Shown: positions 1-64,000 of the stretch, piece by piece
Position numbering within the stretch: the stretch's first letter is position 1
Layout: each line of letters begins with the position of its first letter
Source of the DNA: Gammaproteobacteria bacterium
Lineage (GTDB): Bacteria; Pseudomonadota; Gammaproteobacteria; SZUA-152
Assembly (NCBI GenBank): GCA_029882975.1
Contig: JAOUJW010000013.1
Coordinates: 1 to 64,000, forward strand
Reading direction: 5' to 3'
DNA: 64,000 nt
Translations under genes and position numbers: made by a program
Notes under the pieces: generated by a model
What the model was told of the DNA's origin: nothing
Databases searched by the model: none
Seen by the model: the letters and a program-made list of their open reading frames with translations, nothing else

Positions 1-133
1 CCAGGTTGCCGGTGGTGGCGTTAACATAGATCTGTTCGCGACTGCGCCCCAGATTGGCCGATCCGTCGCTGCCTGTTGTTGTCAATGAACCGGTGGATAG
101 ACCTAAATTTTCACCCGTAATCACTGCGACCAT
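1..133 (-). CDS. N-terminus of a large repeat/RHS-type protein (partial, runs off left edge)
   Basis: Only the first 44 codons are present, read leftwards from an ATG at 133, and the frame is open to the window edge. The start has a clear ribosome binding site (GGGGAAG about 6 nt upstream). The residues begin MVAVITGENLGLSTGSL and continue with a Ser/Thr/Gly-rich stretch ending near NATTGNL. From memory, this opening resembles very large bacterial surface or RHS-like proteins that start with an ITG-x-GLGL segment followed by a Y-V-N-x-x-x-GNL motif. The assignment is weak because the body of the gene is outside the window. There is no signal peptide in the visible part. Confidence 0.45.
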   Translation of the reverse strand, partial: MVAVITGENLGLSTGSLTTTGSDGSANLGRSREQIYVNATTGNL

Positions 134-605
134 GTGTTACTTCCCCTTCCGAATTGTATGTCTGTTATAACGGCATGTACAAATATTGAGCATTCTCCCA
201 GATTTTATGGCTTTTATGCCTCGGGCCTGTGCTCAAACCGTTGAGTTATTCCCTTATCCGGGATTTTCGGAATTTGTTTAGCGAAAAATGAAAAAAAATT
301 TAATTTTTTTCATTTGATCAATTATCAAACAATTCGTGTTTTCCAGGACAATAAACATATTGATTAAAAACCTTATGCCTATTTCGAATTGAAACTGATC
401 GGTTAATCTGATTTTCAGCTAAATAGGAAATTACTCTTCATCTTATATACGCGACCGTAATAAGCGCCTGTTCCAATATTCTATCGCTTTGTATCAGGAT
501 TTATTTTCTTTGTTTAGTTGATAATATCAGCTGCTTTCCACCACAAAATTTGTTAGTCTTTTGCCGGCTTCATATGAATTCATGCTTAAATATAAGAGAA
601 AAACC
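134..605. other. AT-rich intergenic region with an A/T palindrome
   Basis: This stretch separates two divergent genes, so it must hold both promoters. I see no convincing ORF. The most distinct feature is a near-perfect inverted repeat at 287-314 (AATG, an A-tract, ATTTAA, a T-tract, CATT). It could act as an intrinsically bent or H-NS-type binding site, or as a weak terminator. No clear -35/-10 pair stood out. Confidence 0.4.
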
Positions 606-2195
606 ATGCCAGCAGGACAATCTGATTTAGTTAATCTCACCAAGAAATACACGGAAAATGAAATCAGCGAAAGCGAATTTGTTTATGAACGAGCCAAGCT
701 CTTGTGGGCCTCGGTTAAAGGCATAAAAACTCAAGATTCCAAACAGTTAAACGGACATTTTCATCAAGCCCTCGCCAACGCGGAAAATAGCGCGGAATAT
801 TTCCTTCGGGATAAAGATTCGTCAGACAAAATACGCTACGCCATTTTTGCAAGCACCGGATTAGCACTTTTGTTTTTTATTTTGGGCATGGTTGTGGGGA
901 AAAATTCGGTAGAAACACTTACCTCCAAACCAGCAATTAAAGAAAAGGCTATTGAGGGTACCACCGGTGTTGCTGCGATAAGCTCTCCGGCAACAGCGGT
1001 TTCAGAGCAGGTTCCTGTAATTAATATCGCTGAGCAATCTGAGCATTCCGCTAAAGCCAGCTCTATTCCTGCGACCCACAGCACTTTATCCGCGCTAGAA
1101 AATCCCGTTACTCCGAAAAATCTGTCAGCTAAACCGCTAACAAAAACGGCAGATACGGTTACGACGAAACCCGCTCTACCTCGCAAGGTTTCTAAAGTGA
1201 CTAAAACGACTGCCACTGGCACAACTTCACCTAAACTGACCGCTTTACCCAAAATTAAGGCTGTCAAAGTTTTGCAACCAGCTGCCGCAACAACTGCACC
1301 ACAATCCAAACCTGAACACCGTGCGGCAACAGTGGTTGTTCAAAATACGGAAAATCATGCTGCTCCGCAAAAAAACAGCACAAACGTCCCAGTTATTAAA
1401 GTGACCTCCCCGACTGTTGCAGAAAGCCAACAATTGATTTCTCGGTTTACTGCTGCGTACAACGCCGGGAACCTAGACGCTTTTTCAGCTTTCCTGAGTC
1501 CGAATGTCATCAGCAATGGAGAAATGGGGCGAAACAACATTTTGGCTGAGTACAAAACCTTATTCGAAACATCCGTGAAGCGACAAATGGTGATTGATAA
1601 TCTCACTTGGACCCGGGAAGACTATAAATCCATAGCCAAAGGAAATCTCTCCGTCAGCATTCAACACAAGGCAGACGCGCCGGCAACGCTGTATCAAGGC
1701 CGTATTGAGTTCATGATCACAAAAGATTCGAACCTTATCAAGCAGTTTAACCACTATGTTGTGAATGAAAAAATGGTTGACCCCATAGTGATTGATGCGA
1801 AAACCAAGCCCGAAAATAATACTGCTGAACTACCAACTCCACAGGAACTTAACTCTTTGGTACAAAACTTTATCCAATCCTACGAAAACGGCAACATTCA
1901 AGGTTTGATTCAACTGTTCAGCGAAAACGCTCAAAGCGGCGACAGTAAAGGCCGCAATAATATTAGAAATGAATATTATCAGCTATTCCGTACTACATCT
2001 GACCGACAGATAAACATATACAATTTGAATTGGACCTTTAATAAAGCCGGCGCCATCGGCAATGCACAAATAGACCTTACCTTGCAGAAACAAGCGAAGG
2101 CACCCATTGAGGCCCTGCAAGGTGACATTCGATTGGTCGTGGAAAAATCCGCCGGAAAATCACGTATAGTAAAACTGGAGCATTCACTGAACTAA
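606..2195 (+). CDS. Membrane-anchored protein with two NTF2/SnoaL-like domains
   Basis: The protein is about 529 residues. I chose the ATG at 606 because it has an AAGAGA motif just upstream; in-frame starts at 561 (TTG) and 582 (ATG) are poorer. A charged cytoplasmic N-terminus of about 65 residues leads to one transmembrane helix (LALLFFILGMVVG). A long low-complexity Thr/Ala/Lys/Pro linker follows, typical of a periplasmic tether. The C-terminal half holds two copies of a roughly 110-residue alpha+beta unit, each with a GRNNI motif and an (L/I)xW strand. These resemble NTF2/SnoaL-like domains, which bind small ligands or act as protein scaffolds. It converges on the flagellar-type locus, but nothing in the sequence proves a shared function. 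Confidence 0.6.
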   Translation: MPAGQSDLVNLTKKYTENEISESEFVYERAKLLWASVKGIKTQDSKQLNGHFHQALANAENSAEYFLRDKDSSDKIRYAIFASTGLALLFFILGMVVGKNSVETLTSKPAIKEKAIEGTTGVAAISSPATAVSEQVPVINIAEQSEHSAKASSIPATHSTLSALENPVTPKNLSAKPLTKTADTVTTKPALPRKVSKVTKTTATGTTSPKLTALPKIKAVKVLQPAAATTAPQSKPEHRAATVVVQNTENHAAPQKNSTNVPVIKVTSPTVAESQQLISRFTAAYNAGNLDAFSAFLSPNVISNGEMGRNNILAEYKTLFETSVKRQMVIDNLTWTREDYKSIAKGNLSVSIQHKADAPATLYQGRIEFMITKDSNLIKQFNHYVVNEKMVDPIVIDAKTKPENNTAELPTPQELNSLVQNFIQSYENGNIQGLIQLFSENAQSGDSKGRNNIRNEYYQLFRTTSDRQINIYNLNWTFNKAGAIGNAQIDLTLQKQAKAPIEALQGDIRLVVEKSAGKSRIVKLEHSLN

Positions 2196-2301
2196 CCTTA
2201 CTCCAGTCAAATTGATATATTACTCGGTGGGCCAGAAGTTCCGAAATGTAACTGTCAATATTTCATTGACACGTCTAGAACCGCCAATACAAACGCCGGT
2301 T

Positions 2302-3498
2302 TCAATGCCTATCCTTCTTTTCCAGCCCTTGGATTTGTCTTAGTTTCTGCACATTCTTGGTAACGTATTTATTGGTGTAGTCAATAATGCTTTTGCCGCC
2401 ACCCACATCGGTTTGCAGAATGTTCATGATACTTTCTTTGGCTTTTTCAGGATCGGTATCATTTTGCAACATACTTTGAGCGAAGCGGCCGGAAAAACTG
2501 TTGGGGTCTAACAATACGGCTTTGCGGGCCAGCGCTTTGGCCTCGTCACGGCGCCCTTCCAACACGGCGATAACGGCTAAACCTCCGTGATTCTCGCTAA
2601 AATTGTGATCCACCTCCATGGCACTGTTAAAACTTGCCTTGGCCCCCTCGATATCATCCATCATGAGTTGGCACCAAGCCAGCGCTTGCCAGCTACCCAA
2701 GTGCTGCGGCATGAATTTTACGGCTTTTTCCAGATCGCTGATTGCCTTGGGAATATCCATATTCATCATGTCAACCATACCCAACCCAGACCAGGCACGA
2801 CCACTCTTGGGAGAGCGGTTCAAAGCTTTGCTAAAATGTTTTCCAGCTAAGTCGGTATCATATTCATCTAATGCCAAAGAACCCAAGGCGACTCTTGCTT
2901 CCAGATTGGCGTCATCTATACGAATCGATTGCTCCGCACACTCACGGGCTTGATCGTCGTGGCTTGCATCAACATTAAGCAATGCCAATATTCCCAATGC
3001 TTCGGCATCTTGCTTATGCTGTTGCGTGTACTCCTGCATCAAAGCAATACCCTCTTCCAATCCGCCCAAATGATGATAACATCGAGATAAAAGCTTTGGG
3101 CTTTGCGGTGCCATATCATCACCGGCATCGATGTTCAATAGCAGCTCTTTTGCATCTTCAAATTGGCGCGTCAGTGTTTTTGCAAAAGCCAAATTATATT
3201 TAACGGCACTGTTATCCACACCCATAGCATTGAGCTGCTCTAAAACTTCTATGGCCTCTTCCGCATCGCCTCTGGCAATAGCAATATTAGACAGGCGAAA
3301 CATCAAGCCGGGTTCGGCTTGGAGGTTGACTGATTGCAGCACCTCCTTTGCGGCATCGAACTGGCCCAGTTGGTAATGTAAATCGCTGAGTTGTGCCACG
3401 ATATTGACATTACCCGGATCCTGTTCGTGGTAAGCCTGGTATTTCTTCAATTGCTCGCGCAATTGTTTTTCTCGAAAATCGATCGTGACACCACTCAT
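2302..3498 (-). CDS. TPR-repeat protein at the 3' end of the flagellar-type locus
   Basis: This 398-residue protein is made almost entirely of tetratricopeptide repeats, about 8-10 of them, with typical A/G-x-L and A-x-x-x-L helix patterns from residue 35 to about 350. It has no signal peptide or membrane segment, so it is probably a cytoplasmic scaffold or chaperone. Its ATG lies 1 nt past the stop codon of the TPR gene upstream, so the two are co-transcribed and probably translationally coupled. TPR proteins serve as chaperones and sorting factors in injectisomes (the SctG type). A similar role here is inferred from position only. Confidence 0.75.
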   Translation of the reverse strand: MSGVTIDFREKQLREQLKKYQAYHEQDPGNVNIVAQLSDLHYQLGQFDAAKEVLQSVNLQAEPGLMFRLSNIAIARGDAEEAIEVLEQLNAMGVDNSAVKYNLAFAKTLTRQFEDAKELLLNIDAGDDMAPQSPKLLSRCYHHLGGLEEGIALMQEYTQQHKQDAEALGILALLNVDASHDDQARECAEQSIRIDDANLEARVALGSLALDEYDTDLAGKHFSKALNRSPKSGRAWSGLGMVDMMNMDIPKAISDLEKAVKFMPQHLGSWQALAWCQLMMDDIEGAKASFNSAMEVDHNFSENHGGLAVIAVLEGRRDEAKALARKAVLLDPNSFSGRFAQSMLQNDTDPEKAKESIMNILQTDVGGGKSIIDYTNKYVTKNVQKLRQIQGLEKKDRH

Positions 3499-3499
3499 A

Positions 3500-4069
3500 T
3501 CAATTAATTACCTTATATGCGTCTCCCGGCATTCCGGCAGCGGCGGTTCCTGCTTCCGTTGACGTGGCACCGGCATCTAAAGCCTGTAACAGCTCTTTGG
3601 CTTTTCCAAAGTACAAATTGTCCGCCGCAGCGGATTGCAGCAATATTCCCAGCGTTTGTCTGGCATCAGCCACGTTATTATTTTGCGCCAAGGCCAAGCC
3701 TTTGTAAAACAAAGTGGGGGGATGGGTGGGTTGCGAGTCCAGCAATTGTTCCCATATTTGTAAGGCTTGATCCTTGTCACCGCTGTCAAAATGAACCATA
3801 CCATATTGGAATGTTTCCGTAACTGCGCCGGGTTGCAAATCCAAATACTGCTTCATGTAGGCTTTTGATTTTTCGAACAAACCTATTTGGGCATAGATTT
3901 TACCCAAAGTCCCCACGGCCTCCATATCCTCGCTATTCCGATTCAACACACACTTGATTTTGATGATCGCTTTTTCAATATCGCCCTTATCCATATCGAT
4001 ACGAGCAAGGGCGACCAATTCATCATCGTCCAGTTGCTTAAATGGATCCGTTGCTGCCACTTTTGCCAT
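3500..4069 (-). CDS. TPR-repeat protein, possible secretion chaperone
   Basis: The protein has 189 residues with about four TPR units between residues 15 and 165 and an Ala/Thr/Gly-rich tail. It starts with a FKQLDDDELVALA segment resembling the LDEEELLHLAL opening of the TPR protein at 24614. The two therefore look like paralogues placed at either end of the flagellar-type cluster. It has no signal peptide. It lies downstream of the sigma factor gene with a 118-nt gap and just upstream of the larger TPR gene. A chaperone or adaptor role for the secretion apparatus is inference; the fold is clear. Confidence 0.75.
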   Translation of the reverse strand: MAKVAATDPFKQLDDDELVALARIDMDKGDIEKAIIKIKCVLNRNSEDMEAVGTLGKIYAQIGLFEKSKAYMKQYLDLQPGAVTETFQYGMVHFDSGDKDQALQIWEQLLDSQPTHPPTLFYKGLALAQNNNVADARQTLGILLQSAAADNLYFGKAKELLQALDAGATSTEAGTAAAGMPGDAYKVIN

Positions 4070-4187
4070 ATCCGTTCTCCTCTGTAATCTTTTTCACTCT
4101 GTTATCTTTGTCACTCTTTATTCTTTGATACTCTCTGACACTCTTAATCTTTAACACGTCTAATTTTTAACAATGCACCGAAACACA

Positions 4188-4919
4188 CTAATAACTCACA
4201 TCCAGTTCCCGGTTGTATTTACTGCGAATAATATTGATAGCACTTGTATGAATCTGCGATATACGACTTTTGCTTAGATCCAATATCTCTGCAATATGCT
4301 CGAACAACAAATGGTTAAAATAGTGATACTTCACCACCATTCGTTCTACCGTGGGCAATTCATCCACAGTTGCCTTGATCTGTTGTTTTAACAAAACGTA
4401 TTCGTTATTGTGGTAGATGGTTCCTTCAACCAATATGGGCTCCGGTTCCTTGAACCCCAAATCATCAATCATATGTACAACTGCCAAATTAATGGTGAGG
4501 TTGACGATATCCTCCAAGGTCCGTACCGGACCCATTTGCGACAAAATAGAGAGATTTCTTTGGCTTTTAAGCACTTTGCAATAGGCGCTGTGCTGTCGCT
4601 TCTCTGTTTGCCGCACCAACCCTGAATAAATCTCACCTTTTATACGGTAACTGGAATAAGTAGTGAAACTGGCATTTTGTTCCGGCTGGTACCGGTCTAC
4701 CGCTTCAATCAATCCCAAAAGACCGTATTGGTAATAATCCATGTACTCCACATCATTACTGGTCCGATTAGCATAGACATGTGTCGCCAGTTTTCTTGCA
4801 AATGGCGTATACAAGGCAATCAATTTGTCTCTGGTTGCGACATCACGGTTTAGTGAAAAAGCCTCCCATAGGCGGGCTTCATCGTCAAACTGTTCCGTGT
4901 TTGCATCCAAGCCAGCCAT
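4188..4919 (-). CDS. fliA: Flagellar-type sigma factor (sigma-28 family)
   Basis: This 243-residue sigma-70 family protein has FliA architecture. Region 2 (residues about 60-110) contains YYQYGLLGLIEAVDRYQP followed by FTTYSSYRIKGEI. Region 4 near the C-terminus is a helix-turn-helix (HIAEILDLSKSRISQI). FliA directs RNA polymerase to late flagellar promoters. The gene starts directly after the fliP stop codon, so it belongs to the long operon. No flgM anti-sigma gene is visible in the window, and the usual late targets (filament, stator, chemotaxis genes) are absent too. What it transcribes is therefore an open question. Confidence 0.9.
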   Translation of the reverse strand: MAGLDANTEQFDDEARLWEAFSLNRDVATRDKLIALYTPFARKLATHVYANRTSNDVEYMDYYQYGLLGLIEAVDRYQPEQNASFTTYSSYRIKGEIYSGLVRQTEKRQHSAYCKVLKSQRNLSILSQMGPVRTLEDIVNLTINLAVVHMIDDLGFKEPEPILVEGTIYHNNEYVLLKQQIKATVDELPTVERMVVKYHYFNHLLFEHIAEILDLSKSRISQIHTSAINIIRSKYNRELDVSY

Positions 4920-5672
4920 TCAAGCAAAACTGCTCACCAAAGAGTTCACCACCAAACTCCAACCATCAATCAAAACAAACATCATGATTTTGATCGGCAT
5001 GGAAATCATCATGGGCGGCACCATCAACATTCCCATGGACATCAAAATACTGGCCACCACAATATCTATGAGTAAAAAAGGTAAAAATATGATAAATCCT
5101 ATTTCAAATGCCGTCTTCAGCTCACTGATCATGAATGCCGGCAATAACGTAAAGCTGCTAACATCATCCACACTGGCAGGTGCTTCTTGTTTTGACAATT
5201 CCAACATAAGGGCCAGGTCCTTTTCCCGAGTTTGTCGAATCATAAACTCGCGAATTGGCTGCATTCCCACTTGCAGTGCCTGATTGGAAGTGATTTGATT
5301 ATTCAAATAGGGCTGGAATGCATTTTGATTCATTGACGAGAACACGGGGGCCATAGTAAAAACGGTTAAAAACAAGGCCAAACTAATGAGCACGGTATTG
5401 GGTGGCGTTTGCTGCATGCCAAAGGCATGGCGCAAAATGGATAAAACGATAATAATTCGGGTAAACGAGGTCATGACTATCAGTAAAGCCGGCACCAATG
5501 ACAATACCGTTAAACCCACCAGCACTTTGATGGCAGTCGCTACATCCTGTTTATCGCCACTACTATCACCGATAGTGATGTCCACACCAGGCAATTGAAT
5601 ATCCGCTGCTGATGAGACATCTGCAAACAGGACACACACGATAAATACTATAAATAACAAACCCGGTTTCAT
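4920..5672 (-). CDS. fliP: Flagellar export gate protein FliP
   Basis: FliP forms, with FliQ and FliR, the membrane core of the flagellar type III export gate. The 250-residue length is usual. A signal peptide (ending near SSAAD) is followed by a short periplasmic segment, then the conserved block LLIVMTSFTRIIIVLSILRH at about 65-84. Near residues 195-235 are paired helices with LPFLLIDIVVASILMSMGM and MPIKIMMFVLIDGW. All hallmark FliP motifs are present, so this part of the apparatus looks functional. It follows fliO after a 103-nt gap, the largest inside this part of the operon. Confidence 0.97.
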   Translation of the reverse strand: MKPGLLFIVFIVCVLFADVSSAADIQLPGVDITIGDSSGDKQDVATAIKVLVGLTVLSLVPALLIVMTSFTRIIIVLSILRHAFGMQQTPPNTVLISLALFLTVFTMAPVFSSMNQNAFQPYLNNQITSNQALQVGMQPIREFMIRQTREKDLALMLELSKQEAPASVDDVSSFTLLPAFMISELKTAFEIGFIIFLPFLLIDIVVASILMSMGMLMVPPMMISMPIKIMMFVLIDGWSLVVNSLVSSFA

Positions 5673-5775
5673 AACATCTACAACTTAATTTATTAATATT
5701 GCGCCACCGCCTCGTGAGCGTTGGTCCTAAATCGAAACAATCCTCGTAGCTTTCTTGGGTCACACCCACGTGTTG

Positions 5776-6252
5776 CTAAAGCTCAGAGGATTCTCCCCCA
5801 GATTCCCTGTCAACAACTGTTAGCTGCTCTCCTGTTTGCGCCAACAAAAACTGCTTACCCTTAAATTCAATGTGAATAAGCGTACTTTTGGGCGTAATCC
5901 GTTTCACTTCTACAAGTCGGATGTTCTTACCATCAGCAGTACCGGCTTGCCCTAAACCAAAATAGTACTTTTTCAGAAAGTAAACCGCTGCCGCTCCCAA
6001 CAAGACGGAAAAAAACAGACCAAACATTAACTTCACCAACAGGCCCGCCGTGATAACTCCTTCTTTTTTGAAGGGAACCGATTCGCTCTTGGGTACTATT
6101 GATGGAGCAGCCGCCCCAGCCGCTCTTGGTACAGACTTATCTACAGTATCTACTGCTTTAACTGAAGAAGAATCGGATGCTAGAGCACTAAACGATACTG
6201 CAATTGCACACACAAATACGAAGCAAAGAATGGAAAAAAGCGACCGTCTCAC
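5776..6252 (-). CDS. fliO: Flagellar export protein FliO
   Basis: The protein has 158 residues with an N-terminal signal-like helix, a Ser/Ala/Pro-rich periplasmic stretch, one transmembrane helix around 68-92 (LLVKLMFGLFFSVLLGAAAV) and a cytoplasmic domain with the pattern IRLVEVKRITPKSTLIHIEF. That is characteristic of FliO, the assembly factor for FliP. It sits between fliN and fliP, the standard fliNOP order, with only 1 nt after the fliN stop. FliO is absent from non-flagellar injectisomes, so it supports a flagellar rather than an injectisome origin for the locus. Confidence 0.9.
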   Translation of the reverse strand: MRRSLFSILCFVFVCAIAVSFSALASDSSSVKAVDTVDKSVPRAAGAAAPSIVPKSESVPFKKEGVITAGLLVKLMFGLFFSVLLGAAAVYFLKKYYFGLGQAGTADGKNIRLVEVKRITPKSTLIHIEFKGKQFLLAQTGEQLTVVDRESGGESSEL

Positions 6253-6253
6253 G

Positions 6254-6559
6254 TCACACCGTGTCCATTATCTCGGTAATTCGAATACCAAAATTGTCAC
6301 CCACCGCAGCCAAGGCACCCCGGGCAACGACTTTTCCGTCCAAGACGATATCCAGAGGTGCTGATACATCGGTATTCAAGGCAATGGTCTGATTCTCTTT
6401 GAGATCCATCAGTTCGCCGACACTTAGCTCCGTGTCTCCCACAAACACCTCTAACTTAACTTTTACGTTTTTTATTAAGTCCAGGTGATTGTCTACGACC
6501 TTCTTTCCATTCAACTTTTCTTTTTTTAACTCAGCCAGCTCGATTGACTCAACGGCCAT
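6254..6559 (-). CDS. fliN: Flagellar switch/C-ring protein FliN
   Basis: The protein is about 101 residues and consists essentially of one SpoA (FliMN C-terminal) domain: VKLEVFVGDTELSVGELMDL, then PLDIVLDGKVVARG and FGIRITEI. FliN builds the lower C-ring and docks the FliH-FliI export complex. I chose the ATG at 6559 over the ATG at 6574 because GGGAGGT lies 7 nt upstream of it, inside the longer candidate. It is followed by fliO. Confidence 0.95.
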   Translation of the reverse strand: MAVESIELAELKKEKLNGKKVVDNHLDLIKNVKVKLEVFVGDTELSVGELMDLKENQTIALNTDVSAPLDIVLDGKVVARGALAAVGDNFGIRITEIMDTV

Positions 6560-6591
6560 TGGTTTACCTCCCATTTTAATAAATGCTAATA

Positions 6592-7380
6592 CTAATCAAC
6601 TGATCCGCTAACTATTTTTAAAGCCTTTTTCCCTTCACTACTACCCAAAGAACCCACACACCCTGCGGCACCATCGCAGGAAATCAGGGCGACTGGTTGA
6701 TCCAAAGTCTCCTGTAAGCGGATAACATCACCGACCTGAAGCGAAACCAAATCACCAAAGGTCACTTCAACCGTTCCCAACCGTGCCTTGCACTGTACTT
6801 TTAAATGTCGAATGGCGTTTTGCGAAGATTCCAGTGCTTTGGAATCGGACTTTGTTGTGGAAGTCGGTAGATAAATGTCAACCACACTCTTTGTTAACAA
6901 TAAACGATACTCGCAGTGGTCGATATACACTGTGACACACACGCATCCAGAACCGGGAACATAAATATGCCCTGGAATGGCTTCCAAGGTTTTTATCTCA
7001 ACGCTCGCGGTTTGGTCCATGGATAGAACATCCGCTCCTAAACCGGCAAAGGCTTTTAGCACAACGGCTCGGGCAAGACTGCCATCGTTTAAATCCAACT
7101 TGCAGTCGCCTCGTGCCTTAGCAAATATTTGCTCGCCCAGATGCTGTATATGTGATTCCGACACAATGAAGTACATGGATCCAATGCCGTTTTCCAGCAA
7201 ATACACTTGCGCAGGTTCGTCACCTACTTGCGCCAAAGGCTCTTCGGCCAAATCCAGCCAGGTTTCACAACGTTCATGCCCCAACCAATTTTGAGCCCAA
7301 CGACTTAATCGGCTTTCGAGCTGTCGGTGCAAGGAATGCAATTCCGACTGTTTAAATAGTTTAAAATCCCGTATGTGCAT
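6592..7380 (-). CDS. FliM/SctQ-like C-ring protein without CheY-binding motif
   Basis: The protein has 262 residues; canonical FliM has about 320-340. The C-terminus (about 190-258) is a recognisable SpoA domain (VQCKARLGTVEVTFGDLVSL). The N-terminus starts MHIRDFKLFKQSELHSLHRQ and lacks the LSQDEIDALL motif by which FliM binds phosphorylated CheY. The middle region is not recognisably the CheC-like FliM domain that binds FliG. In this it resembles SctQ of injectisomes more than FliM. Its ATG overlaps the flgE stop by 1 nt, and fliN follows after 32 nt, so it fills the FliM slot. I infer a sorting-platform role without chemotactic switching. Confidence 0.75.
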   Translation of the reverse strand: MHIRDFKLFKQSELHSLHRQLESRLSRWAQNWLGHERCETWLDLAEEPLAQVGDEPAQVYLLENGIGSMYFIVSESHIQHLGEQIFAKARGDCKLDLNDGSLARAVVLKAFAGLGADVLSMDQTASVEIKTLEAIPGHIYVPGSGCVCVTVYIDHCEYRLLLTKSVVDIYLPTSTTKSDSKALESSQNAIRHLKVQCKARLGTVEVTFGDLVSLQVGDVIRLQETLDQPVALISCDGAAGCVGSLGSSEGKKALKIVSGSVD

Positions 7381-8591
7381 TATTTTCTATTCATCGTTTC
7401 AAGTAGTTGTTGTAGCATTTCGTTGGACACAGTGAGTATTTGCGAAGACGCCTGATAGCCACGTTGTACCACGATCAAATCGGTGAACTGTTGGGTCAAT
7501 TCCACGTTTGAAAGTTCTATACTTTTACCGACGATATCACCCAAACCGTTATGCGCCGCTGCGGAAATAACCGGTTGTTCCGATTCCGCAACCATAAATA
7601 AGTTGTCGCCAATTTGGCGCAGCGAACCCAGATTATCCACGCGGGCTAATGCTAAACTGAGAAAGTCTTCTGTATTACCATTGGTATAGTTGAGCACCAT
7701 GGAACCGTCGGCTTCAAACGTGACCTCTTTCAAGCCACCCACGTCATAACCATCCACCTTATCGACTTCTATATTCGTCGCATCTACCGCCCCGGATAGT
7801 GATCTCACACCGGAATAACTGCCTGGAGTCCCGAAGTTCAAAGTGATCTCATTACCCTCCAGGTTTTCCGGCTTGTACTCAAATGTAAACGTATTAAACC
7901 CTTCTGTTGGAGTCCCGTCACCGCTAAAATGTATTTCTCCTCTGGTGGCGATAACTTCATCCTTGTCGTCTTTTACTTCCACAATCCAGTTATTGGCTTC
8001 GTCATGAGTGAGGATAAGTTTTAACTTATGTTTATTCCCGGCCACATCGAATATCTCTATATCCGGAATTTCATGAGTTTCCGTCGCCGTAGACAACACA
8101 TTTTTAAAACTGATGTTGGATGTTGCTTTGGGAGGACTGGTTCTCAGGGCGTTAATATCGATTTGCCTCAATTTTCCATTCTCATCCAAGCCCATGACGA
8201 TTTGGTTTTCATCGCCGCGCGCTACCAATATTCCATCATCATTAAACTCAAATTGACCGCCTCGGGTATAGAATATTTCATCGCCTTTTCGGATGACGAA
8301 AAACCCATTGCCATCGATAGCAACATCGGTCGCCACATCGGTAGAACGAATATCCCCCTGTGACAAACGCAATTTGGTCACCGACGCATCCACACCACCG
8401 CCCATATTTGCACCCAGTGAATAGCCGTCCGCTCCACTGTTGAGCTGATATCGATAAAAGATGTCCTGGAATATCAGATCATTGCCTTTGTAGCCGGGTG
8501 TATTTAGATTGGACACGTTATCACTGATAACATCCAAGCCTTTTGAGAAAGCCGTTAAACCGGACAAACCAGAGTAGATAGCATTAAACAT
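7380..8591 (-). CDS. flgE: Flagellar hook protein FlgE
   Basis: The protein has 403 residues, a normal hook length. The N-terminal rod/hook helix is intact (YSGLSGLTAFSKGLDVISDN, then VSNLNTPGYKGNDLIF), and a matching C-terminal helix contains IELSNVELTQQFTDLIVVQR and a YQAS motif. The middle is the variable surface domain D1/D2. The hook normally forms the flexible extracellular joint between rod and filament. No hook-filament junction genes follow it here, so the hook may be the outermost structure. It lies 11 nt after flgD. Confidence 0.96.
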   Translation of the reverse strand: MFNAIYSGLSGLTAFSKGLDVISDNVSNLNTPGYKGNDLIFQDIFYRYQLNSGADGYSLGANMGGGVDASVTKLRLSQGDIRSTDVATDVAIDGNGFFVIRKGDEIFYTRGGQFEFNDDGILVARGDENQIVMGLDENGKLRQIDINALRTSPPKATSNISFKNVLSTATETHEIPDIEIFDVAGNKHKLKLILTHDEANNWIVEVKDDKDEVIATRGEIHFSGDGTPTEGFNTFTFEYKPENLEGNEITLNFGTPGSYSGVRSLSGAVDATNIEVDKVDGYDVGGLKEVTFEADGSMVLNYTNGNTEDFLSLALARVDNLGSLRQIGDNLFMVAESEQPVISAAAHNGLGDIVGKSIELSNVELTQQFTDLIVVQRGYQASSQILTVSNEMLQQLLETMNRK

Positions 8592-8602
8592 TTCACTTCT
8601 CC

Positions 8603-9049
8603 CTATGGGGTGACGGTATCCGCCGCGGTGGATTGTTCACCTGGCGATACTAATGAAATTTGTGCCAATGACACGTTTTGGTCGTAAACTCCATTGAAAT
8701 TGACGGTTAACAACGGCTTTCCTTGTTGAAAGCGTACGGCGATGACATCACCCACCTCGCCACCATTTTCTGTTTCCACCTGAACTGTTTTCCCAATCAA
8801 GCCAATGGACTGCTCGGCCGCCTGCATGGTCAATAAAGCGGTCAGGTTTTCGTTGGACTCCCGAGTTTGTTCCAAACTGGAAAATTGCGCCAATTGGGCA
8901 ATAAACTCCTGATTGTCCAGCGGCTTTAAAGGATCCTGATAAGTTAGCTGGGTTAGCAGAATCTTAAATAAATCCTCTTGCCCGATTCCTGCATTTTGTA
9001 CCTGTTGTTGCGGGCTGGTCAGGTTTGTACCAATACTTTCCACTGCCAT
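8603..9049 (-). CDS. flgD: Hook cap/scaffold protein FlgD, short form
   Basis: The N-terminal FlgD signature is clear (GQEDLFKILLTQLTYQDPLK, then PLDNQEFIAQLAQFSSLEQ). A short beta-rich Tudor-like segment follows (IGKTVQVETENGGEVGD). At 148 residues it is well below the usual 220-240 and appears to lack the inserted FlgD Ig-like domain. FlgD caps the growing hook. Truncated FlgD proteins occur in some bacteria, so the loss need not inactivate it. The gene lies between the fliK-slot gene and flgE, the usual fliK-flgD-flgE order. Confidence 0.92.
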   Translation of the reverse strand: MAVESIGTNLTSPQQQVQNAGIGQEDLFKILLTQLTYQDPLKPLDNQEFIAQLAQFSSLEQTRESNENLTALLTMQAAEQSIGLIGKTVQVETENGGEVGDVIAVRFQQGKPLLTVNFNGVYDQNVSLAQISLVSPGEQSTAADTVTP

Positions 9050-9061
9050 ATGTCACCTCGC

Positions 9062-9769
9062 CTAGTAATATTCAAACAATTCTGATTGGGATGGATTCTT
9101 CTGTGCTTTTTGCGCAACTGACTCCATACTGGCATCTGCAAAAACGACTTCACTGTTTAACGTAAATAGCGCCAGCTTCACGCCACTTTTATTCAATAAG
9201 GACACGAGTTGTTGTACCAACCTCATCCCCTGACCTCGATCCAAACTACTATCTCTAAGCCACAGTCTTACTGAGCCATCTGGGGCGCTAACCATATGCA
9301 TGCCCTGCTTCGTTAGCGGCCTGAATTCCGTCGGCTTGCCTTGGAATCCGCTTTGGCTTTTTTCTGCTCTAACTGCTGAGCTATCCGGTTTGTGGTTTAC
9401 CAAACTGGAACTCGTCCCATTTATGATGCCTCGTGCCCCTGATTTCCTTGCAGGGGTGAACCCCGCAACCGGTTTTTGGTTCGCCTCTGTGTCATGCGAA
9501 GCAACAAGCCCAGTATTGGTCCGAGATGCACTTTGAGCTTCAGGTAACACAGGATTTGTTTGTCCCTTCGGTTTCCGGCTGCTGCTTATCTCGCCCGGTT
9601 CAGTTCGAGTCTTTTCTGTAGTATGACTAGAACCCGTATTTTCTTTTAGTTCATTCTCCTGCTTTAAATACATACTCTCCCATTCCTGAGACAGGCGAGT
9701 GCTGTAAGCCGTGCTGTTTTGTTTGGCCGTAACGTGTTCCTGAACCATTGAGTGCACTTTACTTGACAT
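9062..9769 (-). CDS. Protein in the FliK (hook-length control) position, highly divergent
   Basis: This 235-residue protein is encoded between fliJ and flgD, where fliK usually lies, and overlaps fliJ by 11 nt. Residues 1-150 are low-complexity and rich in Ser, Thr, Lys, Gln and Gly, like the disordered ruler region of FliK/SctP. The last 85 residues form a compact domain (SVRLWLRDSSLDRGQGMRLV, then LLNKSGVKLALFTLNSE). I do not recognise the classical Flg_hook C-terminal motif in it. It may be a FliK analogue that sets hook length and switches export specificity. That is inferred from position and composition, not homology. Confidence 0.6.
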   Translation of the reverse strand: MSSKVHSMVQEHVTAKQNSTAYSTRLSQEWESMYLKQENELKENTGSSHTTEKTRTEPGEISSSRKPKGQTNPVLPEAQSASRTNTGLVASHDTEANQKPVAGFTPARKSGARGIINGTSSSLVNHKPDSSAVRAEKSQSGFQGKPTEFRPLTKQGMHMVSAPDGSVRLWLRDSSLDRGQGMRLVQQLVSLLNKSGVKLALFTLNSEVVFADASMESVAQKAQKNPSQSELFEYY

Positions 9770-10217
9770 GGCTTCCCCTTTTCAGCAACCACAATTCATC
9801 CAGCGATTTGATTTGTTTTAAACGCTCTTCTTTGTCCGATCTGGCCTGCAGTCGTTGCTGGGCTTTATCAAAAAGCTCAACGTCTACTTTTTTTTGCACT
9901 AGCACGCTTACCAATTCCTGCGTCAATCTTTTGTGATGCAAATATTCCTGTTGTTGCGTCTCCAAACAGGATTCCTGTGACTGCAAATATTGGCGCGTTC
10001 GCTGCAGGTCCAACACATTAAACAGCTTTCCAGGACCGGTGCTGTCGCGCATATTGGTTTCCAGTTCCTTAATCAAGCCCTGGGTTTGCTCCAATTTTTG
10101 CGTCGAATTCTCCAGCAATTTGTAAGCACGCTGCACTTCTTCTCGCGCAGCCTCCATGCGCACCTCTCCGATGCGCTTCAGAAGGTCTAAATTTTCTTTT
10201 TTCCTTGAATCCCCCAT
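9759..10217 (-). CDS. fliJ: FliJ-like export chaperone/stalk
   Basis: This 152-residue, highly charged protein is predicted to be almost entirely coiled coil (Glu/Lys/Arg/Gln-rich heptads from about 10 to 145), as in FliJ. FliJ is the central stalk of the FliI ATPase hexamer and contacts FlhA. Primary-sequence conservation of FliJ is low, so the call rests on size, coiled-coil nature and its place directly after fliI (17-nt gap). Confidence 0.8.
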   Translation of the reverse strand: MGDSRKKENLDLLKRIGEVRMEAAREEVQRAYKLLENSTQKLEQTQGLIKELETNMRDSTGPGKLFNVLDLQRTRQYLQSQESCLETQQQEYLHHKRLTQELVSVLVQKKVDVELFDKAQQRLQARSDKEERLKQIKSLDELWLLKRGSHVK

Positions 10218-10234
10218 GCTCCAGCACCAACACC

Positions 10235-11545
10235 TTATACCGCAGCATCTCTAAGAACGCGGTTTAACTCAGACACTGACTCTTTTCTCGAATAGTTTTT
10301 CTCTTTGGTTTGGCACAAAAATTTGTTTATATTCGGCATGTGCTTAATGGCCTTATCCAACAATGGGTTAGCACCCGATTTGTATGCTCCCAGCTCTACC
10401 ATATCTTTTGACTTCTCGTACGCACTCAGTAATTTGAGCAATTTCTCCACATCCTTGAGCTCTTCTGACTGCAACAACCTGGACTGTAAACGACTCTTGC
10501 TTTGTAAAATATCGATCGAAGGGAAATGCTGTTGGTGCACAAGATCCCGTGACAAAACAATGTGTCCATCCAGTATGGCGCGCACACTGTCTGCCACTGG
10601 ATCATTGAGGTCATCTCCCTCGACCAGAACTGTGTACAAAGCGGTAATGCTACCGCCAGAAGAATGAGTACCTCCCCGCTCCAATAGTTTCGGTAGGGCC
10701 GCAAACACCGAGGGAGTATATCCGCGAGCCGTGGGCGGTTCGCCAATGGCCAAACCGATTTCCCTTTGCGCCATGGCAAAGCGGGTAATTGAGTCCATGC
10801 TGAATACAACATTCAAGCCCTGGTCCCGAAAATATTCAGCAATAGCCGTGGCCGTGAGTGCGGCATGTGTACGCACAAGTGCCGGTTGGTCCGACGTAGC
10901 CACAATGACAACTGTTCGTTGCATTGCTTCCACATCCATAATCTCTTCAACAAATTCTCTTACTTCCCGGCCGCGTTCGCCTATCAGAGCAATAACGTTT
11001 ACATCGGCCTTAGCGTTTTTGGCAATCATGCCAAGTAAGGTACTTTTCCCCACGCCACTGCCGGCAAATATTCCCAGCCGCTGCCCCAAACCCAGCGTTA
11101 ACAAGGTATCTACGGCGCGAACCCCGGTTTCCAGTACTTCGTTGATGACAGGACGTTCCATTGGATTGCACGCATCATTATACAGGGGGTATTCCCTATC
11201 AGGCTCAATGGTGGATTTACCGTCGAGCGGATTCCCAAATGCATCCAATATGCGCCCAAGCAACTGCGGACCTACCGGCACCTGAATACGTCGACCTTTT
11301 GCTACCACTTCACTGCCCATGCGGATACCGCGCAACTCGCCATAGGGCATAAGCAACACTTTCCCGTCTTTTAAACCTACCACTTCTGCAGGAACCGGCT
11401 GTTGATTGGCAGAAAGAATTTCACAATATTCTCCGAGGAACACATCGGGACCGGATGATTCCACTATCAAGCCATAGAATTGAGTTACTTTGCCAATTCG
11501 GCGCACCAATTCCGTGCTATGTAAAGCTTTAACATAGCTATTCAT
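10235..11545 (-). CDS. fliI: Flagellum-specific export ATPase FliI
   Basis: The 436-residue protein belongs to the F1-beta-like ATPase family. The Walker A loop is GIFAGSGVGKSTLLG at about 160. Other family motifs are the RGREVREF segment, the Walker B region VVFSMDSITRFAMAQREIGL, and GEPPTARGYTPSVFA, which is diagnostic of type III secretion ATPases. FliI unfolds and delivers export substrates. All catalytic features are present, which implies an active secretion machine. The start codon overlaps the end of fliH by 8 nt. Confidence 0.97.
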   Translation of the reverse strand: MNSYVKALHSTELVRRIGKVTQFYGLIVESSGPDVFLGEYCEILSANQQPVPAEVVGLKDGKVLLMPYGELRGIRMGSEVVAKGRRIQVPVGPQLLGRILDAFGNPLDGKSTIEPDREYPLYNDACNPMERPVINEVLETGVRAVDTLLTLGLGQRLGIFAGSGVGKSTLLGMIAKNAKADVNVIALIGERGREVREFVEEIMDVEAMQRTVVIVATSDQPALVRTHAALTATAIAEYFRDQGLNVVFSMDSITRFAMAQREIGLAIGEPPTARGYTPSVFAALPKLLERGGTHSSGGSITALYTVLVEGDDLNDPVADSVRAILDGHIVLSRDLVHQQHFPSIDILQSKSRLQSRLLQSEELKDVEKLLKLLSAYEKSKDMVELGAYKSGANPLLDKAIKHMPNINKFLCQTKEKNYSRKESVSELNRVLRDAAV

Positions 11546-12332
11546 CGACGCGTGTCCTAGATTTCGCTGCCACCAAGGCAGACAGCATGGTATTCAGCTG
11601 AGTTTCTACTCGCCCATCAACAACGCCCCTGTGTGTCTCGATGATGCAACCGCCGACTTGTACATTTTTGTCTGCGATAAAACGATGCTCTAACTCCCCT
11701 GCCGTTCCGTCCAACTCGATGGAGTCACTTAACAAAGAATAATCCTGAGGAGACACGCGGATTTTAATAGGGTTTTCTGTTTGCACTTGCGCAACAGTGT
11801 GTCGTACGACCGCAACAATACCTTGCTTCGTCTCCAAGACTTGGCCGAACACCTTAAGCAAGGCAGCAACGATCACCTCGACAAACTGATCTTCATTGTC
11901 AGATAATTCTGCTCCAGCTTTTTTCTCCAGCTCTTGAATCAAGTCGTTTATGGAATCCTGTTTAGATTTCCACTCCGTCGTGACGCTATCACGACCTTGT
12001 TCAACACCTGCTTGAAACCCTTCTTCCCGAGCACTTTCACGCTCATCGGACAAGGATTGTTTTAGTTGTTCCAGTTCCTGCGTAACCGCATCCAATTGTT
12101 GCTTTAACTGCTCCAGCTCTTCATTATCACTGGCATGCTGTTCATTTCTATTAATATCCAGTATATCCGTGACTTGATAGTTCTTTAAATCTCTTTTACG
12201 GTCGGATACATTTTTGTTGACCTGAGATACCTCCGTATAGTCCAGCGGATTTTTCGAGACAGCGGCTTTCTCGGGCACTGACAACACCCGCCCTTGGCTA
12301 CTGACTCTTGGTGAACGTATAATCGAAGTCAT
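11538..12332 (-). CDS. fliH: FliH-like ATPase regulator (stator of the export ATPase)
   Basis: The protein has 264 residues. The N-terminal part is polar, residues about 70-130 are coiled coil (EELEQLKQQLDAVTQELEQL), and a GRDSV/AGVEQG segment and C-terminal alpha/beta domain (VEVIVAALLKVFGQVLETK, then RVSPQDYSLL) match FliH/SctL. FliH inhibits and positions FliI at the C-ring through FliN. It overlaps fliI and lies 60 nt after the short fliG-slot gene. Confidence 0.88.
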   Translation of the reverse strand: MTSIIRSPRVSSQGRVLSVPEKAAVSKNPLDYTEVSQVNKNVSDRKRDLKNYQVTDILDINRNEQHASDNEELEQLKQQLDAVTQELEQLKQSLSDERESAREEGFQAGVEQGRDSVTTEWKSKQDSINDLIQELEKKAGAELSDNEDQFVEVIVAALLKVFGQVLETKQGIVAVVRHTVAQVQTENPIKIRVSPQDYSLLSDSIELDGTAGELEHRFIADKNVQVGGCIIETHRGVVDGRVETQLNTMLSALVAAKSRTRVDE

Positions 12333-12392
12333 CTTAGTATCCGTTATGCTCTAACTTTTTGCTATTACCAATATCACCTGCTGGCCACACCG

Positions 12393-12938
12393 CTATGCAA
12401 CTCTATCTGATTGGCGCAATTTTGTGCCTATACTGCTATCAAAAGAGTATTGCTGTAATTTCTCAGCGAACGCTGTCACCAGCGCTTGCTTCACGACATC
12501 TGAAAAACCATTACCTGCATTTCTGCACAATGAGTTTATTGCGTTTCTTTTTTTACTGGAAAGGATTCCCATATATTGCTCACTCCAGGCCCACCGTTTC
12601 ACTGACAATATATTAGCAACCATCCAATCCGGTTCGCTAAGCAATATCTTTTTCAATTGTGCCATGGACGCTGAATCTATAGTCGAAATCGTATGTTGAT
12701 ACTGATTCATAGATTCCTGTGAAGCGCCGCCCTCATCCGGACCCATAACGTCAGCACCTGCAAGTGGCCCCTGCCCCAACAGCGCCCCATTAGCCGGGAT
12801 ACCCAGTTGGCCGAGTTCTTTTAGCATTTTAGTCAGCAGGACACGTTGATCGCGTCGCAGATTTTTCAACAACCACTTACGATCGCTTTTATTCATGCAA
12901 TGCAAGTACAAGGCGACTTGTTTTAATCCTTCACCCAT
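12393..12938 (-). CDS. Short FliG-position protein lacking the motor domain
   Basis: This gene occupies the fliG slot between fliF and fliH but encodes only 181 residues against about 330-345 for FliG. Two helical segments are loosely FliG-like. The first is VALYLHCMNKSDRKWLLKNL near the N-terminus (compare the FliG-N AxLLLxLG pattern). The second is ILLSEPDWMVANILSVKRW at about 97-115 (compare EEPxxIAxIL of FliG-M). No counterpart of the C-terminal charged torque helix that meets MotA can be found. I infer a reduced adaptor that links the MS ring to the C-ring or sorting platform. Homology to FliG is suggestive only; an SctK-like protein is an alternative. Confidence 0.6.
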   Translation of the reverse strand: MGEGLKQVALYLHCMNKSDRKWLLKNLRRDQRVLLTKMLKELGQLGIPANGALLGQGPLAGADVMGPDEGGASQESMNQYQHTISTIDSASMAQLKKILLSEPDWMVANILSVKRWAWSEQYMGILSSKKRNAINSLCRNAGNGFSDVVKQALVTAFAEKLQQYSFDSSIGTKLRQSDRVA

Positions 12939-12992
12939 TTTTCACCTCTACCTCAGTCTCTTTGCTCGTAGTTGCAATGTGCGTTATCCCCC

Positions 12993-14507
12993 TTACCATT
13001 GCCTTACCTCACTCACTGTCGCTTTATCGTCTCCGTCCAACCACACACGGATTTGTGCTAGCGCATTCTCACGCTCAACAATACTGAGTTGATAGCGCTT
13101 ACGACTTCGAACCCACAGAAACAAACCAATGGCTGCTACCACCAATATCGCTGAAAGAGCCAAAAACACATTGCGATACTGCAACAACTCGGCACCAATA
13201 AACGCCAGCTCTTCCCGCTTCGGATCAGTGTTAGATTCGACGGGGTTTGCCAAACCCTTCGCAACCTGGAGTTGTTCCTGGTGCAATTTCGCAATCCGCT
13301 GTTTAGCCGATTGCAACTGACTAGATGGCAAGGCCATACCTTCTGCCACTGTCACATCGGAACTTTCCACAATGGCTTGCTGTTCCGCAACTGCCGGCGG
13401 CTTCACCATAGCCACTGCATGAACCACGATATCATCCCCGCGGGCATCACTGTATCCGGCCGCCATGGCAACCAGTTCTTTGATTTTGTTGACCCGTTCT
13501 CTTGGTGTATTCTCCGGAACAATAACGCCAATACTTAACCTGTCTATGCTTCCTGGGGCCATTTGTACTTGATCGATAACTTTACCGACCCGGTATTCCA
13601 CTTCTTTACTGGTATTGCTTTTCTTTCCATTGTTACTGATTTCTTTTTTGCGTACGACGCCACCGTTATCCGATATAACGGTCTCGCTGGTCGTATTCAC
13701 TTTGTTGAAATTTATAGTGGCATCGATGCTAACCATGGCTTGATTCGGGCCAAAAGTTTTTTCCAGAATCTTTAGCGCCTTGCTTTCCAAATAGGTTTCA
13801 ATATCTTTACGTTTTTGCAAACGATCGCCTACAGACACAATATTCTCCAGACTTTCCGAGACTTCAATTCGACGGCTTAAGGTCTTTCCATCTTGATCTG
13901 TAACTACTACATTTGAAGCCAGCAGACCGGGCACTGAAGAAGCCACCAGTTTCTGAATACCGTCTATTCTGGCTACACTTAATGTCTTTCCGTCCTTCAA
14001 AAACAAGATGACTGACGCCCGAGCGGTTTCTTCTTTTTTCTTAAACAAGCCACTCTCTCGCATCACCAACAACACCTTGGCATATTTCACTTCGTTCAGA
14101 GAAGAAATCGTTCTTGACAGCTCGCCTTGCAAAGCACGTTGGTAGTTAATCTTCTGCACGTATTCCGTCATACCGAAGTCTGATTCGTCGAACAGCTCAA
14201 ATCCCACTCCGCTTTTGATTTTAGCATCAGATGCCATGAGACTCAGGCGAACTTGATGAACTTTGGAATCCGGTACCAGGATCGTACTGCCGCCGTCCTG
14301 AATCTTGTATTCAACTTTCATCTTGTCCAATTCTTCCACCGCGGCCGCAGCATCTAAACTTTCCAGATCTTTAAATAACACCGTATAGCTGCTACTAAAC
14401 ACCCATACCAAAGCCACCAGTGTAAGGATTACAATGACACTGCCCCCGGCAATGAGCAGCGCTTTGTTGTTTGAGTTTTGCATAGACATTTCCAAATCGG
14501 ATGACAT
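12993..14507 (-). CDS. fliF: Flagellar MS-ring protein FliF
   Basis: The protein has 504 residues, slightly short of the usual 540-570. One transmembrane helix near the N-terminus (ALLIAGGSVIVILTLVALVW) is followed by the ring-building modules (LFKDLESLDAAAAVEELDKM; YVQKINYQRALQGELSRTI; FGPNQAMVSIDATINFNKV). A second transmembrane helix lies near 445-465 (VFLALSAILVVAAIGLFLWV). The cytoplasmic tail is only about 35 residues and ends in SEVRQW. In motile bacteria this tail binds FliG-N. Its shortness fits the reduced partner encoded 54 nt downstream. Confidence 0.95.
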   Translation of the reverse strand: MSSDLEMSMQNSNNKALLIAGGSVIVILTLVALVWVFSSSYTVLFKDLESLDAAAAVEELDKMKVEYKIQDGGSTILVPDSKVHQVRLSLMASDAKIKSGVGFELFDESDFGMTEYVQKINYQRALQGELSRTISSLNEVKYAKVLLVMRESGLFKKKEETARASVILFLKDGKTLSVARIDGIQKLVASSVPGLLASNVVVTDQDGKTLSRRIEVSESLENIVSVGDRLQKRKDIETYLESKALKILEKTFGPNQAMVSIDATINFNKVNTTSETVISDNGGVVRKKEISNNGKKSNTSKEVEYRVGKVIDQVQMAPGSIDRLSIGVIVPENTPRERVNKIKELVAMAAGYSDARGDDIVVHAVAMVKPPAVAEQQAIVESSDVTVAEGMALPSSQLQSAKQRIAKLHQEQLQVAKGLANPVESNTDPKREELAFIGAELLQYRNVFLALSAILVVAAIGLFLWVRSRKRYQLSIVERENALAQIRVWLDGDDKATVSEVRQW

Positions 14508-14520
14508 TTCTTAATACCCC

Positions 14521-14814
14521 CTAAACCTGCATCCGCATGATTTCCTGATAGGATTCCAGAAGCTTGTTACGGACCTCTAAAGCTAACTGAAACGACAATT
14601 TGGCTTTTTCCAACGTTAGCATGACATCGTGCAAATTGTTGTTTTCACCTGCTGCCAGCGCTTCCAGTTTGGTATCCGCCACTTTGATCTGTTGATCTAC
14701 CGTACCAATTTGGGATTCGACCCAACGCGCAAAGTCAGCGCCGCTATTTTGCGTGCTTGGTGACAAGGACAACTCATTGCTTATTGCAGAAACTTCATTG
14801 ATTTCCAAAGCCAC
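14521..14814 (-). CDS. fliE: MS ring-rod junction protein FliE
   Basis: This 97-residue helical protein ends with the typical FliE segment (LHDVMLTLEKAKLSFQLALE, then VRNKLLESYQEIMRMQV). FliE is the first rod-associated substrate and joins the MS ring and export gate to FlgB. It is placed 2 nt after flgC and 13 nt before fliF, reproducing the widespread flgBC-fliE-fliF order found in many non-enteric phyla rather than the split enteric arrangement. Confidence 0.95.
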   Translation of the reverse strand: MALEINEVSAISNELSLSPSTQNSGADFARWVESQIGTVDQQIKVADTKLEALAAGENNNLHDVMLTLEKAKLSFQLALEVRNKLLESYQEIMRMQV

Positions 14815-14816
14815 AA

Positions 14817-15254
14817 CTATTTCCTCCCAATTTCCAGTGCCTGTAACGCCATTGATTTAGCGGCATTAAACGCCTTCACATTGGCCTCATAGGATCGAGT
14901 CGCCTCAATCATGGTCAGCATTTCTGATACCGGGTTGATATTGGGATAAGCCACGAATCCATCTGCATTGGCATCCGGATGCCCTGGCTCATACACTAAC
15001 TTTGGCGCAACTTCCATTTCTTTTATATCCAGCACTTGCACGCCAGCTGGTACATTCGTTTGTGAAAATTGGTTCATATATAAATCAAAACTGTTAACCT
15101 TTGGTCCTGACAACACCTTCAAAGGCTTAAACGGGGTACCGTTAACGGTTTTGGTGCTCTTTGAGTTGGCAAGATTTAGCGCAACCGTATCCAAACGAGT
15201 TTTTTCCACCATCATGCCGGACGCACTGATTTCAAATGCAGCTAAATAATCCAC
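14817..15254 (-). CDS. flgC: Proximal rod protein FlgC
   Basis: The protein has 145 residues. The N-terminal rod motif reads AFEISASGMMVEKTRLDTVA and LNLAN, and the C-terminal motif reads NPVSEMLTMIEATRSYEANV with a following AFNAAKSMALQALEIG. This is the normal size and layout for FlgC, a component of the proximal rod. It begins 1 nt after the flgB stop. Confidence 0.97.
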   Translation of the reverse strand: MDYLAAFEISASGMMVEKTRLDTVALNLANSKSTKTVNGTPFKPLKVLSGPKVNSFDLYMNQFSQTNVPAGVQVLDIKEMEVAPKLVYEPGHPDANADGFVAYPNINPVSEMLTMIEATRSYEANVKAFNAAKSMALQALEIGRK

Positions 15255-15255
15255 C

Positions 15256-15645
15256 CTATACCCCCTTTTGGCTTACTGCCATCTTCATAATTGCGCCCCG
15301 TTTTTCCAGCCCCAATAACAGCGCACGGTATTTAAGTACATTTTCGGATAAATCGGCCATTTGCTGATCCAATTCAACCTTTTCACCGCTAGCCATTACT
15401 GTGGTATCGCCTGACGTCACTCGATTAACCAACTGTTGCAATTGTTCTTTGTTCAAAGCGCCCAACTCCTCCATGTAACCCATGGATACAGATTGTAAAT
15501 ATTCTTCAAAACCGACTTTACTGGGCGTGAATCCCGGGGTATTGGCGTTGGCAATATTGTTCGAAATCACTTTATGTCGATAAGAGGCCACATCCAATGC
15601 CGCTTTCACCAACTGTGACGTATATCCACCCAAGTCATCTATCAT
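15256..15645 (-). CDS. flgB: Proximal rod protein FlgB
   Basis: This 129-residue rod protein carries the N-terminal signature VASYRHKVISNNIANANTPG and a C-terminal helix with ADLSENVLKYRALLLGLEKR. FlgB is the most proximal axial rod component, contacting FliE. It lies 33 nt after flgI and directly before flgC. Confidence 0.96.
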   Translation of the reverse strand: MIDDLGGYTSQLVKAALDVASYRHKVISNNIANANTPGFTPSKVGFEEYLQSVSMGYMEELGALNKEQLQQLVNRVTSGDTTVMASGEKVELDQQMADLSENVLKYRALLLGLEKRGAIMKMAVSQKGV

Positions 15646-15678
15646 TGTTTTCTCCGATACATCATGTCTTCTTGTTCA

Positions 15679-16842
15679 CTATTGGATTATCAATTCGGCG
15701 TGTAGTCCACCTGCCCGTTTTACCGATTGCAATATGGTAATAATGTCTCTACTGGTCGCTTTTACCCTATTTAGTGCCGAGACCAGATCAGTAACTGTTG
15801 CATGCCCCGGCAAAGACACCGACATTTGTTGGTTTTCTTTCACATCGATTGAGGTATGCGGAATAACCTGAGTCTTCACACCCTCTCCCGTCTTGCTTAA
15901 CATGACATTGGGCTGAGAAACTTCATATCCCGTTTTAATAGTCAGTTTTAAGTCACCATGAGTAATACTTACTTTTGAAACTTTTACATCACCGCCGGCT
16001 ACCACCGTACCGGTTCTTTCATTGATGACGACCTTGGCGTGCACATCGGGTTGGACGTAAATGTTTTCCATTCCAGTCACAAAATCAACAATGCTGCCAC
16101 GCTTGTCGTCCGGAACATCCACATCAATGCGTCCTGCGTCTTTAGCGATGGCTATTTCTGCTTTAAATTGCGCATTTATGGATTTTGCGATTCGATTGGC
16201 GGTCGTGAAATCCGGATCGTTTAAGGCGTAGGTAATTTTGTTATTTTCATCAACCAGCTGCGTGTTTACGGATCTCTCCACAACCGCCCCTCCAGGGATG
16301 TAAGCAGTTGTAGGATGATTCTTCTGGACCAAATTTCCATTCAAATCGTAACTGTAGCCACCAACTGAAACTGGCCCTTGCGCTAGACTGTAAATCTTGC
16401 CATCCACACCTTCTAAGTGAGTACGTAATAATGTACCGCCCAGCAAGCTTTTCGCATCTCCCAAAGACGCCACGTTGACATCTAATTTATCCCCGGAGCG
16501 GGCAAATGGTGGTAGCGTGGCTGTGAGCATGACAGCCGCCACATTACGACTGCGGATTTGATTGGCATCCACCCTGATACCAAAGCTTTTTAAAACATTG
16601 CTCAATGATTGCAAAGTCGCTGCACTTCTTCTGGAGTCTCCTGTACCGGCCAAACCGGTTACAATTCCATAACCCACCAAGGAGTTTTCCCGAACTCCAA
16701 CGATTCGACACAATTCTTTAATTCTCACGCCATCACTTCTAACAGCCGCTGTGGTCTGCAATGGGAGCAATGTTAGAATCAGCAATACGAGCAAGCAATA
16801 CTTCGTGCTCCATACCCTTCCAAATATCACTTGAATTTTCAT
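15679..16842 (-). CDS. flgI: Flagellar P-ring protein FlgI
   Basis: The 387-residue periplasmic protein has an N-terminal signal peptide (LLVLLILTLLPLQTTAA) and the FlgI signature RENSLVGYGIVTGLAGTGD at about 50-68. Other conserved blocks include MLTATLPPFARSGDKLDVNV and a C-terminal MSVSLPGHATVTDLVSALN. FlgI forms the P ring in the peptidoglycan layer. Its presence argues that the rod is meant to cross the cell wall. It starts 1 nt after the flgH stop. Confidence 0.97.
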   Translation of the reverse strand: MKIQVIFGRVWSTKYCLLVLLILTLLPLQTTAAVRSDGVRIKELCRIVGVRENSLVGYGIVTGLAGTGDSRRSAATLQSLSNVLKSFGIRVDANQIRSRNVAAVMLTATLPPFARSGDKLDVNVASLGDAKSLLGGTLLRTHLEGVDGKIYSLAQGPVSVGGYSYDLNGNLVQKNHPTTAYIPGGAVVERSVNTQLVDENNKITYALNDPDFTTANRIAKSINAQFKAEIAIAKDAGRIDVDVPDDKRGSIVDFVTGMENIYVQPDVHAKVVINERTGTVVAGGDVKVSKVSITHGDLKLTIKTGYEVSQPNVMLSKTGEGVKTQVIPHTSIDVKENQQMSVSLPGHATVTDLVSALNRVKATSRDIITILQSVKRAGGLHAELIIQ

Positions 16843-16843
16843 A

Positions 16844-17440
16844 TTAAAACAACCAATTGATTAATTTGGTAATTACCCCTGGCTTGGACTTGTCTATAAG
16901 CAAACCTTCTCCTTCCAAGGCGATCCGCGCATCCGCGAGACGAGAAGACAACACCGTATTATCAGGAGATATGTCTTCCGGGCGCACGCGACCCGACACT
17001 TTTATTTGTTGTGATTCTTCATTGAGCACAATGGACTGCTCACCGCTAACGATCATATCGCCGTTTTGTAAAACTCTTCTAACGGTTACGGATACGCTGG
17101 CGATTAATTTTCCAGTGTGACTACTGGTTCCACCCCCGTCGAATCCATTGGAAAGCCCTAATGAGCCACCGATTTCGTTGGTACCATCAGATGCCGCCAG
17201 ACCAACGTCCGTTGACTTACCCGCATCAGTACCCGTGCTGGTGGAGGCTGTAGTAGATTCGTAAATCATCACCGTAACGATGTCACCTTTCTTTTTGCCT
17301 TTGCTATCGGCAACCAAGGATTTGTAATTTTCATCCTTGTACAAACTATCACCCAAAACAGTTTCTATTGACGACAATGCTACCAACACTCCTAAGCAAG
17401 CAGAGAAAAGCACCTGTTTTGATACACCACTAAATTTCAC
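16844..17440 (-). CDS. flgH: Flagellar L-ring protein FlgH, apparently without a lipid anchor
   Basis: This 198-residue protein (FlgH is commonly 220-235) has the L-ring blocks KKGDIVTVMIYESTTASTST, TGKLIASVSVTVRRVLQNGD and MIVSGEQSIVLNEESQQIKV, plus VLSSRLADARIALEGEG. FlgH is usually a lipoprotein. Here the N-terminal hydrophobic segment (VLFSACLGVLVALSSIETV) has a Cys inside the hydrophobic core rather than at a convincing lipobox. Cleavage by signal peptidase I near VLG-D looks more likely, so the ring may be held by protein contacts alone. It overlaps flgA by 4 nt. Confidence 0.93.
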   Translation of the reverse strand: MKFSGVSKQVLFSACLGVLVALSSIETVLGDSLYKDENYKSLVADSKGKKKGDIVTVMIYESTTASTSTGTDAGKSTDVGLAASDGTNEIGGSLGLSNGFDGGGTSSHTGKLIASVSVTVRRVLQNGDMIVSGEQSIVLNEESQQIKVSGRVRPEDISPDNTVLSSRLADARIALEGEGLLIDKSKPGVITKLINWLF

Positions 17441-18438
17441 AATCGACTCTCCCCATCGGCAGAAACCGCATTTTTCCCAATGACCCTGACACTGTATTTC
17501 AAACCGTCTTCCTTTTTCACTTTGATTCGATCACCGGAAAATCCCTCCTCCAAAGCGATGGCTTTGGTGTTAAGCAACACATTACCGACCTGGGCAACCA
17601 CGTCCACTCTCGAACCGGAGACAACGTCCGGAACAACAGAAAAATGTGTTTTTCGTACAACCGCACCCTCACTAACACCACGGCTCAGTCTTTGCTTCAC
17701 CATAGCCGAATCATCGGTAACGACATCACTTAACAAAGCTATGTTTTTTTTCATCTTACGCGTTTTTACGCTACTGAGTAACTCACCTTTCTCATAGGAA
17801 CTTGCGTATACCAATACCTCTCTCATTAGAGTCACAGAAAACCATACCGGTATAGTGCGGTAATGCTCCCCATTCACAGAGATATCCACCCATACCGCCA
17901 TTCTATGGTACAAACGTTTACCCTTACCTGCAGCTACTTTTGCGTTAATCGACACTTCTCCTTTCGGTAAATCAATATCACCATAAGCATCGCTTTGTAG
18001 AGAAATCTTCACGTCCGACCCATAGTCGTCCAGATACCGTCTCAGGCATTGTTCCGCCGCAGTTACATATGCCGTTTTCTCATATGTCTTCCCCATACGC
18101 CCCACGACCACTTGTGAGGCACCCAGCCATCGCAATTGAGCGACTGATCCCGGAAATTGTTTCTCCACAATAGCTGCTATATGTAATGCATTCATATGGC
18201 GAAACGCTCCAACCCTGGGAGCCGCCCCCAGTTCCACCTGCGCTAATTCACCGGCCATTGGTGAATCCGCAGGCTCAAAATCCGCAATGTCTCCCAAATA
18301 AACACGGTGCTCGCTTAACCACTGCCGTTCTTTCAAAAGCACCTGTTGACGGCCCTCAGTTTCCACAACAGTTGCCAATGGTGCGGACATCCACACCATT
18401 GCCATTAAAACCATCATGCCACGGACCAGTGAAGTCAT
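17437..18438 (-). CDS. flgA: P-ring assembly chaperone FlgA, long form
   Basis: FlgA is the periplasmic chaperone for P-ring assembly. The 333 residues start with a hydrophobic signal segment (GMMVLMAMVWMSAPLATVV). The C-terminal SAF/FlgA region is recognisable (VKQRLSRGVSEGAVVRKTHF, SRVDVVAQVGNVLLNTKAIA). At 333 residues it is longer than the usual 210-240, with extra N-terminal sequence resembling the two-module FlgA of some proteobacteria. It lies 7 nt after flgG and next to flgH-flgI, whose products it would help assemble. Confidence 0.9.
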   Translation of the reverse strand: MTSLVRGMMVLMAMVWMSAPLATVVETEGRQQVLLKERQWLSEHRVYLGDIADFEPADSPMAGELAQVELGAAPRVGAFRHMNALHIAAIVEKQFPGSVAQLRWLGASQVVVGRMGKTYEKTAYVTAAEQCLRRYLDDYGSDVKISLQSDAYGDIDLPKGEVSINAKVAAGKGKRLYHRMAVWVDISVNGEHYRTIPVWFSVTLMREVLVYASSYEKGELLSSVKTRKMKKNIALLSDVVTDDSAMVKQRLSRGVSEGAVVRKTHFSVVPDVVSGSRVDVVAQVGNVLLNTKAIALEEGFSGDRIKVKKEDGLKYSVRVIGKNAVSADGESRL

Positions 18439-18445
18439 TTTGTAG

Positions 18446-19225
18446 CTATCGCCTCAAATTATTCACAATACCCAGCATTTCATCTGATGCCTGAATGACT
18501 TTGGAGTTTATTTCATAGGCTCTTTGAGCCAGGATCATGTTAGTTAGCTCTTCCACCAACTTTACGTTGGACGCCTCTACATACCCCTGCCGTAACAGTC
18601 CCGCACCGCTTTCACCAGGTTTGTAATACATCGGCTCACCCGACTGTTCGGTGGGCAGGTACAGGTTCTCGCCCAACGCTTTCAATCCGGTATCGTTAAC
18701 AAATTGGCCCAATTCGATTTGTCCCAAATCCACCAACCGTTCCTGACCCGGCATCTTAACTTTTACTTCACCATTGGGTTCGATCAACAATGACTCCATA
18801 TCCGAGGGCAGTTGAATCATAGGATTGACCAGATAACCATTGGTACTCACCAAAAAACCCTCTTCATTCACCGAAAAAGAACCTCCGCGGGTATAGGCAT
18901 AGCTGGAATCAGGCAGTACCACCTCGTAAAATCCTTTCCCGTCTATAGCGATGTCTAATAATTTTTCGGTTTTTTTCATTTCGCCAACGCTAAAATCTTT
19001 ACTCGTTGAACTAACGGCGGTTCCTAAACCCACTCCATTAGAAGACGCTAATGCCTCCAGGGAGTTAAACGCCGGATTAAGTTGTCGATACATTAGATCC
19101 TGAAAATCCACCCGACTCTTTTTAAATCCTGCCGTGTTCACATTGGCAAGATTGTTCGATATCACATCGATTTGTGTTTGCTGCGCCTGCATGCCAGTCG
19201 CTGCCACATACAATGAATCCGACAT
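18446..19225 (-). CDS. flgG: Distal rod protein FlgG
   Basis: The 259-residue protein has the distal-rod N-terminus SLYVAATGMQAQQTQIDVIS with NNLANVNTAGFKKSRVDFQD, and the C-terminal QGYVEASNVKLVEELTNMIL with AQRAYEINSKVIQASDEML. FlgG forms the distal rod inside the P and L rings. Size and motifs are fully canonical. It follows flgF after 39 nt. Confidence 0.97.
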   Translation of the reverse strand: MSDSLYVAATGMQAQQTQIDVISNNLANVNTAGFKKSRVDFQDLMYRQLNPAFNSLEALASSNGVGLGTAVSSTSKDFSVGEMKKTEKLLDIAIDGKGFYEVVLPDSSYAYTRGGSFSVNEEGFLVSTNGYLVNPMIQLPSDMESLLIEPNGEVKVKMPGQERLVDLGQIELGQFVNDTGLKALGENLYLPTEQSGEPMYYKPGESGAGLLRQGYVEASNVKLVEELTNMILAQRAYEINSKVIQASDEMLGIVNNLRR

Positions 19226-19264
19226 ATGCTTCTCCCCTTATAAAAAGTACGCTATAGAGCAGTA

Positions 19265-20020
19265 CTAGAATTCGCCCAATGTTCTAATTGCGGTATCCAA
19301 CACACTGTCGTAGCCGCTAATGACTTTTTGTGATGCTTCGAAATGTCGCATCGTTTCAATTAATTCAACCATCTCGCGCATGGAAGACACGTTGGAATTT
19401 TCCAGATAGCCTTGTTTAATCCGATAGGATTCCGGCTTTCCGGCAGTCAATCCAGCCGATGCTTTATACAATCCGGCGCCAATACTTTGTAGCGAACGAC
19501 TATTTTTTACATCCACTACTTTTAGCTGTGCCACCAGACTCTTGCCTTCCCAAACATTTCCTTCCTGATCTATCCGAGGCGAGCCAGTGGTCAAACGAAT
19601 ATCACCACCCTGGCCTTGCACTGGGAAACCACTTAACGTAACCAAGCGGCCTTTGGCGTCTTTAGAAAAACTCCCTTTGCGCGTAAATGCCAACCCTGCA
19701 TCGGTCATTACTTCAAACATTCCGTCACCGGCAATAGCCAAATGCAGGGGTTGGCCGGTGTTTTTCACGGATCCATCGCTAAAATCAGTCAGGTTCTCCA
19801 CATTGGCAATAAACCGTTGTTTATGTGCTTTCGCAGCCCTTTCCGAATAAGATTCGTTCAATTGTTGCGTGTTAAGCATTGTTGCTTCAAAGGAATTCTG
19901 TACTGCGATTCCCTTTTTAAATCCTTCTGTGTTCACGTTAGCCAGGTTATTACTAATGGTATTGAGGCGCTGCATGTCATTTTGCATGCTGATTTCCATA
20001 ATCTGAATTAAATCGCTCAT
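19265..20020 (-). CDS. flgF: Proximal rod protein FlgF
   Basis: This FlgG-like rod protein of 251 residues starts QIMEISMQNDMQRLNTISNN and continues LANVNTEGFKKG. Its C-terminus reads IKQGYLENSNVSSMREMVEL with a final HFEASQKVISGYDSVL. By position before flgG and sequence it is FlgF. The distinction from FlgG rests on gene order and the atypical first helix. It starts 30 nt downstream of flhA. Confidence 0.93.
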   Translation of the reverse strand: MSDLIQIMEISMQNDMQRLNTISNNLANVNTEGFKKGIAVQNSFEATMLNTQQLNESYSERAAKAHKQRFIANVENLTDFSDGSVKNTGQPLHLAIAGDGMFEVMTDAGLAFTRKGSFSKDAKGRLVTLSGFPVQGQGGDIRLTTGSPRIDQEGNVWEGKSLVAQLKVVDVKNSRSLQSIGAGLYKASAGLTAGKPESYRIKQGYLENSNVSSMREMVELIETMRHFEASQKVISGYDSVLDTAIRTLGEF

Positions 20021-20050
20021 ATTGTTCTCACCCGTTTCCTGTATTTCTGT

Positions 20051-22102
20051 TTAAAGATTTACCATTCCAAAAGCCCGCAATCGCACCGTATTTGGTATCT
20101 CAGTCATTGATACCACCGACAATTGAGGCATAACCCGCACTGTGAAACTCCATATGTATCGACGCAGTTCCGGTGAGCACAACAATACGGGCAAGTGGTT
20201 TTCCTTCATCATACTCTCCACCTGTGCTGACAATTTCTGTAACAGCTGTTGCGCCATATTGGGTTCAATGACAATTTCCGCGTTAGATACACCTTGTTTT
20301 ACACCGGCGGCCAAGGAACTTTCCACCTTTGGGTCCAGGGTCAACACATGTAATTCGCCATTCTCATCCGCGAGACTCTGACAGATGGCAGTTGCTAATT
20401 TTTGTCGCACCAACTCTGTCAAAACGCCAATATCTTTAGTCTCTTTACCCTTATCCACCAACACTTCCACAATGGCAATAATGTTTCTTATAGAGACCTT
20501 TTCACTTAGCAAGTTTTGTAATACTTTTTGTATGTCTGTCACCGCTAATACATTCGGCACTAACTCTTCAATCAAGCCGGGGTCGCTTTCCCGTACCCGG
20601 GCCAACATACGCTCGGTTTCCGCTCGACTTAATAAATTCGCCGATTGTTGCTTAAAAATCTCACTCAGATGCGTCATTAGCACGGTGCTTGGATCAACAA
20701 TGGTATAACCTGTTGTACTGGCCGATTTTCTCGCATCCTCTTGTATCCACACGGCGGGTAGCTGATAGGTGGGGTCCTTGGTTGCCACACCTTCCAGTTT
20801 TTTCGTGGCATCGCCTGGGTTAATTGCCAGAATCCTGTCCTGATAAATCTCACCCTCTCCGGCTTTTACGCCATGCACACTGATTTCGTAGCTGTTTGGC
20901 GCAAGTTTTTTGTTATCTTTTACTCTCAACCTGGGTACGACAAACCCCACATCCAAAGCGTATTGCTTTCTGAACGCCGCCACTCGATCCATAAAATTAC
21001 CGGTAGCCGAATCCACCATCGATATCAGATTCTGCCCGACTTGCATTTCTATAGGCTCAACTGCCATTTGGGAATAAATATCGTCCGTATCTTTATCACT
21101 TGAGTCTGGTTCCAACTCTTCGCTCGACTGTGTTTGCCTGGCCCTATAGGAGTAATAAGTCAATAACAACATTATCGTTAATACAATCAATACCGGCACT
21201 ACAGGTATACCCGGCAACAGCAAAAACACCGTTAAACCGATGGACACAAGCAGCAGCGTTTTTGGAAAAGCGATTACCTGGCGACTGATTTCCCGACTTA
21301 ACATTCCGTCAGATCCCGCCCTGGTGACGATGATCCCAGTACCAGTGGAAATTACTAACGCGGGTATTTGTGTAACGATACCGTCACCGATAGTCAGCAA
21401 AGTGTAAGTATGTAAAGCCTCACCCCACGCCATACCTTTCTGCGCAATCCCAATTGCCAAACCACCAATAATGTCAATTAGAACAATTACTATACCGGCA
21501 ATGGCATCGCCTTTAACAAACTTACTGGCACCATCCATCGCCCCATAGAAACTTCCCTCTTTCTCTATGTTTCGCCTGCGTTGTTTCGCTTCTTTGTCGT
21601 CAATTAAGCCGGCACTTAAATCCGCATCTATGCTCATTTGTTTGCCTGGCATACTATCTAGCGTGAAACGAGCCGCCACCTCTGCAACGCGCTGCGCCCC
21701 ATTGGTGACAACGATATACTGAACTACTATTAAGACCAGAAACACAATCAGGCCAATAATGTAGTTTCCGGAAACCATGTGCGAGCCAACAGTATCTATA
21801 ACCTGACCCGCATCGGTATCACTCAATATCAATCGTGTTGCTGAGATATTTAACGCCAGTCGGAATAAGGTGGCTATCAACAACAAAGACGGAAACGTAG
21901 AAAAATCCAATGGTTTGTCGACATAGAAGGTCAGCAACAATATCACCAGCGCAAAACTGAAGTTACATATCAGAAAAAAATCCAACAGGGCAGGTGGAAT
22001 AGGCGTAAACAAAATCGCAAGAATACCGACAATAGAAAAAGCAAGAATTAGATCGGAATGCTTACCCAGCGAAGCTCTGAAGTAGCTTAACACATCTCCC
22101 AC
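20051..22102 (-). CDS. flhA: Flagellar export gate protein FlhA
   Basis: FlhA forms the nonameric export ring. The protein is about 683 residues. Eight transmembrane helices occupy roughly residues 15-310. The cytoplasmic FHIPEP-type loop is represented by EVAARFTLDSMPGKQMSIDA followed by DLSAGLIDDKEAKQRR. The C-terminal domain contains AVWIQEDARKSASTTGYTIV and the LVRQKLATAICQSL block. I favour the GTG at 22102, which has GGAG 7 nt upstream and lies just past the flhB stop. An ATG at 22144 would add 14 residues and overlap flhB. Confidence 0.96.
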   Translation of the reverse strand: MGDVLSYFRASLGKHSDLILAFSIVGILAILFTPIPPALLDFFLICNFSFALVILLLTFYVDKPLDFSTFPSLLLIATLFRLALNISATRLILSDTDAGQVIDTVGSHMVSGNYIIGLIVFLVLIVVQYIVVTNGAQRVAEVAARFTLDSMPGKQMSIDADLSAGLIDDKEAKQRRRNIEKEGSFYGAMDGASKFVKGDAIAGIVIVLIDIIGGLAIGIAQKGMAWGEALHTYTLLTIGDGIVTQIPALVISTGTGIIVTRAGSDGMLSREISRQVIAFPKTLLLVSIGLTVFLLLPGIPVVPVLIVLTIMLLLTYYSYRARQTQSSEELEPDSSDKDTDDIYSQMAVEPIEMQVGQNLISMVDSATGNFMDRVAAFRKQYALDVGFVVPRLRVKDNKKLAPNSYEISVHGVKAGEGEIYQDRILAINPGDATKKLEGVATKDPTYQLPAVWIQEDARKSASTTGYTIVDPSTVLMTHLSEIFKQQSANLLSRAETERMLARVRESDPGLIEELVPNVLAVTDIQKVLQNLLSEKVSIRNIIAIVEVLVDKGKETKDIGVLTELVRQKLATAICQSLADENGELHVLTLDPKVESSLAAGVKQGVSNAEIVIEPNMAQQLLQKLSAQVESMMKENHLPVLLCSPELRRYIWSFTVRVMPQLSVVSMTEIPNTVRLRAFGMVNL

Positions 22103-22104
22103 AA

Positions 22105-23184
22105 TCACACTCCGTCTCTTTTCTTGCGCATGGCATACACCCAAACCAGTATTTTCGCTACTTGAGCAAAGCTTTCTTCCGGCACGTATTCGTCGATATT
22201 AGTCGTCTTAAATAGCAATCTCGCCAAAGGCTTATTTTCCACCACCGGTATTTGATTCTTGTTTGCCAACAGCTTTATTTTTTCTGCGACTTCACCAGCA
22301 CCTTTGGCGATAACAGACGGAGACCGCATTTTATTTCTATCATATTGCACTGCAACGGCTAAATGAGTTGGGTTGGTTATAATGACATCCGCATCGGGAA
22401 CCCGACTAATGGCGCCCACTCTTTTCGCCGCTTCTTTCTGCAACTCTCTTTGCTTGGCTCGCACTTGAGGGTCACCCTCGCGGCGTTTGATTTCATCACG
22501 CAATTCGCGCCGACTCATCATCATTCTTTTAGAAAAATCCCATTTGGTATACACCAAATCTATAATCATAATGATGCACAACACCACCAACAGCTGAAAT
22601 ACCAAATGAGTACCATCATGCAATAACGCCTTGCCAAACAGATGGGAGTCGACATTTTGCATTCGTAATAGAGACATTATTGTGTCTTGCAAAAAGAGAT
22701 ATATTACTGTTGAAATTAGTGCCAATTTCACCGTATTTTTAAACGCCTCAAACAACATTTTCTTGGAAAACACCCGCTTAAATCCTTTAACGGGATTCAG
22801 CCTCTGAAAATCTGGTTTGACCGGATGAAAAGAGAAAACCGGGCCGGTTTGCATAAAATTGGCGGCTACCGCAGCTACAAACATCACTAGCAGCAAGGGC
22901 CAGAATATATCCACCATGGCCCGGACCACATTTCCCAGAAAAGTATTAATGTGTACCGCATCCCAAACCACATTGTGAGCCCCGGCCAATAGCCTGCCGG
23001 TCAATCCTGCCTCTGCAACAATGAAGTGGTTTCCAAACATATAGACCAGCATCAACATCGATGTGAGAATCACAATGGAGTTGAATTCCAGGCTTTTTGC
23101 CACCTGCCCCATACGTTTTGCTTCCCGTAGCTTATACGGTGTCGCCTTTTCTGTTTTGTCCAGATCCTGCTGATGTTCTGCCAT
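22105..23184 (-). CDS. flhB: Flagellar export gate protein FlhB with autocleavage motif
   Basis: The 359-residue protein has four transmembrane helices (residues about 30-215) and a cytoplasmic domain. It carries the autocleavage motif NPTH in DADVIITNPTHLAVAVQYDR at about residue 268. FlhB switches export from rod-hook to late substrates after cleavage at N|PTH. The motif is intact even though no late (filament) substrate genes are present in the window. The gene starts 3 nt after fliR. Confidence 0.97.
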   Translation of the reverse strand: MAEHQQDLDKTEKATPYKLREAKRMGQVAKSLEFNSIVILTSMLMLVYMFGNHFIVAEAGLTGRLLAGAHNVVWDAVHINTFLGNVVRAMVDIFWPLLLVMFVAAVAANFMQTGPVFSFHPVKPDFQRLNPVKGFKRVFSKKMLFEAFKNTVKLALISTVIYLFLQDTIMSLLRMQNVDSHLFGKALLHDGTHLVFQLLVVLCIIMIIDLVYTKWDFSKRMMMSRRELRDEIKRREGDPQVRAKQRELQKEAAKRVGAISRVPDADVIITNPTHLAVAVQYDRNKMRSPSVIAKGAGEVAEKIKLLANKNQIPVVENKPLARLLFKTTNIDEYVPEESFAQVAKILVWVYAMRKKRDGV

Positions 23185-23187
23185 ACC

Positions 23188-23958
23188 CTATCCCAACACC
23201 TGTTCCCAATAGCGGAACAATCCGGAAAACAAACTTTCTATGGTTGCCGACATATACTTAATAGACAGCGCAAGCACTAACAAACCCACGGCTATTTTAA
23301 GCGGCAATCCCACTATAAAAATATTCACTTGAGGCATAGTTCTGGCAGCCACCGCCATACCAATATCCAATAGCAGTAGCGTCAGAACCGCCGGTGAGAC
23401 AATTGCCAAGCCGTAAACAAAGACCACTCCAAACTGACTAACCACAACGGCCATATTCAACTCAGTTAGAGAAACACCAACAGGCAAACGCTCGAATGAG
23501 TAAACCAATCCGCGCAACACATAGTGATGCGCATCCAGTGCAAAAAACACGATGACTGCCATTATCGTTAGCGCCGTACCCAACAAAGCGTTTTGCGCAC
23601 GAGTCAATGGATCGATCAAACCAGCTACTCCAAAACCCATTTGAAAGTCCAGGATTCGACCCCCAAACATAAATACGGCAAACACAGCGAAAATACCAAA
23701 CGCCAGCACCATACCGACGAACAGTTCTGATAACGCCGCCGAAAACAATTGACCAAATGACTCGGGCACTTCATAAGTACCAATAGCATCACCAACCCCA
23801 CCGTAAACCATCGCAGCCAACCCAAGCACCAACAAAACTTTTATTTTTACTGGCAACTGTGTTAGTGACAACAGAGGAGACAATATAAATACGGCCCCGA
23901 TTCTGATGGACATCAGGATTAGCGTTATAACTGAGTTTGCGTTAACAGTTATATCCAT
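23188..23958 (-). CDS. fliR: Flagellar export gate protein FliR
   Basis: The protein is about 256 residues with six predicted membrane segments. The N-terminal MSIRIGAVFILSPLL block, the FGGRILDFQMGFGVAGLIDP motif near residue 100 and the C-terminal SPAVLTLLLLDIGMAVAART are typical of FliR. I chose the ATG at 23958, 5 nt after the fliQ stop, because it begins the conserved helix; an ATG at 24030 would overlap fliQ by 67 nt. FliR completes the FliPQR export pore. Confidence 0.95.
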   Translation of the reverse strand: MDITVNANSVITLILMSIRIGAVFILSPLLSLTQLPVKIKVLLVLGLAAMVYGGVGDAIGTYEVPESFGQLFSAALSELFVGMVLAFGIFAVFAVFMFGGRILDFQMGFGVAGLIDPLTRAQNALLGTALTIMAVIVFFALDAHHYVLRGLVYSFERLPVGVSLTELNMAVVVSQFGVVFVYGLAIVSPAVLTLLLLDIGMAVAARTMPQVNIFIVGLPLKIAVGLLVLALSIKYMSATIESLFSGLFRYWEQVLG

Positions 23959-23963
23959 ATTAG

Positions 23964-24230
23964 TTATAGATACTGTGGTATGTTTCCTATTAATGTTTTG
24001 GAAAAGTTCAGCAGAACACTCAACATCCATGGTCCAAAAACTACCAACACAACACCTACTGTGATTAGTTTGGGTATAAACGTAAGTGACATTTCCTGGA
24101 TTTGAGTAACAACTTGTATAAGACTAACCAGCACACCCACCAACATACTTAAGCCAAGTACCGGCGCACAGATAAGCAAAGCAGCCCATAAGGTCTCGGA
24201 CGTTAACGCTAAAACAAAATCACCCGTCAT
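23964..24230 (-). CDS. fliQ: Flagellar export gate protein FliQ
   Basis: The 88-residue protein with two transmembrane helices has the FliQ motif GLSMLVGVLVSLIQVVTQIQ followed by EMSLTFIPKLITVG. It is the first gene of the long minus-strand locus, so the main promoter should lie in 24231-24600. A purine-rich GGGAGGGG run lies about 20 nt upstream of the ATG, further than ideal for a ribosome binding site. Confidence 0.96.
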   Translation of the reverse strand: MTGDFVLALTSETLWAALLICAPVLGLSMLVGVLVSLIQVVTQIQEMSLTFIPKLITVGVVLVVFGPWMLSVLLNFSKTLIGNIPQYL

Positions 24231-24613
24231 ACAAATTGGCTAATTAATAACCACCCCTCCCGACATTATATTTATCCTTATGTTGTAGTCCGACCTTACT
24301 CCTACCTACGTAAGCAATAACACTAGACTGGACTACAAATCTTTATTTATATTTTTGTCTACTTATAACTGAGCCCTACAGTGTAATTGTTAACTATATA
24401 GGGCTACTGTTCCGTGCGCAGACTATACAGCATGAAACAATACCCTGGCTATGTAAATTATTCCTTTTCTGAATTTGTTATAAAAACTCTATCTCTTAAG
24501 TGAAGACGGCTACATAGCACGAATTATATAAACGTCTAAGCTAAGTACGTTTACTAACCCTGATTGCATGACGTATACTCTGTGCCCTGGAATATGCCTC
24601 ACGGGAGACGAAC
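24231..24613. promoter_or_regulatory. Divergent control region of the flagellar-type locus with two inverted repeats
   Basis: This 383-nt gap separates fliQ (minus) from the TPR gene (plus) and has no ORF. It contains a 9-nt inverted repeat, TTGTAGTCC at 24283-24291 and GGACTACAA at 24330-24338. A second 7-nt pair is AGCCCTA at 24372-24378 and TAGGGCT at 24399-24405. Both could be operators or 5'-leader hairpins of the fliQ transcript. A TATACT box near 24577 could serve the plus-strand gene, but its -35 is poor. I found no convincing sigma-28 or sigma-54 consensus. Confidence 0.45.
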
Positions 24614-25228
24614 TTGGAAAAGTTAGACGAAGAAGAATTGCTACACTTAGCACTGGGAAGCACCAAGAACAACAATACCGAAGAGGCTATTACATTTCTA
24701 AAGAGAGCTTTGGCACTAAACCCTAATAATGCTAACGTAATGTACCTTCAAGGCGCGTTACATGCAGAAATTGGTATGTTTGACCGTGCCATCAGTGAAA
24801 TTGAACAAGCCGTTACGATAAACCCGGAATTGTATCCCGCGCATTTTCAGCTTGGGCTCCTGTATTTAACACGAGGAGACGCCGCTATTGCAGAAGCCAA
24901 ATGGGAAGCGTTGAACCCATTAGGGGAAGAAACCGATCTGTTCTTATTTAAAACGGGAATGCTACACCTAAGTCGAGATGAGTTTGAACAATGCATTCAG
25001 TGCTTGGAGCTAGGCATTGCTCGCAATACCAGTAACCCCGCATTGAATAGCGATATGGAAAAAGTGCTCCGTAGAGCAAAAGCAGCATTAGGCTTAAATG
25101 ACTCTGAAACTTCAGGCAATGAGAACCCATCCGACGGTAGCCAATCAAAAGAAACCAAATCTATTGGCAGTCGCTTACTGCGGTCGGCTTATAAAGATCA
25201 GGAAGAGGATGACAAGAACAGCCATTAA
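24614..25228 (+). CDS. TPR-repeat protein divergent to the flagellar-type locus
   Basis: The protein has 204 residues with about four TPR units from residue 10 to 160 and a charged, Ser/Asp/Glu-rich C-terminal tail. I accept the TTG at 24614 as start because GGGAG lies about 8 nt upstream and the first helix (EKLDEEELLHLAL) is needed for the fold. The N-terminus resembles that of the TPR protein at 3500-4069, so a related role is likely. Divergent placement beside fliQ suggests shared regulation. It has no signal peptide, so it is probably cytoplasmic. Function is unknown. Confidence 0.75.
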   Translation: MEKLDEEELLHLALGSTKNNNTEEAITFLKRALALNPNNANVMYLQGALHAEIGMFDRAISEIEQAVTINPELYPAHFQLGLLYLTRGDAAIAEAKWEALNPLGEETDLFLFKTGMLHLSRDEFEQCIQCLELGIARNTSNPALNSDMEKVLRRAKAALGLNDSETSGNENPSDGSQSKETKSIGSRLLRSAYKDQEEDDKNSH

Positions 25229-25273
25229 AGTAGAACTAAAGTAGAGACAAAATAGCGCCAACACGTATTAGTC

Positions 25274-25630
25274 ATGGATCCGATTAATAACATTACACAG
25301 ATAATTAGGACTATCCGGAAACAGGCTGACAAAACACGCGCTAGTACTACTAAATCAGATAGTGCAAATACGGTAAAACCACCTTCTACTCGACGTCAAA
25401 AATCGATTGAAGAACTACAAACAATAATTACAAAGAAAGTTAAGTCCGTTGGCAATCGCGAGAAAATTACAGACGACCTATTAATCGGAGCCTTCGTTAG
25501 GGCAGTACTTAGTTGGGAATTCGGAGAAGAGCTAATGGAAAGCCCTAGATTCAACAGCATTGTCGACGCAGTTAAACAAGAATTGATTAAAGACAAAAAA
25601 ATTGTAAAAAATATTATTACTCTAATCTAA
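25274..25630 (+). CDS. Small unknown helical protein
   Basis: This 118-residue protein lies 45 nt downstream of the TPR gene on the same strand, probably in the same transcript. The first 45 residues are polar and rich in Thr, Lys and Ser, so probably disordered. The remainder is predicted to be mostly helical (SIEELQTIITKKVKSV, LIGAFVRAVLSWEFGEEL, then a Lys/Ile-rich tail). I do not recognise the family. It has neither signal peptide nor membrane segment. A disordered N-terminus on a small helical protein next to a TPR chaperone would suit a secreted substrate or a regulator, but this is speculation. Confidence 0.6.
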   Translation: MDPINNITQIIRTIRKQADKTRASTTKSDSANTVKPPSTRRQKSIEELQTIITKKVKSVGNREKITDDLLIGAFVRAVLSWEFGEELMESPRFNSIVDAVKQELIKDKKIVKNIITLI

Positions 25631-25679
25631 TAACCTTTTAACCAAATAAAACTATATAGCCTTAATTATTGGGGGAGTT

Positions 25680-26237
25680 ATGAAAACATTACCTGCACTA
25701 GCAATACTCGCCGCGATAAGCGGTAACGTGTCTGCCGAAAACTACTTTATTAACCTGTCAGCCGGCTCCACTTCTGTGGAAATCGGTGAGGATTCAAGCA
25801 AGCATAGCATAACCTCATCTGAAATCAGCTTTGGACAATACGTTAGGCCCGACATTGCCGTGGAAATTAGCTACACGGAACTGGGAACCACATCTACCAC
25901 TATAACCAATGCGGATAGCAGCAGCACCAAGTTAGCTTATGACAATAGTGCTTCCAAGGTCGTTCTATCAAAATATTTTGACCTGAACGAGACTTACAAG
26001 CTGAGCGCCCATGGCGGGGGAATTATCATAGTACAAAATACGACAACAAAGAAATATGATACTACCGGCAGTCTGACCTCCACCGTAGAAGATTCCAGCC
26101 GTAGCAACAAAATCTATCTAGGCCTCGGTTTGTCATACAAATATCAAAATTCTTTAATCACTCTTCGACACGAGCGCTACAAGTCTGATCTTCAGGACTT
26201 TGAAACCACGCTACTTGGAGTGCAGTTCAACCTCTAA
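25680..26237 (+). CDS. Small outer-membrane beta-barrel protein
   Basis: This 185-residue protein has a signal peptide (MKTLPALAILAAISGNVSA) and alternating amphipathic beta-strands through the mature part, consistent with an eight-stranded barrel of the OmpA/OmpX/opacity type. The start has a good ribosome binding site (GGGGGAG). Such barrels often function in adhesion or as transport pores for small molecules; nothing here narrows the choice. It is 49 nt downstream of the small unknown gene and may be in the same transcript. Confidence 0.7.
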   Translation: MKTLPALAILAAISGNVSAENYFINLSAGSTSVEIGEDSSKHSITSSEISFGQYVRPDIAVEISYTELGTTSTTITNADSSSTKLAYDNSASKVVLSKYFDLNETYKLSAHGGGIIIVQNTTTKKYDTTGSLTSTVEDSSRSNKIYLGLGLSYKYQNSLITLRHERYKSDLQDFETTLLGVQFNL

Positions 26238-26259
26238 ATCACCAGGTCTCGACCAACTA

Positions 26260-26282
26260 TAGGCGGTGTTACGCACCGCCTA
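26260..26282. terminator. Hairpin after the beta-barrel gene
   Basis: A stem of nine base pairs (TAGGCGGTG / CACCGCCTA) with a TTACG loop lies 22 nt after the stop codon at 26237. It lacks a run of T, so it is a candidate factor-dependent terminator or mRNA 3'-end stabiliser rather than a classical intrinsic terminator. Confidence 0.5.
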
Positions 26283-26451
26283 CCCTATTACAAACATAAT
26301 TCCTCTGTTTTAGCCATCCCGCCAAACCGTGTGATCCAGAAAATCACCAAATAACCCAGGGCTTTAGACAAAGTGGTCATTTTTCGTATACTATTGACTG
26401 AATCGGAGGCCTATTTGTAGAATTTCCTGCTGTTTGGAGACCAGACCAAGA

Positions 26452-27669
26452 ATGAACAAGAAAATCTCCTTAACCAAGTTTTTTCTTGCATGCACATTGA
26501 TGTCTGCCTTGGCATGCTCGGATGACCTACCTCAAACTTCGACCTCAGCGAAATTCCCCGAACCCGTCACCTTGACCGGTAAAATAAGCTTTACGTTTGA
26601 TGATGGCCCCGCCTCTGTTTTTGAATATGCACTCCCTGTTTTTGAAGCTCGCAACGTTAGTGCAACCGCTTATATTACGACCGGCTGGATTGGCAGGTCC
26701 GGATACATGAGTTGGGAGCAAGTACAATCCTTGCAGGACGATCACTCCTGGGAGATCGGTTCGCATACGCTGTCTCATCCGGAACTTCCTAACTTACTCC
26801 AGGCTGATATCGACAAAGAGTTGGGTGAGTCAAAAACCATACTTACAAACCGTGGACTGCAAGTGACTTCAATGGCAACACCTTTTGGGGCTTACGACAA
26901 TCGCGTACTCAAAACCAGCAGTAGACTATATGCTCATCACCGGGGATTTTGGGATACTCAGGACTTGAACAGATTCCCATACAACAATACGGTTTTGATG
27001 GTTAAAGCGATCAATAGAGACACCCCAACCAGCGAAGTTTTCGCCTACATTGATCAAGCCATCTTGGAAAAAAAATGGCTTATACTGGTTTTTCATGAAA
27101 TATTACCTTACCCAATTAACTACGTTTATACCACGCACCCTGATGTGCTGGCCTCCATAGTGGATTACGCTATAGACTCGGGCATTGAAATAGTATTACC
27201 CCGACACGAGTTGGAATATGAAAAATACAATTTGATTAATCAACACGACGAAATCAATATATGGACCATGGATAGTGGTAACATTGAATTCGCCCCTAGC
27301 GAAACCGGCCGCTTCCCCCACACTTCAGATGCATTCCTATTCACTGGCACCGCACTGGAAATTCACTTGGACTCTCCCAAGATACGACCAAGTCCAACCA
27401 ACGCTAACTATCGATTCAAGTGCTTCGTAGACACCACGGAACTCACACAAGGCGCATTCGGGATCTACATCCGCGAGTTCAGCCAGAACAACGAGCAATT
27501 AGCCTCCGTGTACTTTGGCGCGATAGCAAGTGGCAGCATCACCGAACTTCAACGCAATTACCAAATCCAAGACAGCAATACAGCATACTTAAAAATTCAA
27601 TCTTACCTAAGCGCCGGGGCCGTAGGTCGAGTTATCAGTGACCAGTATCAATTATTTTCCATTAAATAA
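26452..27669 (+). CDS. Polysaccharide deacetylase (NodB-homology) lipoprotein
   Basis: The protein is about 405 residues. The start at 26452 gives a clean lipoprotein signal (FFLACTLMSALAC, Cys as lipid site). The catalytic NodB domain follows. Motif 1 is SFTFDDGP (metal and catalytic Asp), motif 2 is SHTLSHPEL (metal His pair), and a late LVFHE segment holds the C-terminal catalytic His. It probably removes acetyl groups from an N- or O-acetylated cell-surface polysaccharide. Residues about 265-405 form a beta-rich domain that may bind carbohydrate. The gene stands alone, converging on the ankyrin gene. Confidence 0.85.
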   Translation: MNKKISLTKFFLACTLMSALACSDDLPQTSTSAKFPEPVTLTGKISFTFDDGPASVFEYALPVFEARNVSATAYITTGWIGRSGYMSWEQVQSLQDDHSWEIGSHTLSHPELPNLLQADIDKELGESKTILTNRGLQVTSMATPFGAYDNRVLKTSSRLYAHHRGFWDTQDLNRFPYNNTVLMVKAINRDTPTSEVFAYIDQAILEKKWLILVFHEILPYPINYVYTTHPDVLASIVDYAIDSGIEIVLPRHELEYEKYNLINQHDEINIWTMDSGNIEFAPSETGRFPHTSDAFLFTGTALEIHLDSPKIRPSPTNANYRFKCFVDTTELTQGAFGIYIREFSQNNEQLASVYFGAIASGSITELQRNYQIQDSNTAYLKIQSYLSAGAVGRVISDQYQLFSIK

Positions 27670-27682
27670 ATGGGAATAGTCA

Positions 27683-29074
27683 TTATTCAACTGTTCGCCA
27701 CCGTTTTGACTGGAGACACAATTCGTAAGTTTGACAATTATCAATATAATCCTGCTTACTGTTGTTTAAAACAATAACTTTCCCCCCTCGAACAACAATC
27801 TTCCTATTATTCAACCTTGCTTTATGATTGCTGATCCAACCCGGCATATCGCCCGTAGTAGGTACGTTTTCCATAACCAGGGTTTGCACGTCCAAGCAAT
27901 ACACCGGTGTAAACCCCGGCTGTCTATCTTCCAGATACCCCAGATTTCCGATTACTATAATTTTCCCATCCACGAATGTAGCGCTATGAAAATCCGTAGG
28001 AGGAAAAGCTTCTCTGGGATAGATGTAGATCTGACAATCGCCTTTACCGTCGTGCACAAATACATCATTGTAAATACAGAAGTCGGGATCGTAATGATCT
28101 TCGTGTTCACCGGCAATTTCGATAAAACGTCCATCGCCTAAGGACGTCATGGATTTACCGAAGCGATCGTAACTCCACACCGGTTCGGTATTGCGAATAT
28201 CCCGCTTCGATTCAAACTTACTGATTGCCGAATACGCCGAGCCCCCGCAGTGCACCATGGCCTGCCAAAAAGGTCTATTGCACAACTTCGGGTTATCCAC
28301 GCCGAATATGCGCCCCTTACCTTCTAAGTATTCCTGTTGAGTCACATTGGGTTCTTCATTCGTACGATACCCTAACATTGCCGCGCGGGCATCCTTATCC
28401 ATATCATTTAAATCTGCCCCTGCCTTAACTAAGTCATTGACAATATTCAAATTCTCAGTTACTCCGATCGCCTGCTGGTGAGAACTGTTTTCCCGAAAAA
28501 GGTCAACACCAAAATCAATGAGTACTTGCACGCACTTATGCGCGCCATGCTCCGCAGCCTGCAGCAAAGGCGTATCGCCGAATTCATCTGTCTGCTCCGC
28601 ATCAAAACCATGCTCAAGCAACCATCTCAGCATTTTGGCATTATCATTTTGAATAGCATAGGCTAAAGGTGTTTTGCTACGCCAACCTACGGCACTGGCA
28701 TCCGCCCCGGCTGCCAATAGCATTTCCACCTTTTGAATGTCACCGACTAAGATAGCAAACAAAAACGGTGTTCTTTGCCAAAAGTCCCTTTCCTCCAGAT
28801 CGAACTGACCTGTTACGCACTCTTCAAGATTGTTTAGACTGCCATAGGCAACGGCATGAAACAGATTATTCCATTGTAATTGCGCCGCATCTCCACCCCG
28901 GGAGAGCAATAGCTTTACCACATCAAACCGACCGTTGTTGGATGCAACTCGTAGCGGTGACTCTCCGTGCTTAGTAATGGCACTGGGGTCTGCTCCACAA
29001 TCCAACAAGGCTTCCACATCCGACAACAATTTGTCATCATTCCTGTATATAGTCGCCAACAATGAGTCTGACAT
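27683..29074 (-). CDS. Ankyrin-repeat protein with Kelch-like C-terminal domain
   Basis: The protein has 463 residues. The N-terminal half holds about six ankyrin repeats (for example GESPLRVASNNGRFDVVKLL, RTPFLFAILVGDIQKVEMLL, GDTPLLQAAEHGAHKCVQVL). The C-terminal half (about 270-460) is beta-rich with repeated strand patterns such as DGRFIEIAGEHED and DGKIIVIGNLGY, suggesting a partial Kelch/beta-propeller fold. There is no signal peptide. Ankyrin proteins mediate protein contacts; the target is unknown. It converges on the deacetylase gene with a 13-nt gap. Confidence 0.75.
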   Translation of the reverse strand: MSDSLLATIYRNDDKLLSDVEALLDCGADPSAITKHGESPLRVASNNGRFDVVKLLLSRGGDAAQLQWNNLFHAVAYGSLNNLEECVTGQFDLEERDFWQRTPFLFAILVGDIQKVEMLLAAGADASAVGWRSKTPLAYAIQNDNAKMLRWLLEHGFDAEQTDEFGDTPLLQAAEHGAHKCVQVLIDFGVDLFRENSSHQQAIGVTENLNIVNDLVKAGADLNDMDKDARAAMLGYRTNEEPNVTQQEYLEGKGRIFGVDNPKLCNRPFWQAMVHCGGSAYSAISKFESKRDIRNTEPVWSYDRFGKSMTSLGDGRFIEIAGEHEDHYDPDFCIYNDVFVHDGKGDCQIYIYPREAFPPTDFHSATFVDGKIIVIGNLGYLEDRQPGFTPVYCLDVQTLVMENVPTTGDMPGWISNHKARLNNRKIVVRGGKVIVLNNSKQDYIDNCQTYELCLQSKRWRTVE

Positions 29075-29156
29075 AATGTTCCGGTTAATTAGTATTGCGG
29101 TTATACTGTGCGATGCGCTAATCCTGAGAAGCCCGCCTTAGCTCGGCCAAGTAACT

Positions 29157-29612
29157 TCAGTCGGGCCTGGGGTGAATCCGACGTTTGTCGTACTTCCAAG
29201 ATGTTTGATAAAACTCTTCAATGGAATTTTTACATATTTTACGGTAAAACGCAGCATCGATGGCTAACCAACGCATCACCAGCGGCTTTGCAATGCCTGC
29301 TCCCTGTAACGATTGCCGTAACAACTCTTGGCGCAAATCAAACAGCTCTTTGGTAATATACATATGCCGGTGAGCCAGTTGTATCTCCCTTCCCCGGTAC
29401 AGTTTGGGACCACCCATTTTCTGCGCCATAAAGCGGGTTTGACGATTTTCGATAAACGTCTGATTATGTCCCTGGAAGAATAAACCGAGCCAGGGATGAG
29501 CATAAACCTTATCGTAAAATATTTTATGAACCCGCTCCAAGGATTCCAGCCCCCCCACGGCATCAAATAAACTTTGCTTCAATTCTTGAGTGGACTTTTC
29601 AGGAATTATCAT
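29157..29612 (-). CDS. Truncated haemoglobin-like protein
   Basis: The protein has 151 residues. The segment VGGLESLERVHKIFYDKVYA, then LGLFFQG, followed by QTRFMAQKMGGP and LAHRHMYITKELFDLRQELL, follows the 2-on-2 globin pattern with a B-helix Tyr and an F-helix His (HRHM). Truncated globins bind haem and handle oxygen or nitric oxide. It is encoded 82 nt downstream of nothing on its own strand except a long gap from the PcfJ-like gene, so it is probably monocistronic. The group (I, II or III) cannot be fixed by eye. Confidence 0.8.
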   Translation of the reverse strand: MIIPEKSTQELKQSLFDAVGGLESLERVHKIFYDKVYAHPWLGLFFQGHNQTFIENRQTRFMAQKMGGPKLYRGREIQLAHRHMYITKELFDLRQELLRQSLQGAGIAKPLVMRWLAIDAAFYRKICKNSIEEFYQTSWKYDKRRIHPRPD

Positions 29613-29777
29613 CGCAGCAACCTATCAATACCCAGCTCACAAAGATACACCTGATGCAGCGTATAATTCCATTAAAAAATGCAGACCAATTGATTCACGA
29701 AGCCTCTGATCCGTGCACCCGGGTCTTGAACCAATGCCGGATGTCCGGTGGTATCCTGTTTGGGCCCAAAGACAAAC

Positions 29778-31214
29778 CTAATTACTCAGATACGCGGCTA
29801 TGGTTAAGCCCTCCCGCCCAACCCAACGCTGAATCACCGAAATTTCTTCTGGGGTAGCAAGACGATTACGTTTACCTCGAACTTGGCAAACACACTTACC
29901 TGGATGTGATAGTTCAATAGTAACCAATTTTTTTCTTTCCAAATGGGTCTGTACATCCATGGTCCATATGGACGTATGTCCTTTCAAACAAGACCCCGCA
30001 TAGGTAGCCACACAGTGTTTTTGTACCCGGCCTTCGGCGGCCAGCTCTTTTCGATCTAACAGCTCTCGGATGGTCCACACTTTCATATTGTGATGCTCTG
30101 CATTGCCTTCCACAAAACGAAAATCGCAAATGTTGGATTTTGCCCAGCGGGTATTCCCTATCCGTGTTTCTTTCCCCAGTTGCAGGTGCCACTGTTCCAT
30201 TTGACGAAGTAGAGTTTCCGGAGTGCGACCGCGCATAGTAAAGTTGGGCTGAAGCGGCGGATCTTCCCGAACCACGCCTCGTTCCACAAACACCGGTTGT
30301 GCCTCGTATTTTTGATTCCAAATGTAATCAATTACCGGAACGTAATGACACCGATCCAGCAGTGGATTTTCTACAAAAAAACGCAAAACACTCAACCAGA
30401 ATTCATCATCTATGAACTGTCGTGCCAGTCGGGTTTCCACCACTGCATCCGCCACCGCTTTGTTTCCACCCAACGCTTGAACCTGCGCCCAACGAAATGC
30501 TGCATTCAGCGTGTAATGAGATGGAGCCCGCGAAAATTGATGCGCCATTTTCTTGGTTAAGCAAATTGGTAATCCGGCTGCTGTACGGATATTATTGCCC
30601 ATACCAATATGGATAAACCAAGATTTGGCTTTACCATCACCGTCGTACCAAACACTATCCATGAATGCTGGGATCGGATAATTTGCAAACAAGTGTCTCG
30701 CCAACGACGCAAATTGGCGGTGAGCATTTCGGGTCTTGGGTTTCCACTGGGAAAACGGACGAACCCACTGATGAAAATGGGACACCATACTGATAACACC
30801 TTTAACATACTCCACATGTAATAACAGCTTGGAATTGTTATCCAAATGACATAATACATCGCGCAGAAGACGACGATTTTGCGTTTTACTGAATCCGTCA
30901 CTGATGGCATGCAGTATTTCACCTTGTAAGCCTGCATAGCGAATTTCCTGCGAATACAGTTTGTTTATGTATGACCGCAGATTACTTTCTCGCTTTTGCT
31001 TTTTCAGTGCACAGGCAGCCACATCGTCTACATAAAGCCGGTATTCACGGGCCAACTCACGCTGAGTTTTATTCAGTCGTGTACTTAAGCCCATATTCGC
31101 ACACCATTGCCTGTAGGCCTCTATGTCGGGCAACCGCAGCCGATGCGCAAACGCCAGGATCATCTCACGATGATCCTGGGGTTTGTTTTTTATGTTTTTC
31201 TTTTTACATGACAT
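29778..31214 (-). CDS. PcfJ-like protein
   Basis: The protein has 478 residues. The C-terminal third carries the PcfJ-like signature: EGRVQKHCVATYAGSCLKGH, then SIWTM, VTIELSHPG, CVCQVRGKRNR and a final VIQRWVGREG. PcfJ-like proteins are known from conjugative plasmids and many chromosomes, and their biochemical role is unknown. The N-terminal two thirds are basic and helical with many Arg, Trp and His residues, suggesting nucleic-acid contact. The start codon is embedded in a small basic ORF, and the gene sits behind a strong promoter, a short leader peptide and a terminator, so it may be controlled by premature termination. Confidence 0.8.
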   Translation of the reverse strand: MSCKKKNIKNKPQDHREMILAFAHRLRLPDIEAYRQWCANMGLSTRLNKTQRELAREYRLYVDDVAACALKKQKRESNLRSYINKLYSQEIRYAGLQGEILHAISDGFSKTQNRRLLRDVLCHLDNNSKLLLHVEYVKGVISMVSHFHQWVRPFSQWKPKTRNAHRQFASLARHLFANYPIPAFMDSVWYDGDGKAKSWFIHIGMGNNIRTAAGLPICLTKKMAHQFSRAPSHYTLNAAFRWAQVQALGGNKAVADAVVETRLARQFIDDEFWLSVLRFFVENPLLDRCHYVPVIDYIWNQKYEAQPVFVERGVVREDPPLQPNFTMRGRTPETLLRQMEQWHLQLGKETRIGNTRWAKSNICDFRFVEGNAEHHNMKVWTIRELLDRKELAAEGRVQKHCVATYAGSCLKGHTSIWTMDVQTHLERKKLVTIELSHPGKCVCQVRGKRNRLATPEEISVIQRWVGREGLTIAAYLSN

Positions 31215-31339
31215 TTCTCTTTCCTAACATTCTTCAAACTCATGTTTTGTTTTCTAATCGAGATAACCGGAAAACTTTTTTTAGCTTTCACTTTTGCTTG
31301 CGAACTGACATTCGCGGTTTTTAACTTATTCGTAGGCAT
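31190..31339 (-). CDS. Small basic ORF overlapping the PcfJ-like start
   Basis: This 49-codon ORF starts at an ATG at 31339 preceded by AAGGGG at 6 nt, a better ribosome binding site than that of the PcfJ-like gene. It reads MPTNKLKTANVSSQAK and is about one-third Lys/Arg. It overlaps the PcfJ-like coding start by 25 nt in another frame, an arrangement suited to translational coupling. No homology is apparent. It may be a regulatory upstream ORF rather than a functional protein. Confidence 0.4.
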   Translation of the reverse strand: MPTNKLKTANVSSQAKVKAKKSFPVISIRKQNMSLKNVRKEKCHVKRKT

Positions 31340-31396
31340 AACAATCCCCTTAGTATCGAATTACTAATCAAAGGTTCTCTTGGTGATCATGGGCAT

Positions 31397-31434
31397 AAAA
31401 AAACCCCGGACAACGGTGTCATCCAGGGTTTTTT
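31397..31434 (-). terminator. Intrinsic terminator (bidirectional) in the leader of the PcfJ-like gene
   Basis: A hairpin bounded by an A-tract and T-tract on both strands (AAAAAACCC ... GGGTTTTTTT) stands between the promoter at 31583-31610 and the PcfJ-like gene. In the minus direction it would end transcription after a leader of about 150-180 nt. It is either the end of a small RNA or a conditional attenuator for the downstream genes. Confidence 0.8.
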
Positions 31435-31503
31435 GAGCAGCCCAACGGCCCTTACATTGTTACCATGGAAGACGCAGTACGCGCCTCCCAAACGATGAAG
31501 GCG

Positions 31504-31536
31504 CTACTTGATCGGGGTGGGATTTAAATGAATCAT
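31504..31536 (-). CDS. Ten-codon leader peptide (MIHLNPTPIK)
   Basis: An ATG at 31536 with GGAG about 11 nt upstream opens a 10-codon ORF that stops with TAG at 31504. The stop codon lies inside one arm of a hairpin (AGGCGC/GCGCCT, 31481-31504). This peptide ORF is followed by the hairpin and then the terminator, an arrangement like translation-controlled attenuators. The codons are not a run of one amino acid, so a classical amino-acid attenuator is not supported. Two of the ten residues are Pro. Confidence 0.35.
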   Translation of the reverse strand: MIHLNPTPIK

Positions 31537-31582
31537 GTTGGCCTGCTCCTGAGTTAATATGACTTATATTGGATAAGGCGAA

Positions 31583-31612
31583 AGTATAGTTGACAATCGG
31601 AGATTGTCAACT
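31583..31612 (-). promoter_or_regulatory. Strong sigma-70-type promoter with overlapping operator palindrome
   Basis: On the minus strand TTGACA (31610-31605) and TATACT (31588-31583) are separated by 16 nt, close to the ideal promoter. An 11-bp perfect inverted repeat (AGTTGACAATC / GATTGTCAACT, 3-nt centre) spans 31588-31612, covering the -35 box and the spacer. A repressor dimer bound there would block the polymerase. Transcription would run through the leader peptide and terminator to the PcfJ-like gene. Confidence 0.75.
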
Positions 31613-31725
31613 GTGGTGTGTTATGTAGCACTAATTCTTATCTCATGCGATACTTATTTACTCGACTTTTTGACCGGCTTGCGACTGGGTATAATCAACA
31701 CAAATCACACTGAGGCAAACACAAG

Positions 31726-32094
31726 GTGAGACTGCTCAGCATCATTTCTTTCTGTTTATTAACCTCTTGTACCAACAAGGCCATTCTACCCATGCCCAAT
31801 CCCAGCACCTCCAATTTTCCCATTTGGGCGGTAAAATTGCTTGACGTATCCGACGGAGTTGAGTTGTACGAAGCAAAACTCATTGCCAAGGCCTATTTTG
31901 TTTCCGGGGTATCCACCTGTGGTCACCCCGGCGAGCCCGAGAAACGTGACGGCCAATGGGCTTTCCCAACGTATATTTCTAAAATCCGGGTTCCCGAAAA
32001 AGACATTTTTGTAGACGTACAGACCGGCGACATCGAGTGGAACGGACAAAACTTCAGTTTTGAAAGTATACGTAAACTGGAATATGTACGCTAA
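31726..32094 (+). CDS. Small predicted lipoprotein
   Basis: The protein has 122 residues, with a GTG start preceded by GAGG at about 10 nt. The first residues (LLSIISFCLLTSC) give a typical lipoprotein signal with the final Cys as lipid site. The mature part contains Trp-, Tyr- and Phe-rich beta segments and no recognised domain. It is probably anchored in the outer membrane facing the periplasm. Function is unknown. Confidence 0.6.
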   Translation: MRLLSIISFCLLTSCTNKAILPMPNPSTSNFPIWAVKLLDVSDGVELYEAKLIAKAYFVSGVSTCGHPGEPEKRDGQWAFPTYISKIRVPEKDIFVDVQTGDIEWNGQNFSFESIRKLEYVR

Positions 32095-32258
32095 GCACTG
32101 TTAATCAAGAACTTAACCCCTTCCTTACCCAATCCGTGATTTATTTGTGATTTTTATGTGACGGGCGTGTGAACTAACACATACACACTCATAAGCTTCC
32201 ATTTACGCGATATCCCGAACCATCGGACAGATATTCAATGTTTTAAAAAGGGGAAGCT

Positions 32259-32975
32259 ATGAGCACCAAACCATTACTCAACATCCTATCCGTATGCCTG
32301 TTAGGCACCGTCGCTACCACAGGTAGTGCAGCACAATGGGATGTGAAAATTACCAATCTCACCAATGGAAATCACTTTACCCCGGTTCTGATGACCGGCT
32401 TAGACAGCGCGACACACTTATTTAAAGTCGGCGCCGCCGCGAGTACCGCGTTGGAGCTGATGGCGGAATGCGGTGACACCAGCCAACTCATCGATACAGG
32501 GCCTGCGGGCGCTCTCGATGAGGATACGAAAACAGGCGCTGGAGTTATCGCGCCTGGAGGCACCACCACTTTGGTGCTTGACAACAGCATGAGCGGTAAC
32601 ACCCACCTATCCCTCGTCTCCATGATTTTACCCACAAATGATGCTTTCGTTGGACTGGAATCCATGGAAGTCCCTGCCGCTGCCGGCACCTACACTTACT
32701 ATTTGAACGCATATGACGCCGGCACTGAAGCAAATAATGAAATACCGGCTACCACCGCATGCGACACCAATGTCTCCGGTTATCCCGGTGCTCCCGGTGG
32801 CGACACAGGCAGTAACGGAACCGGGGTCACTATGGAAGAAGCCAATATGATGATACATGTGCACAGAGGCGTGTTAGGCGACCAAGACAGCATGGGCGGA
32901 CTCAGTGACCTCAACAGTTCCATCCATCGTTGGCAAAACCCGGTTGCCAAAATCGAAATCACTGTCACTCCGTAG
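32259..32975 (+). CDS. Secreted spondin-domain protein 1
   Basis: The protein has 238 residues: a signal peptide ending in GSAAQ, then a Spondin_N-like domain. Supporting motifs are WDVKITNLTNGNHFTPVLM near the mature N-terminus, an LELMAECGD segment, an IAPGGTTTLVLD strand and a YDAGTEANNEIPA stretch. Bacterial spondin-domain proteins are exported and have no settled function; in animals the domain binds extracellular matrix. The gene has a good ribosome binding site (AAGGGGAAG). The paralogue follows after 10 nt. Confidence 0.8.
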   Translation: MSTKPLLNILSVCLLGTVATTGSAAQWDVKITNLTNGNHFTPVLMTGLDSATHLFKVGAAASTALELMAECGDTSQLIDTGPAGALDEDTKTGAGVIAPGGTTTLVLDNSMSGNTHLSLVSMILPTNDAFVGLESMEVPAAAGTYTYYLNAYDAGTEANNEIPATTACDTNVSGYPGAPGGDTGSNGTGVTMEEANMMIHVHRGVLGDQDSMGGLSDLNSSIHRWQNPVAKIEITVTP

Positions 32976-32985
32976 GAGAAATCAC

Positions 32986-33687
32986 ATGAAAAAAGCAAAC
33001 ACGTTTCTCAGTTTGTCTCTTACCATCTTCGCCGGAATCCTACTAAGCGCATGCTCGGATGATGATGACCCCATGCCTCAAACCATGGCCGACTATGAAA
33101 TTAGCGTGACCAATTTAACCAATACCCAATCGTTTGCTCCCATTGCTGTCATTACCCATACTTCAGCCTACAAACCTTGGGCTTTGGGTGAGGCTGCCAG
33201 TGAAGGCTTGGAAATGTTAGCAGAAGGCGGTGACGGCAGTACACTGCTGATGGAAGCCGGCATGGATTCCCATGTCACCAACTCCGGCAGTTCCACAGGG
33301 ATTACCGCGCCAGGCAGCTCTGGTACCGTTAATATCAGCAGCAGGATTGATGCAGATTTACGTATCAGTGTCGCTGCCATGCTGGTCAACACCAACGATG
33401 GATTTACCGGCGCCCTAAGCATTCCGGTGGGAACCATGATGCCGGGCGACTCCAGTCACCTACTGGCCCACGTTTACGATGCCGGAACGGAAGCCAACTC
33501 GGAAACGGCTGCAAGCCTCCCCGGCACTTCAGGTGAAGGCTTCAATGCCATGAGGGACGACCGAAACTATATCGCCATTCACGCGGGTGTCGTCACGAGT
33601 GATGACGGCTTAAGCAGCTCTGCTTTGGATGAGTCTCACCGTTGGTTGGGTCCGGCCGCAAAAATAACCATAACACGCACCCATTAG
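32986..33687 (+). CDS. Spondin-domain lipoprotein 2
   Basis: The protein is about 233 residues, starting at the ATG at 32986 (TAGGAG 8 nt upstream). A lipoprotein signal (IFAGILLSAC) is followed by an Asp-rich linker and a Spondin_N domain parallel to that of the previous gene (YEISVTNLTNTQSFAPIAVI, LEMLAEGGDGS, YDAGTEANSETAASLPG). The pair therefore arose by duplication: one copy is secreted and one lipid-anchored. They almost certainly share a transcript that ends at the terminator at 33696. Confidence 0.82.
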   Translation: MKKANTFLSLSLTIFAGILLSACSDDDDPMPQTMADYEISVTNLTNTQSFAPIAVITHTSAYKPWALGEAASEGLEMLAEGGDGSTLLMEAGMDSHVTNSGSSTGITAPGSSGTVNISSRIDADLRISVAAMLVNTNDGFTGALSIPVGTMMPGDSSHLLAHVYDAGTEANSETAASLPGTSGEGFNAMRDDRNYIAIHAGVVTSDDGLSSSALDESHRWLGPAAKITITRTH

Positions 33688-33695
33688 TAGCCAAT

Positions 33696-33728
33696 GCCAC
33701 TGTAGCATCGCTACAGTGGCTTCCTTTT
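33696..33728 (+). terminator. Intrinsic terminator after the spondin pair
   Basis: A perfect 11-bp stem (GCCACTGTAGC / GCTACAGTGGC) with an ATC loop is followed by TTCCTTTT. It is 8 nt after the stop of the second spondin gene. Confidence 0.85.
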
Positions 33729-33787
33729 AAACTCCCTTCCAAAGGGCAACAATGCCGAATGCCGAACTCCGGCTCAGTTACGTATGT

Positions 33788-34381
33788 TCAAAAATTGACG
33801 CCAACCACAACACCGCCGGCAATATAAACACCCAGTTCGTCATTTTGATCATCATACTGAGTTCCTTTCCAGGGATCGTCAGTCTCCGAATCAAGAGAAA
33901 AATAGTTCCCTAGGGTTATAGAGGGGTCAATGTACACCCTATCACCGGCGCCTAGTGGAATCTTCCACCCGACTCGGGCCGCCAGGTTGAGAGCGGTGGT
34001 ATTTCCGCTGATCCACACCCCGGCGGGTGTGAAAAAGTCCTCTCTCCACTCCCAATCAATTTGCCAAATACCGGCGGCGAAACCATAATAGAACCCGTTA
34101 AAACCGGCACCACTGCGATAAATACGAATAATAAAGTCAGCACCACTGCCATCGCCCTCTTCTTCATAGCCACCATCGTCATAGTCATAAGATAAAACCC
34201 CAACGCGGCCACCTAAAGATACTTTTCCGGCAATTAAGTGCTCATATTCCACCATCGATACATAACCGATCGGGTTGAGCATGAGCCCGGCACGTATGGA
34301 ATTGCGAGGGCCCGCCGCCTCCGCTGTACCAAACAAAAACAGAAACCCTATTGCTAACAGTGCAGATACTATCTTGTTCAT
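33788..34381 (-). CDS. Exported beta-rich hypothetical protein
   Basis: The protein is about 197 residues. I chose the ATG at 34381 because it gives a clear signal peptide (IVSALLAIGFLFLFGTAEAA) and has AAGGAA 7 nt upstream. The mature chain alternates Gly/aromatic beta strands (LGGRVGVLSYDYDDGGYEEE, FYYGFAAGIWQIDWEWRE) and ends VYIAGGVVVGVNF with a C-terminal Phe, typical of outer-membrane beta-barrels. It probably is a small outer-membrane protein. It converges on the spondin genes. Confidence 0.65.
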   Translation of the reverse strand: MNKIVSALLAIGFLFLFGTAEAAGPRNSIRAGLMLNPIGYVSMVEYEHLIAGKVSLGGRVGVLSYDYDDGGYEEEGDGSGADFIIRIYRSGAGFNGFYYGFAAGIWQIDWEWREDFFTPAGVWISGNTTALNLAARVGWKIPLGAGDRVYIDPSITLGNYFSLDSETDDPWKGTQYDDQNDELGVYIAGGVVVGVNF

Positions 34382-34521
34382 AAGCGTATTCCTTATCAAA
34401 AGAATCGAGTATTTCTCCGTTTTTTCTATTATTAATATAATTATAGGCCAGCGAGGCACTGGCTTAATGATAGCCTGGCAAGATTTAACACAGGGTTACA
34501 GGGCTGGTTTACTGAATGGTT

Positions 34522-35463
34522 CTACTGAGTGGTTCTACTGAATAGTTTTAAAGCTTCCATTTCAATTGCTTTTGGCGACACCTGCGGACAGGGCCTGGGA
34601 CCCAACCATTGTTTGAAATACTGCCGCCAATAAGAAATAGGAGCACGACTGTCTCGACCCAATTCAGGTAAGGTTTGCCAACGGGCAAATGGATGATTGT
34701 GATGCACCAGATCCCAGTGACCATTTAACAGAACCCAAGCCATCACGCGACTCACCCGTAAATTGTGTGCACCATTCATGACATCGCGCTCGGAAAACGC
34801 ATGGGTCACGTACTGCCGCGTCGACCAATTGAACCAAAATGCCAGATACAGCCATAACACAGACCAGAAATCCAACTGCAGCAGGGTAAACAAGATAATC
34901 CAAAAAAGGATTCCGCATACCACTTCTAAGCGAATTCGCTGCAATATCAAAGAGGGAAACAGCGAGCGATCAAAAATAATGGAAGAGGACTTGGCCGTTT
35001 GCCAGGGTTTCATCCAAAACACCCAAGGCGCAATGGCCATGAGCAGAGATCCTAAGGGGATAATCGGCGGATAAATACCGATCAAAATGCTGTACCATTG
35101 GCTGAATTTAATCAACTTATTGTCATGTGGATAATAGTAATCGAACAGCTCATTATCGGTTCGATTGTGGCTGTGGTGTACCCGATGAGCGATATTCATG
35201 AAGGTGAAGGAAACAGGAAACATCCACCCGGCCATCGTACCCATCAACCAGTTGGTATTTTCACTTCTACCGTTCAAGCCACTATGACAAGCTTCATGCA
35301 TCAAAGCATAATTACTTAGTCCAAGAAAGGAAAAACCAACTATAGCAGGAACCAAAAAAACACCGGATGTATGACTTGCCAACCACAAAATACCAACCAT
35401 ACTCAACTGAACAAACAGCAATACGATAAGATTTTGCTGATCAAATCGACGCACATCGCTCAT
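34522..35463 (-). CDS. Membrane fatty-acid desaturase/hydroxylase
   Basis: The protein is about 313 residues, starting at the ATG at 35463 that overlaps the hydrolase stop (ATGA). It carries three histidine boxes for a di-iron site: HEACHSG, HRVHHSHN and HWDLVHHNHP. Four hydrophobic membrane segments are spaced around them. Enzymes of this family desaturate or hydroxylate acyl chains or related lipids. Coupling to a hydrolase and a Rieske oxygenase suggests a shared lipid or secondary-metabolite pathway. Confidence 0.85.
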   Translation of the reverse strand: MSDVRRFDQQNLIVLLFVQLSMVGILWLASHTSGVFLVPAIVGFSFLGLSNYALMHEACHSGLNGRSENTNWLMGTMAGWMFPVSFTFMNIAHRVHHSHNRTDNELFDYYYPHDNKLIKFSQWYSILIGIYPPIIPLGSLLMAIAPWVFWMKPWQTAKSSSIIFDRSLFPSLILQRIRLEVVCGILFWIILFTLLQLDFWSVLWLYLAFWFNWSTRQYVTHAFSERDVMNGAHNLRVSRVMAWVLLNGHWDLVHHNHPFARWQTLPELGRDSRAPISYWRQYFKQWLGPRPCPQVSPKAIEMEALKLFSRTTQ

Positions 35464-36512
35464 GGTACAACACCCTGTAAGGCTTTTTCTATTAGATCTG
35501 AGGTGGTGGTATCGATAGAGATTTCGTCTGCACTGATGTTTGTGGAATGAACCACATGGGTGAAAATCTTGTATAACAGCTCGCTCACTCTGGGTGTACG
35601 CATAAAGTGATCCACGCCCCAGATGGGATAGATCCATCCCGGAAGTTGTTGAACATCCACAATGGGTGCAATGCCGTCGTTGGGACCATAATCCAATAGT
35701 TTCTCGTAGCGTTTTTTTAACATCCCCTGTACATGAGATCTCAAAGGTATTGGTACCACGTGAATGCATTGCAACTTATCAGTATCAAGGTTAGCCTGCC
35801 ATGTCGGGTGGGCCGGATCAAGCTCGAATAACAAGGAATAGTCCACTCCCATCACCCGACTGATCACTGAATAGGCCAATCGCCTGGGAAAAGACGACAT
35901 TTTCCGACTCGCATGAGGTGTTCCTTGATTAATACCGGCGATATTGATCCAACCTCGCAGTCCTGCATGCCGTTTAGAGTTCAAATAGGCCAGTACTTCA
36001 CTACCCCCCTTACTGAAAGACACAAGCCAGATATTCTTGGAATCCAGAGATTTCAACGCATCTGCCAGCACCTTTACATTCCTGCTTATACTGCCTCGAC
36101 TGTGCGTAGCAACCCGCGTCACCGTAAAGCCGAATCGCTGGGCGATATTGGTGACCAAAAGACCATCCGCACCCACATCAGGGTATTCTTTATAAAACAT
36201 ACCGGGCACCACCACGATATGGATATCCCCGGGCTTTTCGCTCCTATTGGAAAAATTCGCGATATCGTATGCATCAATCCTATTGATGAAACAACCATGT
36301 TCAGATTGCAGCAGGCTTTGGTAGTAACAGCCGGCAGCCAGATCCGCGCCCTTTTCCCGGCTCAGCATTATCATGGATTGGCGGTCCAACATCAGTCCAC
36401 GCTGTTGGACAATATGACGCGCCTGCTCGGTAAGCTTCACTTCGTCAACCATAGGCTCAGTGAATAATCGGCGGCGAAAAAGAGATTTCCTGGAATTTTC
36501 AGCGCTATTCAT
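35460..36512 (-). CDS. Alpha/beta hydrolase
   Basis: The protein is about 350 residues. A strand-loop VVVPGMFYKE could form the oxyanion region. The nucleophile elbow is SFSKGG, in which Ser replaces the first Gly of the GxSxG motif. A downstream Asp (YGPNDGIAP) and His (GVDHFM) complete a plausible triad. The start at 36512 overlaps the Rieske stop by 8 nt, and its own stop overlaps the desaturase start, so all three genes are translationally coupled. It probably acts on an ester or acyl substrate. Confidence 0.75.
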   Translation of the reverse strand: MNSAENSRKSLFRRRLFTEPMVDEVKLTEQARHIVQQRGLMLDRQSMIMLSREKGADLAAGCYYQSLLQSEHGCFINRIDAYDIANFSNRSEKPGDIHIVVVPGMFYKEYPDVGADGLLVTNIAQRFGFTVTRVATHSRGSISRNVKVLADALKSLDSKNIWLVSFSKGGSEVLAYLNSKRHAGLRGWINIAGINQGTPHASRKMSSFPRRLAYSVISRVMGVDYSLLFELDPAHPTWQANLDTDKLQCIHVVPIPLRSHVQGMLKKRYEKLLDYGPNDGIAPIVDVQQLPGWIYPIWGVDHFMRTPRVSELLYKIFTHVVHSTNISADEISIDTTTSDLIEKALQGVVP

Positions 36513-37491
36513 GAATGCTATCAAGCACCGGTAAACCCTGGTAAAAGCTCCAGTAACGATCTGCAATATCGTCGACACCTTTCAGCAAGTTTCCGCGCAC
36601 CGGCTTCATCCCTGCTAATAAAATAGTATCCGGCCGAAGAAATCCTTTGATAAGCATGGCTGCCAGCAGTAAAGCAACCCTGGAACCCAGACCCGCTGTG
36701 ACATGTCGATCACCATGGGCATTTTTGACGGGGATAATAAATAAGCGGCTCTTCATAGTTTCTATCGGTAACATAGCAACGATACTGCCATACCCCGTTT
36801 TATGGTTGCTCATAGCAAGCAAACTACCACCCCAACAATCGACGACCACTCGGGCTTCGCCTTTGGTTAGTCGCCACATAATGCGATCGATCATGCTGAC
36901 GGGCAGCACTCTGGTGTTCATTTGAATCCCCAAATGAAACGGCCCCTCACTTTTGACCACCGGCTCATTGAGAAACTCACGTTGATGAATTTTTCGATAG
37001 TGTTGCACATCAAAAGTATTTAAACACGGGACGTGATGTTCGGTATTGAATTCCATCTGATGACAATCTCCAAACATCACTGCAGACATACCGTCTGGCA
37101 CCGGAAGATCATACTCCGGCCGATCACCATAGTAGACAAAAACAACGCCAAACACCTCCCGGCAGGGTAAACTGATTTGTTTTGGTTGTTGCAGTTGGCC
37201 TTTATCGTGAGCTTTTAAAGCAGGAATGTTGCGGCAAAAACCACTGTTATCAAAGCACCAGCCGTGCAAACCACACTCTATGTTATTCCCAACCACTCGA
37301 CCTTTAGTAAGATCGGCCCCCATATGGCAGCAATAACGATAAACCAAACCAGGAACACCATCCATGCCACGAAACAGCACCCAATCCTTACCGAAGGCCC
37401 GCAGCGCTTTGACCTGACCAATCTTGATTTTGCAACCTACCATCAAGGGATACCATGACCGTGGGTACGAGACAGCTGGATGATCATTCAT
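36505..37491 (-). CDS. Rieske non-haem iron oxygenase
   Basis: The protein is about 328 residues from the ATG at 37491; an ATG at 37614 lacks a ribosome binding site. The Rieske 2Fe-2S ligands are in YCCHMGADL and CGLHGWC (a C-x-H / C-x2-H pattern). A candidate mononuclear iron motif is FDVQHYRKIH at about 165-175, with His spacing like D-x2-H-x4-H. Such enzymes hydroxylate or demethylate organic substrates using an external reductase, which is not encoded here. It is the first gene of the coupled trio. Confidence 0.82.
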   Translation of the reverse strand: MNDHPAVSYPRSWYPLMVGCKIKIGQVKALRAFGKDWVLFRGMDGVPGLVYRYCCHMGADLTKGRVVGNNIECGLHGWCFDNSGFCRNIPALKAHDKGQLQQPKQISLPCREVFGVVFVYYGDRPEYDLPVPDGMSAVMFGDCHQMEFNTEHHVPCLNTFDVQHYRKIHQREFLNEPVVKSEGPFHLGIQMNTRVLPVSMIDRIMWRLTKGEARVVVDCWGGSLLAMSNHKTGYGSIVAMLPIETMKSRLFIIPVKNAHGDRHVTAGLGSRVALLLAAMLIKGFLRPDTILLAGMKPVRGNLLKGVDDIADRYWSFYQGLPVLDSIHE

Positions 37492-37675
37492 AGCAATATG
37501 ATGTCCGGTCAAGTTGTGCAAATTTCTCCAGGATACAAATACTGCGCTACGTTGACAGTGTGCAGCGAATGCAAGCCTTGGGAATTCTAGTAAAGATAGG
37601 GGGCCTGACATCAAGAGTCAAGCAAGAATAGTACGATATCAGATGTCCGGTCGTTCTGAGGAAAAGATTCTACAG

Positions 37676-40405
37676 CTACACACGATGCTTCCATACCAAC
37701 TGGCCGCTACGCATATCAATCATTGCAATCTGACCCGTGGAATCGCAATAACTAAGTTTCGCATCCTTAACTATTGCATGAGCGTGGCCACGATTGGCAA
37801 TATCCAATTTCATCACAGCTTGCCCATCCATATTGTCACCCACTTTGTATACCCATATGCACTGCCCTATTTTTTCCTGTTCCAACTCATACCCTAACAG
37901 CAACCATTCCTCGCATTGCTCCACCCACAAAATATTCGCCATGTCTGCAGGCGTCTCCAAACCAAGTCGCTTGGGACTGTTTTCTTGAAAAAAACACAGA
38001 TATTCGAGACCTTGAAACCCTTGTTGCAAGGCTAGCACTTGAGAATCTGGTGTTACAGTAAAACCAAACAACCCACCTTTTTCCAGTCCATCCATATTAC
38101 AACAAGCACGATCTCTCAGCATCATCGACGGAATTTCATAACGCCAGCATTGTAACTGCTCACCCATAAGAAGAATCGACAAAGCATTGTCACGGCAAGC
38201 CATTGCCACCACTTCTCCTGGCAAATCGTCAACCTGCCACAATACTCGAAATTCATCTGCCTGCGCGTCTACGGCCATCAGCCGGTTATCCTGAGCCGCA
38301 AACCACTCAATGCCATCGTAACAATCACACCAAGCACTTAGCTTAACGTCACACCAGAAACGACTGCTACCGGCTGACAGATTCAGCTTAGCCAAGCGCA
38401 TGAACTCACCTCGTTGCGCGATTGCAATGGCTCTATTACCGGTTTGGACCAACACCAATTGATGTGCAGGTTCTGCATAATGTGAAGATTGCTTACCTGA
38501 GAAATTCATTACTGTGACACCGGCTTCACCTCTAGCCAATAGCATACGTAATTTGGGTAGCACCTGTGCACACCATACTTCTGTAGTTCCGCTATCGCTC
38601 AGCATATGTGTGATACTCTGGTGCGGTAATTCTGATTGAATCGCCACCATACCCCCTCCATGGGGCGAAGTAGGCATATCCGCGCGCAATGCACGCTCCT
38701 GTGCATAGAGAGACATTTTATCTAGGTCCCGCGTATTCCACATTAGACCTAAACCGTAATCTCTAAGCATGGATCGATAGACCTGCCGGGCAATGGCCCT
38801 GCTTTGAATAGACTGCGGCTCTTGTAGCAATGCCTTTGCAAAGGCCATGCGTGCCGCCTGGTCCATTGGATGTTGATACGAGTCTATAGGAGACTTCGTA
38901 TCTCCATCCAATACCCGCAATGCCTGTTCACGCAGTTCGGGGTATTCATCAGGACAGTAGGCAATCTTACGCGCCAGCATTCGAGCGCCTGACTCACCAC
39001 CTTCTTCTATAGCTGCTCCGGCCCACGCCCATACCAAAGCGCGCGCAGACTCCAAAGACCATACCACATCCACTGCTGCGGCGTATTGACCTGCCTCGAC
39101 CAAGGAATGCGCCCATAACAGTCTCAGTTTATCCGCTTCCATCGGATGGGATTGTTGCATCCTTTGAACAGCTTGAGAAAAATGCCGAGTACGTTTGGCG
39201 ATTTGTATCGCCCGACCGACTTCACCGGCCAAAAACCACTGCCGGATCACGAGGGCAGGATTCGCTTCACGACCTTCGGCGAGTTTGGCGGCCAAACGTA
39301 GCTCACCATGCTTTTCCAGATAACTGACCGCCTCTTCTGTAGCCTGAAGTAATTCGGCCAACACAAATGCTGCCTCTTCTATTTTTCCGGCTCGATCCAG
39401 TCGCTCAAAAACGGAGCGATACAGTTTTCTAAGATAGTCATAAAAATCATGTTCGAATTGGAAACTACCAGAACTACGGGAGGAACTGAAATTGATTTTC
39501 AAATCAGCGCGTGCTTTCGGCAACCCCAGCTCCGGCTGGTCGGCGTTAAATGCATCTCGCGCACTGGCTAGTGGTATAGCATGACGTAAGGCATCATGAA
39601 TATCACCACTTTCAAATTTGTCCAACATTCCTCGAAAGTAACGCGCTTGGCGCTTCGACAGGAATTTCCCGAGATTTGAGGACATAACCAAACGCTTGAA
39701 CAGCGCGCTGAACTTATCGAAAATGCCACCGGCCATGCCCCCTGACGGATTACCATAACTTGTACCGCCATTGGGTTCTACCTGCCCATTCCGGGAAAAT
39801 ATAAATTGAATAATTTTCTTTAATGAAAAAAAGGACTGAGTCCACGCCGTGGTATTTTGCTTTGATGAATCCGGTTTACCGGAAAGCGACCGAATAAACT
39901 CTTCCTGTTCCGGAGCAGGTTTTAAATCTTCATTAGAAAACAGCTTATATACGGCTTGTTTTTCCTTTAGCAGATCCTCAGTCTTTAGTTCCGGCAGTCT
40001 ACCCATAGACTGAACCTGAATCTCTTTGATGCCACTGACATCAATCCAAGCCGATACGTCTTCTTCTATCGCATCCGATAAACTGATCCGCCTCAAGCTT
40101 CCATGAAACATAAGCAACAAAGTTTCTCCAAAACCGTTCGATTCCAACGCATCTTCTTTTCTAATCATCGCATTGGTCCATACACCGTGACGTTTTACCA
40201 ATGCATATCCCGGAGCCGCATCACAATCCTGCAACAAGGACTTCTGAAATAGAACAAACACACCATCAATCTGGGGGTGACGAAACACTCTCAACCCATG
40301 TTGCCACTGCGTCAAGATGCGTTTACGTGTTTTCAACTCAGCAACAGAAATGGGAAAATAAAATCCCTGAACCTGATGATGCCCACAAAAAACATACTTA
40401 GTCAT
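37676..40405 (-). CDS. Large beta-propeller protein of a MoxR-vWA ternary system (bpX6-like N-terminus)
   Basis: The protein has 909 residues. The N-terminus (about 1-150) has the layout HHQVQGFYFPISVAELKTRK, then GVFVLFQKSLLQ, which resembles the bpX-type domains described for MoxR-vWA-beta-propeller systems. The middle (about 290-560) is helical-repeat-like (FVLAELLQATEEAVSYLEKH). The C-terminal 300 residues are WD/PQQ-like beta-propeller strands ending in GQIAMIDMRSGQLVWKH. The start overlaps the previous gene by 8 nt. It is probably a cytosolic effector or scaffold of the ATPase system; the assignment to a particular bpX class is from memory. Confidence 0.65.
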   Translation of the reverse strand: MTKYVFCGHHQVQGFYFPISVAELKTRKRILTQWQHGLRVFRHPQIDGVFVLFQKSLLQDCDAAPGYALVKRHGVWTNAMIRKEDALESNGFGETLLLMFHGSLRRISLSDAIEEDVSAWIDVSGIKEIQVQSMGRLPELKTEDLLKEKQAVYKLFSNEDLKPAPEQEEFIRSLSGKPDSSKQNTTAWTQSFFSLKKIIQFIFSRNGQVEPNGGTSYGNPSGGMAGGIFDKFSALFKRLVMSSNLGKFLSKRQARYFRGMLDKFESGDIHDALRHAIPLASARDAFNADQPELGLPKARADLKINFSSSRSSGSFQFEHDFYDYLRKLYRSVFERLDRAGKIEEAAFVLAELLQATEEAVSYLEKHGELRLAAKLAEGREANPALVIRQWFLAGEVGRAIQIAKRTRHFSQAVQRMQQSHPMEADKLRLLWAHSLVEAGQYAAAVDVVWSLESARALVWAWAGAAIEEGGESGARMLARKIAYCPDEYPELREQALRVLDGDTKSPIDSYQHPMDQAARMAFAKALLQEPQSIQSRAIARQVYRSMLRDYGLGLMWNTRDLDKMSLYAQERALRADMPTSPHGGGMVAIQSELPHQSITHMLSDSGTTEVWCAQVLPKLRMLLARGEAGVTVMNFSGKQSSHYAEPAHQLVLVQTGNRAIAIAQRGEFMRLAKLNLSAGSSRFWCDVKLSAWCDCYDGIEWFAAQDNRLMAVDAQADEFRVLWQVDDLPGEVVAMACRDNALSILLMGEQLQCWRYEIPSMMLRDRACCNMDGLEKGGLFGFTVTPDSQVLALQQGFQGLEYLCFFQENSPKRLGLETPADMANILWVEQCEEWLLLGYELEQEKIGQCIWVYKVGDNMDGQAVMKLDIANRGHAHAIVKDAKLSYCDSTGQIAMIDMRSGQLVWKHRV

Positions 40406-42191
40406 TCGTTTGATCCGAGTTTATAATCAAAACCACTTCGTTTCGCAACAACGAAAACACTTTTACCTCGCCACTTACTAAGGTATAGGCAATGTATACA
40501 TAAACAGGATCAAACAGTATTTCTGCTATTCCCTCCTCTCTGATCAAGTCGTTTTCGCCTCGTTGATCTAAAAGAAAAACTCTACCGTCAATTGCATCGA
40601 ACGCCACCAGAACAACTTGACCACTTCCGGACAGTCCGCCCTTGCTCCAATGTTCGGGTGGAAGCCTCACAACACCAACCACCCGAACATTGGGACTCAC
40701 TTCAATTCGCTGTTCGCGCGACCCACCTACCGTATGCCAATGTGATTTTTCGCCATTCTCCACTGCCAGAATCACATTATCCTTCTGGTGGTGATCGCAA
40801 CCCAAAAACACCTGCCCGGATGTAGTCTCTTCCAAACCGATTGTTTCCTTTTCCGGCCGATAGGAGTTAGCCCTTTTTACTAACAGCAATTCGTCCTGCG
40901 ACTCTACTTTTACATAACTCAGACCCAAAGCACTTACCATCACCGCCGATACAGAATCGTCGACTGGAATGGCCTTCACTTCTTCCTCTCCGAAATTTAT
41001 CTTAAACAGCTGTAACGCGTCATCCAAAAAGAATGCGCAATGAGAATATCCCGGTAATGAGAAAACAAATAGAGGGCGATACCCGCTTCGCCTGACATCC
41101 ACATACATATTTGTTTCACCATGCGTTCGAATCATGCATTGTTGGTTCGCCCCGGGGAAATTGTGACAATAAAATTGTCCATGGCTCTCGCTTATCACAA
41201 ATATACGTCGTTTCTGCGTCTGAACAGCAACGATTTCGTGTTGCGGTGGCGCTGCAAACACCCGGGCAATTCCTGTTTTGGCACTTGCCGAGTTTGGTAC
41301 GGGATAGACAGCAGCACCTACATTCAATGCGCTTACTGCAATTTTGCGGCCCGTACCGCAAAAAATGATGGAACCGGATAATTGGAAAGCGGCTTGTTGC
41401 CTGTAATTTTGCGTACTGTAAAACGGGTCTCTTATAATTCGCGCACACATTGCATCATCTGGCAACTCAATAGTCGAATTTCTGACATGGTTACCGTATT
41501 GCAATGTGAGGGATAATCGGCGCTCACCGGGTATCAACTCATCTTCGATATTGATGTGATTTACCTGCAAGTCATCGCATTGGATAACCTGCGCCGCCAC
41601 CAGCCAGAATTCACGAATAGTCGAATGAGAATTCAAAGTATCGCACCATTGTTGTGAACTTTCCGGAGATACGCACAGGGAACTTCGGGATTTAATGAAT
41701 AGCGATAAGGTTTTCTGCGACACTTCTTCGTGCAAAATCCCAGGTTGCTGCAAAACACCCCAACGAAAACCTACTTTTTTTTGTAACGCTCGCCTTTGCA
41801 AAAATATAATCAAAGCCAGCTGTAACAACCGCGGTGCTCCCACAAAAAGTGGCCCGCAATCGAGCAATATCACCGAAAACCTGGATTCGTCACTGTGCTT
41901 GGTGTGGCGCTTTAAAAACAGATGTTCACCCATTACCGCTCGTCTATCAAACTCTTCCGGTAGTTCTTCTGCAAGTAACCACTCACTCAACAACAACCGT
42001 TCATACACCGGTTTACTTTGCAATCCCGAGTAACCATCCGGCTCCGCCAAACCTTGTAATACCATGCTGTCCAGGCGGCCGAATAATAATGACAGTTTGT
42101 GAACCAAGCCGCCCAGACTTAATGCAACATCCTCGGGGAACAAAGACAGTTCCTGCGCCCATGGTCGCAATGCTCGGGGTAGCTGCATCAT
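40398..42191 (-). CDS. vWA-like/beta-propeller partner of the MoxR ATPase
   Basis: The protein has 597 residues. Residues about 100-235 look like a von Willebrand A-type fold: SRFSVILLDCGPLFVGAPRL followed by helices. The metal site is degenerate, since DCGPL takes the place of DxSxS. The remainder (about 260-590) consists of beta-propeller-like blades (for example FVISESHGQFYCHNF, GQVVLVAFDAIDGRVFLLD). MoxR ATPases typically work on a vWA partner. Coupling by overlap with both neighbours supports a complex. Activity of the degenerate site is uncertain. Confidence 0.6.
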   Translation of the reverse strand: MMQLPRALRPWAQELSLFPEDVALSLGGLVHKLSLLFGRLDSMVLQGLAEPDGYSGLQSKPVYERLLLSEWLLAEELPEEFDRRAVMGEHLFLKRHTKHSDESRFSVILLDCGPLFVGAPRLLQLALIIFLQRRALQKKVGFRWGVLQQPGILHEEVSQKTLSLFIKSRSSLCVSPESSQQWCDTLNSHSTIREFWLVAAQVIQCDDLQVNHINIEDELIPGERRLSLTLQYGNHVRNSTIELPDDAMCARIIRDPFYSTQNYRQQAAFQLSGSIIFCGTGRKIAVSALNVGAAVYPVPNSASAKTGIARVFAAPPQHEIVAVQTQKRRIFVISESHGQFYCHNFPGANQQCMIRTHGETNMYVDVRRSGYRPLFVFSLPGYSHCAFFLDDALQLFKINFGEEEVKAIPVDDSVSAVMVSALGLSYVKVESQDELLLVKRANSYRPEKETIGLEETTSGQVFLGCDHHQKDNVILAVENGEKSHWHTVGGSREQRIEVSPNVRVVGVVRLPPEHWSKGGLSGSGQVVLVAFDAIDGRVFLLDQRGENDLIREEGIAEILFDPVYVYIAYTLVSGEVKVFSLLRNEVVLIINSDQTND

Positions 42192-42631
42192 ACAGATCCT
42201 GAATAAATTTCAAGCAAATCTCGGCTAATGGGTAATGCTGCACTAAAAGAAACCACTGCGTCTATTTCTGGCAATACAGCTATGGGGGGTGCAACCTTCA
42301 AATTGCAAAGTGACTTATCCAGCAATTCCAAAGGTACGCTGCACTGTAAACTGGTCGGAAGTAACAGGTTAGGCGCCATCGCGCTGCGACCAAGATAGCG
42401 GATACCCTCAACCCAAGGTAGATGTTCCCCGGAAATAAGCATTATTCCATCTGAGCTTACACCACTGTAGTTTTGTAATTGAGCTTCCTCCAAGGACAAG
42501 AGACGGCGCACCAGCGCCACAACCACAGGACCATTTGCAACCGCTACAGTCGGCTCCAGTGGTTGCTCTGCCGCTACCCACTCGATACGTATACCAGTCT
42601 TCAGATTACCGGGTTCCTTAACAAGTTGCAT
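42188..42631 (-). CDS. Small component of the MoxR ternary system
   Basis: The protein has 147 residues and overlaps both the MoxR stop and the vWA-like start. It has alternating beta and helical segments (IRIEWVAAEQPLEPTVAVAN, VVVALVRRLLSLEEAQLQ) and no membrane segment. Size and position match the small bpX-type accessory domain proteins of MoxR-vWA-beta-propeller systems. I cannot assign the exact class. It would be a bridging subunit between the ATPase and its partner. Confidence 0.55.
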   Translation of the reverse strand: MQLVKEPGNLKTGIRIEWVAAEQPLEPTVAVANGPVVVALVRRLLSLEEAQLQNYSGVSSDGIMLISGEHLPWVEGIRYLGRSAMAPNLLLPTSLQCSVPLELLDKSLCNLKVAPPIAVLPEIDAVVSFSAALPISRDLLEIYSGSV

Positions 42632-43791
42632 TAGGGGTTTTCTTCCGAAACTATCCTGGTAATTTCCTGCTTAATTGCCGCCAGAGAATCCGGCAAAGTA
42701 TCGGCGGGAAACCCGGCATCTATTTCTCTTCCTATTGACTCTAACTGCAAAATCCAGCGTTCTCGTTCAGCCGATTCCGCTCCGGATTCTGAATCTTTGG
42801 CAAACAACGCTTTAGCTTGTTCCTCTATTCGGGCTGCCCGTGTGGCGGGACTGTTAGATGCATCTTCCGCTACCGCATTTAGCGTCTGGTTTGATGTGGT
42901 TTTTAATGCCTCAGCCAAAACTTCTCGCGCTGAAATCTGGCCTTCTTCAGATGGAATAACGTAGACCAAAGGCCACAAATCACTTTCTTCGGGATGTTGC
43001 CTACCCGCCAATACTGCTGCCGCGGCAATGAGCATCTGGGACTTCACAATACGACGGTCCGACAATTGGATACCAGCCTTTCGCAACAATCGGATACAGT
43101 GACTGAGAGCACTCCTCACTTGATTCATGTTCGCGTTTCTTACAGAAGCAGATAAGGTATCTAAATGCATAAGGGCGTCACAGGCCGTCGGTTCTGCCGT
43201 GCTGTTTGACCAGCCACCGGATAGCAGTGATTCCAACAGGAAATCGGGCACTGATTCTACAAAACAGTGAACCAAAAACCGGTCAGCAAAGGCTGACAAG
43301 GATTCCTCCTCCGGTAAGTGATTTGCAGCACCTACGCATACTCTCAGTGGGCAGCGAATTTTTGTATGCCCACGGCGAAATGTACGCTCGTTCAGAACTC
43401 CGAGTAGAGTATTCAAAACAGCAGTGGACCCCAGAAAAACTTCATCCAAAAATGCAATATCCGCTTCCGGTAGCATACCGGTGGTTTCAGTTTCGATCGT
43501 ACCTGTGCGAAGTTTGCGCAAATCCACGGGTCCGAAAATTTCACTGGGTTCGGTAAAACGACCTAACAAGTACTCAAAATAACGTCCACCCAATGACTGT
43601 GCTACCCGCCGAACCACCGCGCTTTTTGCAGTACCGGGAGGACCGATGACCAACAAATGTTCGGAAGCGACTGCAGACAAAATGATAAGATCAGCCAGCG
43701 TTTCCCTTTCCACTAATCCCTGGGTTGCTTCCTTAATGGATTGCCGGATAGAGGATGACGCAATGGACAATCGAGAATCAATTGAATTCAT
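42631..43791 (-). CDS. MoxR-family AAA+ ATPase
   Basis: The protein is about 386 residues. Walker A is VIGPPGTAKSAVVRR, followed by the MoxR segment FEYLLGRFTEPSEIFGPVDL. Walker B is DIAFLDEVFLGSTAVLN, and an NERTFRRG motif comes before the sensor regions; the RAVLL-type C-terminal helices follow. MoxR proteins are chaperone-like ATPases that remodel vWA-containing partners. I chose the ATG at 43791 with GGGA upstream. It is the first gene of a four-gene operon in which every junction overlaps. Confidence 0.9.
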   Translation of the reverse strand: MNSIDSRLSIASSSIRQSIKEATQGLVERETLADLIILSAVASEHLLVIGPPGTAKSAVVRRVAQSLGGRYFEYLLGRFTEPSEIFGPVDLRKLRTGTIETETTGMLPEADIAFLDEVFLGSTAVLNTLLGVLNERTFRRGHTKIRCPLRVCVGAANHLPEEESLSAFADRFLVHCFVESVPDFLLESLLSGGWSNSTAEPTACDALMHLDTLSASVRNANMNQVRSALSHCIRLLRKAGIQLSDRRIVKSQMLIAAAAVLAGRQHPEESDLWPLVYVIPSEEGQISAREVLAEALKTTSNQTLNAVAEDASNSPATRAARIEEQAKALFAKDSESGAESAERERWILQLESIGREIDAGFPADTLPDSLAAIKQEITRIVSEENP

Positions 43792-44087
43792 TGTAAATCC
43801 CACATTACAGTTATTGATACATCATGGTATTTCAATTACGGACTGGCTGCAATCGGGAAATGGAACTTGACACGGACCCATTTGGCAATTAGCTTTAGGA
43901 GAAGTTAGCTACAATTCTAAGCTGCATTACTAACGATTCCGGTCTGTTCAAGCACTTGCAAAGGGAAGCAATTAAGAAAACACGATTTTTTACGATAGAA
44001 CGACCGGGTGAGACCGACTCTAACTGCTCAAACCATCACACACCGTATACTCGTTCTTTTTTCAAATGGACACTGACCCTAAAGCGA
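43792..44087. other. Non-coding gap before the MoxR operon
   Basis: About 300 nt without a supported gene. It should carry the promoter for the MoxR operon. I see no repeat, terminator hairpin or clear promoter elements in it. Confidence 0.4.
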
Positions 44088-44468
44088 CTACGACAAAGTC
44101 AGCGCATCAGCTTTGTGTATTGTTTTATTGATGTGTTCTTCCACGTTGTATAGCACTGTCCCCATAATGGGTCCCGCCATTATATTATAGACATGCGCTC
44201 TACAGGGAACCGGGTGGTGTATGGCACGATTTTTTGTTTGAAAATCACGCCACGCCACAATTGGGAGATCGTTGTGAGATTCGTCCAGGCAAATCCACGT
44301 TGCGTTTGAAAATATGCATTTAACTCTCTTGAACCTGGCAGGGTAGTACACCAGCGGATTATTTAGACGAAGCAATCCACGCCGAATGGTATTGTATACA
44401 GATGCTTGAATATTTAGCTCCAAAACACGAAGCGGTGGAGGAAAGTTATCTTCATTGTCGCACCCCAT
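44088..44468 (-). CDS. Hypothetical protein between cbbX and moxR
   Basis: The ORF encodes 126 residues with an ATG at 44468 preceded by GGGAG at 7 nt. The residues read like a real protein (for example AIHHPVPCRAHVYNIMAGPI and VLYNVEEHINKTI). I recognise no family. It has no signal peptide or membrane helix. It lies 61 nt downstream of cbbX on the same strand and may be the end of the cbb transcript. Codon choice looks similar to its neighbours. Confidence 0.45.
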   Translation of the reverse strand: MGCDNEDNFPPPLRVLELNIQASVYNTIRRGLLRLNNPLVYYPARFKRVKCIFSNATWICLDESHNDLPIVAWRDFQTKNRAIHHPVPCRAHVYNIMAGPIMGTVLYNVEEHINKTIHKADALTLS

Positions 44469-44529
44469 TTACATCTCCCGTAATTTTCCTCAATACCATT
44501 CCAAAACCGAAGAAATCCTTAGCTCAACC

Positions 44530-45441
44530 TTATTTTCCCGCGTTTTCAGAAAACACCCGACTGGCAAGAAAATCAGATGCCTCTAAAGTAACCAACTCAC
44601 TACGGGTTACAGTACCCGTAGGGCTGTTAAACAGTCGGTTCGCCTGACGCAGCCTGGCCCGATCCAATGCGTTGCGGATTGATCTGGCGTTGGCAAAATG
44701 ATCCAGTTTCATTCGCAGCTTTATGTAATCATGGAATACTTTTTCTCCGTCGGGGCTGAACCCATAGTTCTGTTCTTTTAACATTAACTTGGCAATCGCG
44801 AGCAATTCCCCGTCACTATAGTCGGGAAAATCCAGATGATGAGCAATGCGCGAGCGCATTCCAGGGTTGCTTTCGAAAAACTTGTCCATTCGGTTCTTAT
44901 AGCCGGCCAGAATTACAACCAAATCGTCCCGATTGTTTTCCATAACCTGCAGCAGGATTTCTATAGACTCCTGCCCGTAGTCACGTTCATTTTCTGGACG
45001 ATACAGATAATAAGCCTCGTCAATAAACAAGACTCCGCCCATCGCTTTTTTGATAACTTCTTTAGTTTTAGGTGCTGTGTGCCCAATGTATTGCCCCACC
45101 AAGTCATCGCGGGTTACGGTAACCAAGTGGCCTTCCCTTATGTAGCCCAACCTGTGCAGAATTTCCGCCATACGTAAAGCAACGGTGGTTTTTCCTGTAC
45201 CTGGGTTACCGGTAAAACACATATGAAGAGTAGGACTCTCGGAGCTTAGCTCTAATTGTCTTCTCACTTTATCTACCAGCAAGAGAGCCGCTGTTTCTTT
45301 TATGCGTGTTTTAACCGGAGTCAATCCCACAAGCTCCCGATCAAGTTTACCCAATACCTCTTCAATATGCGTGTTATTGAATTCGGCTTTCAGATCGATG
45401 GAATCTTGTGTTTTATCAGTGTCAGCAATTTGTTCAGTCAT
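44530..45441 (-). CDS. cbbX: Red-type RuBisCO activase CbbX
   Basis: The 303-residue AAA+ protein has Walker [18 protein letters not shown] and Walker [16 protein letters not shown]. Its N-terminus ([20 protein letters not shown]) is typical of CbbX. CbbX releases inhibitory sugar phosphates from red-type RuBisCO by pulling on the large-subunit C-terminus. It lies downstream of cbbS with a 106-nt gap. Its presence agrees with the red-type assignment of the large and small subunits. Confidence 0.96.
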
Positions 45442-45547
45442 GGGCAGTTACGTCTATTAATGTCATTTATCATCGGTTTCCAATCAGGACGGTACACACC
45501 TGAGCAGATGTGCACCGTCCGGCTACATAGCTCTATCTATAGACGCG

Positions 45548-45985
45548 CTATAGATATCGCTCTCCTTCAGGTTTATCAACAGCGTACGACTCAATGGTAT
45601 ATCCCACGCTGCGGCCATCGCGCTCCTGTCGCTTCAATCTAAATCCAGGCTCTTCCGTTGGCCGATTGACAATGTAAGACATTGCCGGTGATTCGACACC
45701 TCGGGAACTGTCAAATGCCGTCACCCGAATATAGTGCCTTGGAAAAGTTTTACGACAATTGTTTACTTCCAGCATAATTCCCGCAGGGTCCTTCAAATCA
45801 AACATGGGCATTCCAAACATCTCCCAATAGGTATTACGTGGATGCGGGTCATCGGTATATTCGATACTAACGGCCCAGTTATTTTGTAACGCATATTTAA
45901 TCTGTTTAGTTATCTGTTCGTCAGTCAAGTCCGGTAAGAATGAAAACTGCCCTTGGGTAAGACGATTACCGTGATTGCTCATCAT
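45548..45985 (-). CDS. cbbS: RuBisCO small subunit, red type
   Basis: The 145-residue protein has [20 protein letters not shown] near its N-terminus, then [20 protein letters not shown] and [10 protein letters not shown]. The C-terminal extension that forms the beta-hairpin of red-type small subunits is present (about the last 35 residues, after [12 protein letters not shown]). It follows cbbL by 30 nt, with a strong AAGGAG upstream of the tandem ATGs. Confidence 0.97.
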
Positions 45986-46015
45986 AATGTATTCTCCTTT
46001 TACGGTTAAATAGCG

Positions 46016-47631
<1,616 letters not shown>

Positions 47632-48558
47632 ATGGATAGACCTTTACCTTCAGCATTAGCGCGCCGCATTAGTTTTCGGCAGCTACAAGTATTTGAATCC
47701 ATTGCTCGAAACGAGAGCTTTACCCGCGCCGCTGAAGAATTGTTTCTTACCCAACCCACCGTGTCCATGCAGATAAAAAAACTGCAGGAAAATGTGGGTA
47801 CAACCTTATTTGATCACATAGGTAAAAAGGTTTTTCTTACCGAGACCGGAAAAGAGCTGTTTAAGAGCACAAGGGGTATCCTAGAACATTTATCCTATTT
47901 CGAAATGCAAGCATCGGATCTGCAGGGTATGAAAGCCGGGCACCTAAGACTGGCAGTGGTAACAACAGCCAAATACTATGCACCATACAAGTTAGGGTTG
48001 TTTTGTCAACAGTACCCCGGAATTGAAGTGTCACTGAAAGTAACCAACCGAGAACGGATACTTGAACGCTTACATCAGAATGAAGATGACCTTTACATCA
48101 TAGGGCAACCGCCGGAAGACAAAAATCACTGCTTTACCTATTTGGTGGAAAATCCCTTGGTAGTAATTGCCGCTAAAGACTACCACTTGACCCGAGTACA
48201 GGGGCCTTTAACAGCGAAGCATATTGCCACTCAGCCTTTTATTATACGGGAACTCGGATCGGGCACACGAAGTGCCGTGGAAAACTATTTCCGGCGATGC
48301 AATCTAAGTTTAAATATAAAAATGGAACTGGGAAGCAATGAAGCAATTAAGCACGCTGTAGCCAGCGGTTTAGGAGTGTCAGTGGTTTCACGTCACACCC
48401 TTTCTATGGAATTAAGAAACGGCCCTGTAGTGGAATTGGATGTGGATGGTTTTCCGATTTCCTGGCCGTGGTATATTGGCTACCCAGCAGGAAAAAATCT
48501 TTCTGTTGTCGCCAAGACGTTTCTGGATTTTGTTCACAAAAAGGCCATTAAAACATAG
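47632..48558 (+). CDS. cbbR: LysR-type regulator CbbR
   Basis: The 308-residue protein has a LysR HTH at the N-terminus (RISFRQLQVFESIARNESFT, then RAAEELFLTQPTVSMQIKKL) and a periplasmic-binding-like effector domain. It lies divergent to cbbL, as is standard for CbbR, which activates the Calvin-cycle operon in response to NADPH or phosphorylated intermediates. The name follows from the context; the sequence alone would only say LysR family. Confidence 0.93.
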   Translation: MDRPLPSALARRISFRQLQVFESIARNESFTRAAEELFLTQPTVSMQIKKLQENVGTTLFDHIGKKVFLTETGKELFKSTRGILEHLSYFEMQASDLQGMKAGHLRLAVVTTAKYYAPYKLGLFCQQYPGIEVSLKVTNRERILERLHQNEDDLYIIGQPPEDKNHCFTYLVENPLVVIAAKDYHLTRVQGPLTAKHIATQPFIIRELGSGTRSAVENYFRRCNLSLNIKMELGSNEAIKHAVASGLGVSVVSRHTLSMELRNGPVVELDVDGFPISWPWYIGYPAGKNLSVVAKTFLDFVHKKAIKT

Positions 48559-48664
48559 CTTGCACACGCCGGTGAGGACTGCTCGCCACCATCCGCTAAA
48601 AGTGGATAGTTCACGGCAGGGCTATCGTACCGGAATTATCACCTTCATTTTACCTATTTACTGC

Positions 48665-48970
48665 CTATGTGCAATCTACAGACATAGATCCGCCACACAT
48701 GGTAATCCCATCCTTTAGTGCAATGGGCTCACTGGTAGGACGTTTATTGTGATACTGGCAAAACGGCACGATCCACACCAGCCGCAAATCATCCGCATCA
48801 CGAACATGCGCTCCGACTTCCACCACATTTCCACACCATTTCGCCACACATTTTTCCGGCAACGACTCTCCGGTTCCCCTTTCCCAATGTCCAAGCCAAG
48901 TCTTTGGAAGGGTTGAACATTGGCATTTACGTTTTGAGGTTTTTTCAATATTAAAAACAAAATGGGGCAA
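48665..48970 (-). CDS. Small Cys-rich protein, HNH/zinc-ribbon-like
   Basis: This is a 101-residue protein with paired Cys and His: CQCS near residue 16, KCVAKWCGN at about 39, GAHVRD, then WIVPFCQYHNKR at about 65-76. The pattern with VGAHV and (I/V)VPxC..HN recalls small HNH-like or zinc-binding proteins of unknown function in many proteobacteria. The start is a TTG with GGAG about 9 nt upstream, so the N-terminus is uncertain. Confidence 0.6.
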   Translation of the reverse strand: MPHFVFNIEKTSKRKCQCSTLPKTWLGHWERGTGESLPEKCVAKWCGNVVEVGAHVRDADDLRLVWIVPFCQYHNKRPTSEPIALKDGITMCGGSMSVDCT

Positions 48971-49293
48971 TTAGATTGACTCCTATTCCTTGGGTACAAA
49001 GACAAAATTGCCGCACAATACTATGCGGTAATCCGAATATATGAAAGCCTGGATGACTCCTACTCTGTGACACACCAAAGCATGATTGAGTTTAGCGGTT
49101 TTTCATTCTCTACATAAGCTCGCAAACCTTTAACTCCTGCCCCTCAAATAATGGCAGTCTGTGCGCAAACATCATAATCTGTAAGAAATTTTAAGTTTAC
49201 TTCACCTTATATTGGCCGACATCACAAAACTGTTATCAAACCATTTGCGAAAGTCGGGCTAAAAAGCACACTTTGCCATTTGGCATGATTTGG
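48971..49293. other. Intergenic stretch with no recognised content
   Basis: It lies between the Cys-rich gene start and the chitosanase-like stop. I see no ORF above about 30 codons with a ribosome binding site, no strong hairpin and no repeat. It presumably holds the promoter for the minus-strand Cys-rich gene. Confidence 0.4.
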
Positions 49294-50226
49294 TCACAAA
49301 TCCAACGCCGCCCGAGTTGCCGGGCCAACAATACCGTCGATGGTCAGACCTTGTTTACTTTGGAAAGCGATAACGGCTTTTTCCGTACCGGGACCGAAGA
49401 TACCATCAATATCTACGGTAATATCGAAATTTTTCAGCGCTTGCTGCAATTGGCGCACGTCTTTACCGCGCAGGAAGGGACGTTGCAGTTTAAGAGGACG
49501 TTCGGATTCATCTTCGGCGGAGGCTCTGACGGTAGGCGTGTGAGTCAAGCTGACTTCATCTATGGTAATACCATGCACCTGGATAGGTAATTGAACTTGC
49601 CAGTTGTCAGCGTCGATAATTTTCTGGAAGCTGTCCATACGGTATACGGTTCTTCTCAAAAGTCGGTTGGAGTGATTGGCGAGCCAGTCACGCCGGGTTT
49701 GGACATAATGGGTAAACCAGGTTTGTTCTCCCAAGTCTTGTACAGTACCGAAATTTTGTACGGTGCGGTCTCTCATGCGGCGCCAACTGCCGTGAATGGT
49801 ACTGTCATAGATTATGCCGACACCCAGCGGCACTTCAGCATGGATGTAACCTGCAGAGACCAAACTGGGTGTCCAATAAACGCGATCAAAAAACGCATCT
49901 TGCACCTGATGCATGACCGGATCTTCTCCGGCTCGATGCAGCAAATCGCGAAAACTGAAATCACTGTCCAAGGTGAGATCACGATTTTCCAGACGATTGA
50001 GATACGGAGTGAGTTCTGCCGCCAGGTAAGCATGTTCTGTAACACAGTAGTCCTTGATGAGTAAATACAGATTACCACTGGCCAGGGTGGTTTGCGAACG
50101 CCCATAAGTTAAATGACCGGTATCGCCGGACATTAATGTCACCTGACCGTATTCCCCTTGAATTTTTCCTGTTTCAAATACATTGACAATGGCTTGTAGT
50201 GTTTTCTTTTGCAATTCATTTACCAT
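49294..50226 (-). CDS. GH46-like (chitosanase fold) protein with peptidoglycan-binding domain
   Basis: The protein has 310 residues. The N-terminal domain (about 1-215) resembles GH46 chitosanases: TLQAIVNVFETGKIQGEYGQ, then GDTGHLTYGRSQTTLASGN. The usual catalytic Glu after the YG motif appears to be replaced, so activity is uncertain. Residues about 235-310 are a PG_binding_1 domain (GKDVRQLQQALKNF, DGIFGPGTEKAVIAFQ). No signal peptide is visible, unusual for a wall-active enzyme, so export by a non-Sec route or an internal role are both possible. Confidence 0.75.
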   Translation of the reverse strand: MVNELQKKTLQAIVNVFETGKIQGEYGQVTLMSGDTGHLTYGRSQTTLASGNLYLLIKDYCVTEHAYLAAELTPYLNRLENRDLTLDSDFSFRDLLHRAGEDPVMHQVQDAFFDRVYWTPSLVSAGYIHAEVPLGVGIIYDSTIHGSWRRMRDRTVQNFGTVQDLGEQTWFTHYVQTRRDWLANHSNRLLRRTVYRMDSFQKIIDADNWQVQLPIQVHGITIDEVSLTHTPTVRASAEDESERPLKLQRPFLRGKDVRQLQQALKNFDITVDIDGIFGPGTEKAVIAFQSKQGLTIDGIVGPATRAALDL

Positions 50227-50288
50227 TTAATCATCTCCCTTAGCCACCCCAGAAACAATCATGCGGTATAGATTCAAGCCGTTGGCAT

Positions 50289-53200
50289 CTAGTGGGTATT
50301 AATGTGAAACTTTGCTTTATGTTTCACGACCAGATGGTTGGCACTATAGCCGCGCAACTCCATATTAACCTGATCCGCATTGCGTAACACTACCTCGTCT
50401 TGCAAATCAATATTACTTTGACCGTTCTGAGGATACACTGAGTGTAGCTGCACATCACCTATGGTTGCATCAATTCGATCAATATTACTACTGACAATTT
50501 GCAATACCGGCAAACGGTCGTCGCGGGCCTGCAATTGCACATCCAAACTGTACTGCTTGGATTCAGCAATTAAATCAATGGCGGCAGCGATTAAGTCTTC
50601 ATTACTCTGCAACACATCTCGACGTGTCATACGATGCACCGCATCGGGCTCGATCCCCAGATCTTCGATAATGTCACCCTCTTGATCACCCACGCGCATG
50701 GTGCGGCGAATGGCAACGCGAATATCGCTACCTTTGGGGAGAGCTTGATAAGGGCTGGTCACGTCCGGACTTTGGTGCGGTTGCATCAAGCGGGACAGTA
50801 ATTGGTGAGTCCACACATTGGCTCCACCTGCACCGGTATTGGTACCAGTACCCAGTACCGGCCCGATTTTATGATCTTTAAAACCGGCCGCAAAAATATC
50901 CGTGGCGCTGTAGCACAACGGATCAACAATGAGCACAACCGGCCCAAAGTATTGCTGCCCGATTTCATTGCATTTGTGCTCCGGAGTAATGGGATAACCT
51001 AGCGAAAATGTCGCACCGGTTTGCACCGATTGTTTCATGGAACGCACCCAGGGTTGCAACTCCAGCCCCGGAAAGATTTCCGACTTGGCGTGGTTGCGAC
51101 ACAGCGCCAGGTTCAGAGGACTGTTGATAAACTGAGCGCGTTCCGGTTCGATGGTTCTTGGTGTCAGTACCTGCAACAATTGCTCTGCCGCATAAATCAA
51201 CCCACCGCCATTACCGCGCACATCAATGACCAAACCACTGTCCGGCAGTAAACCTGATAAGCGCACAAACTCCTGTACGAACTCATCGGCACTTTTAGTG
51301 TTAAAAGTGAAAATACGAATGTAGGCGTATTCCATTCCTGAATGCTTGATCTTACGCGCACGAAAAATGGCGGGTAGCAAACTGGAAATCTCAGCGTCGC
51401 TGCGCACGAGCTTTTCCACCTGAGTCGGGTCACTGAGACCATCGGCTTCCACTTGACTAACGTGGGGCACAAACAACACTTTTTTGGCTTGTTGTACCGC
51501 ATCGGTCTGATCGTCATTACCCAGAGCAGCCGCCTCCTTACGTAACACACCAAAGGGAGTAGCACCTGCCGCTGCACCCGCTTGGAACATCAACCAATCC
51601 TGCTTCCATTCCTGAGCCTGGCCCTTTAAGTCTCTATAAGTGATATTGACCCACTCCTCCAACGGCGGTAAGCCACTCGCCAGCGGACGCAGGGTTAAGC
51701 TGTTAATACCCCTAGCCCATCGCGCGGCTTTATTGCTGCCGGCGTGACGATTGGCGTTATCCTGAATGGCAGCCTTAATAGGTACGCCATTCCAATGGGT
51801 GATGCTCACACCCTTTTGAAAACCTTCAGGAACCAAATCAGTGACTATAAAGCTGACGATGTATTTGTCCTGGCCGTTTTCCCATATTTCCTCGACCAAA
51901 AACGGTAACCAGGCGGTATGACCGGCAAAAGGCCGGGGTAAGCGATAGCCGGTATGCAAGTCACGCAGGGAGTTAAAGATATGACTCAACTCATGATGGA
52001 AATCTAACTCGGGTGGCATTTCAGCTTCGTAGGTTTCATCGAGCTGGTACTTTAACAAGCGCAAGCGTTGCAACGGATCCACGGCATGCATGGCACGCTT
52101 CAAGGGTAAATGCACATAGTTTTCACCGATAACAATCATGGCCTGTTGCACAATACGCTTACGATCTGCCAGCGTCAGCTCACCGGAAAGACGCAGAAAC
52201 GGGGCCAGTTCCCGTGTGGACTGCAGCACCTGGGGCGCCAATGGTTGGGTACTTTTCTCCATTACCTCAGCCGTCGGCGACAAACGCTTACCGTACAAGG
52301 GCGGCAGGCCGGTTTTAATAAAGTCCGGCAAATTGCGCGCCCCCATGAGCTTACGCAAGTGCGCTTCATCATCAACCACGGTGATGGGCTCCAGCTGCAT
52401 GGGATCGGTAACATAATAGGATAAGGGCTGTGTCGCCAGGTGCAACCGGACCTCTAACTCAGCATCGTCTTCCTGAAAGTCCATATCAATGCGCCATTTG
52501 GCACCGGTGTGATCCACACTACCGCTGAATAGGTTAGCTGCCTGCGCGGCATTTAAGTCCTGAGCCAACCGGGGTAGATTGGCCATGGCTTGCTGCAGGC
52601 GCTGGGTCGCCTGGCTCAGACTTAAGGCACCCACCAGAGGGTCGGCATCGTCTTGCTTCAGATTAAGCATGCGCTTGGAACGACCAATGGTGATACTATC
52701 CGAACCCGGACCGAATACATCCATTAACCGCGGTTGCCCCAATCGCGGTACGCCATCAATCACAACCAGTGTAATGGAGGTTTCCCTCGCCTTGATTAAA
52801 CGCAGATAGTCTTCGTCACTACCCGAACCTCCGCATTGCCCATTGACAGCAATGATATCAGCGCGTAACCCCGGCTCAATGGAACCCAGGTGTTGATGCC
52901 ACTGAACAATGTGCGCCGGATTACTGGTTACCATAGCCACCAGTTCCTGCGGACTAAACACGGAGCCCTGCTGTTCACTGGCAAGCCAGGCAACTTTCAG
53001 CTCACCCAAAAGATTTTTTGAACCACTGGGTGCCCAATCCGAGCCCAGGGCCACCTTCAAACCCGCTTGCTTCACTGCGCCCAATGACGCCGTGGCTCCG
53101 TAGAGTAGGTAATTGGACAGAGGGGACCACACCATAGAGCCGCCATGATCGGCAATGACCTGATAATCCGCTGCGTGTAACGCTGTGCTGTGAATACCAC

Positions 53201-53882
53201 AGAAGGCTTCGTTAATGGCCCATTGGCCATTATCTTTTTGTAACCGCAGAAACCAATTGCGCGCAGTGTCATCCACACCTTCACTCAAGTGCTGTAAATA
53301 GCACTTTTTCTTATACAACTTTTGCAGATATTGCTCCGCCTGACCGCTCACCGGATTGCCTATATTGGTGCCTGCAGCAGGCCAAGTGCTATCCAGCGGT
53401 TGTTCTACATTACGTACCAAACCTTTGTAGTAACGCTTGATACCGGGCTCTGATGACAAGGAGATACCTTGGGTCGTAGTCACCCCGCCCAACAAGGCAC
53501 GCATTTCTACATATCGCACCAACGCTTCCACCACACCTTGTGTGGCTCCCAGCACCTGTGTAGGCTTGGTGATTTGACGGCGGTAATCTTCGGAACCCCG
53601 CCATTGACTGTTGTTGGTATATTTTTGCGGTACGTCCCACAGGGGCATGGCATTGTAAGCAAGGTGGTTATGCAACTCGATGAGACCAGGGTATAGCGTG
53701 TCACCGGTTTTGATTCGGTCGGCATTTTTATACCCGGCGGGTGCCCTGGCGGAGATGGGCTTAACAGCTTCGATAATTCCCTGATTGATATACACGGCAC
53801 CATCTTCCACGATGCCTTGCGGGCTCATAGTAACGAGCCGGCCTTGCAGTACATACGGATCTATCCTGGGGTTCACGGGCAT
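50289..53882 (-). CDS. Fusion of an amidohydrolase with an S41-family protease
   Basis: The protein has 1197 residues. Residues about 10-400 form a metal-dependent amidohydrolase: PGLIELHNHLAYNAM (metal His pair), further HStAlHAADYQ-type segments and the late LGSDWAPSGSKN Asp. The middle (about 420-700) has no clear match. The C-terminal part (about 850-1110) is a C-terminal-processing (S41) peptidase: LVIDVRGNGGG and the catalytic Ser region CYSATDIFAAGFKDH. No signal peptide is seen. Such a two-enzyme fusion is unusual. It lies 132 nt downstream of the beta-propeller gene and may act with it. Confidence 0.85.
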   Translation of the reverse strand: MPVNPRIDPYVLQGRLVTMSPQGIVEDGAVYINQGIIEAVKPISARAPAGYKNADRIKTGDTLYPGLIELHNHLAYNAMPLWDVPQKYTNNSQWRGSEDYRRQITKPTQVLGATQGVVEALVRYVEMRALLGGVTTTQGISLSSEPGIKRYYKGLVRNVEQPLDSTWPAAGTNIGNPVSGQAEQYLQKLYKKKCYLQHLSEGVDDTARNWFLRLQKDNGQWAINEAFCGIHSTALHAADYQVIADHGGSMVWSPLSNYLLYGATASLGAVKQAGLKVALGSDWAPSGSKNLLGELKVAWLASEQQGSVFSPQELVAMVTSNPAHIVQWHQHLGSIEPGLRADIIAVNGQCGGSGSDEDYLRLIKARETSITLVVIDGVPRLGQPRLMDVFGPGSDSITIGRSKRMLNLKQDDADPLVGALSLSQATQRLQQAMANLPRLAQDLNAAQAANLFSGSVDHTGAKWRIDMDFQEDDAELEVRLHLATQPLSYYVTDPMQLEPITVVDDEAHLRKLMGARNLPDFIKTGLPPLYGKRLSPTAEVMEKSTQPLAPQVLQSTRELAPFLRLSGELTLADRKRIVQQAMIVIGENYVHLPLKRAMHAVDPLQRLRLLKYQLDETYEAEMPPELDFHHELSHIFNSLRDLHTGYRLPRPFAGHTAWLPFLVEEIWENGQDKYIVSFIVTDLVPEGFQKGVSITHWNGVPIKAAIQDNANRHAGSNKAARWARGINSLTLRPLASGLPPLEEWVNITYRDLKGQAQEWKQDWLMFQAGAAAGATPFGVLRKEAAALGNDDQTDAVQQAKKVLFVPHVSQVEADGLSDPTQVEKLVRSDAEISSLLPAIFRARKIKHSGMEYAYIRIFTFNTKSADEFVQEFVRLSGLLPDSGLVIDVRGNGGGLIYAAEQLLQVLTPRTIEPERAQFINSPLNLALCRNHAKSEIFPGLELQPWVRSMKQSVQTGATFSLGYPITPEHKCNEIGQQYFGPVVLIVDPLCYSATDIFAAGFKDHKIGPVLGTGTNTGAGGANVWTHQLLSRLMQPHQSPDVTSPYQALPKGSDIRVAIRRTMRVGDQEGDIIEDLGIEPDAVHRMTRRDVLQSNEDLIAAAIDLIAESKQYSLDVQLQARDDRLPVLQIVSSNIDRIDATIGDVQLHSVYPQNGQSNIDLQDEVVLRNADQVNMELRGYSANHLVVKHKAKFHINTH

Positions 53883-54014
53883 GGCGGCTCTCCTTTATGG
53901 CCTGCGTTAATCGCCGGATTATTTATATCGTCCTTTCAGAACTGGGCCCTTTTCCTTGACCGATACCGGAGGCTGATGCCACCGGCTGTACCCCTTCCGA
54001 GGGGTGCCGCCACC

Positions 54015-56444
54015 TCAACTCATGTCCAGTCGCCAGATGCTGCGCCCGTATGTGGCAGCAGTGAGGGTGTGATCCTTTTGATATACCAAATCCACCACCG
54101 GCACATTGGGCAGGTTGCGACTAAGGCGCTGCCAATAGGCGCCGCGGTTTTCCGAGACAAACACACCCACGTCGTTGGCGACAAAAACACGGTCCGGCCG
54201 ATCCGGTTGTACCACAATGGCGTTGTGGGGCACATCGGGCAGTCCGTTATCTATGACTTCCCAGGTAAGCCCGGCATTTTCTGACCGAAACACGTGAGCA
54301 TTGCCAAACCCACCCACTGTAGCATAGAGCAAATCGGCGTTGTCAGGGTTGGATTCAATGCGGGTGATGGTTTTCCCTGGCAATGCGGCACTGGCAAGAT
54401 TGGCACTCCAGGTATCGCCGCCATCCAGGCTGCGGAAAAAACCACCGTTGGTGGTACCCACGTAGATGCACCGCGTATCCGCTACAGCAACTTCGATGGC
54501 AGTAACCGCGCTGTAATCCAGCATGGGTGATACCGCTTTCCAGCTATTACCCTGATTGCGTGTGCGCCAGACTCGTTGTGATGCGGTAAACAACTCTTTC
54601 GGATTATCCGGATTCATTGCGGTGAATGCCATCCATACTGAGCTTTGCTCTTCTTCCGAGGCCGGTGGCGACACATCAGCGTAAGCATCGCCTATGAAAC
54701 GATATATATGAAAGAATTGATAAGACGCATAGACGTGATTTTCATTGTGCGGATGAAAGATCATCCAACCGCCATCACCGCCCAACAGTTCGAAATGATC
54801 ACTGCGCCCACCCGTCACCGTTATCAACGTTCCATTATCCTGAGCGCCACCACCAAAGTAATCACTATTACTCGGGGCCACATCTAAATCATAGTACATA
54901 GTGATAGCCAAGCCATTGCTACGGTTTGCCCAGTGGGCACCATAGTCTTCACTCACATCCAGACCACCGTCGTTGCAAGCGTAAATACGCCCCGGCGCAT
55001 TGGGGTGCATGGCCAGGGCATGCTGATCGGCATGAACATAATCGGGGGCGCCGCGATTGGCCCACCACTTACTCACTTGAGTCCAGCTCTTGCCACCATT
55101 CACGGTCACGTGCAAATCCACGCCCCCGCAAATCACAAACTCCGGATTAAAGGGGTCCACGGCGATGGCACTGTTATAGGACATTTGCCTCTCATCTTTG
55201 AAATGATTCCCGGCCACATTGCGCCAGTTATCCCCCATGTCATCACTGCGAAATACACCCAGTACCGCATCAAAGCTTTTGGCAGCGATGGCATAAATGG
55301 TATCCGGTTGTGATGGGGCAATTGCAAGCGTGGTCCGACTGAATTGTTCAAATGAAGAATCCGGTAAGCCCTTGGTCAATTGCTGCCAGTTGACTCCACC
55401 GTCCAGCGAGCGCCAAATACCGTTACGCCAACCGCGTTCGTCCACCGTGGCAAATACCACGCCTTGTCGTGTTGGGTGAAACACCACATGATGACACCAA
55501 TAATTGTTAGCGGAAATGAAATCGTGCTTGACCCAGGTAAGACCGGCGTCCTTGGATACATACAGGCCGGAACTCACGTCATCGCGATAACCCACTCCGC
55601 CCAAGATGACATGATTGGAGTCAAACGGGTCCACGGCAATGGTGCCGATACGGGTAGGTATGCCGGTCTCACGTGACGTAGCCCAATGTTGCCAGGTGTC
55701 GCCATTATCATCGGAACGATAGATTCCCACACCGGGATAAGAATCAGCGGACATATTGGCCTCACCGGTGCCGCAATAGATAATCTCCGGACGTGACGGG
55801 TCCCTTGCCAGTGAACCGATGTTTAAATCTTCCTGATGCAACAGATAACGCCAACTACGACCTGCATCCTTGCTGCTCCACAAACCACCCCCGGCTGCAC
55901 CGATGATAATATCGTCCGGATTGTGCGGATGCACGGTAATACTGGTCACTCGTCCGCCAATATTGGCCGGCCCTACATTTTGCCACTGCGCTTCTCCTGA
56001 CAGCTCCGGCATGCTGCGGGCACGACGACGTTCTTGATCCAATTTGAGATTAGGCGGTTCACGAAAAGGCCAGGTGGCTCGATCTTGAAACCAAGCCGCG
56101 CGGTGTTTATGTGCGTTAATACGACCGGGTTTTTTCAGCTTGAGTTGTTTCTTCCGTGGACCGGGTTGGCTAATAACCTTGCTGACCTTGACGGTCGCCA
56201 CCTTAGCCTTAGTGGATTTCTGTGCTGTCTTTTTGACGGACTTTTTACTGCTGCTTTTAGTTGTGGCTTTCTTCAGAGCCGAGCGGGCTTTGCCCGTCTT
56301 GCTTATATTTTTCTTGGCCGCAACTTTCTTTACCGCTTTTTTCTTGGCGACTTTTTTTTGCGCCACTTTCTTTTTTACCGTTTTCTTTTTTTGTGAATTC
56401 TTTTTTTGTGACGTGTTAGCAACGGGTTTCTTTTTACTGCTCAT
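54015..56444 (-). CDS. BNR/sortilin-like beta-propeller with histone-H1-like N-terminal tail
   Basis: The protein has 809 residues. The first 115 residues are about 40 per cent Lys with Ala, Ser and Thr, arranged as KKA/KKV repeats like bacterial histone H1 tails. Residues about 150-800 contain repeated BNR/Asp-box units such as SSKDAGRSWR, RSDDNGDTWQ, SKDAGLTWV, RSLDGGVNWQ and RSENAGLTWE. This is a ten-bladed VPS10/sialidase-type propeller. No signal peptide precedes the basic tail. It overlaps the small membrane-protein gene upstream by 4 nt. Function is unknown. Confidence 0.8.
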   Translation of the reverse strand: MSSKKKPVANTSQKKNSQKKKTVKKKVAQKKVAKKKAVKKVAAKKNISKTGKARSALKKATTKSSSKKSVKKTAQKSTKAKVATVKVSKVISQPGPRKKQLKLKKPGRINAHKHRAAWFQDRATWPFREPPNLKLDQERRRARSMPELSGEAQWQNVGPANIGGRVTSITVHPHNPDDIIIGAAGGGLWSSKDAGRSWRYLLHQEDLNIGSLARDPSRPEIIYCGTGEANMSADSYPGVGIYRSDDNGDTWQHWATSRETGIPTRIGTIAVDPFDSNHVILGGVGYRDDVSSGLYVSKDAGLTWVKHDFISANNYWCHHVVFHPTRQGVVFATVDERGWRNGIWRSLDGGVNWQQLTKGLPDSSFEQFSRTTLAIAPSQPDTIYAIAAKSFDAVLGVFRSDDMGDNWRNVAGNHFKDERQMSYNSAIAVDPFNPEFVICGGVDLHVTVNGGKSWTQVSKWWANRGAPDYVHADQHALAMHPNAPGRIYACNDGGLDVSEDYGAHWANRSNGLAITMYYDLDVAPSNSDYFGGGAQDNGTLITVTGGRSDHFELLGGDGGWMIFHPHNENHVYASYQFFHIYRFIGDAYADVSPPASEEEQSSVWMAFTAMNPDNPKELFTASQRVWRTRNQGNSWKAVSPMLDYSAVTAIEVAVADTRCIYVGTTNGGFFRSLDGGDTWSANLASAALPGKTITRIESNPDNADLLYATVGGFGNAHVFRSENAGLTWEVIDNGLPDVPHNAIVVQPDRPDRVFVANDVGVFVSENRGAYWQRLSRNLPNVPVVDLVYQKDHTLTAATYGRSIWRLDMS

Positions 56445-56677
56445 GATTCACCTCCCCGTTTTCCTTGCGCCGCACCGATCCCGCTTGGTCTACGACCAGG
56501 CCTCAGCATACTGGCCAACCAACTGAATACCAGCCAGGTCGCCAGAAACCCAAGGCACTCCAAAGTAAACGAATGAAACTTGTAAAACACTTCGGCAATG
56601 ATAAACGCCGCAACGCCTGTGGGTAGTTCTAAACTAATGGTGGGTCGCCATCCATTAGCGCGTAACATGGTGTACAT
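56441..56677 (-). CDS. Small membrane protein
   Basis: The 78-residue protein has one or two hydrophobic helices (VAAFIIAEVFYKFHSF; CLGFLATWLVFSWLASML) and a basic Gly/Arg-rich C-terminus. The start has a strong ribosome binding site (AAGGAGGGGGA). Its stop overlaps the start of the beta-propeller gene (ATGA), so the two are translationally coupled. I recognise no family. Confidence 0.7.
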   Translation of the reverse strand: MYTMLRANGWRPTISLELPTGVAAFIIAEVFYKFHSFTLECLGFLATWLVFSWLASMLRPGRRPSGIGAAQGKRGGES

Positions 56678-56812
56678 AGTCCCCCTCCTTACAACTTACA
56701 CATTGGCGTCCTTTTATTCAGAACGCTTCTTCATCTATCAAGATTCTAAACGTGTATGACAACGCCTTGATGAAAAAGATCGTTGTTTTCACTTTAACTC
56801 GTTAGACTCAAA

Positions 56813-57832
56813 CTAAAACCCAATGGGGTCCACTTTAAACTGTCCCCCGCAATTGGATTTAAATTGACCTTGGCTTTGTTTTAATAAATCTCCCAAGCTA
56901 TCCTCTTTGCGTATTTTGGACGGTAATTGCACATACACATCCACCAAATTACCGTTTTGGCATTTTAATTCTAATCGCTGGTGTGCACCGGCACCATGAG
57001 CACAATCAACTTTTTCTTTGAACTCGGTTTCGCTTACCGTTTTACCGATACGACTGGCGATAAAATAAGCGATGCCGCTGCTATTGAATTCCTGCGTCAA
57101 TTCCACCGCCACGTCGAAATACTCACCCATAGACCAGCCCACCTGACAGGTACCGTGTTTGTACCACTCATGGCGTTGCAAACAAGACCCGGCTGCCGCA
57201 CTGGGCATCACTTGTTCCAGCTCCTTACGAGTTTCTGTAAACAATGACAGGACAGGATAGTCGCAAAAATCACCCGGTTTACCGCGTACCTCACCGCAAA
57301 AACCGTACTTGGTACCGCACGACTTTTTGTTTGGCCACAACCCGTGCAATGTGAAATTTACAGCTTGGTAGGATTTCTTATCGTCTATTCGACATTCCGG
57401 TTTACTTCGATGGCTTTCGCAAAACGCCGGTTGCCAGCTTAAGGCGAGAACATAACTGTCCTCCAGGCCCGGTGTATGGCAAGTCTCTGGAGTTTCCCCA
57501 CCATTATTACCGCCATTTGCACCACCGCCACCAATCTGCACACTCGCTGTTCCGCAATGTTTGGCCACCCAACGTTGCGGCGGACTGGCTCCGTCGTACT
57601 GAATCCGATACCAAGACGGATTGTTGGACCGATTCACTTCAACAACCGCATAGGATTTATTCAGCTGTAACTTTTTATGATCAGGGTTGGTACGTTTGTT
57701 CTTTGACACATAAGCGTCACACGCTTGTGTCGCTTTTAAAGATCCAGATGCAGGCGCGCCGGCCGAGACAAAAGAAATAGAAATAAGATTAAGACATAAA
57801 ACGAGGACAACGAATCTGTAATGCCGAATCAT
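56813..57832 (-). CDS. Secreted ribonuclease T2 with SH3-like N-terminal domain
   Basis: The protein is about 339 residues from the ATG at 57832, which opens a signal peptide (FVVLVLCLNLISISFVSA). An SH3b-like segment of about 75 residues comes next (LQLNKSYAVVEVNRSN, then WYRIQYDGASPPQRWVAK). A Gly-rich linker leads to the RNase T2 domain, with the two active-site blocks FTLHGLWPN (CAS I) and HEWYKHGTC (CAS II). It would cleave RNA in the periplasm or outside, releasing nucleotides for salvage. Multiple Cys fit disulphide bonding. Confidence 0.93.
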   Translation of the reverse strand: MIRHYRFVVLVLCLNLISISFVSAGAPASGSLKATQACDAYVSKNKRTNPDHKKLQLNKSYAVVEVNRSNNPSWYRIQYDGASPPQRWVAKHCGTASVQIGGGGANGGNNGGETPETCHTPGLEDSYVLALSWQPAFCESHRSKPECRIDDKKSYQAVNFTLHGLWPNKKSCGTKYGFCGEVRGKPGDFCDYPVLSLFTETRKELEQVMPSAAAGSCLQRHEWYKHGTCQVGWSMGEYFDVAVELTQEFNSSGIAYFIASRIGKTVSETEFKEKVDCAHGAGAHQRLELKCQNGNLVDVYVQLPSKIRKEDSLGDLLKQSQGQFKSNCGGQFKVDPIGF

Positions 57833-57918
57833 GATCACTGAATCCCTGCAGTTGTGAGTTTTGAAGTGTAACCGAAAATACCTTACCACGACATTGCAAC
57901 TTCAATACACTCTAGACA

Positions 57919-57948
57919 CAAAAAACCCGCTGCTTTAAAACAGCGGGT
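57919..57948 (-). terminator. Intrinsic terminator of the carbonic anhydrase gene
   Basis: On the minus strand a 7-bp stem (CCCGCTG / CAGCGGG) is followed by TTTTTTG. It lies about 140 nt past the end of the carbonic anhydrase gene and just upstream of the RNase gene. Confidence 0.8.
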
Positions 57949-58085
57949 GTGTTACAACAACTGCAGTAACTCAAGTTAGGGTATTACCATTTATCTACTG
58001 CTTTTATATATCGACAATGGGAATCGACTTAAAACTGATTCTACTTTGCCCGACATCAAACGGCTCCGGATTAAAACGGTTTAGC

Positions 58086-58826
58086 TCAGTTCTTGGACAA
58101 TACAAAACGCCCATTGGCAGCCTGTACCGGTCGGGCATTCTCGCCCACAATGGACAAAAACTGCTTGATCTGCTGCTTGGACACCTGCACGGGGTTTTTC
58201 ATCACAAACCAGTTAACCCCTTCACTACACGGTGGCGTGGTTAAGGAACCTTTGAAATGATAGAAAGATTTGTTAGCCGGTAATAAGTGCTTAGGGTTTA
58301 GGCTGGCTTTCAGCATTTTCCTATCTTGGTGCTGTGGCATATCACCCCAGAATTTGTCCAATTGTTTGTTGTTGCTACCGGCTTTTAAAAACACACCCAC
58401 CACGGCCAGCTCACCCGCCTTATTCTTGTGAACTAAATGCATCTCCATGTCATAGGGTTTGTTCCCCACCGTATTTTCACTGGGGCTGTGAAAATGAAAC
58501 TGCAGCAAATCGTATTGCTCCGTACCCACTTTAATGGAGCTGGCAGCGTTGTTGTTCACCTGAATAGTATGACCATTGTTAAGCACCTCAACCAGGGATG
58601 GCTGGTAATTAAACTTAATACTGGACAACTTAGCCGACAAGGCATGATTGATATCAATAGGAGACTGACGTTTACCGGAACTGCACTCAGCATACTCCGC
58701 TTTCATCGAACCCCAATTATCCGGGCCACCGGAACCACCATAGCCCCAATGATCATGACCGGAACCGGCCAAAGCAACGCTGGAAAAACAAACAGGGGCA
58801 ATTAAAAAAAGTTTCATCAATTTCAT
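58086..58826 (-). CDS. Periplasmic alpha-carbonic anhydrase
   Basis: The 246-residue protein has a signal peptide (LIAPVCFSSVALAG). Conserved alpha-CA features are QSPIDINHAL, the zinc ligands in QFHFHSPSEN and MEMHLVH, and the FKGSLTTPPCSEGVNW motif. It interconverts CO2 and bicarbonate in the periplasm. Beside a RuBisCO-based autotroph this could aid inorganic carbon supply. The ribosome binding site is AAGGAC. Confidence 0.96.
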   Translation of the reverse strand: MKLMKLFLIAPVCFSSVALAGSGHDHWGYGGSGGPDNWGSMKAEYAECSSGKRQSPIDINHALSAKLSSIKFNYQPSLVEVLNNGHTIQVNNNAASSIKVGTEQYDLLQFHFHSPSENTVGNKPYDMEMHLVHKNKAGELAVVGVFLKAGSNNKQLDKFWGDMPQHQDRKMLKASLNPKHLLPANKSFYHFKGSLTTPPCSEGVNWFVMKNPVQVSKQQIKQFLSIVGENARPVQAANGRFVLSKN

Positions 58827-59340
58827 TTTTTTCGTCCTTAAATAAAATTAGCTTATCCATCGATGTCTGCCCATATCTTTTTGCTCATACTTTTTGCCTG
58901 CAATATAAGCCACTCGCTTGAAAGCCACTCGCTTGAAAACCACTCACCAAACATAGATCGATAAAATACAGATATATAGCCATTAGGTCAACTAATGAGA
59001 GTTAGTCTAAAATTTAGACAAACAACAGCCCCTGGACTCAAAACAAAGTTTTGAATTGCTTTTGCCATGGATGGCATTATGCCTCTAAGGCCACGGATGA
59101 CCGAGCGAGGCCCCCATACTGGATACAACTGCTTAATTATTAGTCAGTTATGATTACAACGGAAGAACCACAGTGAAAACTACAAATACGGACGAGCTCA
59201 AATCCCTTGAAGCAGGCAAGAAAAACCAACCCTGGTCCCACTCAATCCGCATCCGGAATTTTTATGCTTTGGCCTTGAAAAATCAACCAGTTTTTGTCAA
59301 AATGCCCAACCTTTTCGCGCTGCACCCAAGTTAGCGGGTA
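58827..59340. other. Long intergenic region between carbonic anhydrase and the tRNA
   Basis: About 510 nt without a confident gene. It should contain the promoter of the minus-strand carbonic anhydrase gene. A near-repeat (GCCACTCGCTTGAAA) lies at about 58910-58940. A 53-codon plus-strand ORF at 59173-59334 with a GTG start is weak and was not called. Confidence 0.4.
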
Positions 59341-59382
59341 GCAGACACAGTTTTACGATCAATGCGCCCGTAGCTCAGTTGG
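59341..59382 (+). repeat. Upstream copy of a 42-bp direct repeat holding the 5' end of tRNA-Arg
   Basis: This 42-bp sequence is identical to 59579-59620. It contains 23 nt of upstream flank and the first 19 nt of the tRNA-Arg gene (GCGCCCGTAGCTCAGTTGG). After position 59382 it diverges from the tRNA, so this copy is not a functional tRNA. Confidence 0.95.
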
Positions 59383-59578
59383 GCGAGGCGGATACAGAAA
59401 AAGATCCAGTGAATCTTTTTCCCGCCGAGCGCCGCGTCAGGGACGAAGTGGCTGGGTGAGCCGAGTGTTTTGTGCGAAGCATGCTTCGCACGAGGCGAAC
59501 GGGAGGGCAGGACGCCCGACCTGGTGTAACTTTAATGACCGAAAGTTGCGCCAGGGATGGCTAATCCATTTAGGAAAG
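59383..59578. repeat. Structured spacer element between the tRNA-Arg repeats
   Basis: The 196-nt spacer contains a hairpin with an 8-bp core (AAAAAGAT/ATCTTTTT, 59398-59420) extended by GGCGG/CCGCC. It also has a perfect 20-bp palindrome GTGCGAAGCATGCTTCGCAC (59472-59491) and a GGGAGGGCAGGACGCCC stretch. It resembles intergenic repetitive (REP/BIME-like) elements rather than coding DNA. Confidence 0.55.
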
Positions 59579-59620
59579 GCAGACACAGTTTTACGATCAA
59601 TGCGCCCGTAGCTCAGTTGG
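59579..59620 (+). repeat. Downstream copy of the 42-bp repeat (start of intact tRNA-Arg)
   Basis: Identical to 59341-59382; here it continues into the complete tRNA gene. Confidence 0.95.
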
Positions 59621-59678
59621 ATAGAGTACCTGGCTACGAACTAGGGGGTCGGGAGTTCGAATCTCTCCGGGCGCGCCA
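59602..59678 (+). tRNA. tRNA-Arg (anticodon ACG)
   Basis: A full cloverleaf can be folded. The acceptor stem is GCGCCCG/CGGGCGC with discriminator G and encoded CCA. The D-stem is GCTC/GAGT, the anticodon stem CCTGG/CTAGG, with loop CTACGAA giving anticodon ACG. The T-arm is GGGAG-TTCGAAT-CTCTC with one G-T pair. ACG (ICG after deamination) reads CGU, CGC and CGA. Confidence 0.96.
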
Positions 59679-59683
59679 TAAAT

Positions 59684-59720
59684 AAAAAAAGGAGATCCGC
59701 TGTTGGGATCTCCTTTTTTT
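59684..59720 (+). terminator. Intrinsic terminator of tRNA-Arg
   Basis: A strong hairpin (AAAAAAAGGAGATC / GATCTCCTTTTTTT, 9-nt loop) starts 6 nt after the tRNA 3' end. It could work for both strands, including the gene ending at 59753. Confidence 0.93.
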
Positions 59721-59752
59721 ATTTAAGGCGTACTCAAAGCCCCCAAAACAAT

Positions 59753-60169
59753 CTATCTCGCGCTTGCAACATCACTAAAATCCAGAGCTGCAACAATTTT
59801 ATTGAGAAGCTCCTGCTCGCCTCCCCCTTGTTGAGCCAGCAGTGCATTTTCGGCACTGGCATCACGCTGGGAAAGCGCTATACGCTCAATATAGTTCCGG
59901 TTGCACTCCGCTACCTTGGCTTTTAGTTGGTTCAATAAAGCAGCTATTTCGCTCGGCGTCCTTACCCAGGCTTCAATAAAAAGACCTTCTTTTTGGTTGA
60001 TTCTGGGCGCGTTGGCTTGTTTTGATAACAGGGCATTCAGGTCTTTACACCAATCCACCGGCCCCTGGTGTGACAATTTAAAGAAAATATCTATATACGG
60101 TTCTTTTCTGATAACCGGTGGCCGTTTTTCATCAATGCCCGTAATTCTGAGATCGCTGATACCTTTCAT
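59753..60169 (-). CDS. Hypothetical protein
   Basis: This 138-residue protein has a strong start (AAAGGAG upstream of ATG). The N-terminal half is mixed alpha/beta (YIDIFFKLSHQGPVDWCKDL) and the C-terminal half is helical and Ala/Gln-rich (IAALLNQLKAKVAECNRNYI). It has no signal peptide. I do not recognise the family. It stands alone, ending at the tRNA terminator. Confidence 0.65.
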   Translation of the reverse strand: MKGISDLRITGIDEKRPPVIRKEPYIDIFFKLSHQGPVDWCKDLNALLSKQANAPRINQKEGLFIEAWVRTPSEIAALLNQLKAKVAECNRNYIERIALSQRDASAENALLAQQGGGEQELLNKIVAALDFSDVASAR

Positions 60170-60675
60170 GTTTTACTCCTTTGCGAATTTGGACAACACA
60201 GATGTAAATCAATCGGTATCGGCATGTAATGCGCAGTTAGTTAGAATAGCTTAGTCGGATGAATATATCAGACTAAAGGCTGTGAGTAGACAAATACCTG
60301 TTAGGTTAGCGGCCAACATCTGACAAATCTGTATCTTCTATATTAGTGGTTCAACAAATACTGATTGTATAGATAAAATGCAAATCCGGATTGGCAGCCC
60401 GGCGTCAGCCCAGTGTGTCGCGAATCCAAAATTAGAAACAGAGATTACACGTTTCACCCTGCAGGTATACTGATATTTGTTATTATATTCAGTCAGTTAC
60501 TTATACCCATCGCCACTAAGTCACTACACACTCGCCAACGTGGTGTCATCATTGTATTATTGTATTAATCGACGACGTGCCGATGGAGTTTTTTTACCCA
60601 GGGAACAAAAGTATGCGCTAAACATGGCAGGGGACCTTCAGCGCAGGGAAAGTCACTTATCGTACCGGGGGAAGT
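60170..60675. other. Intergenic region with no recognised content
   Basis: About 500 nt between two divergently transcribed genes, AT-rich near 60340-60370 and 60470-60490. It must contain promoters in both directions, but I see no clear consensus, repeat or hairpin. Small ORFs here lack ribosome binding sites. Confidence 0.4.
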
Positions 60676-62103
60676 ATGAAGCGAATAATAATAGCAATAG
60701 CAGTCATTTTCACGTCACAGGCTGCGTGGTCCGCTCCTTATAAAAGTATGTTCGGGTTCGAATATGATTTACCCTCCGGCTGGTCGGTATTGAAATCCGA
60801 TGCGGCTAAGAACGAACTGTTACGGGACTTGGGCTCGAATGATTTATATCAAGGCAAGGGTTTTGGCGATCTGCTGGAAAAGATTCAGGCAGGAGAAGTT
60901 GAGTATTTACTCAGCGACAAAATAAACCGTTCGAATTTTAAAAATAATATGCGCATCCAACTGGTGAAAAGTTCTAATCAAACCAATCTCACCGACGAGA
61001 GCTATTCCTGTGCTGAAAAATCAAAAGAACTTAAAGACCTTTACTTCCGCCAAATTCGGATGAAAGGATGCCACGTTAAAAAAAGTAATGGCGTTGCTTA
61101 TCTGGAATATTCTTTTTCCCGACCCCACTTAAAAATTGAAGCCGTACAGAGTGAAATACCCATCGGTCCCGGAATGAAATTAGTACTTATGGGAACCAGC
61201 GACACAAAAGTGGTGAAAAGTCTGGTGCGACATCACAGCTACATGTTGGATGTGGTCATCGAACACTACAAAGATGCTAAAAACGTCCCCGTTAATGCCA
61301 ACAAAGCCATCACGGAATCGAAGCCCGTGGAAACCGTATCGACTCCGGTTATCAGTGAAGCCAAACTTGACGATAGTTTTTCATCCTCAGGTTTCGACAG
61401 TACTGAACCAAAAGAAGATTTGTCAGCTACGAAAAATTCGACCGGTTTTGACAATACCAAAGCACTATTTAGAGCACGTTCCATGTTCAATAAATCCGAT
61501 GAAAAGGACAGCTATAGGGAAAATGACAAGGATGACTATAGGGAAACAATAAAGGAAGAGGAAAAAGTACAAAAAAGCTTTGATGATCAAAATCGTTTAC
61601 AAGCTATTGACCTCTCTCAATCGGCTGAAGAAATGGAAAAAATGGCAGAAGCCTATTTCACCGGCAAAGGCGTGACGAAAGACATTGACAGATCTATTTC
61701 TTTATTTGATAAAGCCGCTAACTTAGGGCTGGCGTCTGCGCAAAACCGGTATGCCTCTATCCTTTACCAGGGACTGGGCATTAAAAAGAATCCAAATGAA
61801 GCAAAAAAATGGTTTTTGGAAGCAGCCAAACAAGGTCACAAACAAGCGGGTAACAACATTGTCGCCATTTACAATGCAGAAGCACGTTCCGGAAACGAAA
61901 GCTCACGACATGCTTTGGCGTTAATGTATATTAACGGCGACGGTGTGGAAAAAGACCCGTATAGAGGTGTATCACTGCTGGAGAAAGCAGCCAAACACGG
62001 ACATGACCCCTCCCGAGCGGAGTTGGAGAAGATCTATTCGGAAGGCTTACATGGAATAACTAAAAATCCGGATATGGCGCTTAAGTGGTCGGCCAGTAAA
62101 TAA
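60676..62103 (+). CDS. Exported Sel1-repeat protein
   Basis: The 475-residue protein has a signal peptide (IIIAIAVIFTSQAAWSA). Residues about 25-200 form a domain of unknown type beginning YKSMFGFEYDLPSGW. A charged linker with DSYREND/DDYRETI repeats spans about 210-310. The C-terminal 150 residues contain four Sel1-like repeats (MAEAYFTGKGVTKDIDRSIS, ASILYQGLGIKKNPNEAKKW, ALMYINGDGVEKDPYRGVSL, then the final one). Sel1 proteins are periplasmic scaffolds. GGGGGAAG precedes the ATG. Confidence 0.8.
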   Translation: MKRIIIAIAVIFTSQAAWSAPYKSMFGFEYDLPSGWSVLKSDAAKNELLRDLGSNDLYQGKGFGDLLEKIQAGEVEYLLSDKINRSNFKNNMRIQLVKSSNQTNLTDESYSCAEKSKELKDLYFRQIRMKGCHVKKSNGVAYLEYSFSRPHLKIEAVQSEIPIGPGMKLVLMGTSDTKVVKSLVRHHSYMLDVVIEHYKDAKNVPVNANKAITESKPVETVSTPVISEAKLDDSFSSSGFDSTEPKEDLSATKNSTGFDNTKALFRARSMFNKSDEKDSYRENDKDDYRETIKEEEKVQKSFDDQNRLQAIDLSQSAEEMEKMAEAYFTGKGVTKDIDRSISLFDKAANLGLASAQNRYASILYQGLGIKKNPNEAKKWFLEAAKQGHKQAGNNIVAIYNAEARSGNESSRHALALMYINGDGVEKDPYRGVSLLEKAAKHGHDPSRAELEKIYSEGLHGITKNPDMALKWSASK

Positions 62104-62304
62104 GTGTTTCGAGTACGGTGCGCCGATAGCAACACAGCAACCTCGCCTTTGGCAGGTGGTAATACGAAACAACCCAACAGCCCCCATCTTTCGCGCATAG
62201 GCACAACAGCCTGCCGACCCTGCAATTATGCACGAATTCAACAATGATGATTCGATTGTGGGGTATGGGGGTTTCCCCAGAAGCTGACCTCAGCAACAGG
62301 GACA

Positions 62305-62772
62305 TTACAATTCTGACTGGCGTTTGCGAATTTCTTCCGGCCAATGGCTTTTAATATAGTTCAATACGGTTCGAATCTCTTCATCTGTTAATATATTCTC
62401 GTACGCCGGCATATCGCTTTGATAAGCTTGCGGGGCGTTGGGTGGTACCATACCGAATTTCACCAAATCAAACAGCAACTGATCCGAGTGGTGCCAGGTA
62501 TGCCCGGTCTCATCGTGGGGCGGTGCCGGCAGCCTTCCATTTTTATTTCGTGTTTTCCAGTTTGGCTGGCCTTCGAGCTTGTCACCATGACAGAAAGCAC
62601 AGTGCGTCAAATACAGCAATTCGCCGTGCTTGGCGTATCTGTATTTATCCAAAAAGAAATAGACGCCCCCCAAAACGACCAATAGGAAAAAAATCAGTCC
62701 GGTGAGTTTTGTGGATGTGATTTTTGACTTCGAAATACGCACACGATTAACCAAGTTCAGATCTAATCCCAC
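62305..62772 (-). CDS. Membrane-anchored class I cytochrome c
   Basis: The 155-residue protein has one N-terminal transmembrane anchor (LTGLIFFLLVVLGGVYFFL) and one haem site (THCAFCHGDKL); a probable axial Met lies in QSDMPAYENIL. The segment DETGHTWHHSDQLLFDLVKF is common in small cytochromes c attached to metal or respiratory operons. It would pass electrons in the periplasm. The start is a GTG overlapping the stop of the exported hypothetical protein, so the two genes are coupled. Confidence 0.85.
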   Translation of the reverse strand: MGLDLNLVNRVRISKSKITSTKLTGLIFFLLVVLGGVYFFLDKYRYAKHGELLYLTHCAFCHGDKLEGQPNWKTRNKNGRLPAPPHDETGHTWHHSDQLLFDLVKFGMVPPNAPQAYQSDMPAYENILTDEEIRTVLNYIKSHWPEEIRKRQSEL

Positions 62773-63530
62773 ACAAACTTTCTAAATAACTCTTTGATGG
62801 TTTCCCGGCTTATGGACCCTACATCGGGAGGATTAGCCTGCACCACGGCGTTGGCCCATGTTGTCGAATTTACCTGACTCCACTCGAGATCATTTTCCCC
62901 GGCATAGGTATACAAAAATAATACCTTACCTTTGATATAAACGAAAACAGCTGTTACGGTTGTAACAAACGTTTCAGGATTTCCCTTTTCGTCTGTCATT
63001 TCATACTTTACGTACGCGGTATAAGCGAGTAATTGATCCGTTTCCATAAACACAGGTTGGGGTACTACTTGGGACACGGTCAAAGCCAAATCCATGTCAT
63101 ATTGCTTGCTAACATCGTTGCTGATCTTATCCATCATTTGATCAATTTTGGCTTTGGCGTTTTCCATAATTTTTTCATTTTGTTGCTTAACCCCTTCTTT
63201 GAACCGGGAAAATTCTTTTTTGGTAAAGAACGATTTTACCAAAGCTTTCTGAGTTTGTACGGCAAACCTTTTATCGAGATCGGGGATTTGATTTTTCAGT
63301 GCCACGGACGCAGCATCTTTGGAAATAAAGACTTGGTATTCCACATTCATAGGAGCTACAAAATTCTTTTGGAACTCCACTAACGCTGACATTTCCGGCG
63401 TTACTGCCACAAATTCCGGAGGATTGGGAATTTGGATCGCGGTTTCTCCGATAGAGATTTCCACCGCTGTAACCACAGTAGCCAACAACAAACTGCCGAT
63501 CGCCAAACACCATGATAAGAGCTTATTCAC
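62763..63530 (-). CDS. Exported hypothetical protein
   Basis: The 255-residue protein has a signal peptide (LLSWCLAIGSLLLATVVTA). The mature chain has a beta-rich N-terminus, a long helical segment (about 95-150, FKEGVKQQNEKIMENAKAK), then beta strands with VTAVFVYIKGKVLFLYTYAG. I do not recognise the family. It overlaps the cytochrome c start and may act in the same envelope process. Confidence 0.7.
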   Translation of the reverse strand: MNKLLSWCLAIGSLLLATVVTAVEISIGETAIQIPNPPEFVAVTPEMSALVEFQKNFVAPMNVEYQVFISKDAASVALKNQIPDLDKRFAVQTQKALVKSFFTKKEFSRFKEGVKQQNEKIMENAKAKIDQMMDKISNDVSKQYDMDLALTVSQVVPQPVFMETDQLLAYTAYVKYEMTDEKGNPETFVTTVTAVFVYIKGKVLFLYTYAGENDLEWSQVNSTTWANAVVQANPPDVGSISRETIKELFRKFVWD

Positions 63531-63573
63531 CCGGGAAACCTCTGCTTAAGTCTGTCGATGGTATCTATGGGAA

Positions 63574-64000
63574 CTAAATAGGCTTTAACCCAGCGCCCTC
63601 TTCCTCCACACTCATTTGGTTAATTAGCGCATCCAGTCCCAGTTGTAAATGCTTCAACTCACCGTCGGTCATTCGCTTTAACGCATCCAGAACGGCTCCC
63701 TGCGCCGGTCTTGGGGCTTGAGACAACAACTCGGATCCTTTAGGGGTTAGAAAAAGTTGTACGACGCGCTGGTCCGGTCCACTTCGATCTCTCCTGATCA
63801 ACTTTCTATGTTCCAGTTTGTCCAACATGTTACTGGCAGTAGATTGGTGAATGGAAAGGGCTTTGGATAAATCCGATACTTTTTGACCGGGGGCCGCAAA
63901 TAACTCCCACATGGCCCACAATTGCACACCGGTAACACCGCATTGCTTCTCTATCCAACGGGAATGGGCTTGGGTGGTTCGAACGACCACACGGAAGTCC
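63574..64000 (-). CDS. MarR-family regulator (partial, runs off right edge)
   Basis: The visible 138 residues cover the MarR winged helix: VTGVQLWAMWELFAAPGQKV, DLSKALSIHQSTASNMLDKL (recognition helix), and the wing RRDRSGPDQRVVQLFLT. The reading frame stays open past the internal GTG at 63990 to the window end, and the sequence there (FRVVVRTT) matches the usual first helix of the family. The true start therefore lies outside. MarR dimers repress nearby genes in response to small ligands. Its target could be the exported protein-cytochrome pair 43 nt downstream. Confidence 0.85.
   Translation of the reverse strand, partial: DFRVVVRTTQAHSRWIEKQCGVTGVQLWAMWELFAAPGQKVSDLSKALSIHQSTASNMLDKLEHRKLIRRDRSGPDQRVVQLFLTPKGSELLSQAPRPAQGAVLDALKRMTDGELKHLQLGLDALINQMSVEEEGAGLKPI

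What the first reader, a model, noticed from the sequence alone, without database searches (positions are those of the whole stretch)
2302..24230. Filament-less flagellar-type secretion locus in a single minus-strand array
Seen: 25 flagellar-type or associated genes in near-gapless order from fliQ to the TPR genes. They include the export gate (FlhA, FlhB, FliO, FliP, FliQ, FliR), the ATPase complex, FliF, the rod, the P and L rings, FlgD and the hook. Not seen: fliC, fliD, fliS, flgK, flgL, motA, motB, fliL, flgJ, flgM, flgN, flhF, flhG or any che gene. Known: related minimal hook-basal bodies exist in Buchnera, and injectisomes share the core. Inference: this is a dedicated, non-motile flagellar type III secretion organelle in an autotroph, distinct from both. 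This could be an undescribed system.
Basis: partly seen in the sequence, partly recalled or inferred. Interest (0 to 1): 0.93.

Follow-up and report, generated by a model that had tools for sequence, protein, structure and literature searches.

The report
Filament-less flagellar machine with giant toxins
Some bacteria carry a flagellum-like export machine with no filament and no sign of a motor, and genomes that have it nearly always also carry giant proteins built like toxins used against rival bacteria, which are probably its cargo.

Summary
Window 2302-24230 (-) is one near-gapless array of 27 ORFs: export gate, ATPase complex, MS ring, rod, P and L rings, hook, cap, a short FliG-slot protein, a FliM without its N-terminal segment, a sigma factor and two TPR genes. 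It is not this organism's flagellum: contigs C4 and C19 carry another set with flagellin, FliD, full FliG and FliM, MotAB-type and CheY-like genes. The window FlhA lies in a clade of 47 (SH-aLRT 100) outside the primary FlhA. The gene order recurs in 34 other long loci. Of 41 genomes with the clade, 13 have no flagellin and no FliG torque domain.
New: giant YD-repeat proteins with a shared N-terminus occur in 37 of 41 genomes with the machine and, weakly, in 1 of 24 without. Their C-termini are unrelated to each other; three of 13 tested carry toxin-type domains and two neighbours are immunity-type. One giant starts at the window edge (2-133, -). I read this as a non-rotary flagellar-type secretion system for giant polymorphic toxins; export itself is inferred.

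The parts
2..133 (-). N-terminal end of a giant YD-repeat protein (44 codons, cut by the contig end = window start); candidate substrate
   Evidence: Profile A1 matches model 1-46, 42.8 bits; ATG with a purine-rich stretch upstream; by eye near-identical start on contig C49; a 7245-aa frame on C51 begins inside the same N-terminal stretch
2302..3498 (-). TPR protein (TPR2), conserved accessory gene
   Evidence: Pfam TPR; in 32 of 34 long family loci
3500..4069 (-). TPR protein (TPR1)
   Evidence: Pfam TPR; 6 of 34 loci
4188..4919 (-). sigma-70-type factor, FliA-like by position and size
   Evidence: Sigma70_r2, r4; 26 of 34 loci
4920..5672 (-). fliP
   Evidence: PF00813 E 4.5e-80
5776..6252 (-). 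fliO
   Evidence: PF04347 E 4.6e-5, above cut-off
6254..6574 (-). fliN
   Evidence: PF01052 E 1.4e-19
6592..7380 (-). FliM-like protein (262 aa) without the N-terminal segment of FliM
   Evidence: PF01052; AlphaFold model pLDDT 85, best PDB match FliM E 1.6e-11; model residue 6 aligns to FliM residue 44 (2hp7); hhalign to canonical FliM 98%
7380..8591 (-). flgE, hook protein
   Evidence: PF07559, PF06429, PF00460
8603..9049 (-). flgD, hook cap
   Evidence: PF03963 E 2.3e-18
9062..9769 (-). fliK slot (hook-length ruler by position)
   Evidence: no Pfam match; position only
9759..10217 (-). fliJ
   Evidence: PF02050 E 1.3e-5, below cut-off; position
10235..11545 (-). fliI ATPase
   Evidence: PF00006 and PF18269
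11538..12332 (-). fliH
   Evidence: PF02108 E 1.9e-17
12393..12938 (-). FliG-slot protein (181 aa), probably a short FliG-like protein without detectable torque domain
   Evidence: no Pfam; no PF01706 match on C13; model pLDDT 82; top 13 PDB matches all FliG but E >= 0.05, Z up to 10.6 over 96 residues (helical, so moderate); hhalign to FliG only 10%
12993..14507 (-). fliF, MS ring
   Evidence: PF01514 E 1.9e-57
14521..14814 (-). fliE
   Evidence: PF02049 E 2.7e-26
14817..15254 (-). flgC
   Evidence: PF06429 and position
15256..15645 (-). flgB
   Evidence: PF00460 and position
15679..16842 (-). flgI, P ring
   Evidence: PF02119 E 1.6e-125
16844..17440 (-). flgH, L ring
   Evidence: PF02107 E 8.9e-47
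17437..18438 (-). flgA
   Evidence: PF13144 E 1.5e-13
18446..19225 (-). flgG, distal rod
   Evidence: PF06429, PF22692, PF00460 and position
19265..20020 (-). flgF
   Evidence: PF06429, PF22692, PF00460 and position
20051..22144 (-). flhA, export gate
   Evidence: PF00771 E 4.5e-249; separate clade
22105..23184 (-). flhB
   Evidence: PF01312 E 3.9e-109; NPTH autocleavage motif readable in the translation (motif recalled)
23188..24030 (-). fliR (true start probably further in)
   Evidence: PF01311 E 5.4e-54
23964..24230 (-). fliQ
   Evidence: PF01313 E 5.3e-26
24614..25228 (+). TPR protein (TPR3), divergent neighbour
   Evidence: Pfam TPR; 17 of 34 loci
25274..25630 (+). 118-aa ORF next to TPR3
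   Evidence: no Pfam match over cut-off; homologue in 21 of 34 loci

Best explanation
This is a member of a separate gammaproteobacterial lineage of flagellar type III secretion systems that lacks filament and motor parts and works as a fixed export organelle: inner-membrane gate and ATPase, MS ring, a reduced C ring without FliG torque domain, rod through the P and L rings, and a short hook as outlet. Its main cargo is most likely one or more giant YD-repeat (Rhs-like) polymorphic toxins whose short conserved N-terminus acts as the export signal; they are threaded unfolded through the channel, and at least some are paired with an immunity gene. The likely purpose is killing or inhibiting neighbouring bacteria. 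Shown: gene content, separate clade, existence without any flagellin or FliG torque domain, tight association with the giants, and their polymorphic toxin architecture. Inferred: that the giants are the cargo, that the N-terminus is the signal, that a hook is built, and the target.
For: Conserved operon in the window and 34 other long loci. FlhA clade of 47 rows, SH-aLRT 100, apart from the genome's own primary FlhA, which nests with G001 (same genus) and G004 (same family). 13 of 41 family genomes have neither flagellin nor FliG_C; 11 of these 13 have no MotB_plug match. Giant N-terminus: 37 of 41 family genomes, 1 of 24 others, that one at 24 bits; 12 of the 41 supplied the profile's rows, and of the other 29, 25 match. 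In an even draw of 369 Gammaproteobacteria the three genomes with near full-length family FliM are the three with giant hits of 92 bits or more (two of the three are in neither profile). In Legionella, where giants lie on another contig or at least 790 kb away, 12 genomes have both, 2 only the system, 1 only the giant, 30 neither (Fisher 4e-8). 20 of 37 genomes with giants have one within 25 kb of flhA. All 231 pairs of 22 giants match over the first 600 aa and 0 of 231 over the last 150 aa; same-genome copies 99.8-100% alike at the N-terminus have unrelated ends. Ends include Ntox15 beside a GAD-like/Tdi1-type immunity gene, SLT transglycosylase and Tox-ART-HYD1; a SUKH immunity gene follows another. 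Giant N-termini are less hydrophobic (0.96-1.75) than flgI, flgH, flgA and fliP of the same operon (2.06-3.66), near the upper end of eight axial, cap and ruler proteins (-0.21 to 1.27) (crude).
Against: No secretion experiment on any giant. Distant relatives of the giant N-terminus occur without the system: of 366 draw genomes without family FliM, 16 have weak hits (at most 55 bits), 7 of them starting at model position 3-5; of those 7 only one has even a partial FlhA. G449 has a strong giant hit but no family FliM; G460, G057, G059, G070 and G072 have the system and no giant found. On the Legionella tree only 4 independent pairs exist: none goes the opposite way, but they cannot reach significance. 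Frames of 3,000-8,600 aa would be unusually long cargo for a type III channel (recalled). 10 of 13 giant C-termini given to Pfam have no toxin-type domain there, and 4 of 6 following ORFs no immunity-type domain, the window genome's own among both. No other export system was searched for. OH11 fliP and fliQ deletions did not change twitching (PMC7277350), so single export genes can have other effects.
Confidence: 0.62

Rival explanations
1. Filament-less flagellar secretion organelle, but its cargo is something else (hook-type proteins, small effectors, adhesion or surface factors); the giants travel with it for ecological or regulatory reasons and leave by another route.
For: Seven draw genomes have distant giant relatives, six of them without any FlhA match, so such giants can be kept without this machine. 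In non-flagellated Lysobacter enzymogenes OH11, export genes affect twitching and pilin release (PMC7277350, parts 1-3 of 4 read).
Against: The association holds where the giants are unlinked and in an even draw. The N-terminal end is conserved and has no strongly hydrophobic stretch (crude).
Confidence: 0.25
2. Secondary (lateral-type) flagellum that borrows flagellin, stator and switch from the primary set.
For: The window genome and 27 other family genomes have flagellin and at least one FliG_C elsewhere.
Against: 13 family genomes have no flagellin and no FliG_C match, yet hold the FlhA of the family. The C-ring proteins are reduced in the family.
Confidence: 0.03
3. Decaying relic of a flagellum.
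For: The FliG-slot protein is short and FliM lacks its N-terminal segment.
Against: The order is kept in distant genera, with 17 core genes in 34 of 34 long loci; the clade is separate from, not nested in, the primary FlhA.
Confidence: 0.03
4. An injectisome-like system delivering giants into eukaryotic hosts, predators or prey (amoebae, fungi) rather than into bacteria.
For: Carriers include Legionella and Lysobacter, some Lysobacter being fungus-killing (PMC7277350).
Against: Immunity-type neighbours (GAD-like/Tdi1, SUKH) and peptidoglycan- or DNA-directed domains (activities recalled) fit bacterial targets.
Confidence: 0.07

Closest known systems
Bacterial flagellum, primary set of the same genome (contigs C4, C19)
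   Same: Homologous FlhA and C-ring, export, rod, ring and hook families
   Different: No filament, stator, full FliG or Che genes in the window locus; separate FlhA clade
FT3SS-like genes of non-flagellated Lysobacter enzymogenes OH11 (PMC7277350, PMC9927559)
   Same: No flagellin or motor genes; export of introduced flagellin needs flhB and fliI; PMC9927559 also says the genes are required for secretion of antifungal toxins; three other Lysobacter loci belong to the family here
   Different: OH11 itself was not in hand. The 2020 paper says its genes do not form an operon and native cargo is unidentified. The 2023 paper lists flgB, fliE, fliG and fliM as lost in all 15 Lysobacter by BLAST against Xanthomonas; in all three Lysobacter loci here divergent flgB, fliE, fliM and a FliG-slot protein are found by family profile
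Non-flagellar T3SS (injectisome)
   Same: Secretion without motility; shared core
   Different: FlgH/FlgI rings, rod and FlgE hook, no secretin among the 27 ORFs
Hook-basal bodies of Buchnera
   Same: Filament-less basal bodies thought to have become secretion systems (recalled; a passage of PMC13063649)
   Different: There a reduced primary flagellum of a symbiont (recalled); here a separate lineage, often in a genome that also has flagellin
Rhs/YD-repeat polymorphic toxins (PMC3482391)
   Same: Repeats, variable C-terminal ends, some with named toxin domains and immunity genes
   Different: A distinct conserved N-terminus tied to a flagellar-type system; among the 12 of 13 passages shown, the paper's one flagellar link is a nuclease of firmicute flagellar operons
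Carocin S1/S3 of Pectobacterium, exported by the flagellar T3SS (PMC8672553, abstract read)
   Same: Antibacterial protein leaving through a flagellar system
   Different: Uses the ordinary flagellar set; low-molecular-weight bacteriocins

Membership tests
Motile flagellum | Flagellin encoded with or needed by the set | tested here: not met
   None among the 27 ORFs; 13 of 41 family genomes have no match
Motile flagellum | FliG torque domain (FliG_C) | tested here: not met
   Own FliG_C only on C19; in family genomes it is on another contig or at least 180 kb from flhA, and absent from 13 of 41
Motile flagellum | Stator (MotB searched; MotA not searched genome-wide) | tested here: not met
   Not in the locus; of the 13 flagellin-free genomes 11 have no MotB_plug, G070 one at 39.8 bits, G091 one at 21 bits with a stop
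Motile flagellum | FliM N-terminal segment (CheY-binding, recalled) | tested here: not met
   Model residue 6 aligns to FliM residue 44
Motile flagellum | Export gate, rod, P/L rings, hook | tested here: met
Injectisome (NF-T3SS) | Secretin outer ring | tested here: not met
   No secretin among the 27 ORFs; FlgH and FlgI present
Injectisome (NF-T3SS) | SctV-type gate protein | tested here: inconclusive
   The one SctV-like row (L146, my label from its gene content) lies far outside the clade; one outgroup row and a quick tree with long branches flagged
Rhs-type polymorphic toxin (the giants) | Shared N-terminal part, unrelated C-terminal ends | tested here: met
   231 of 231 pairs against 0 of 231 (2 of 22 cut before their end)
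Rhs-type polymorphic toxin (the giants) | Toxin domain and immunity gene | tested here: inconclusive
   Met in examples: toxin-type domain in 3 of 13 C-termini, immunity-type domain in 2 of 6 following ORFs; for the window genome's own giant frame LysM only and an unnamed ORF
Rhs-type polymorphic toxin (the giants) | Secreted by a dedicated system | not testable with these tools
   needs mutants
Lysobacter OH11 FT3SS-like system | Falls inside this FlhA clade | not tested
   OH11 sequence not fetched; three other Lysobacter do

The most novel reading that the evidence does not exclude
A third functional class of type III secretion: a flagellar-derived, non-rotary organelle dedicated to exporting or injecting giant polymorphic toxins into competing bacteria, spread by horizontal transfer through Gammaproteobacteria and overlooked because its genes are annotated as flagellar.
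Probability: 0.55. Interest if true: 0.94.

Novelty: new variant of a known kind. Interest (0 to 1): 0.87.

Why it matters
It would explain why some bacteria without flagellin keep a complete hook-basal-body operon, offer a native cargo for it (the question the Lysobacter authors leave open), and add a weapon system to bacterial competition. It would also show a flagellum turned into a secretion organelle apart from the injectisome. Scoring motility from flh/fli/flg genes would mislead for these species.

Tried and rejected
Borrowed-filament and relic readings were rejected (see rivals). The FliM slot was first thought SctQ-like because Pfam saw only FliMN_C; the model and profile comparison say FliM. 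The FliG reading of 12393-12938 stays moderate: profile comparison gave only 10% (with 3 FliG rows) and Foldseek E is 0.05 or worse. PADLOC found nothing in six giant-related proteins; NCBIfam gave no toxin name for ten pieces but an immunity model (TaeI family, below its cut-off) for the Kangiella neighbour and transglycosylase models below cut-off for Microbulbifer. Large window ORFs at 50289 and 54015 are not giants of this kind. Neighbours omp185 and the SnoaL-like ORF have no homologue in the 34 loci. The Legionella test cannot reach significance after correction for relatedness. The FliM-profile searches give many short hits to FliN/FliM domains; only hits over nearly the whole model were counted.

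Literature: ten searches of the held open-access library gave, in the rows listed, no title or abstract start that links a filament-less flagellar system to polymorphic or YD-repeat toxins; some lists were capped, and subscription papers are mostly not held. Of PMC7277350 I read parts 1-3 of 4, of PMC9927559 parts 1-2 of 8, of PMC3482391, PMC3459982 and PMC13063649 passages only, of PMC8672553 the abstract and outline; the rest I saw as listings.

Rows dropped or not given: the FlhA scan kept 80 of 577 confirmed loci, so the family count is a lower bound. Searches covered 40 of 43 family genomes behind those loci (L024, L069, L071 not given) plus G000 and G001. In one search I gave 65 of the 97 genomes then in hand (all 41 with the family, 24 of 56 others). 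In one search one Legionella giant (L228) fell to my own filter and two of the 22 giants are cut before their end (0 of 190 pairs follow for the other 20); one Dyella frame holds an unread base and one Catenovulum frame may end early. For the Legionella table the 29-bit hit of G453 was counted as none. One search was given 30 of the 45 (all 14 with the system, G449, and 15 of the 30 with neither); 2 had no match and one was in two pieces, so the tree holds 27. In one search I counted the 34 loci of 24.9 kb or more and left out shorter ones, the window and 45_16_T64_b; a gene counts if any ORF of the stretch has it as best profile.

Full report
What is in the window. Twenty-seven ORFs lie head to tail on the minus strand from fliQ (24230) to a TPR gene (2302). 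Pfam names 21 of them as flagellar parts above cut-off: FlhA, FlhB, FliO, FliP, FliQ, FliR, FliH, FliI, FliF, FliE, the FlgA, B, C, F, G, H, I set, FlgD, FlgE, FliN and the C-terminal FliMN_C domain of the fliM slot; FliJ is below cut-off, and the fliG and fliK slots have no match. A sigma-70-type factor follows fliP. No ORF of the array matched flagellin, junction, cap, stator or chemotaxis models.

The genome has another flagellar set. The window is the first 64 kb of contig C13 of a 5.18-Mb genome, 99% complete. A second FlhA is on C4. Ten ORFs of contigs C4 and C19 match flagellin, FliD, FliS, full FliG (N, M and C domains), full FliM, FliL, MotA- and MotB-type, sigma and response-regulator models (whole-genome searches).

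A separate lineage. Nearest FlhA relatives are gammaproteobacterial MAGs (61% and below), then Dyella, Lysobacter, Kangiella, Microbulbifer, Legionella and others (which kept 80 of 577 loci). In a tree of 142 FlhA the 47 of this kind are one side of a branch with SH-aLRT 100; the genome's own primary FlhA sits with G001 (same genus) and G004 (same family). This was a quick tree without bootstraps, and the program flagged long branches. G001, the one genome of the same genus searched, has a single FlhA of the primary kind. With the scattered species spread this points to horizontal transfer (inference).

Same operon elsewhere. In 34 other long loci the order fliQ-R-flhB-A-flgF-G-A-H-I-B-C-fliE-F-[G slot]-H-I-J-K-flgD-E-fliM-N-O-P recurs, in most with the sigma factor; a few slots carry no label in the printed maps. 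Seventeen core genes are found in 34 of 34; fliM, fliH and flgB in 33, TPR2 in 32, fliG slot and flgA in 31, sigma in 26, the 118-aa ORF in 21, TPR3 in 17, TPR1 in 6. The window's fliJ and fliK profiles found no homologue in the 34; ORFs of fitting size stand in most of those slots.

No filament, no motor. Of 41 family genomes searched (40 reached through loci, plus the window's), 13 have no flagellin match. The same 13 have no FliG_C; 11 of them have no MotB_plug, G070 has one at 39.8 bits and G091 one at 21 bits with a stop inside. In the other 28 FliG_C lies on another contig than flhA or at least 180 kb from it. The FliM-slot protein models as FliM (pLDDT 85; best PDB match E 1.6e-11) but begins at about FliM residue 44, so the N-terminal segment that in motile flagella binds CheY (recalled) is missing. 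The FliG-slot protein is 181 aa in the window; its 13 nearest solved structures are FliG, at weak E-values, and profile comparison with FliG is weak.

A partner appears. Many loci are flanked by giant ORFs, and those with YD repeats share one N-terminus. A profile of that N-terminus (12 rows, 102 positions) was run on 65 genomes: 37 of 41 with the system match, and 1 of 24 without, at 24 bits and only over the later part. Twelve of the 41 supplied the rows; of the other 29, 25 match. In the window genome it matches window bases 2-133 (-): a giant gene starts beside the operon and is cut by the contig end. A near-identical start ends contig C49, and contig C51 holds a 7,245-residue frame that begins inside the same N-terminal stretch. 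Which start belongs to that frame cannot be told.

Not just linkage. Twenty of the 37 genomes have a giant frame within 25 kb of flhA; the other seventeen have it on another contig. In Legionella the giants lie on another contig or at least 790 kb away, and of 45 genomes 12 have both, 2 only the system, 1 only the giant and 30 neither (one-sided Fisher 4e-8). Corrected for relatedness there are only 4 independent pairs on supported branches: the giant goes the same way in 3.2 on average, the other way in 0.0, and does not differ in 0.8, which cannot reach significance. In an even draw of 369 Gammaproteobacteria, near full-length family FliM occurs in three genomes, and giant hits of 92 bits or more in the same three; the window genome is one of them, the other two gave no row to either profile.

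Results against. Sixteen other genomes of that draw have weak giant hits (21-55 bits). Seven of these start at model position 3-5, and only one of the seven has even a partial FlhA. Distant relatives of the giant therefore exist without the machine. Four of the 41 genomes have the system and no giant found (G057, G059, G070, G072); in Legionella G460 is a further one and G449 the reverse.

The giants are built like polymorphic toxins. Of 22 giants, all 231 pairs match over the first 600 residues and none over the last 150 (two are cut before their end). Two Microbulbifer copies in one genome are 99.8% and two Grimontia copies 100% identical in the N-terminal alignment, with unrelated ends. The 20 seen with their ends are 3,133 to 7,758 aa (the 7,245-aa C51 frame lacks its start); the longest frame met is 8,582 aa. 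A Kangiella giant ends in Ntox15 (E 1.9e-34), next to a gene with GAD-like and Tdi1-type immunity domains; a Microbulbifer giant ends in an SLT transglycosylase domain; a Dyella giant ends in Tox-ART-HYD1 (E 3.3e-31) and a Grimontia giant is followed by a SUKH immunity gene. In all, 3 of 13 C-termini given to Pfam carry a toxin-type domain and 2 of 6 following ORFs an immunity-type one. The window genome's C51 frame has RHS repeat, Ig-like and lectin-like domains early and LysM near its end, followed by an overlapping 163-aa ORF without a Pfam name.

How it most likely works. The flagellar export gate and ATPase, housed in FliF and a reduced C ring, would export rod, hook and then the giant. 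Rod and P/L rings give a path through the envelope; the hook would be the outlet. The giant's N-terminal end, conserved and less hydrophobic than four signal-bearing proteins of the same operon (a crude measure), is the candidate export signal, and the conserved TPR protein a candidate chaperone. These steps are inference. Precedents: export of introduced flagellin by the FT3SS of non-flagellated L. enzymogenes needs flhB and fliI, and native cargo is called unidentified (PMC7277350), though PMC9927559 speaks of a role in secreting antifungal toxins; bacteriocins of Pectobacterium leave by the flagellar system (PMC8672553, abstract).

Verdict. The cargo reading is the most interesting part and is testable with simple deletions in harmless strains. 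I file it as a new variant of a known kind (flagellar T3SS); if giant-toxin export is shown it would be a class of its own.

Noticed in passing
window 37676-40405 (-): A bpX6 protein of the MoxR-vWA-beta-propeller ternary system type.
   Followed up: no
   Followed up: no
window 50289-53882 (-): 1197-aa protein with amidohydrolase and S41 peptidase domains; next to it a Sortilin-Vps10/BNR repeat protein at 54015-56444.
   Followed up: no
L157, L163, L164, L176: Four Legionella family operons are followed by one or two related ORFs of about 1,000 aa (50-76% alike), possibly further cargo.
   Followed up: no
L146 (G058:C5): A compact, injectisome-like set (FlhA-, FliI-, FliN-, FliP-, FliQ-, FliR-, FlhB-like genes) in a genome that also has the window's family.
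   Followed up: partly
L237, L238, L239; G027, G047, G237, G343: Large-frame proteins with a similar N-terminal end in genomes mostly without any FlhA: relics of a lost system, or another export route.
   Followed up: partly
L168, L172: A Catenovulum and a Hahella locus share a related ORF (41% over 316 aa) near the operon end.
   Followed up: no
G063:C23: A second, divergent FliG_C with a MotB_plug match some 46 kb away on the same contig of Dyella acidiphila.
   Followed up: no
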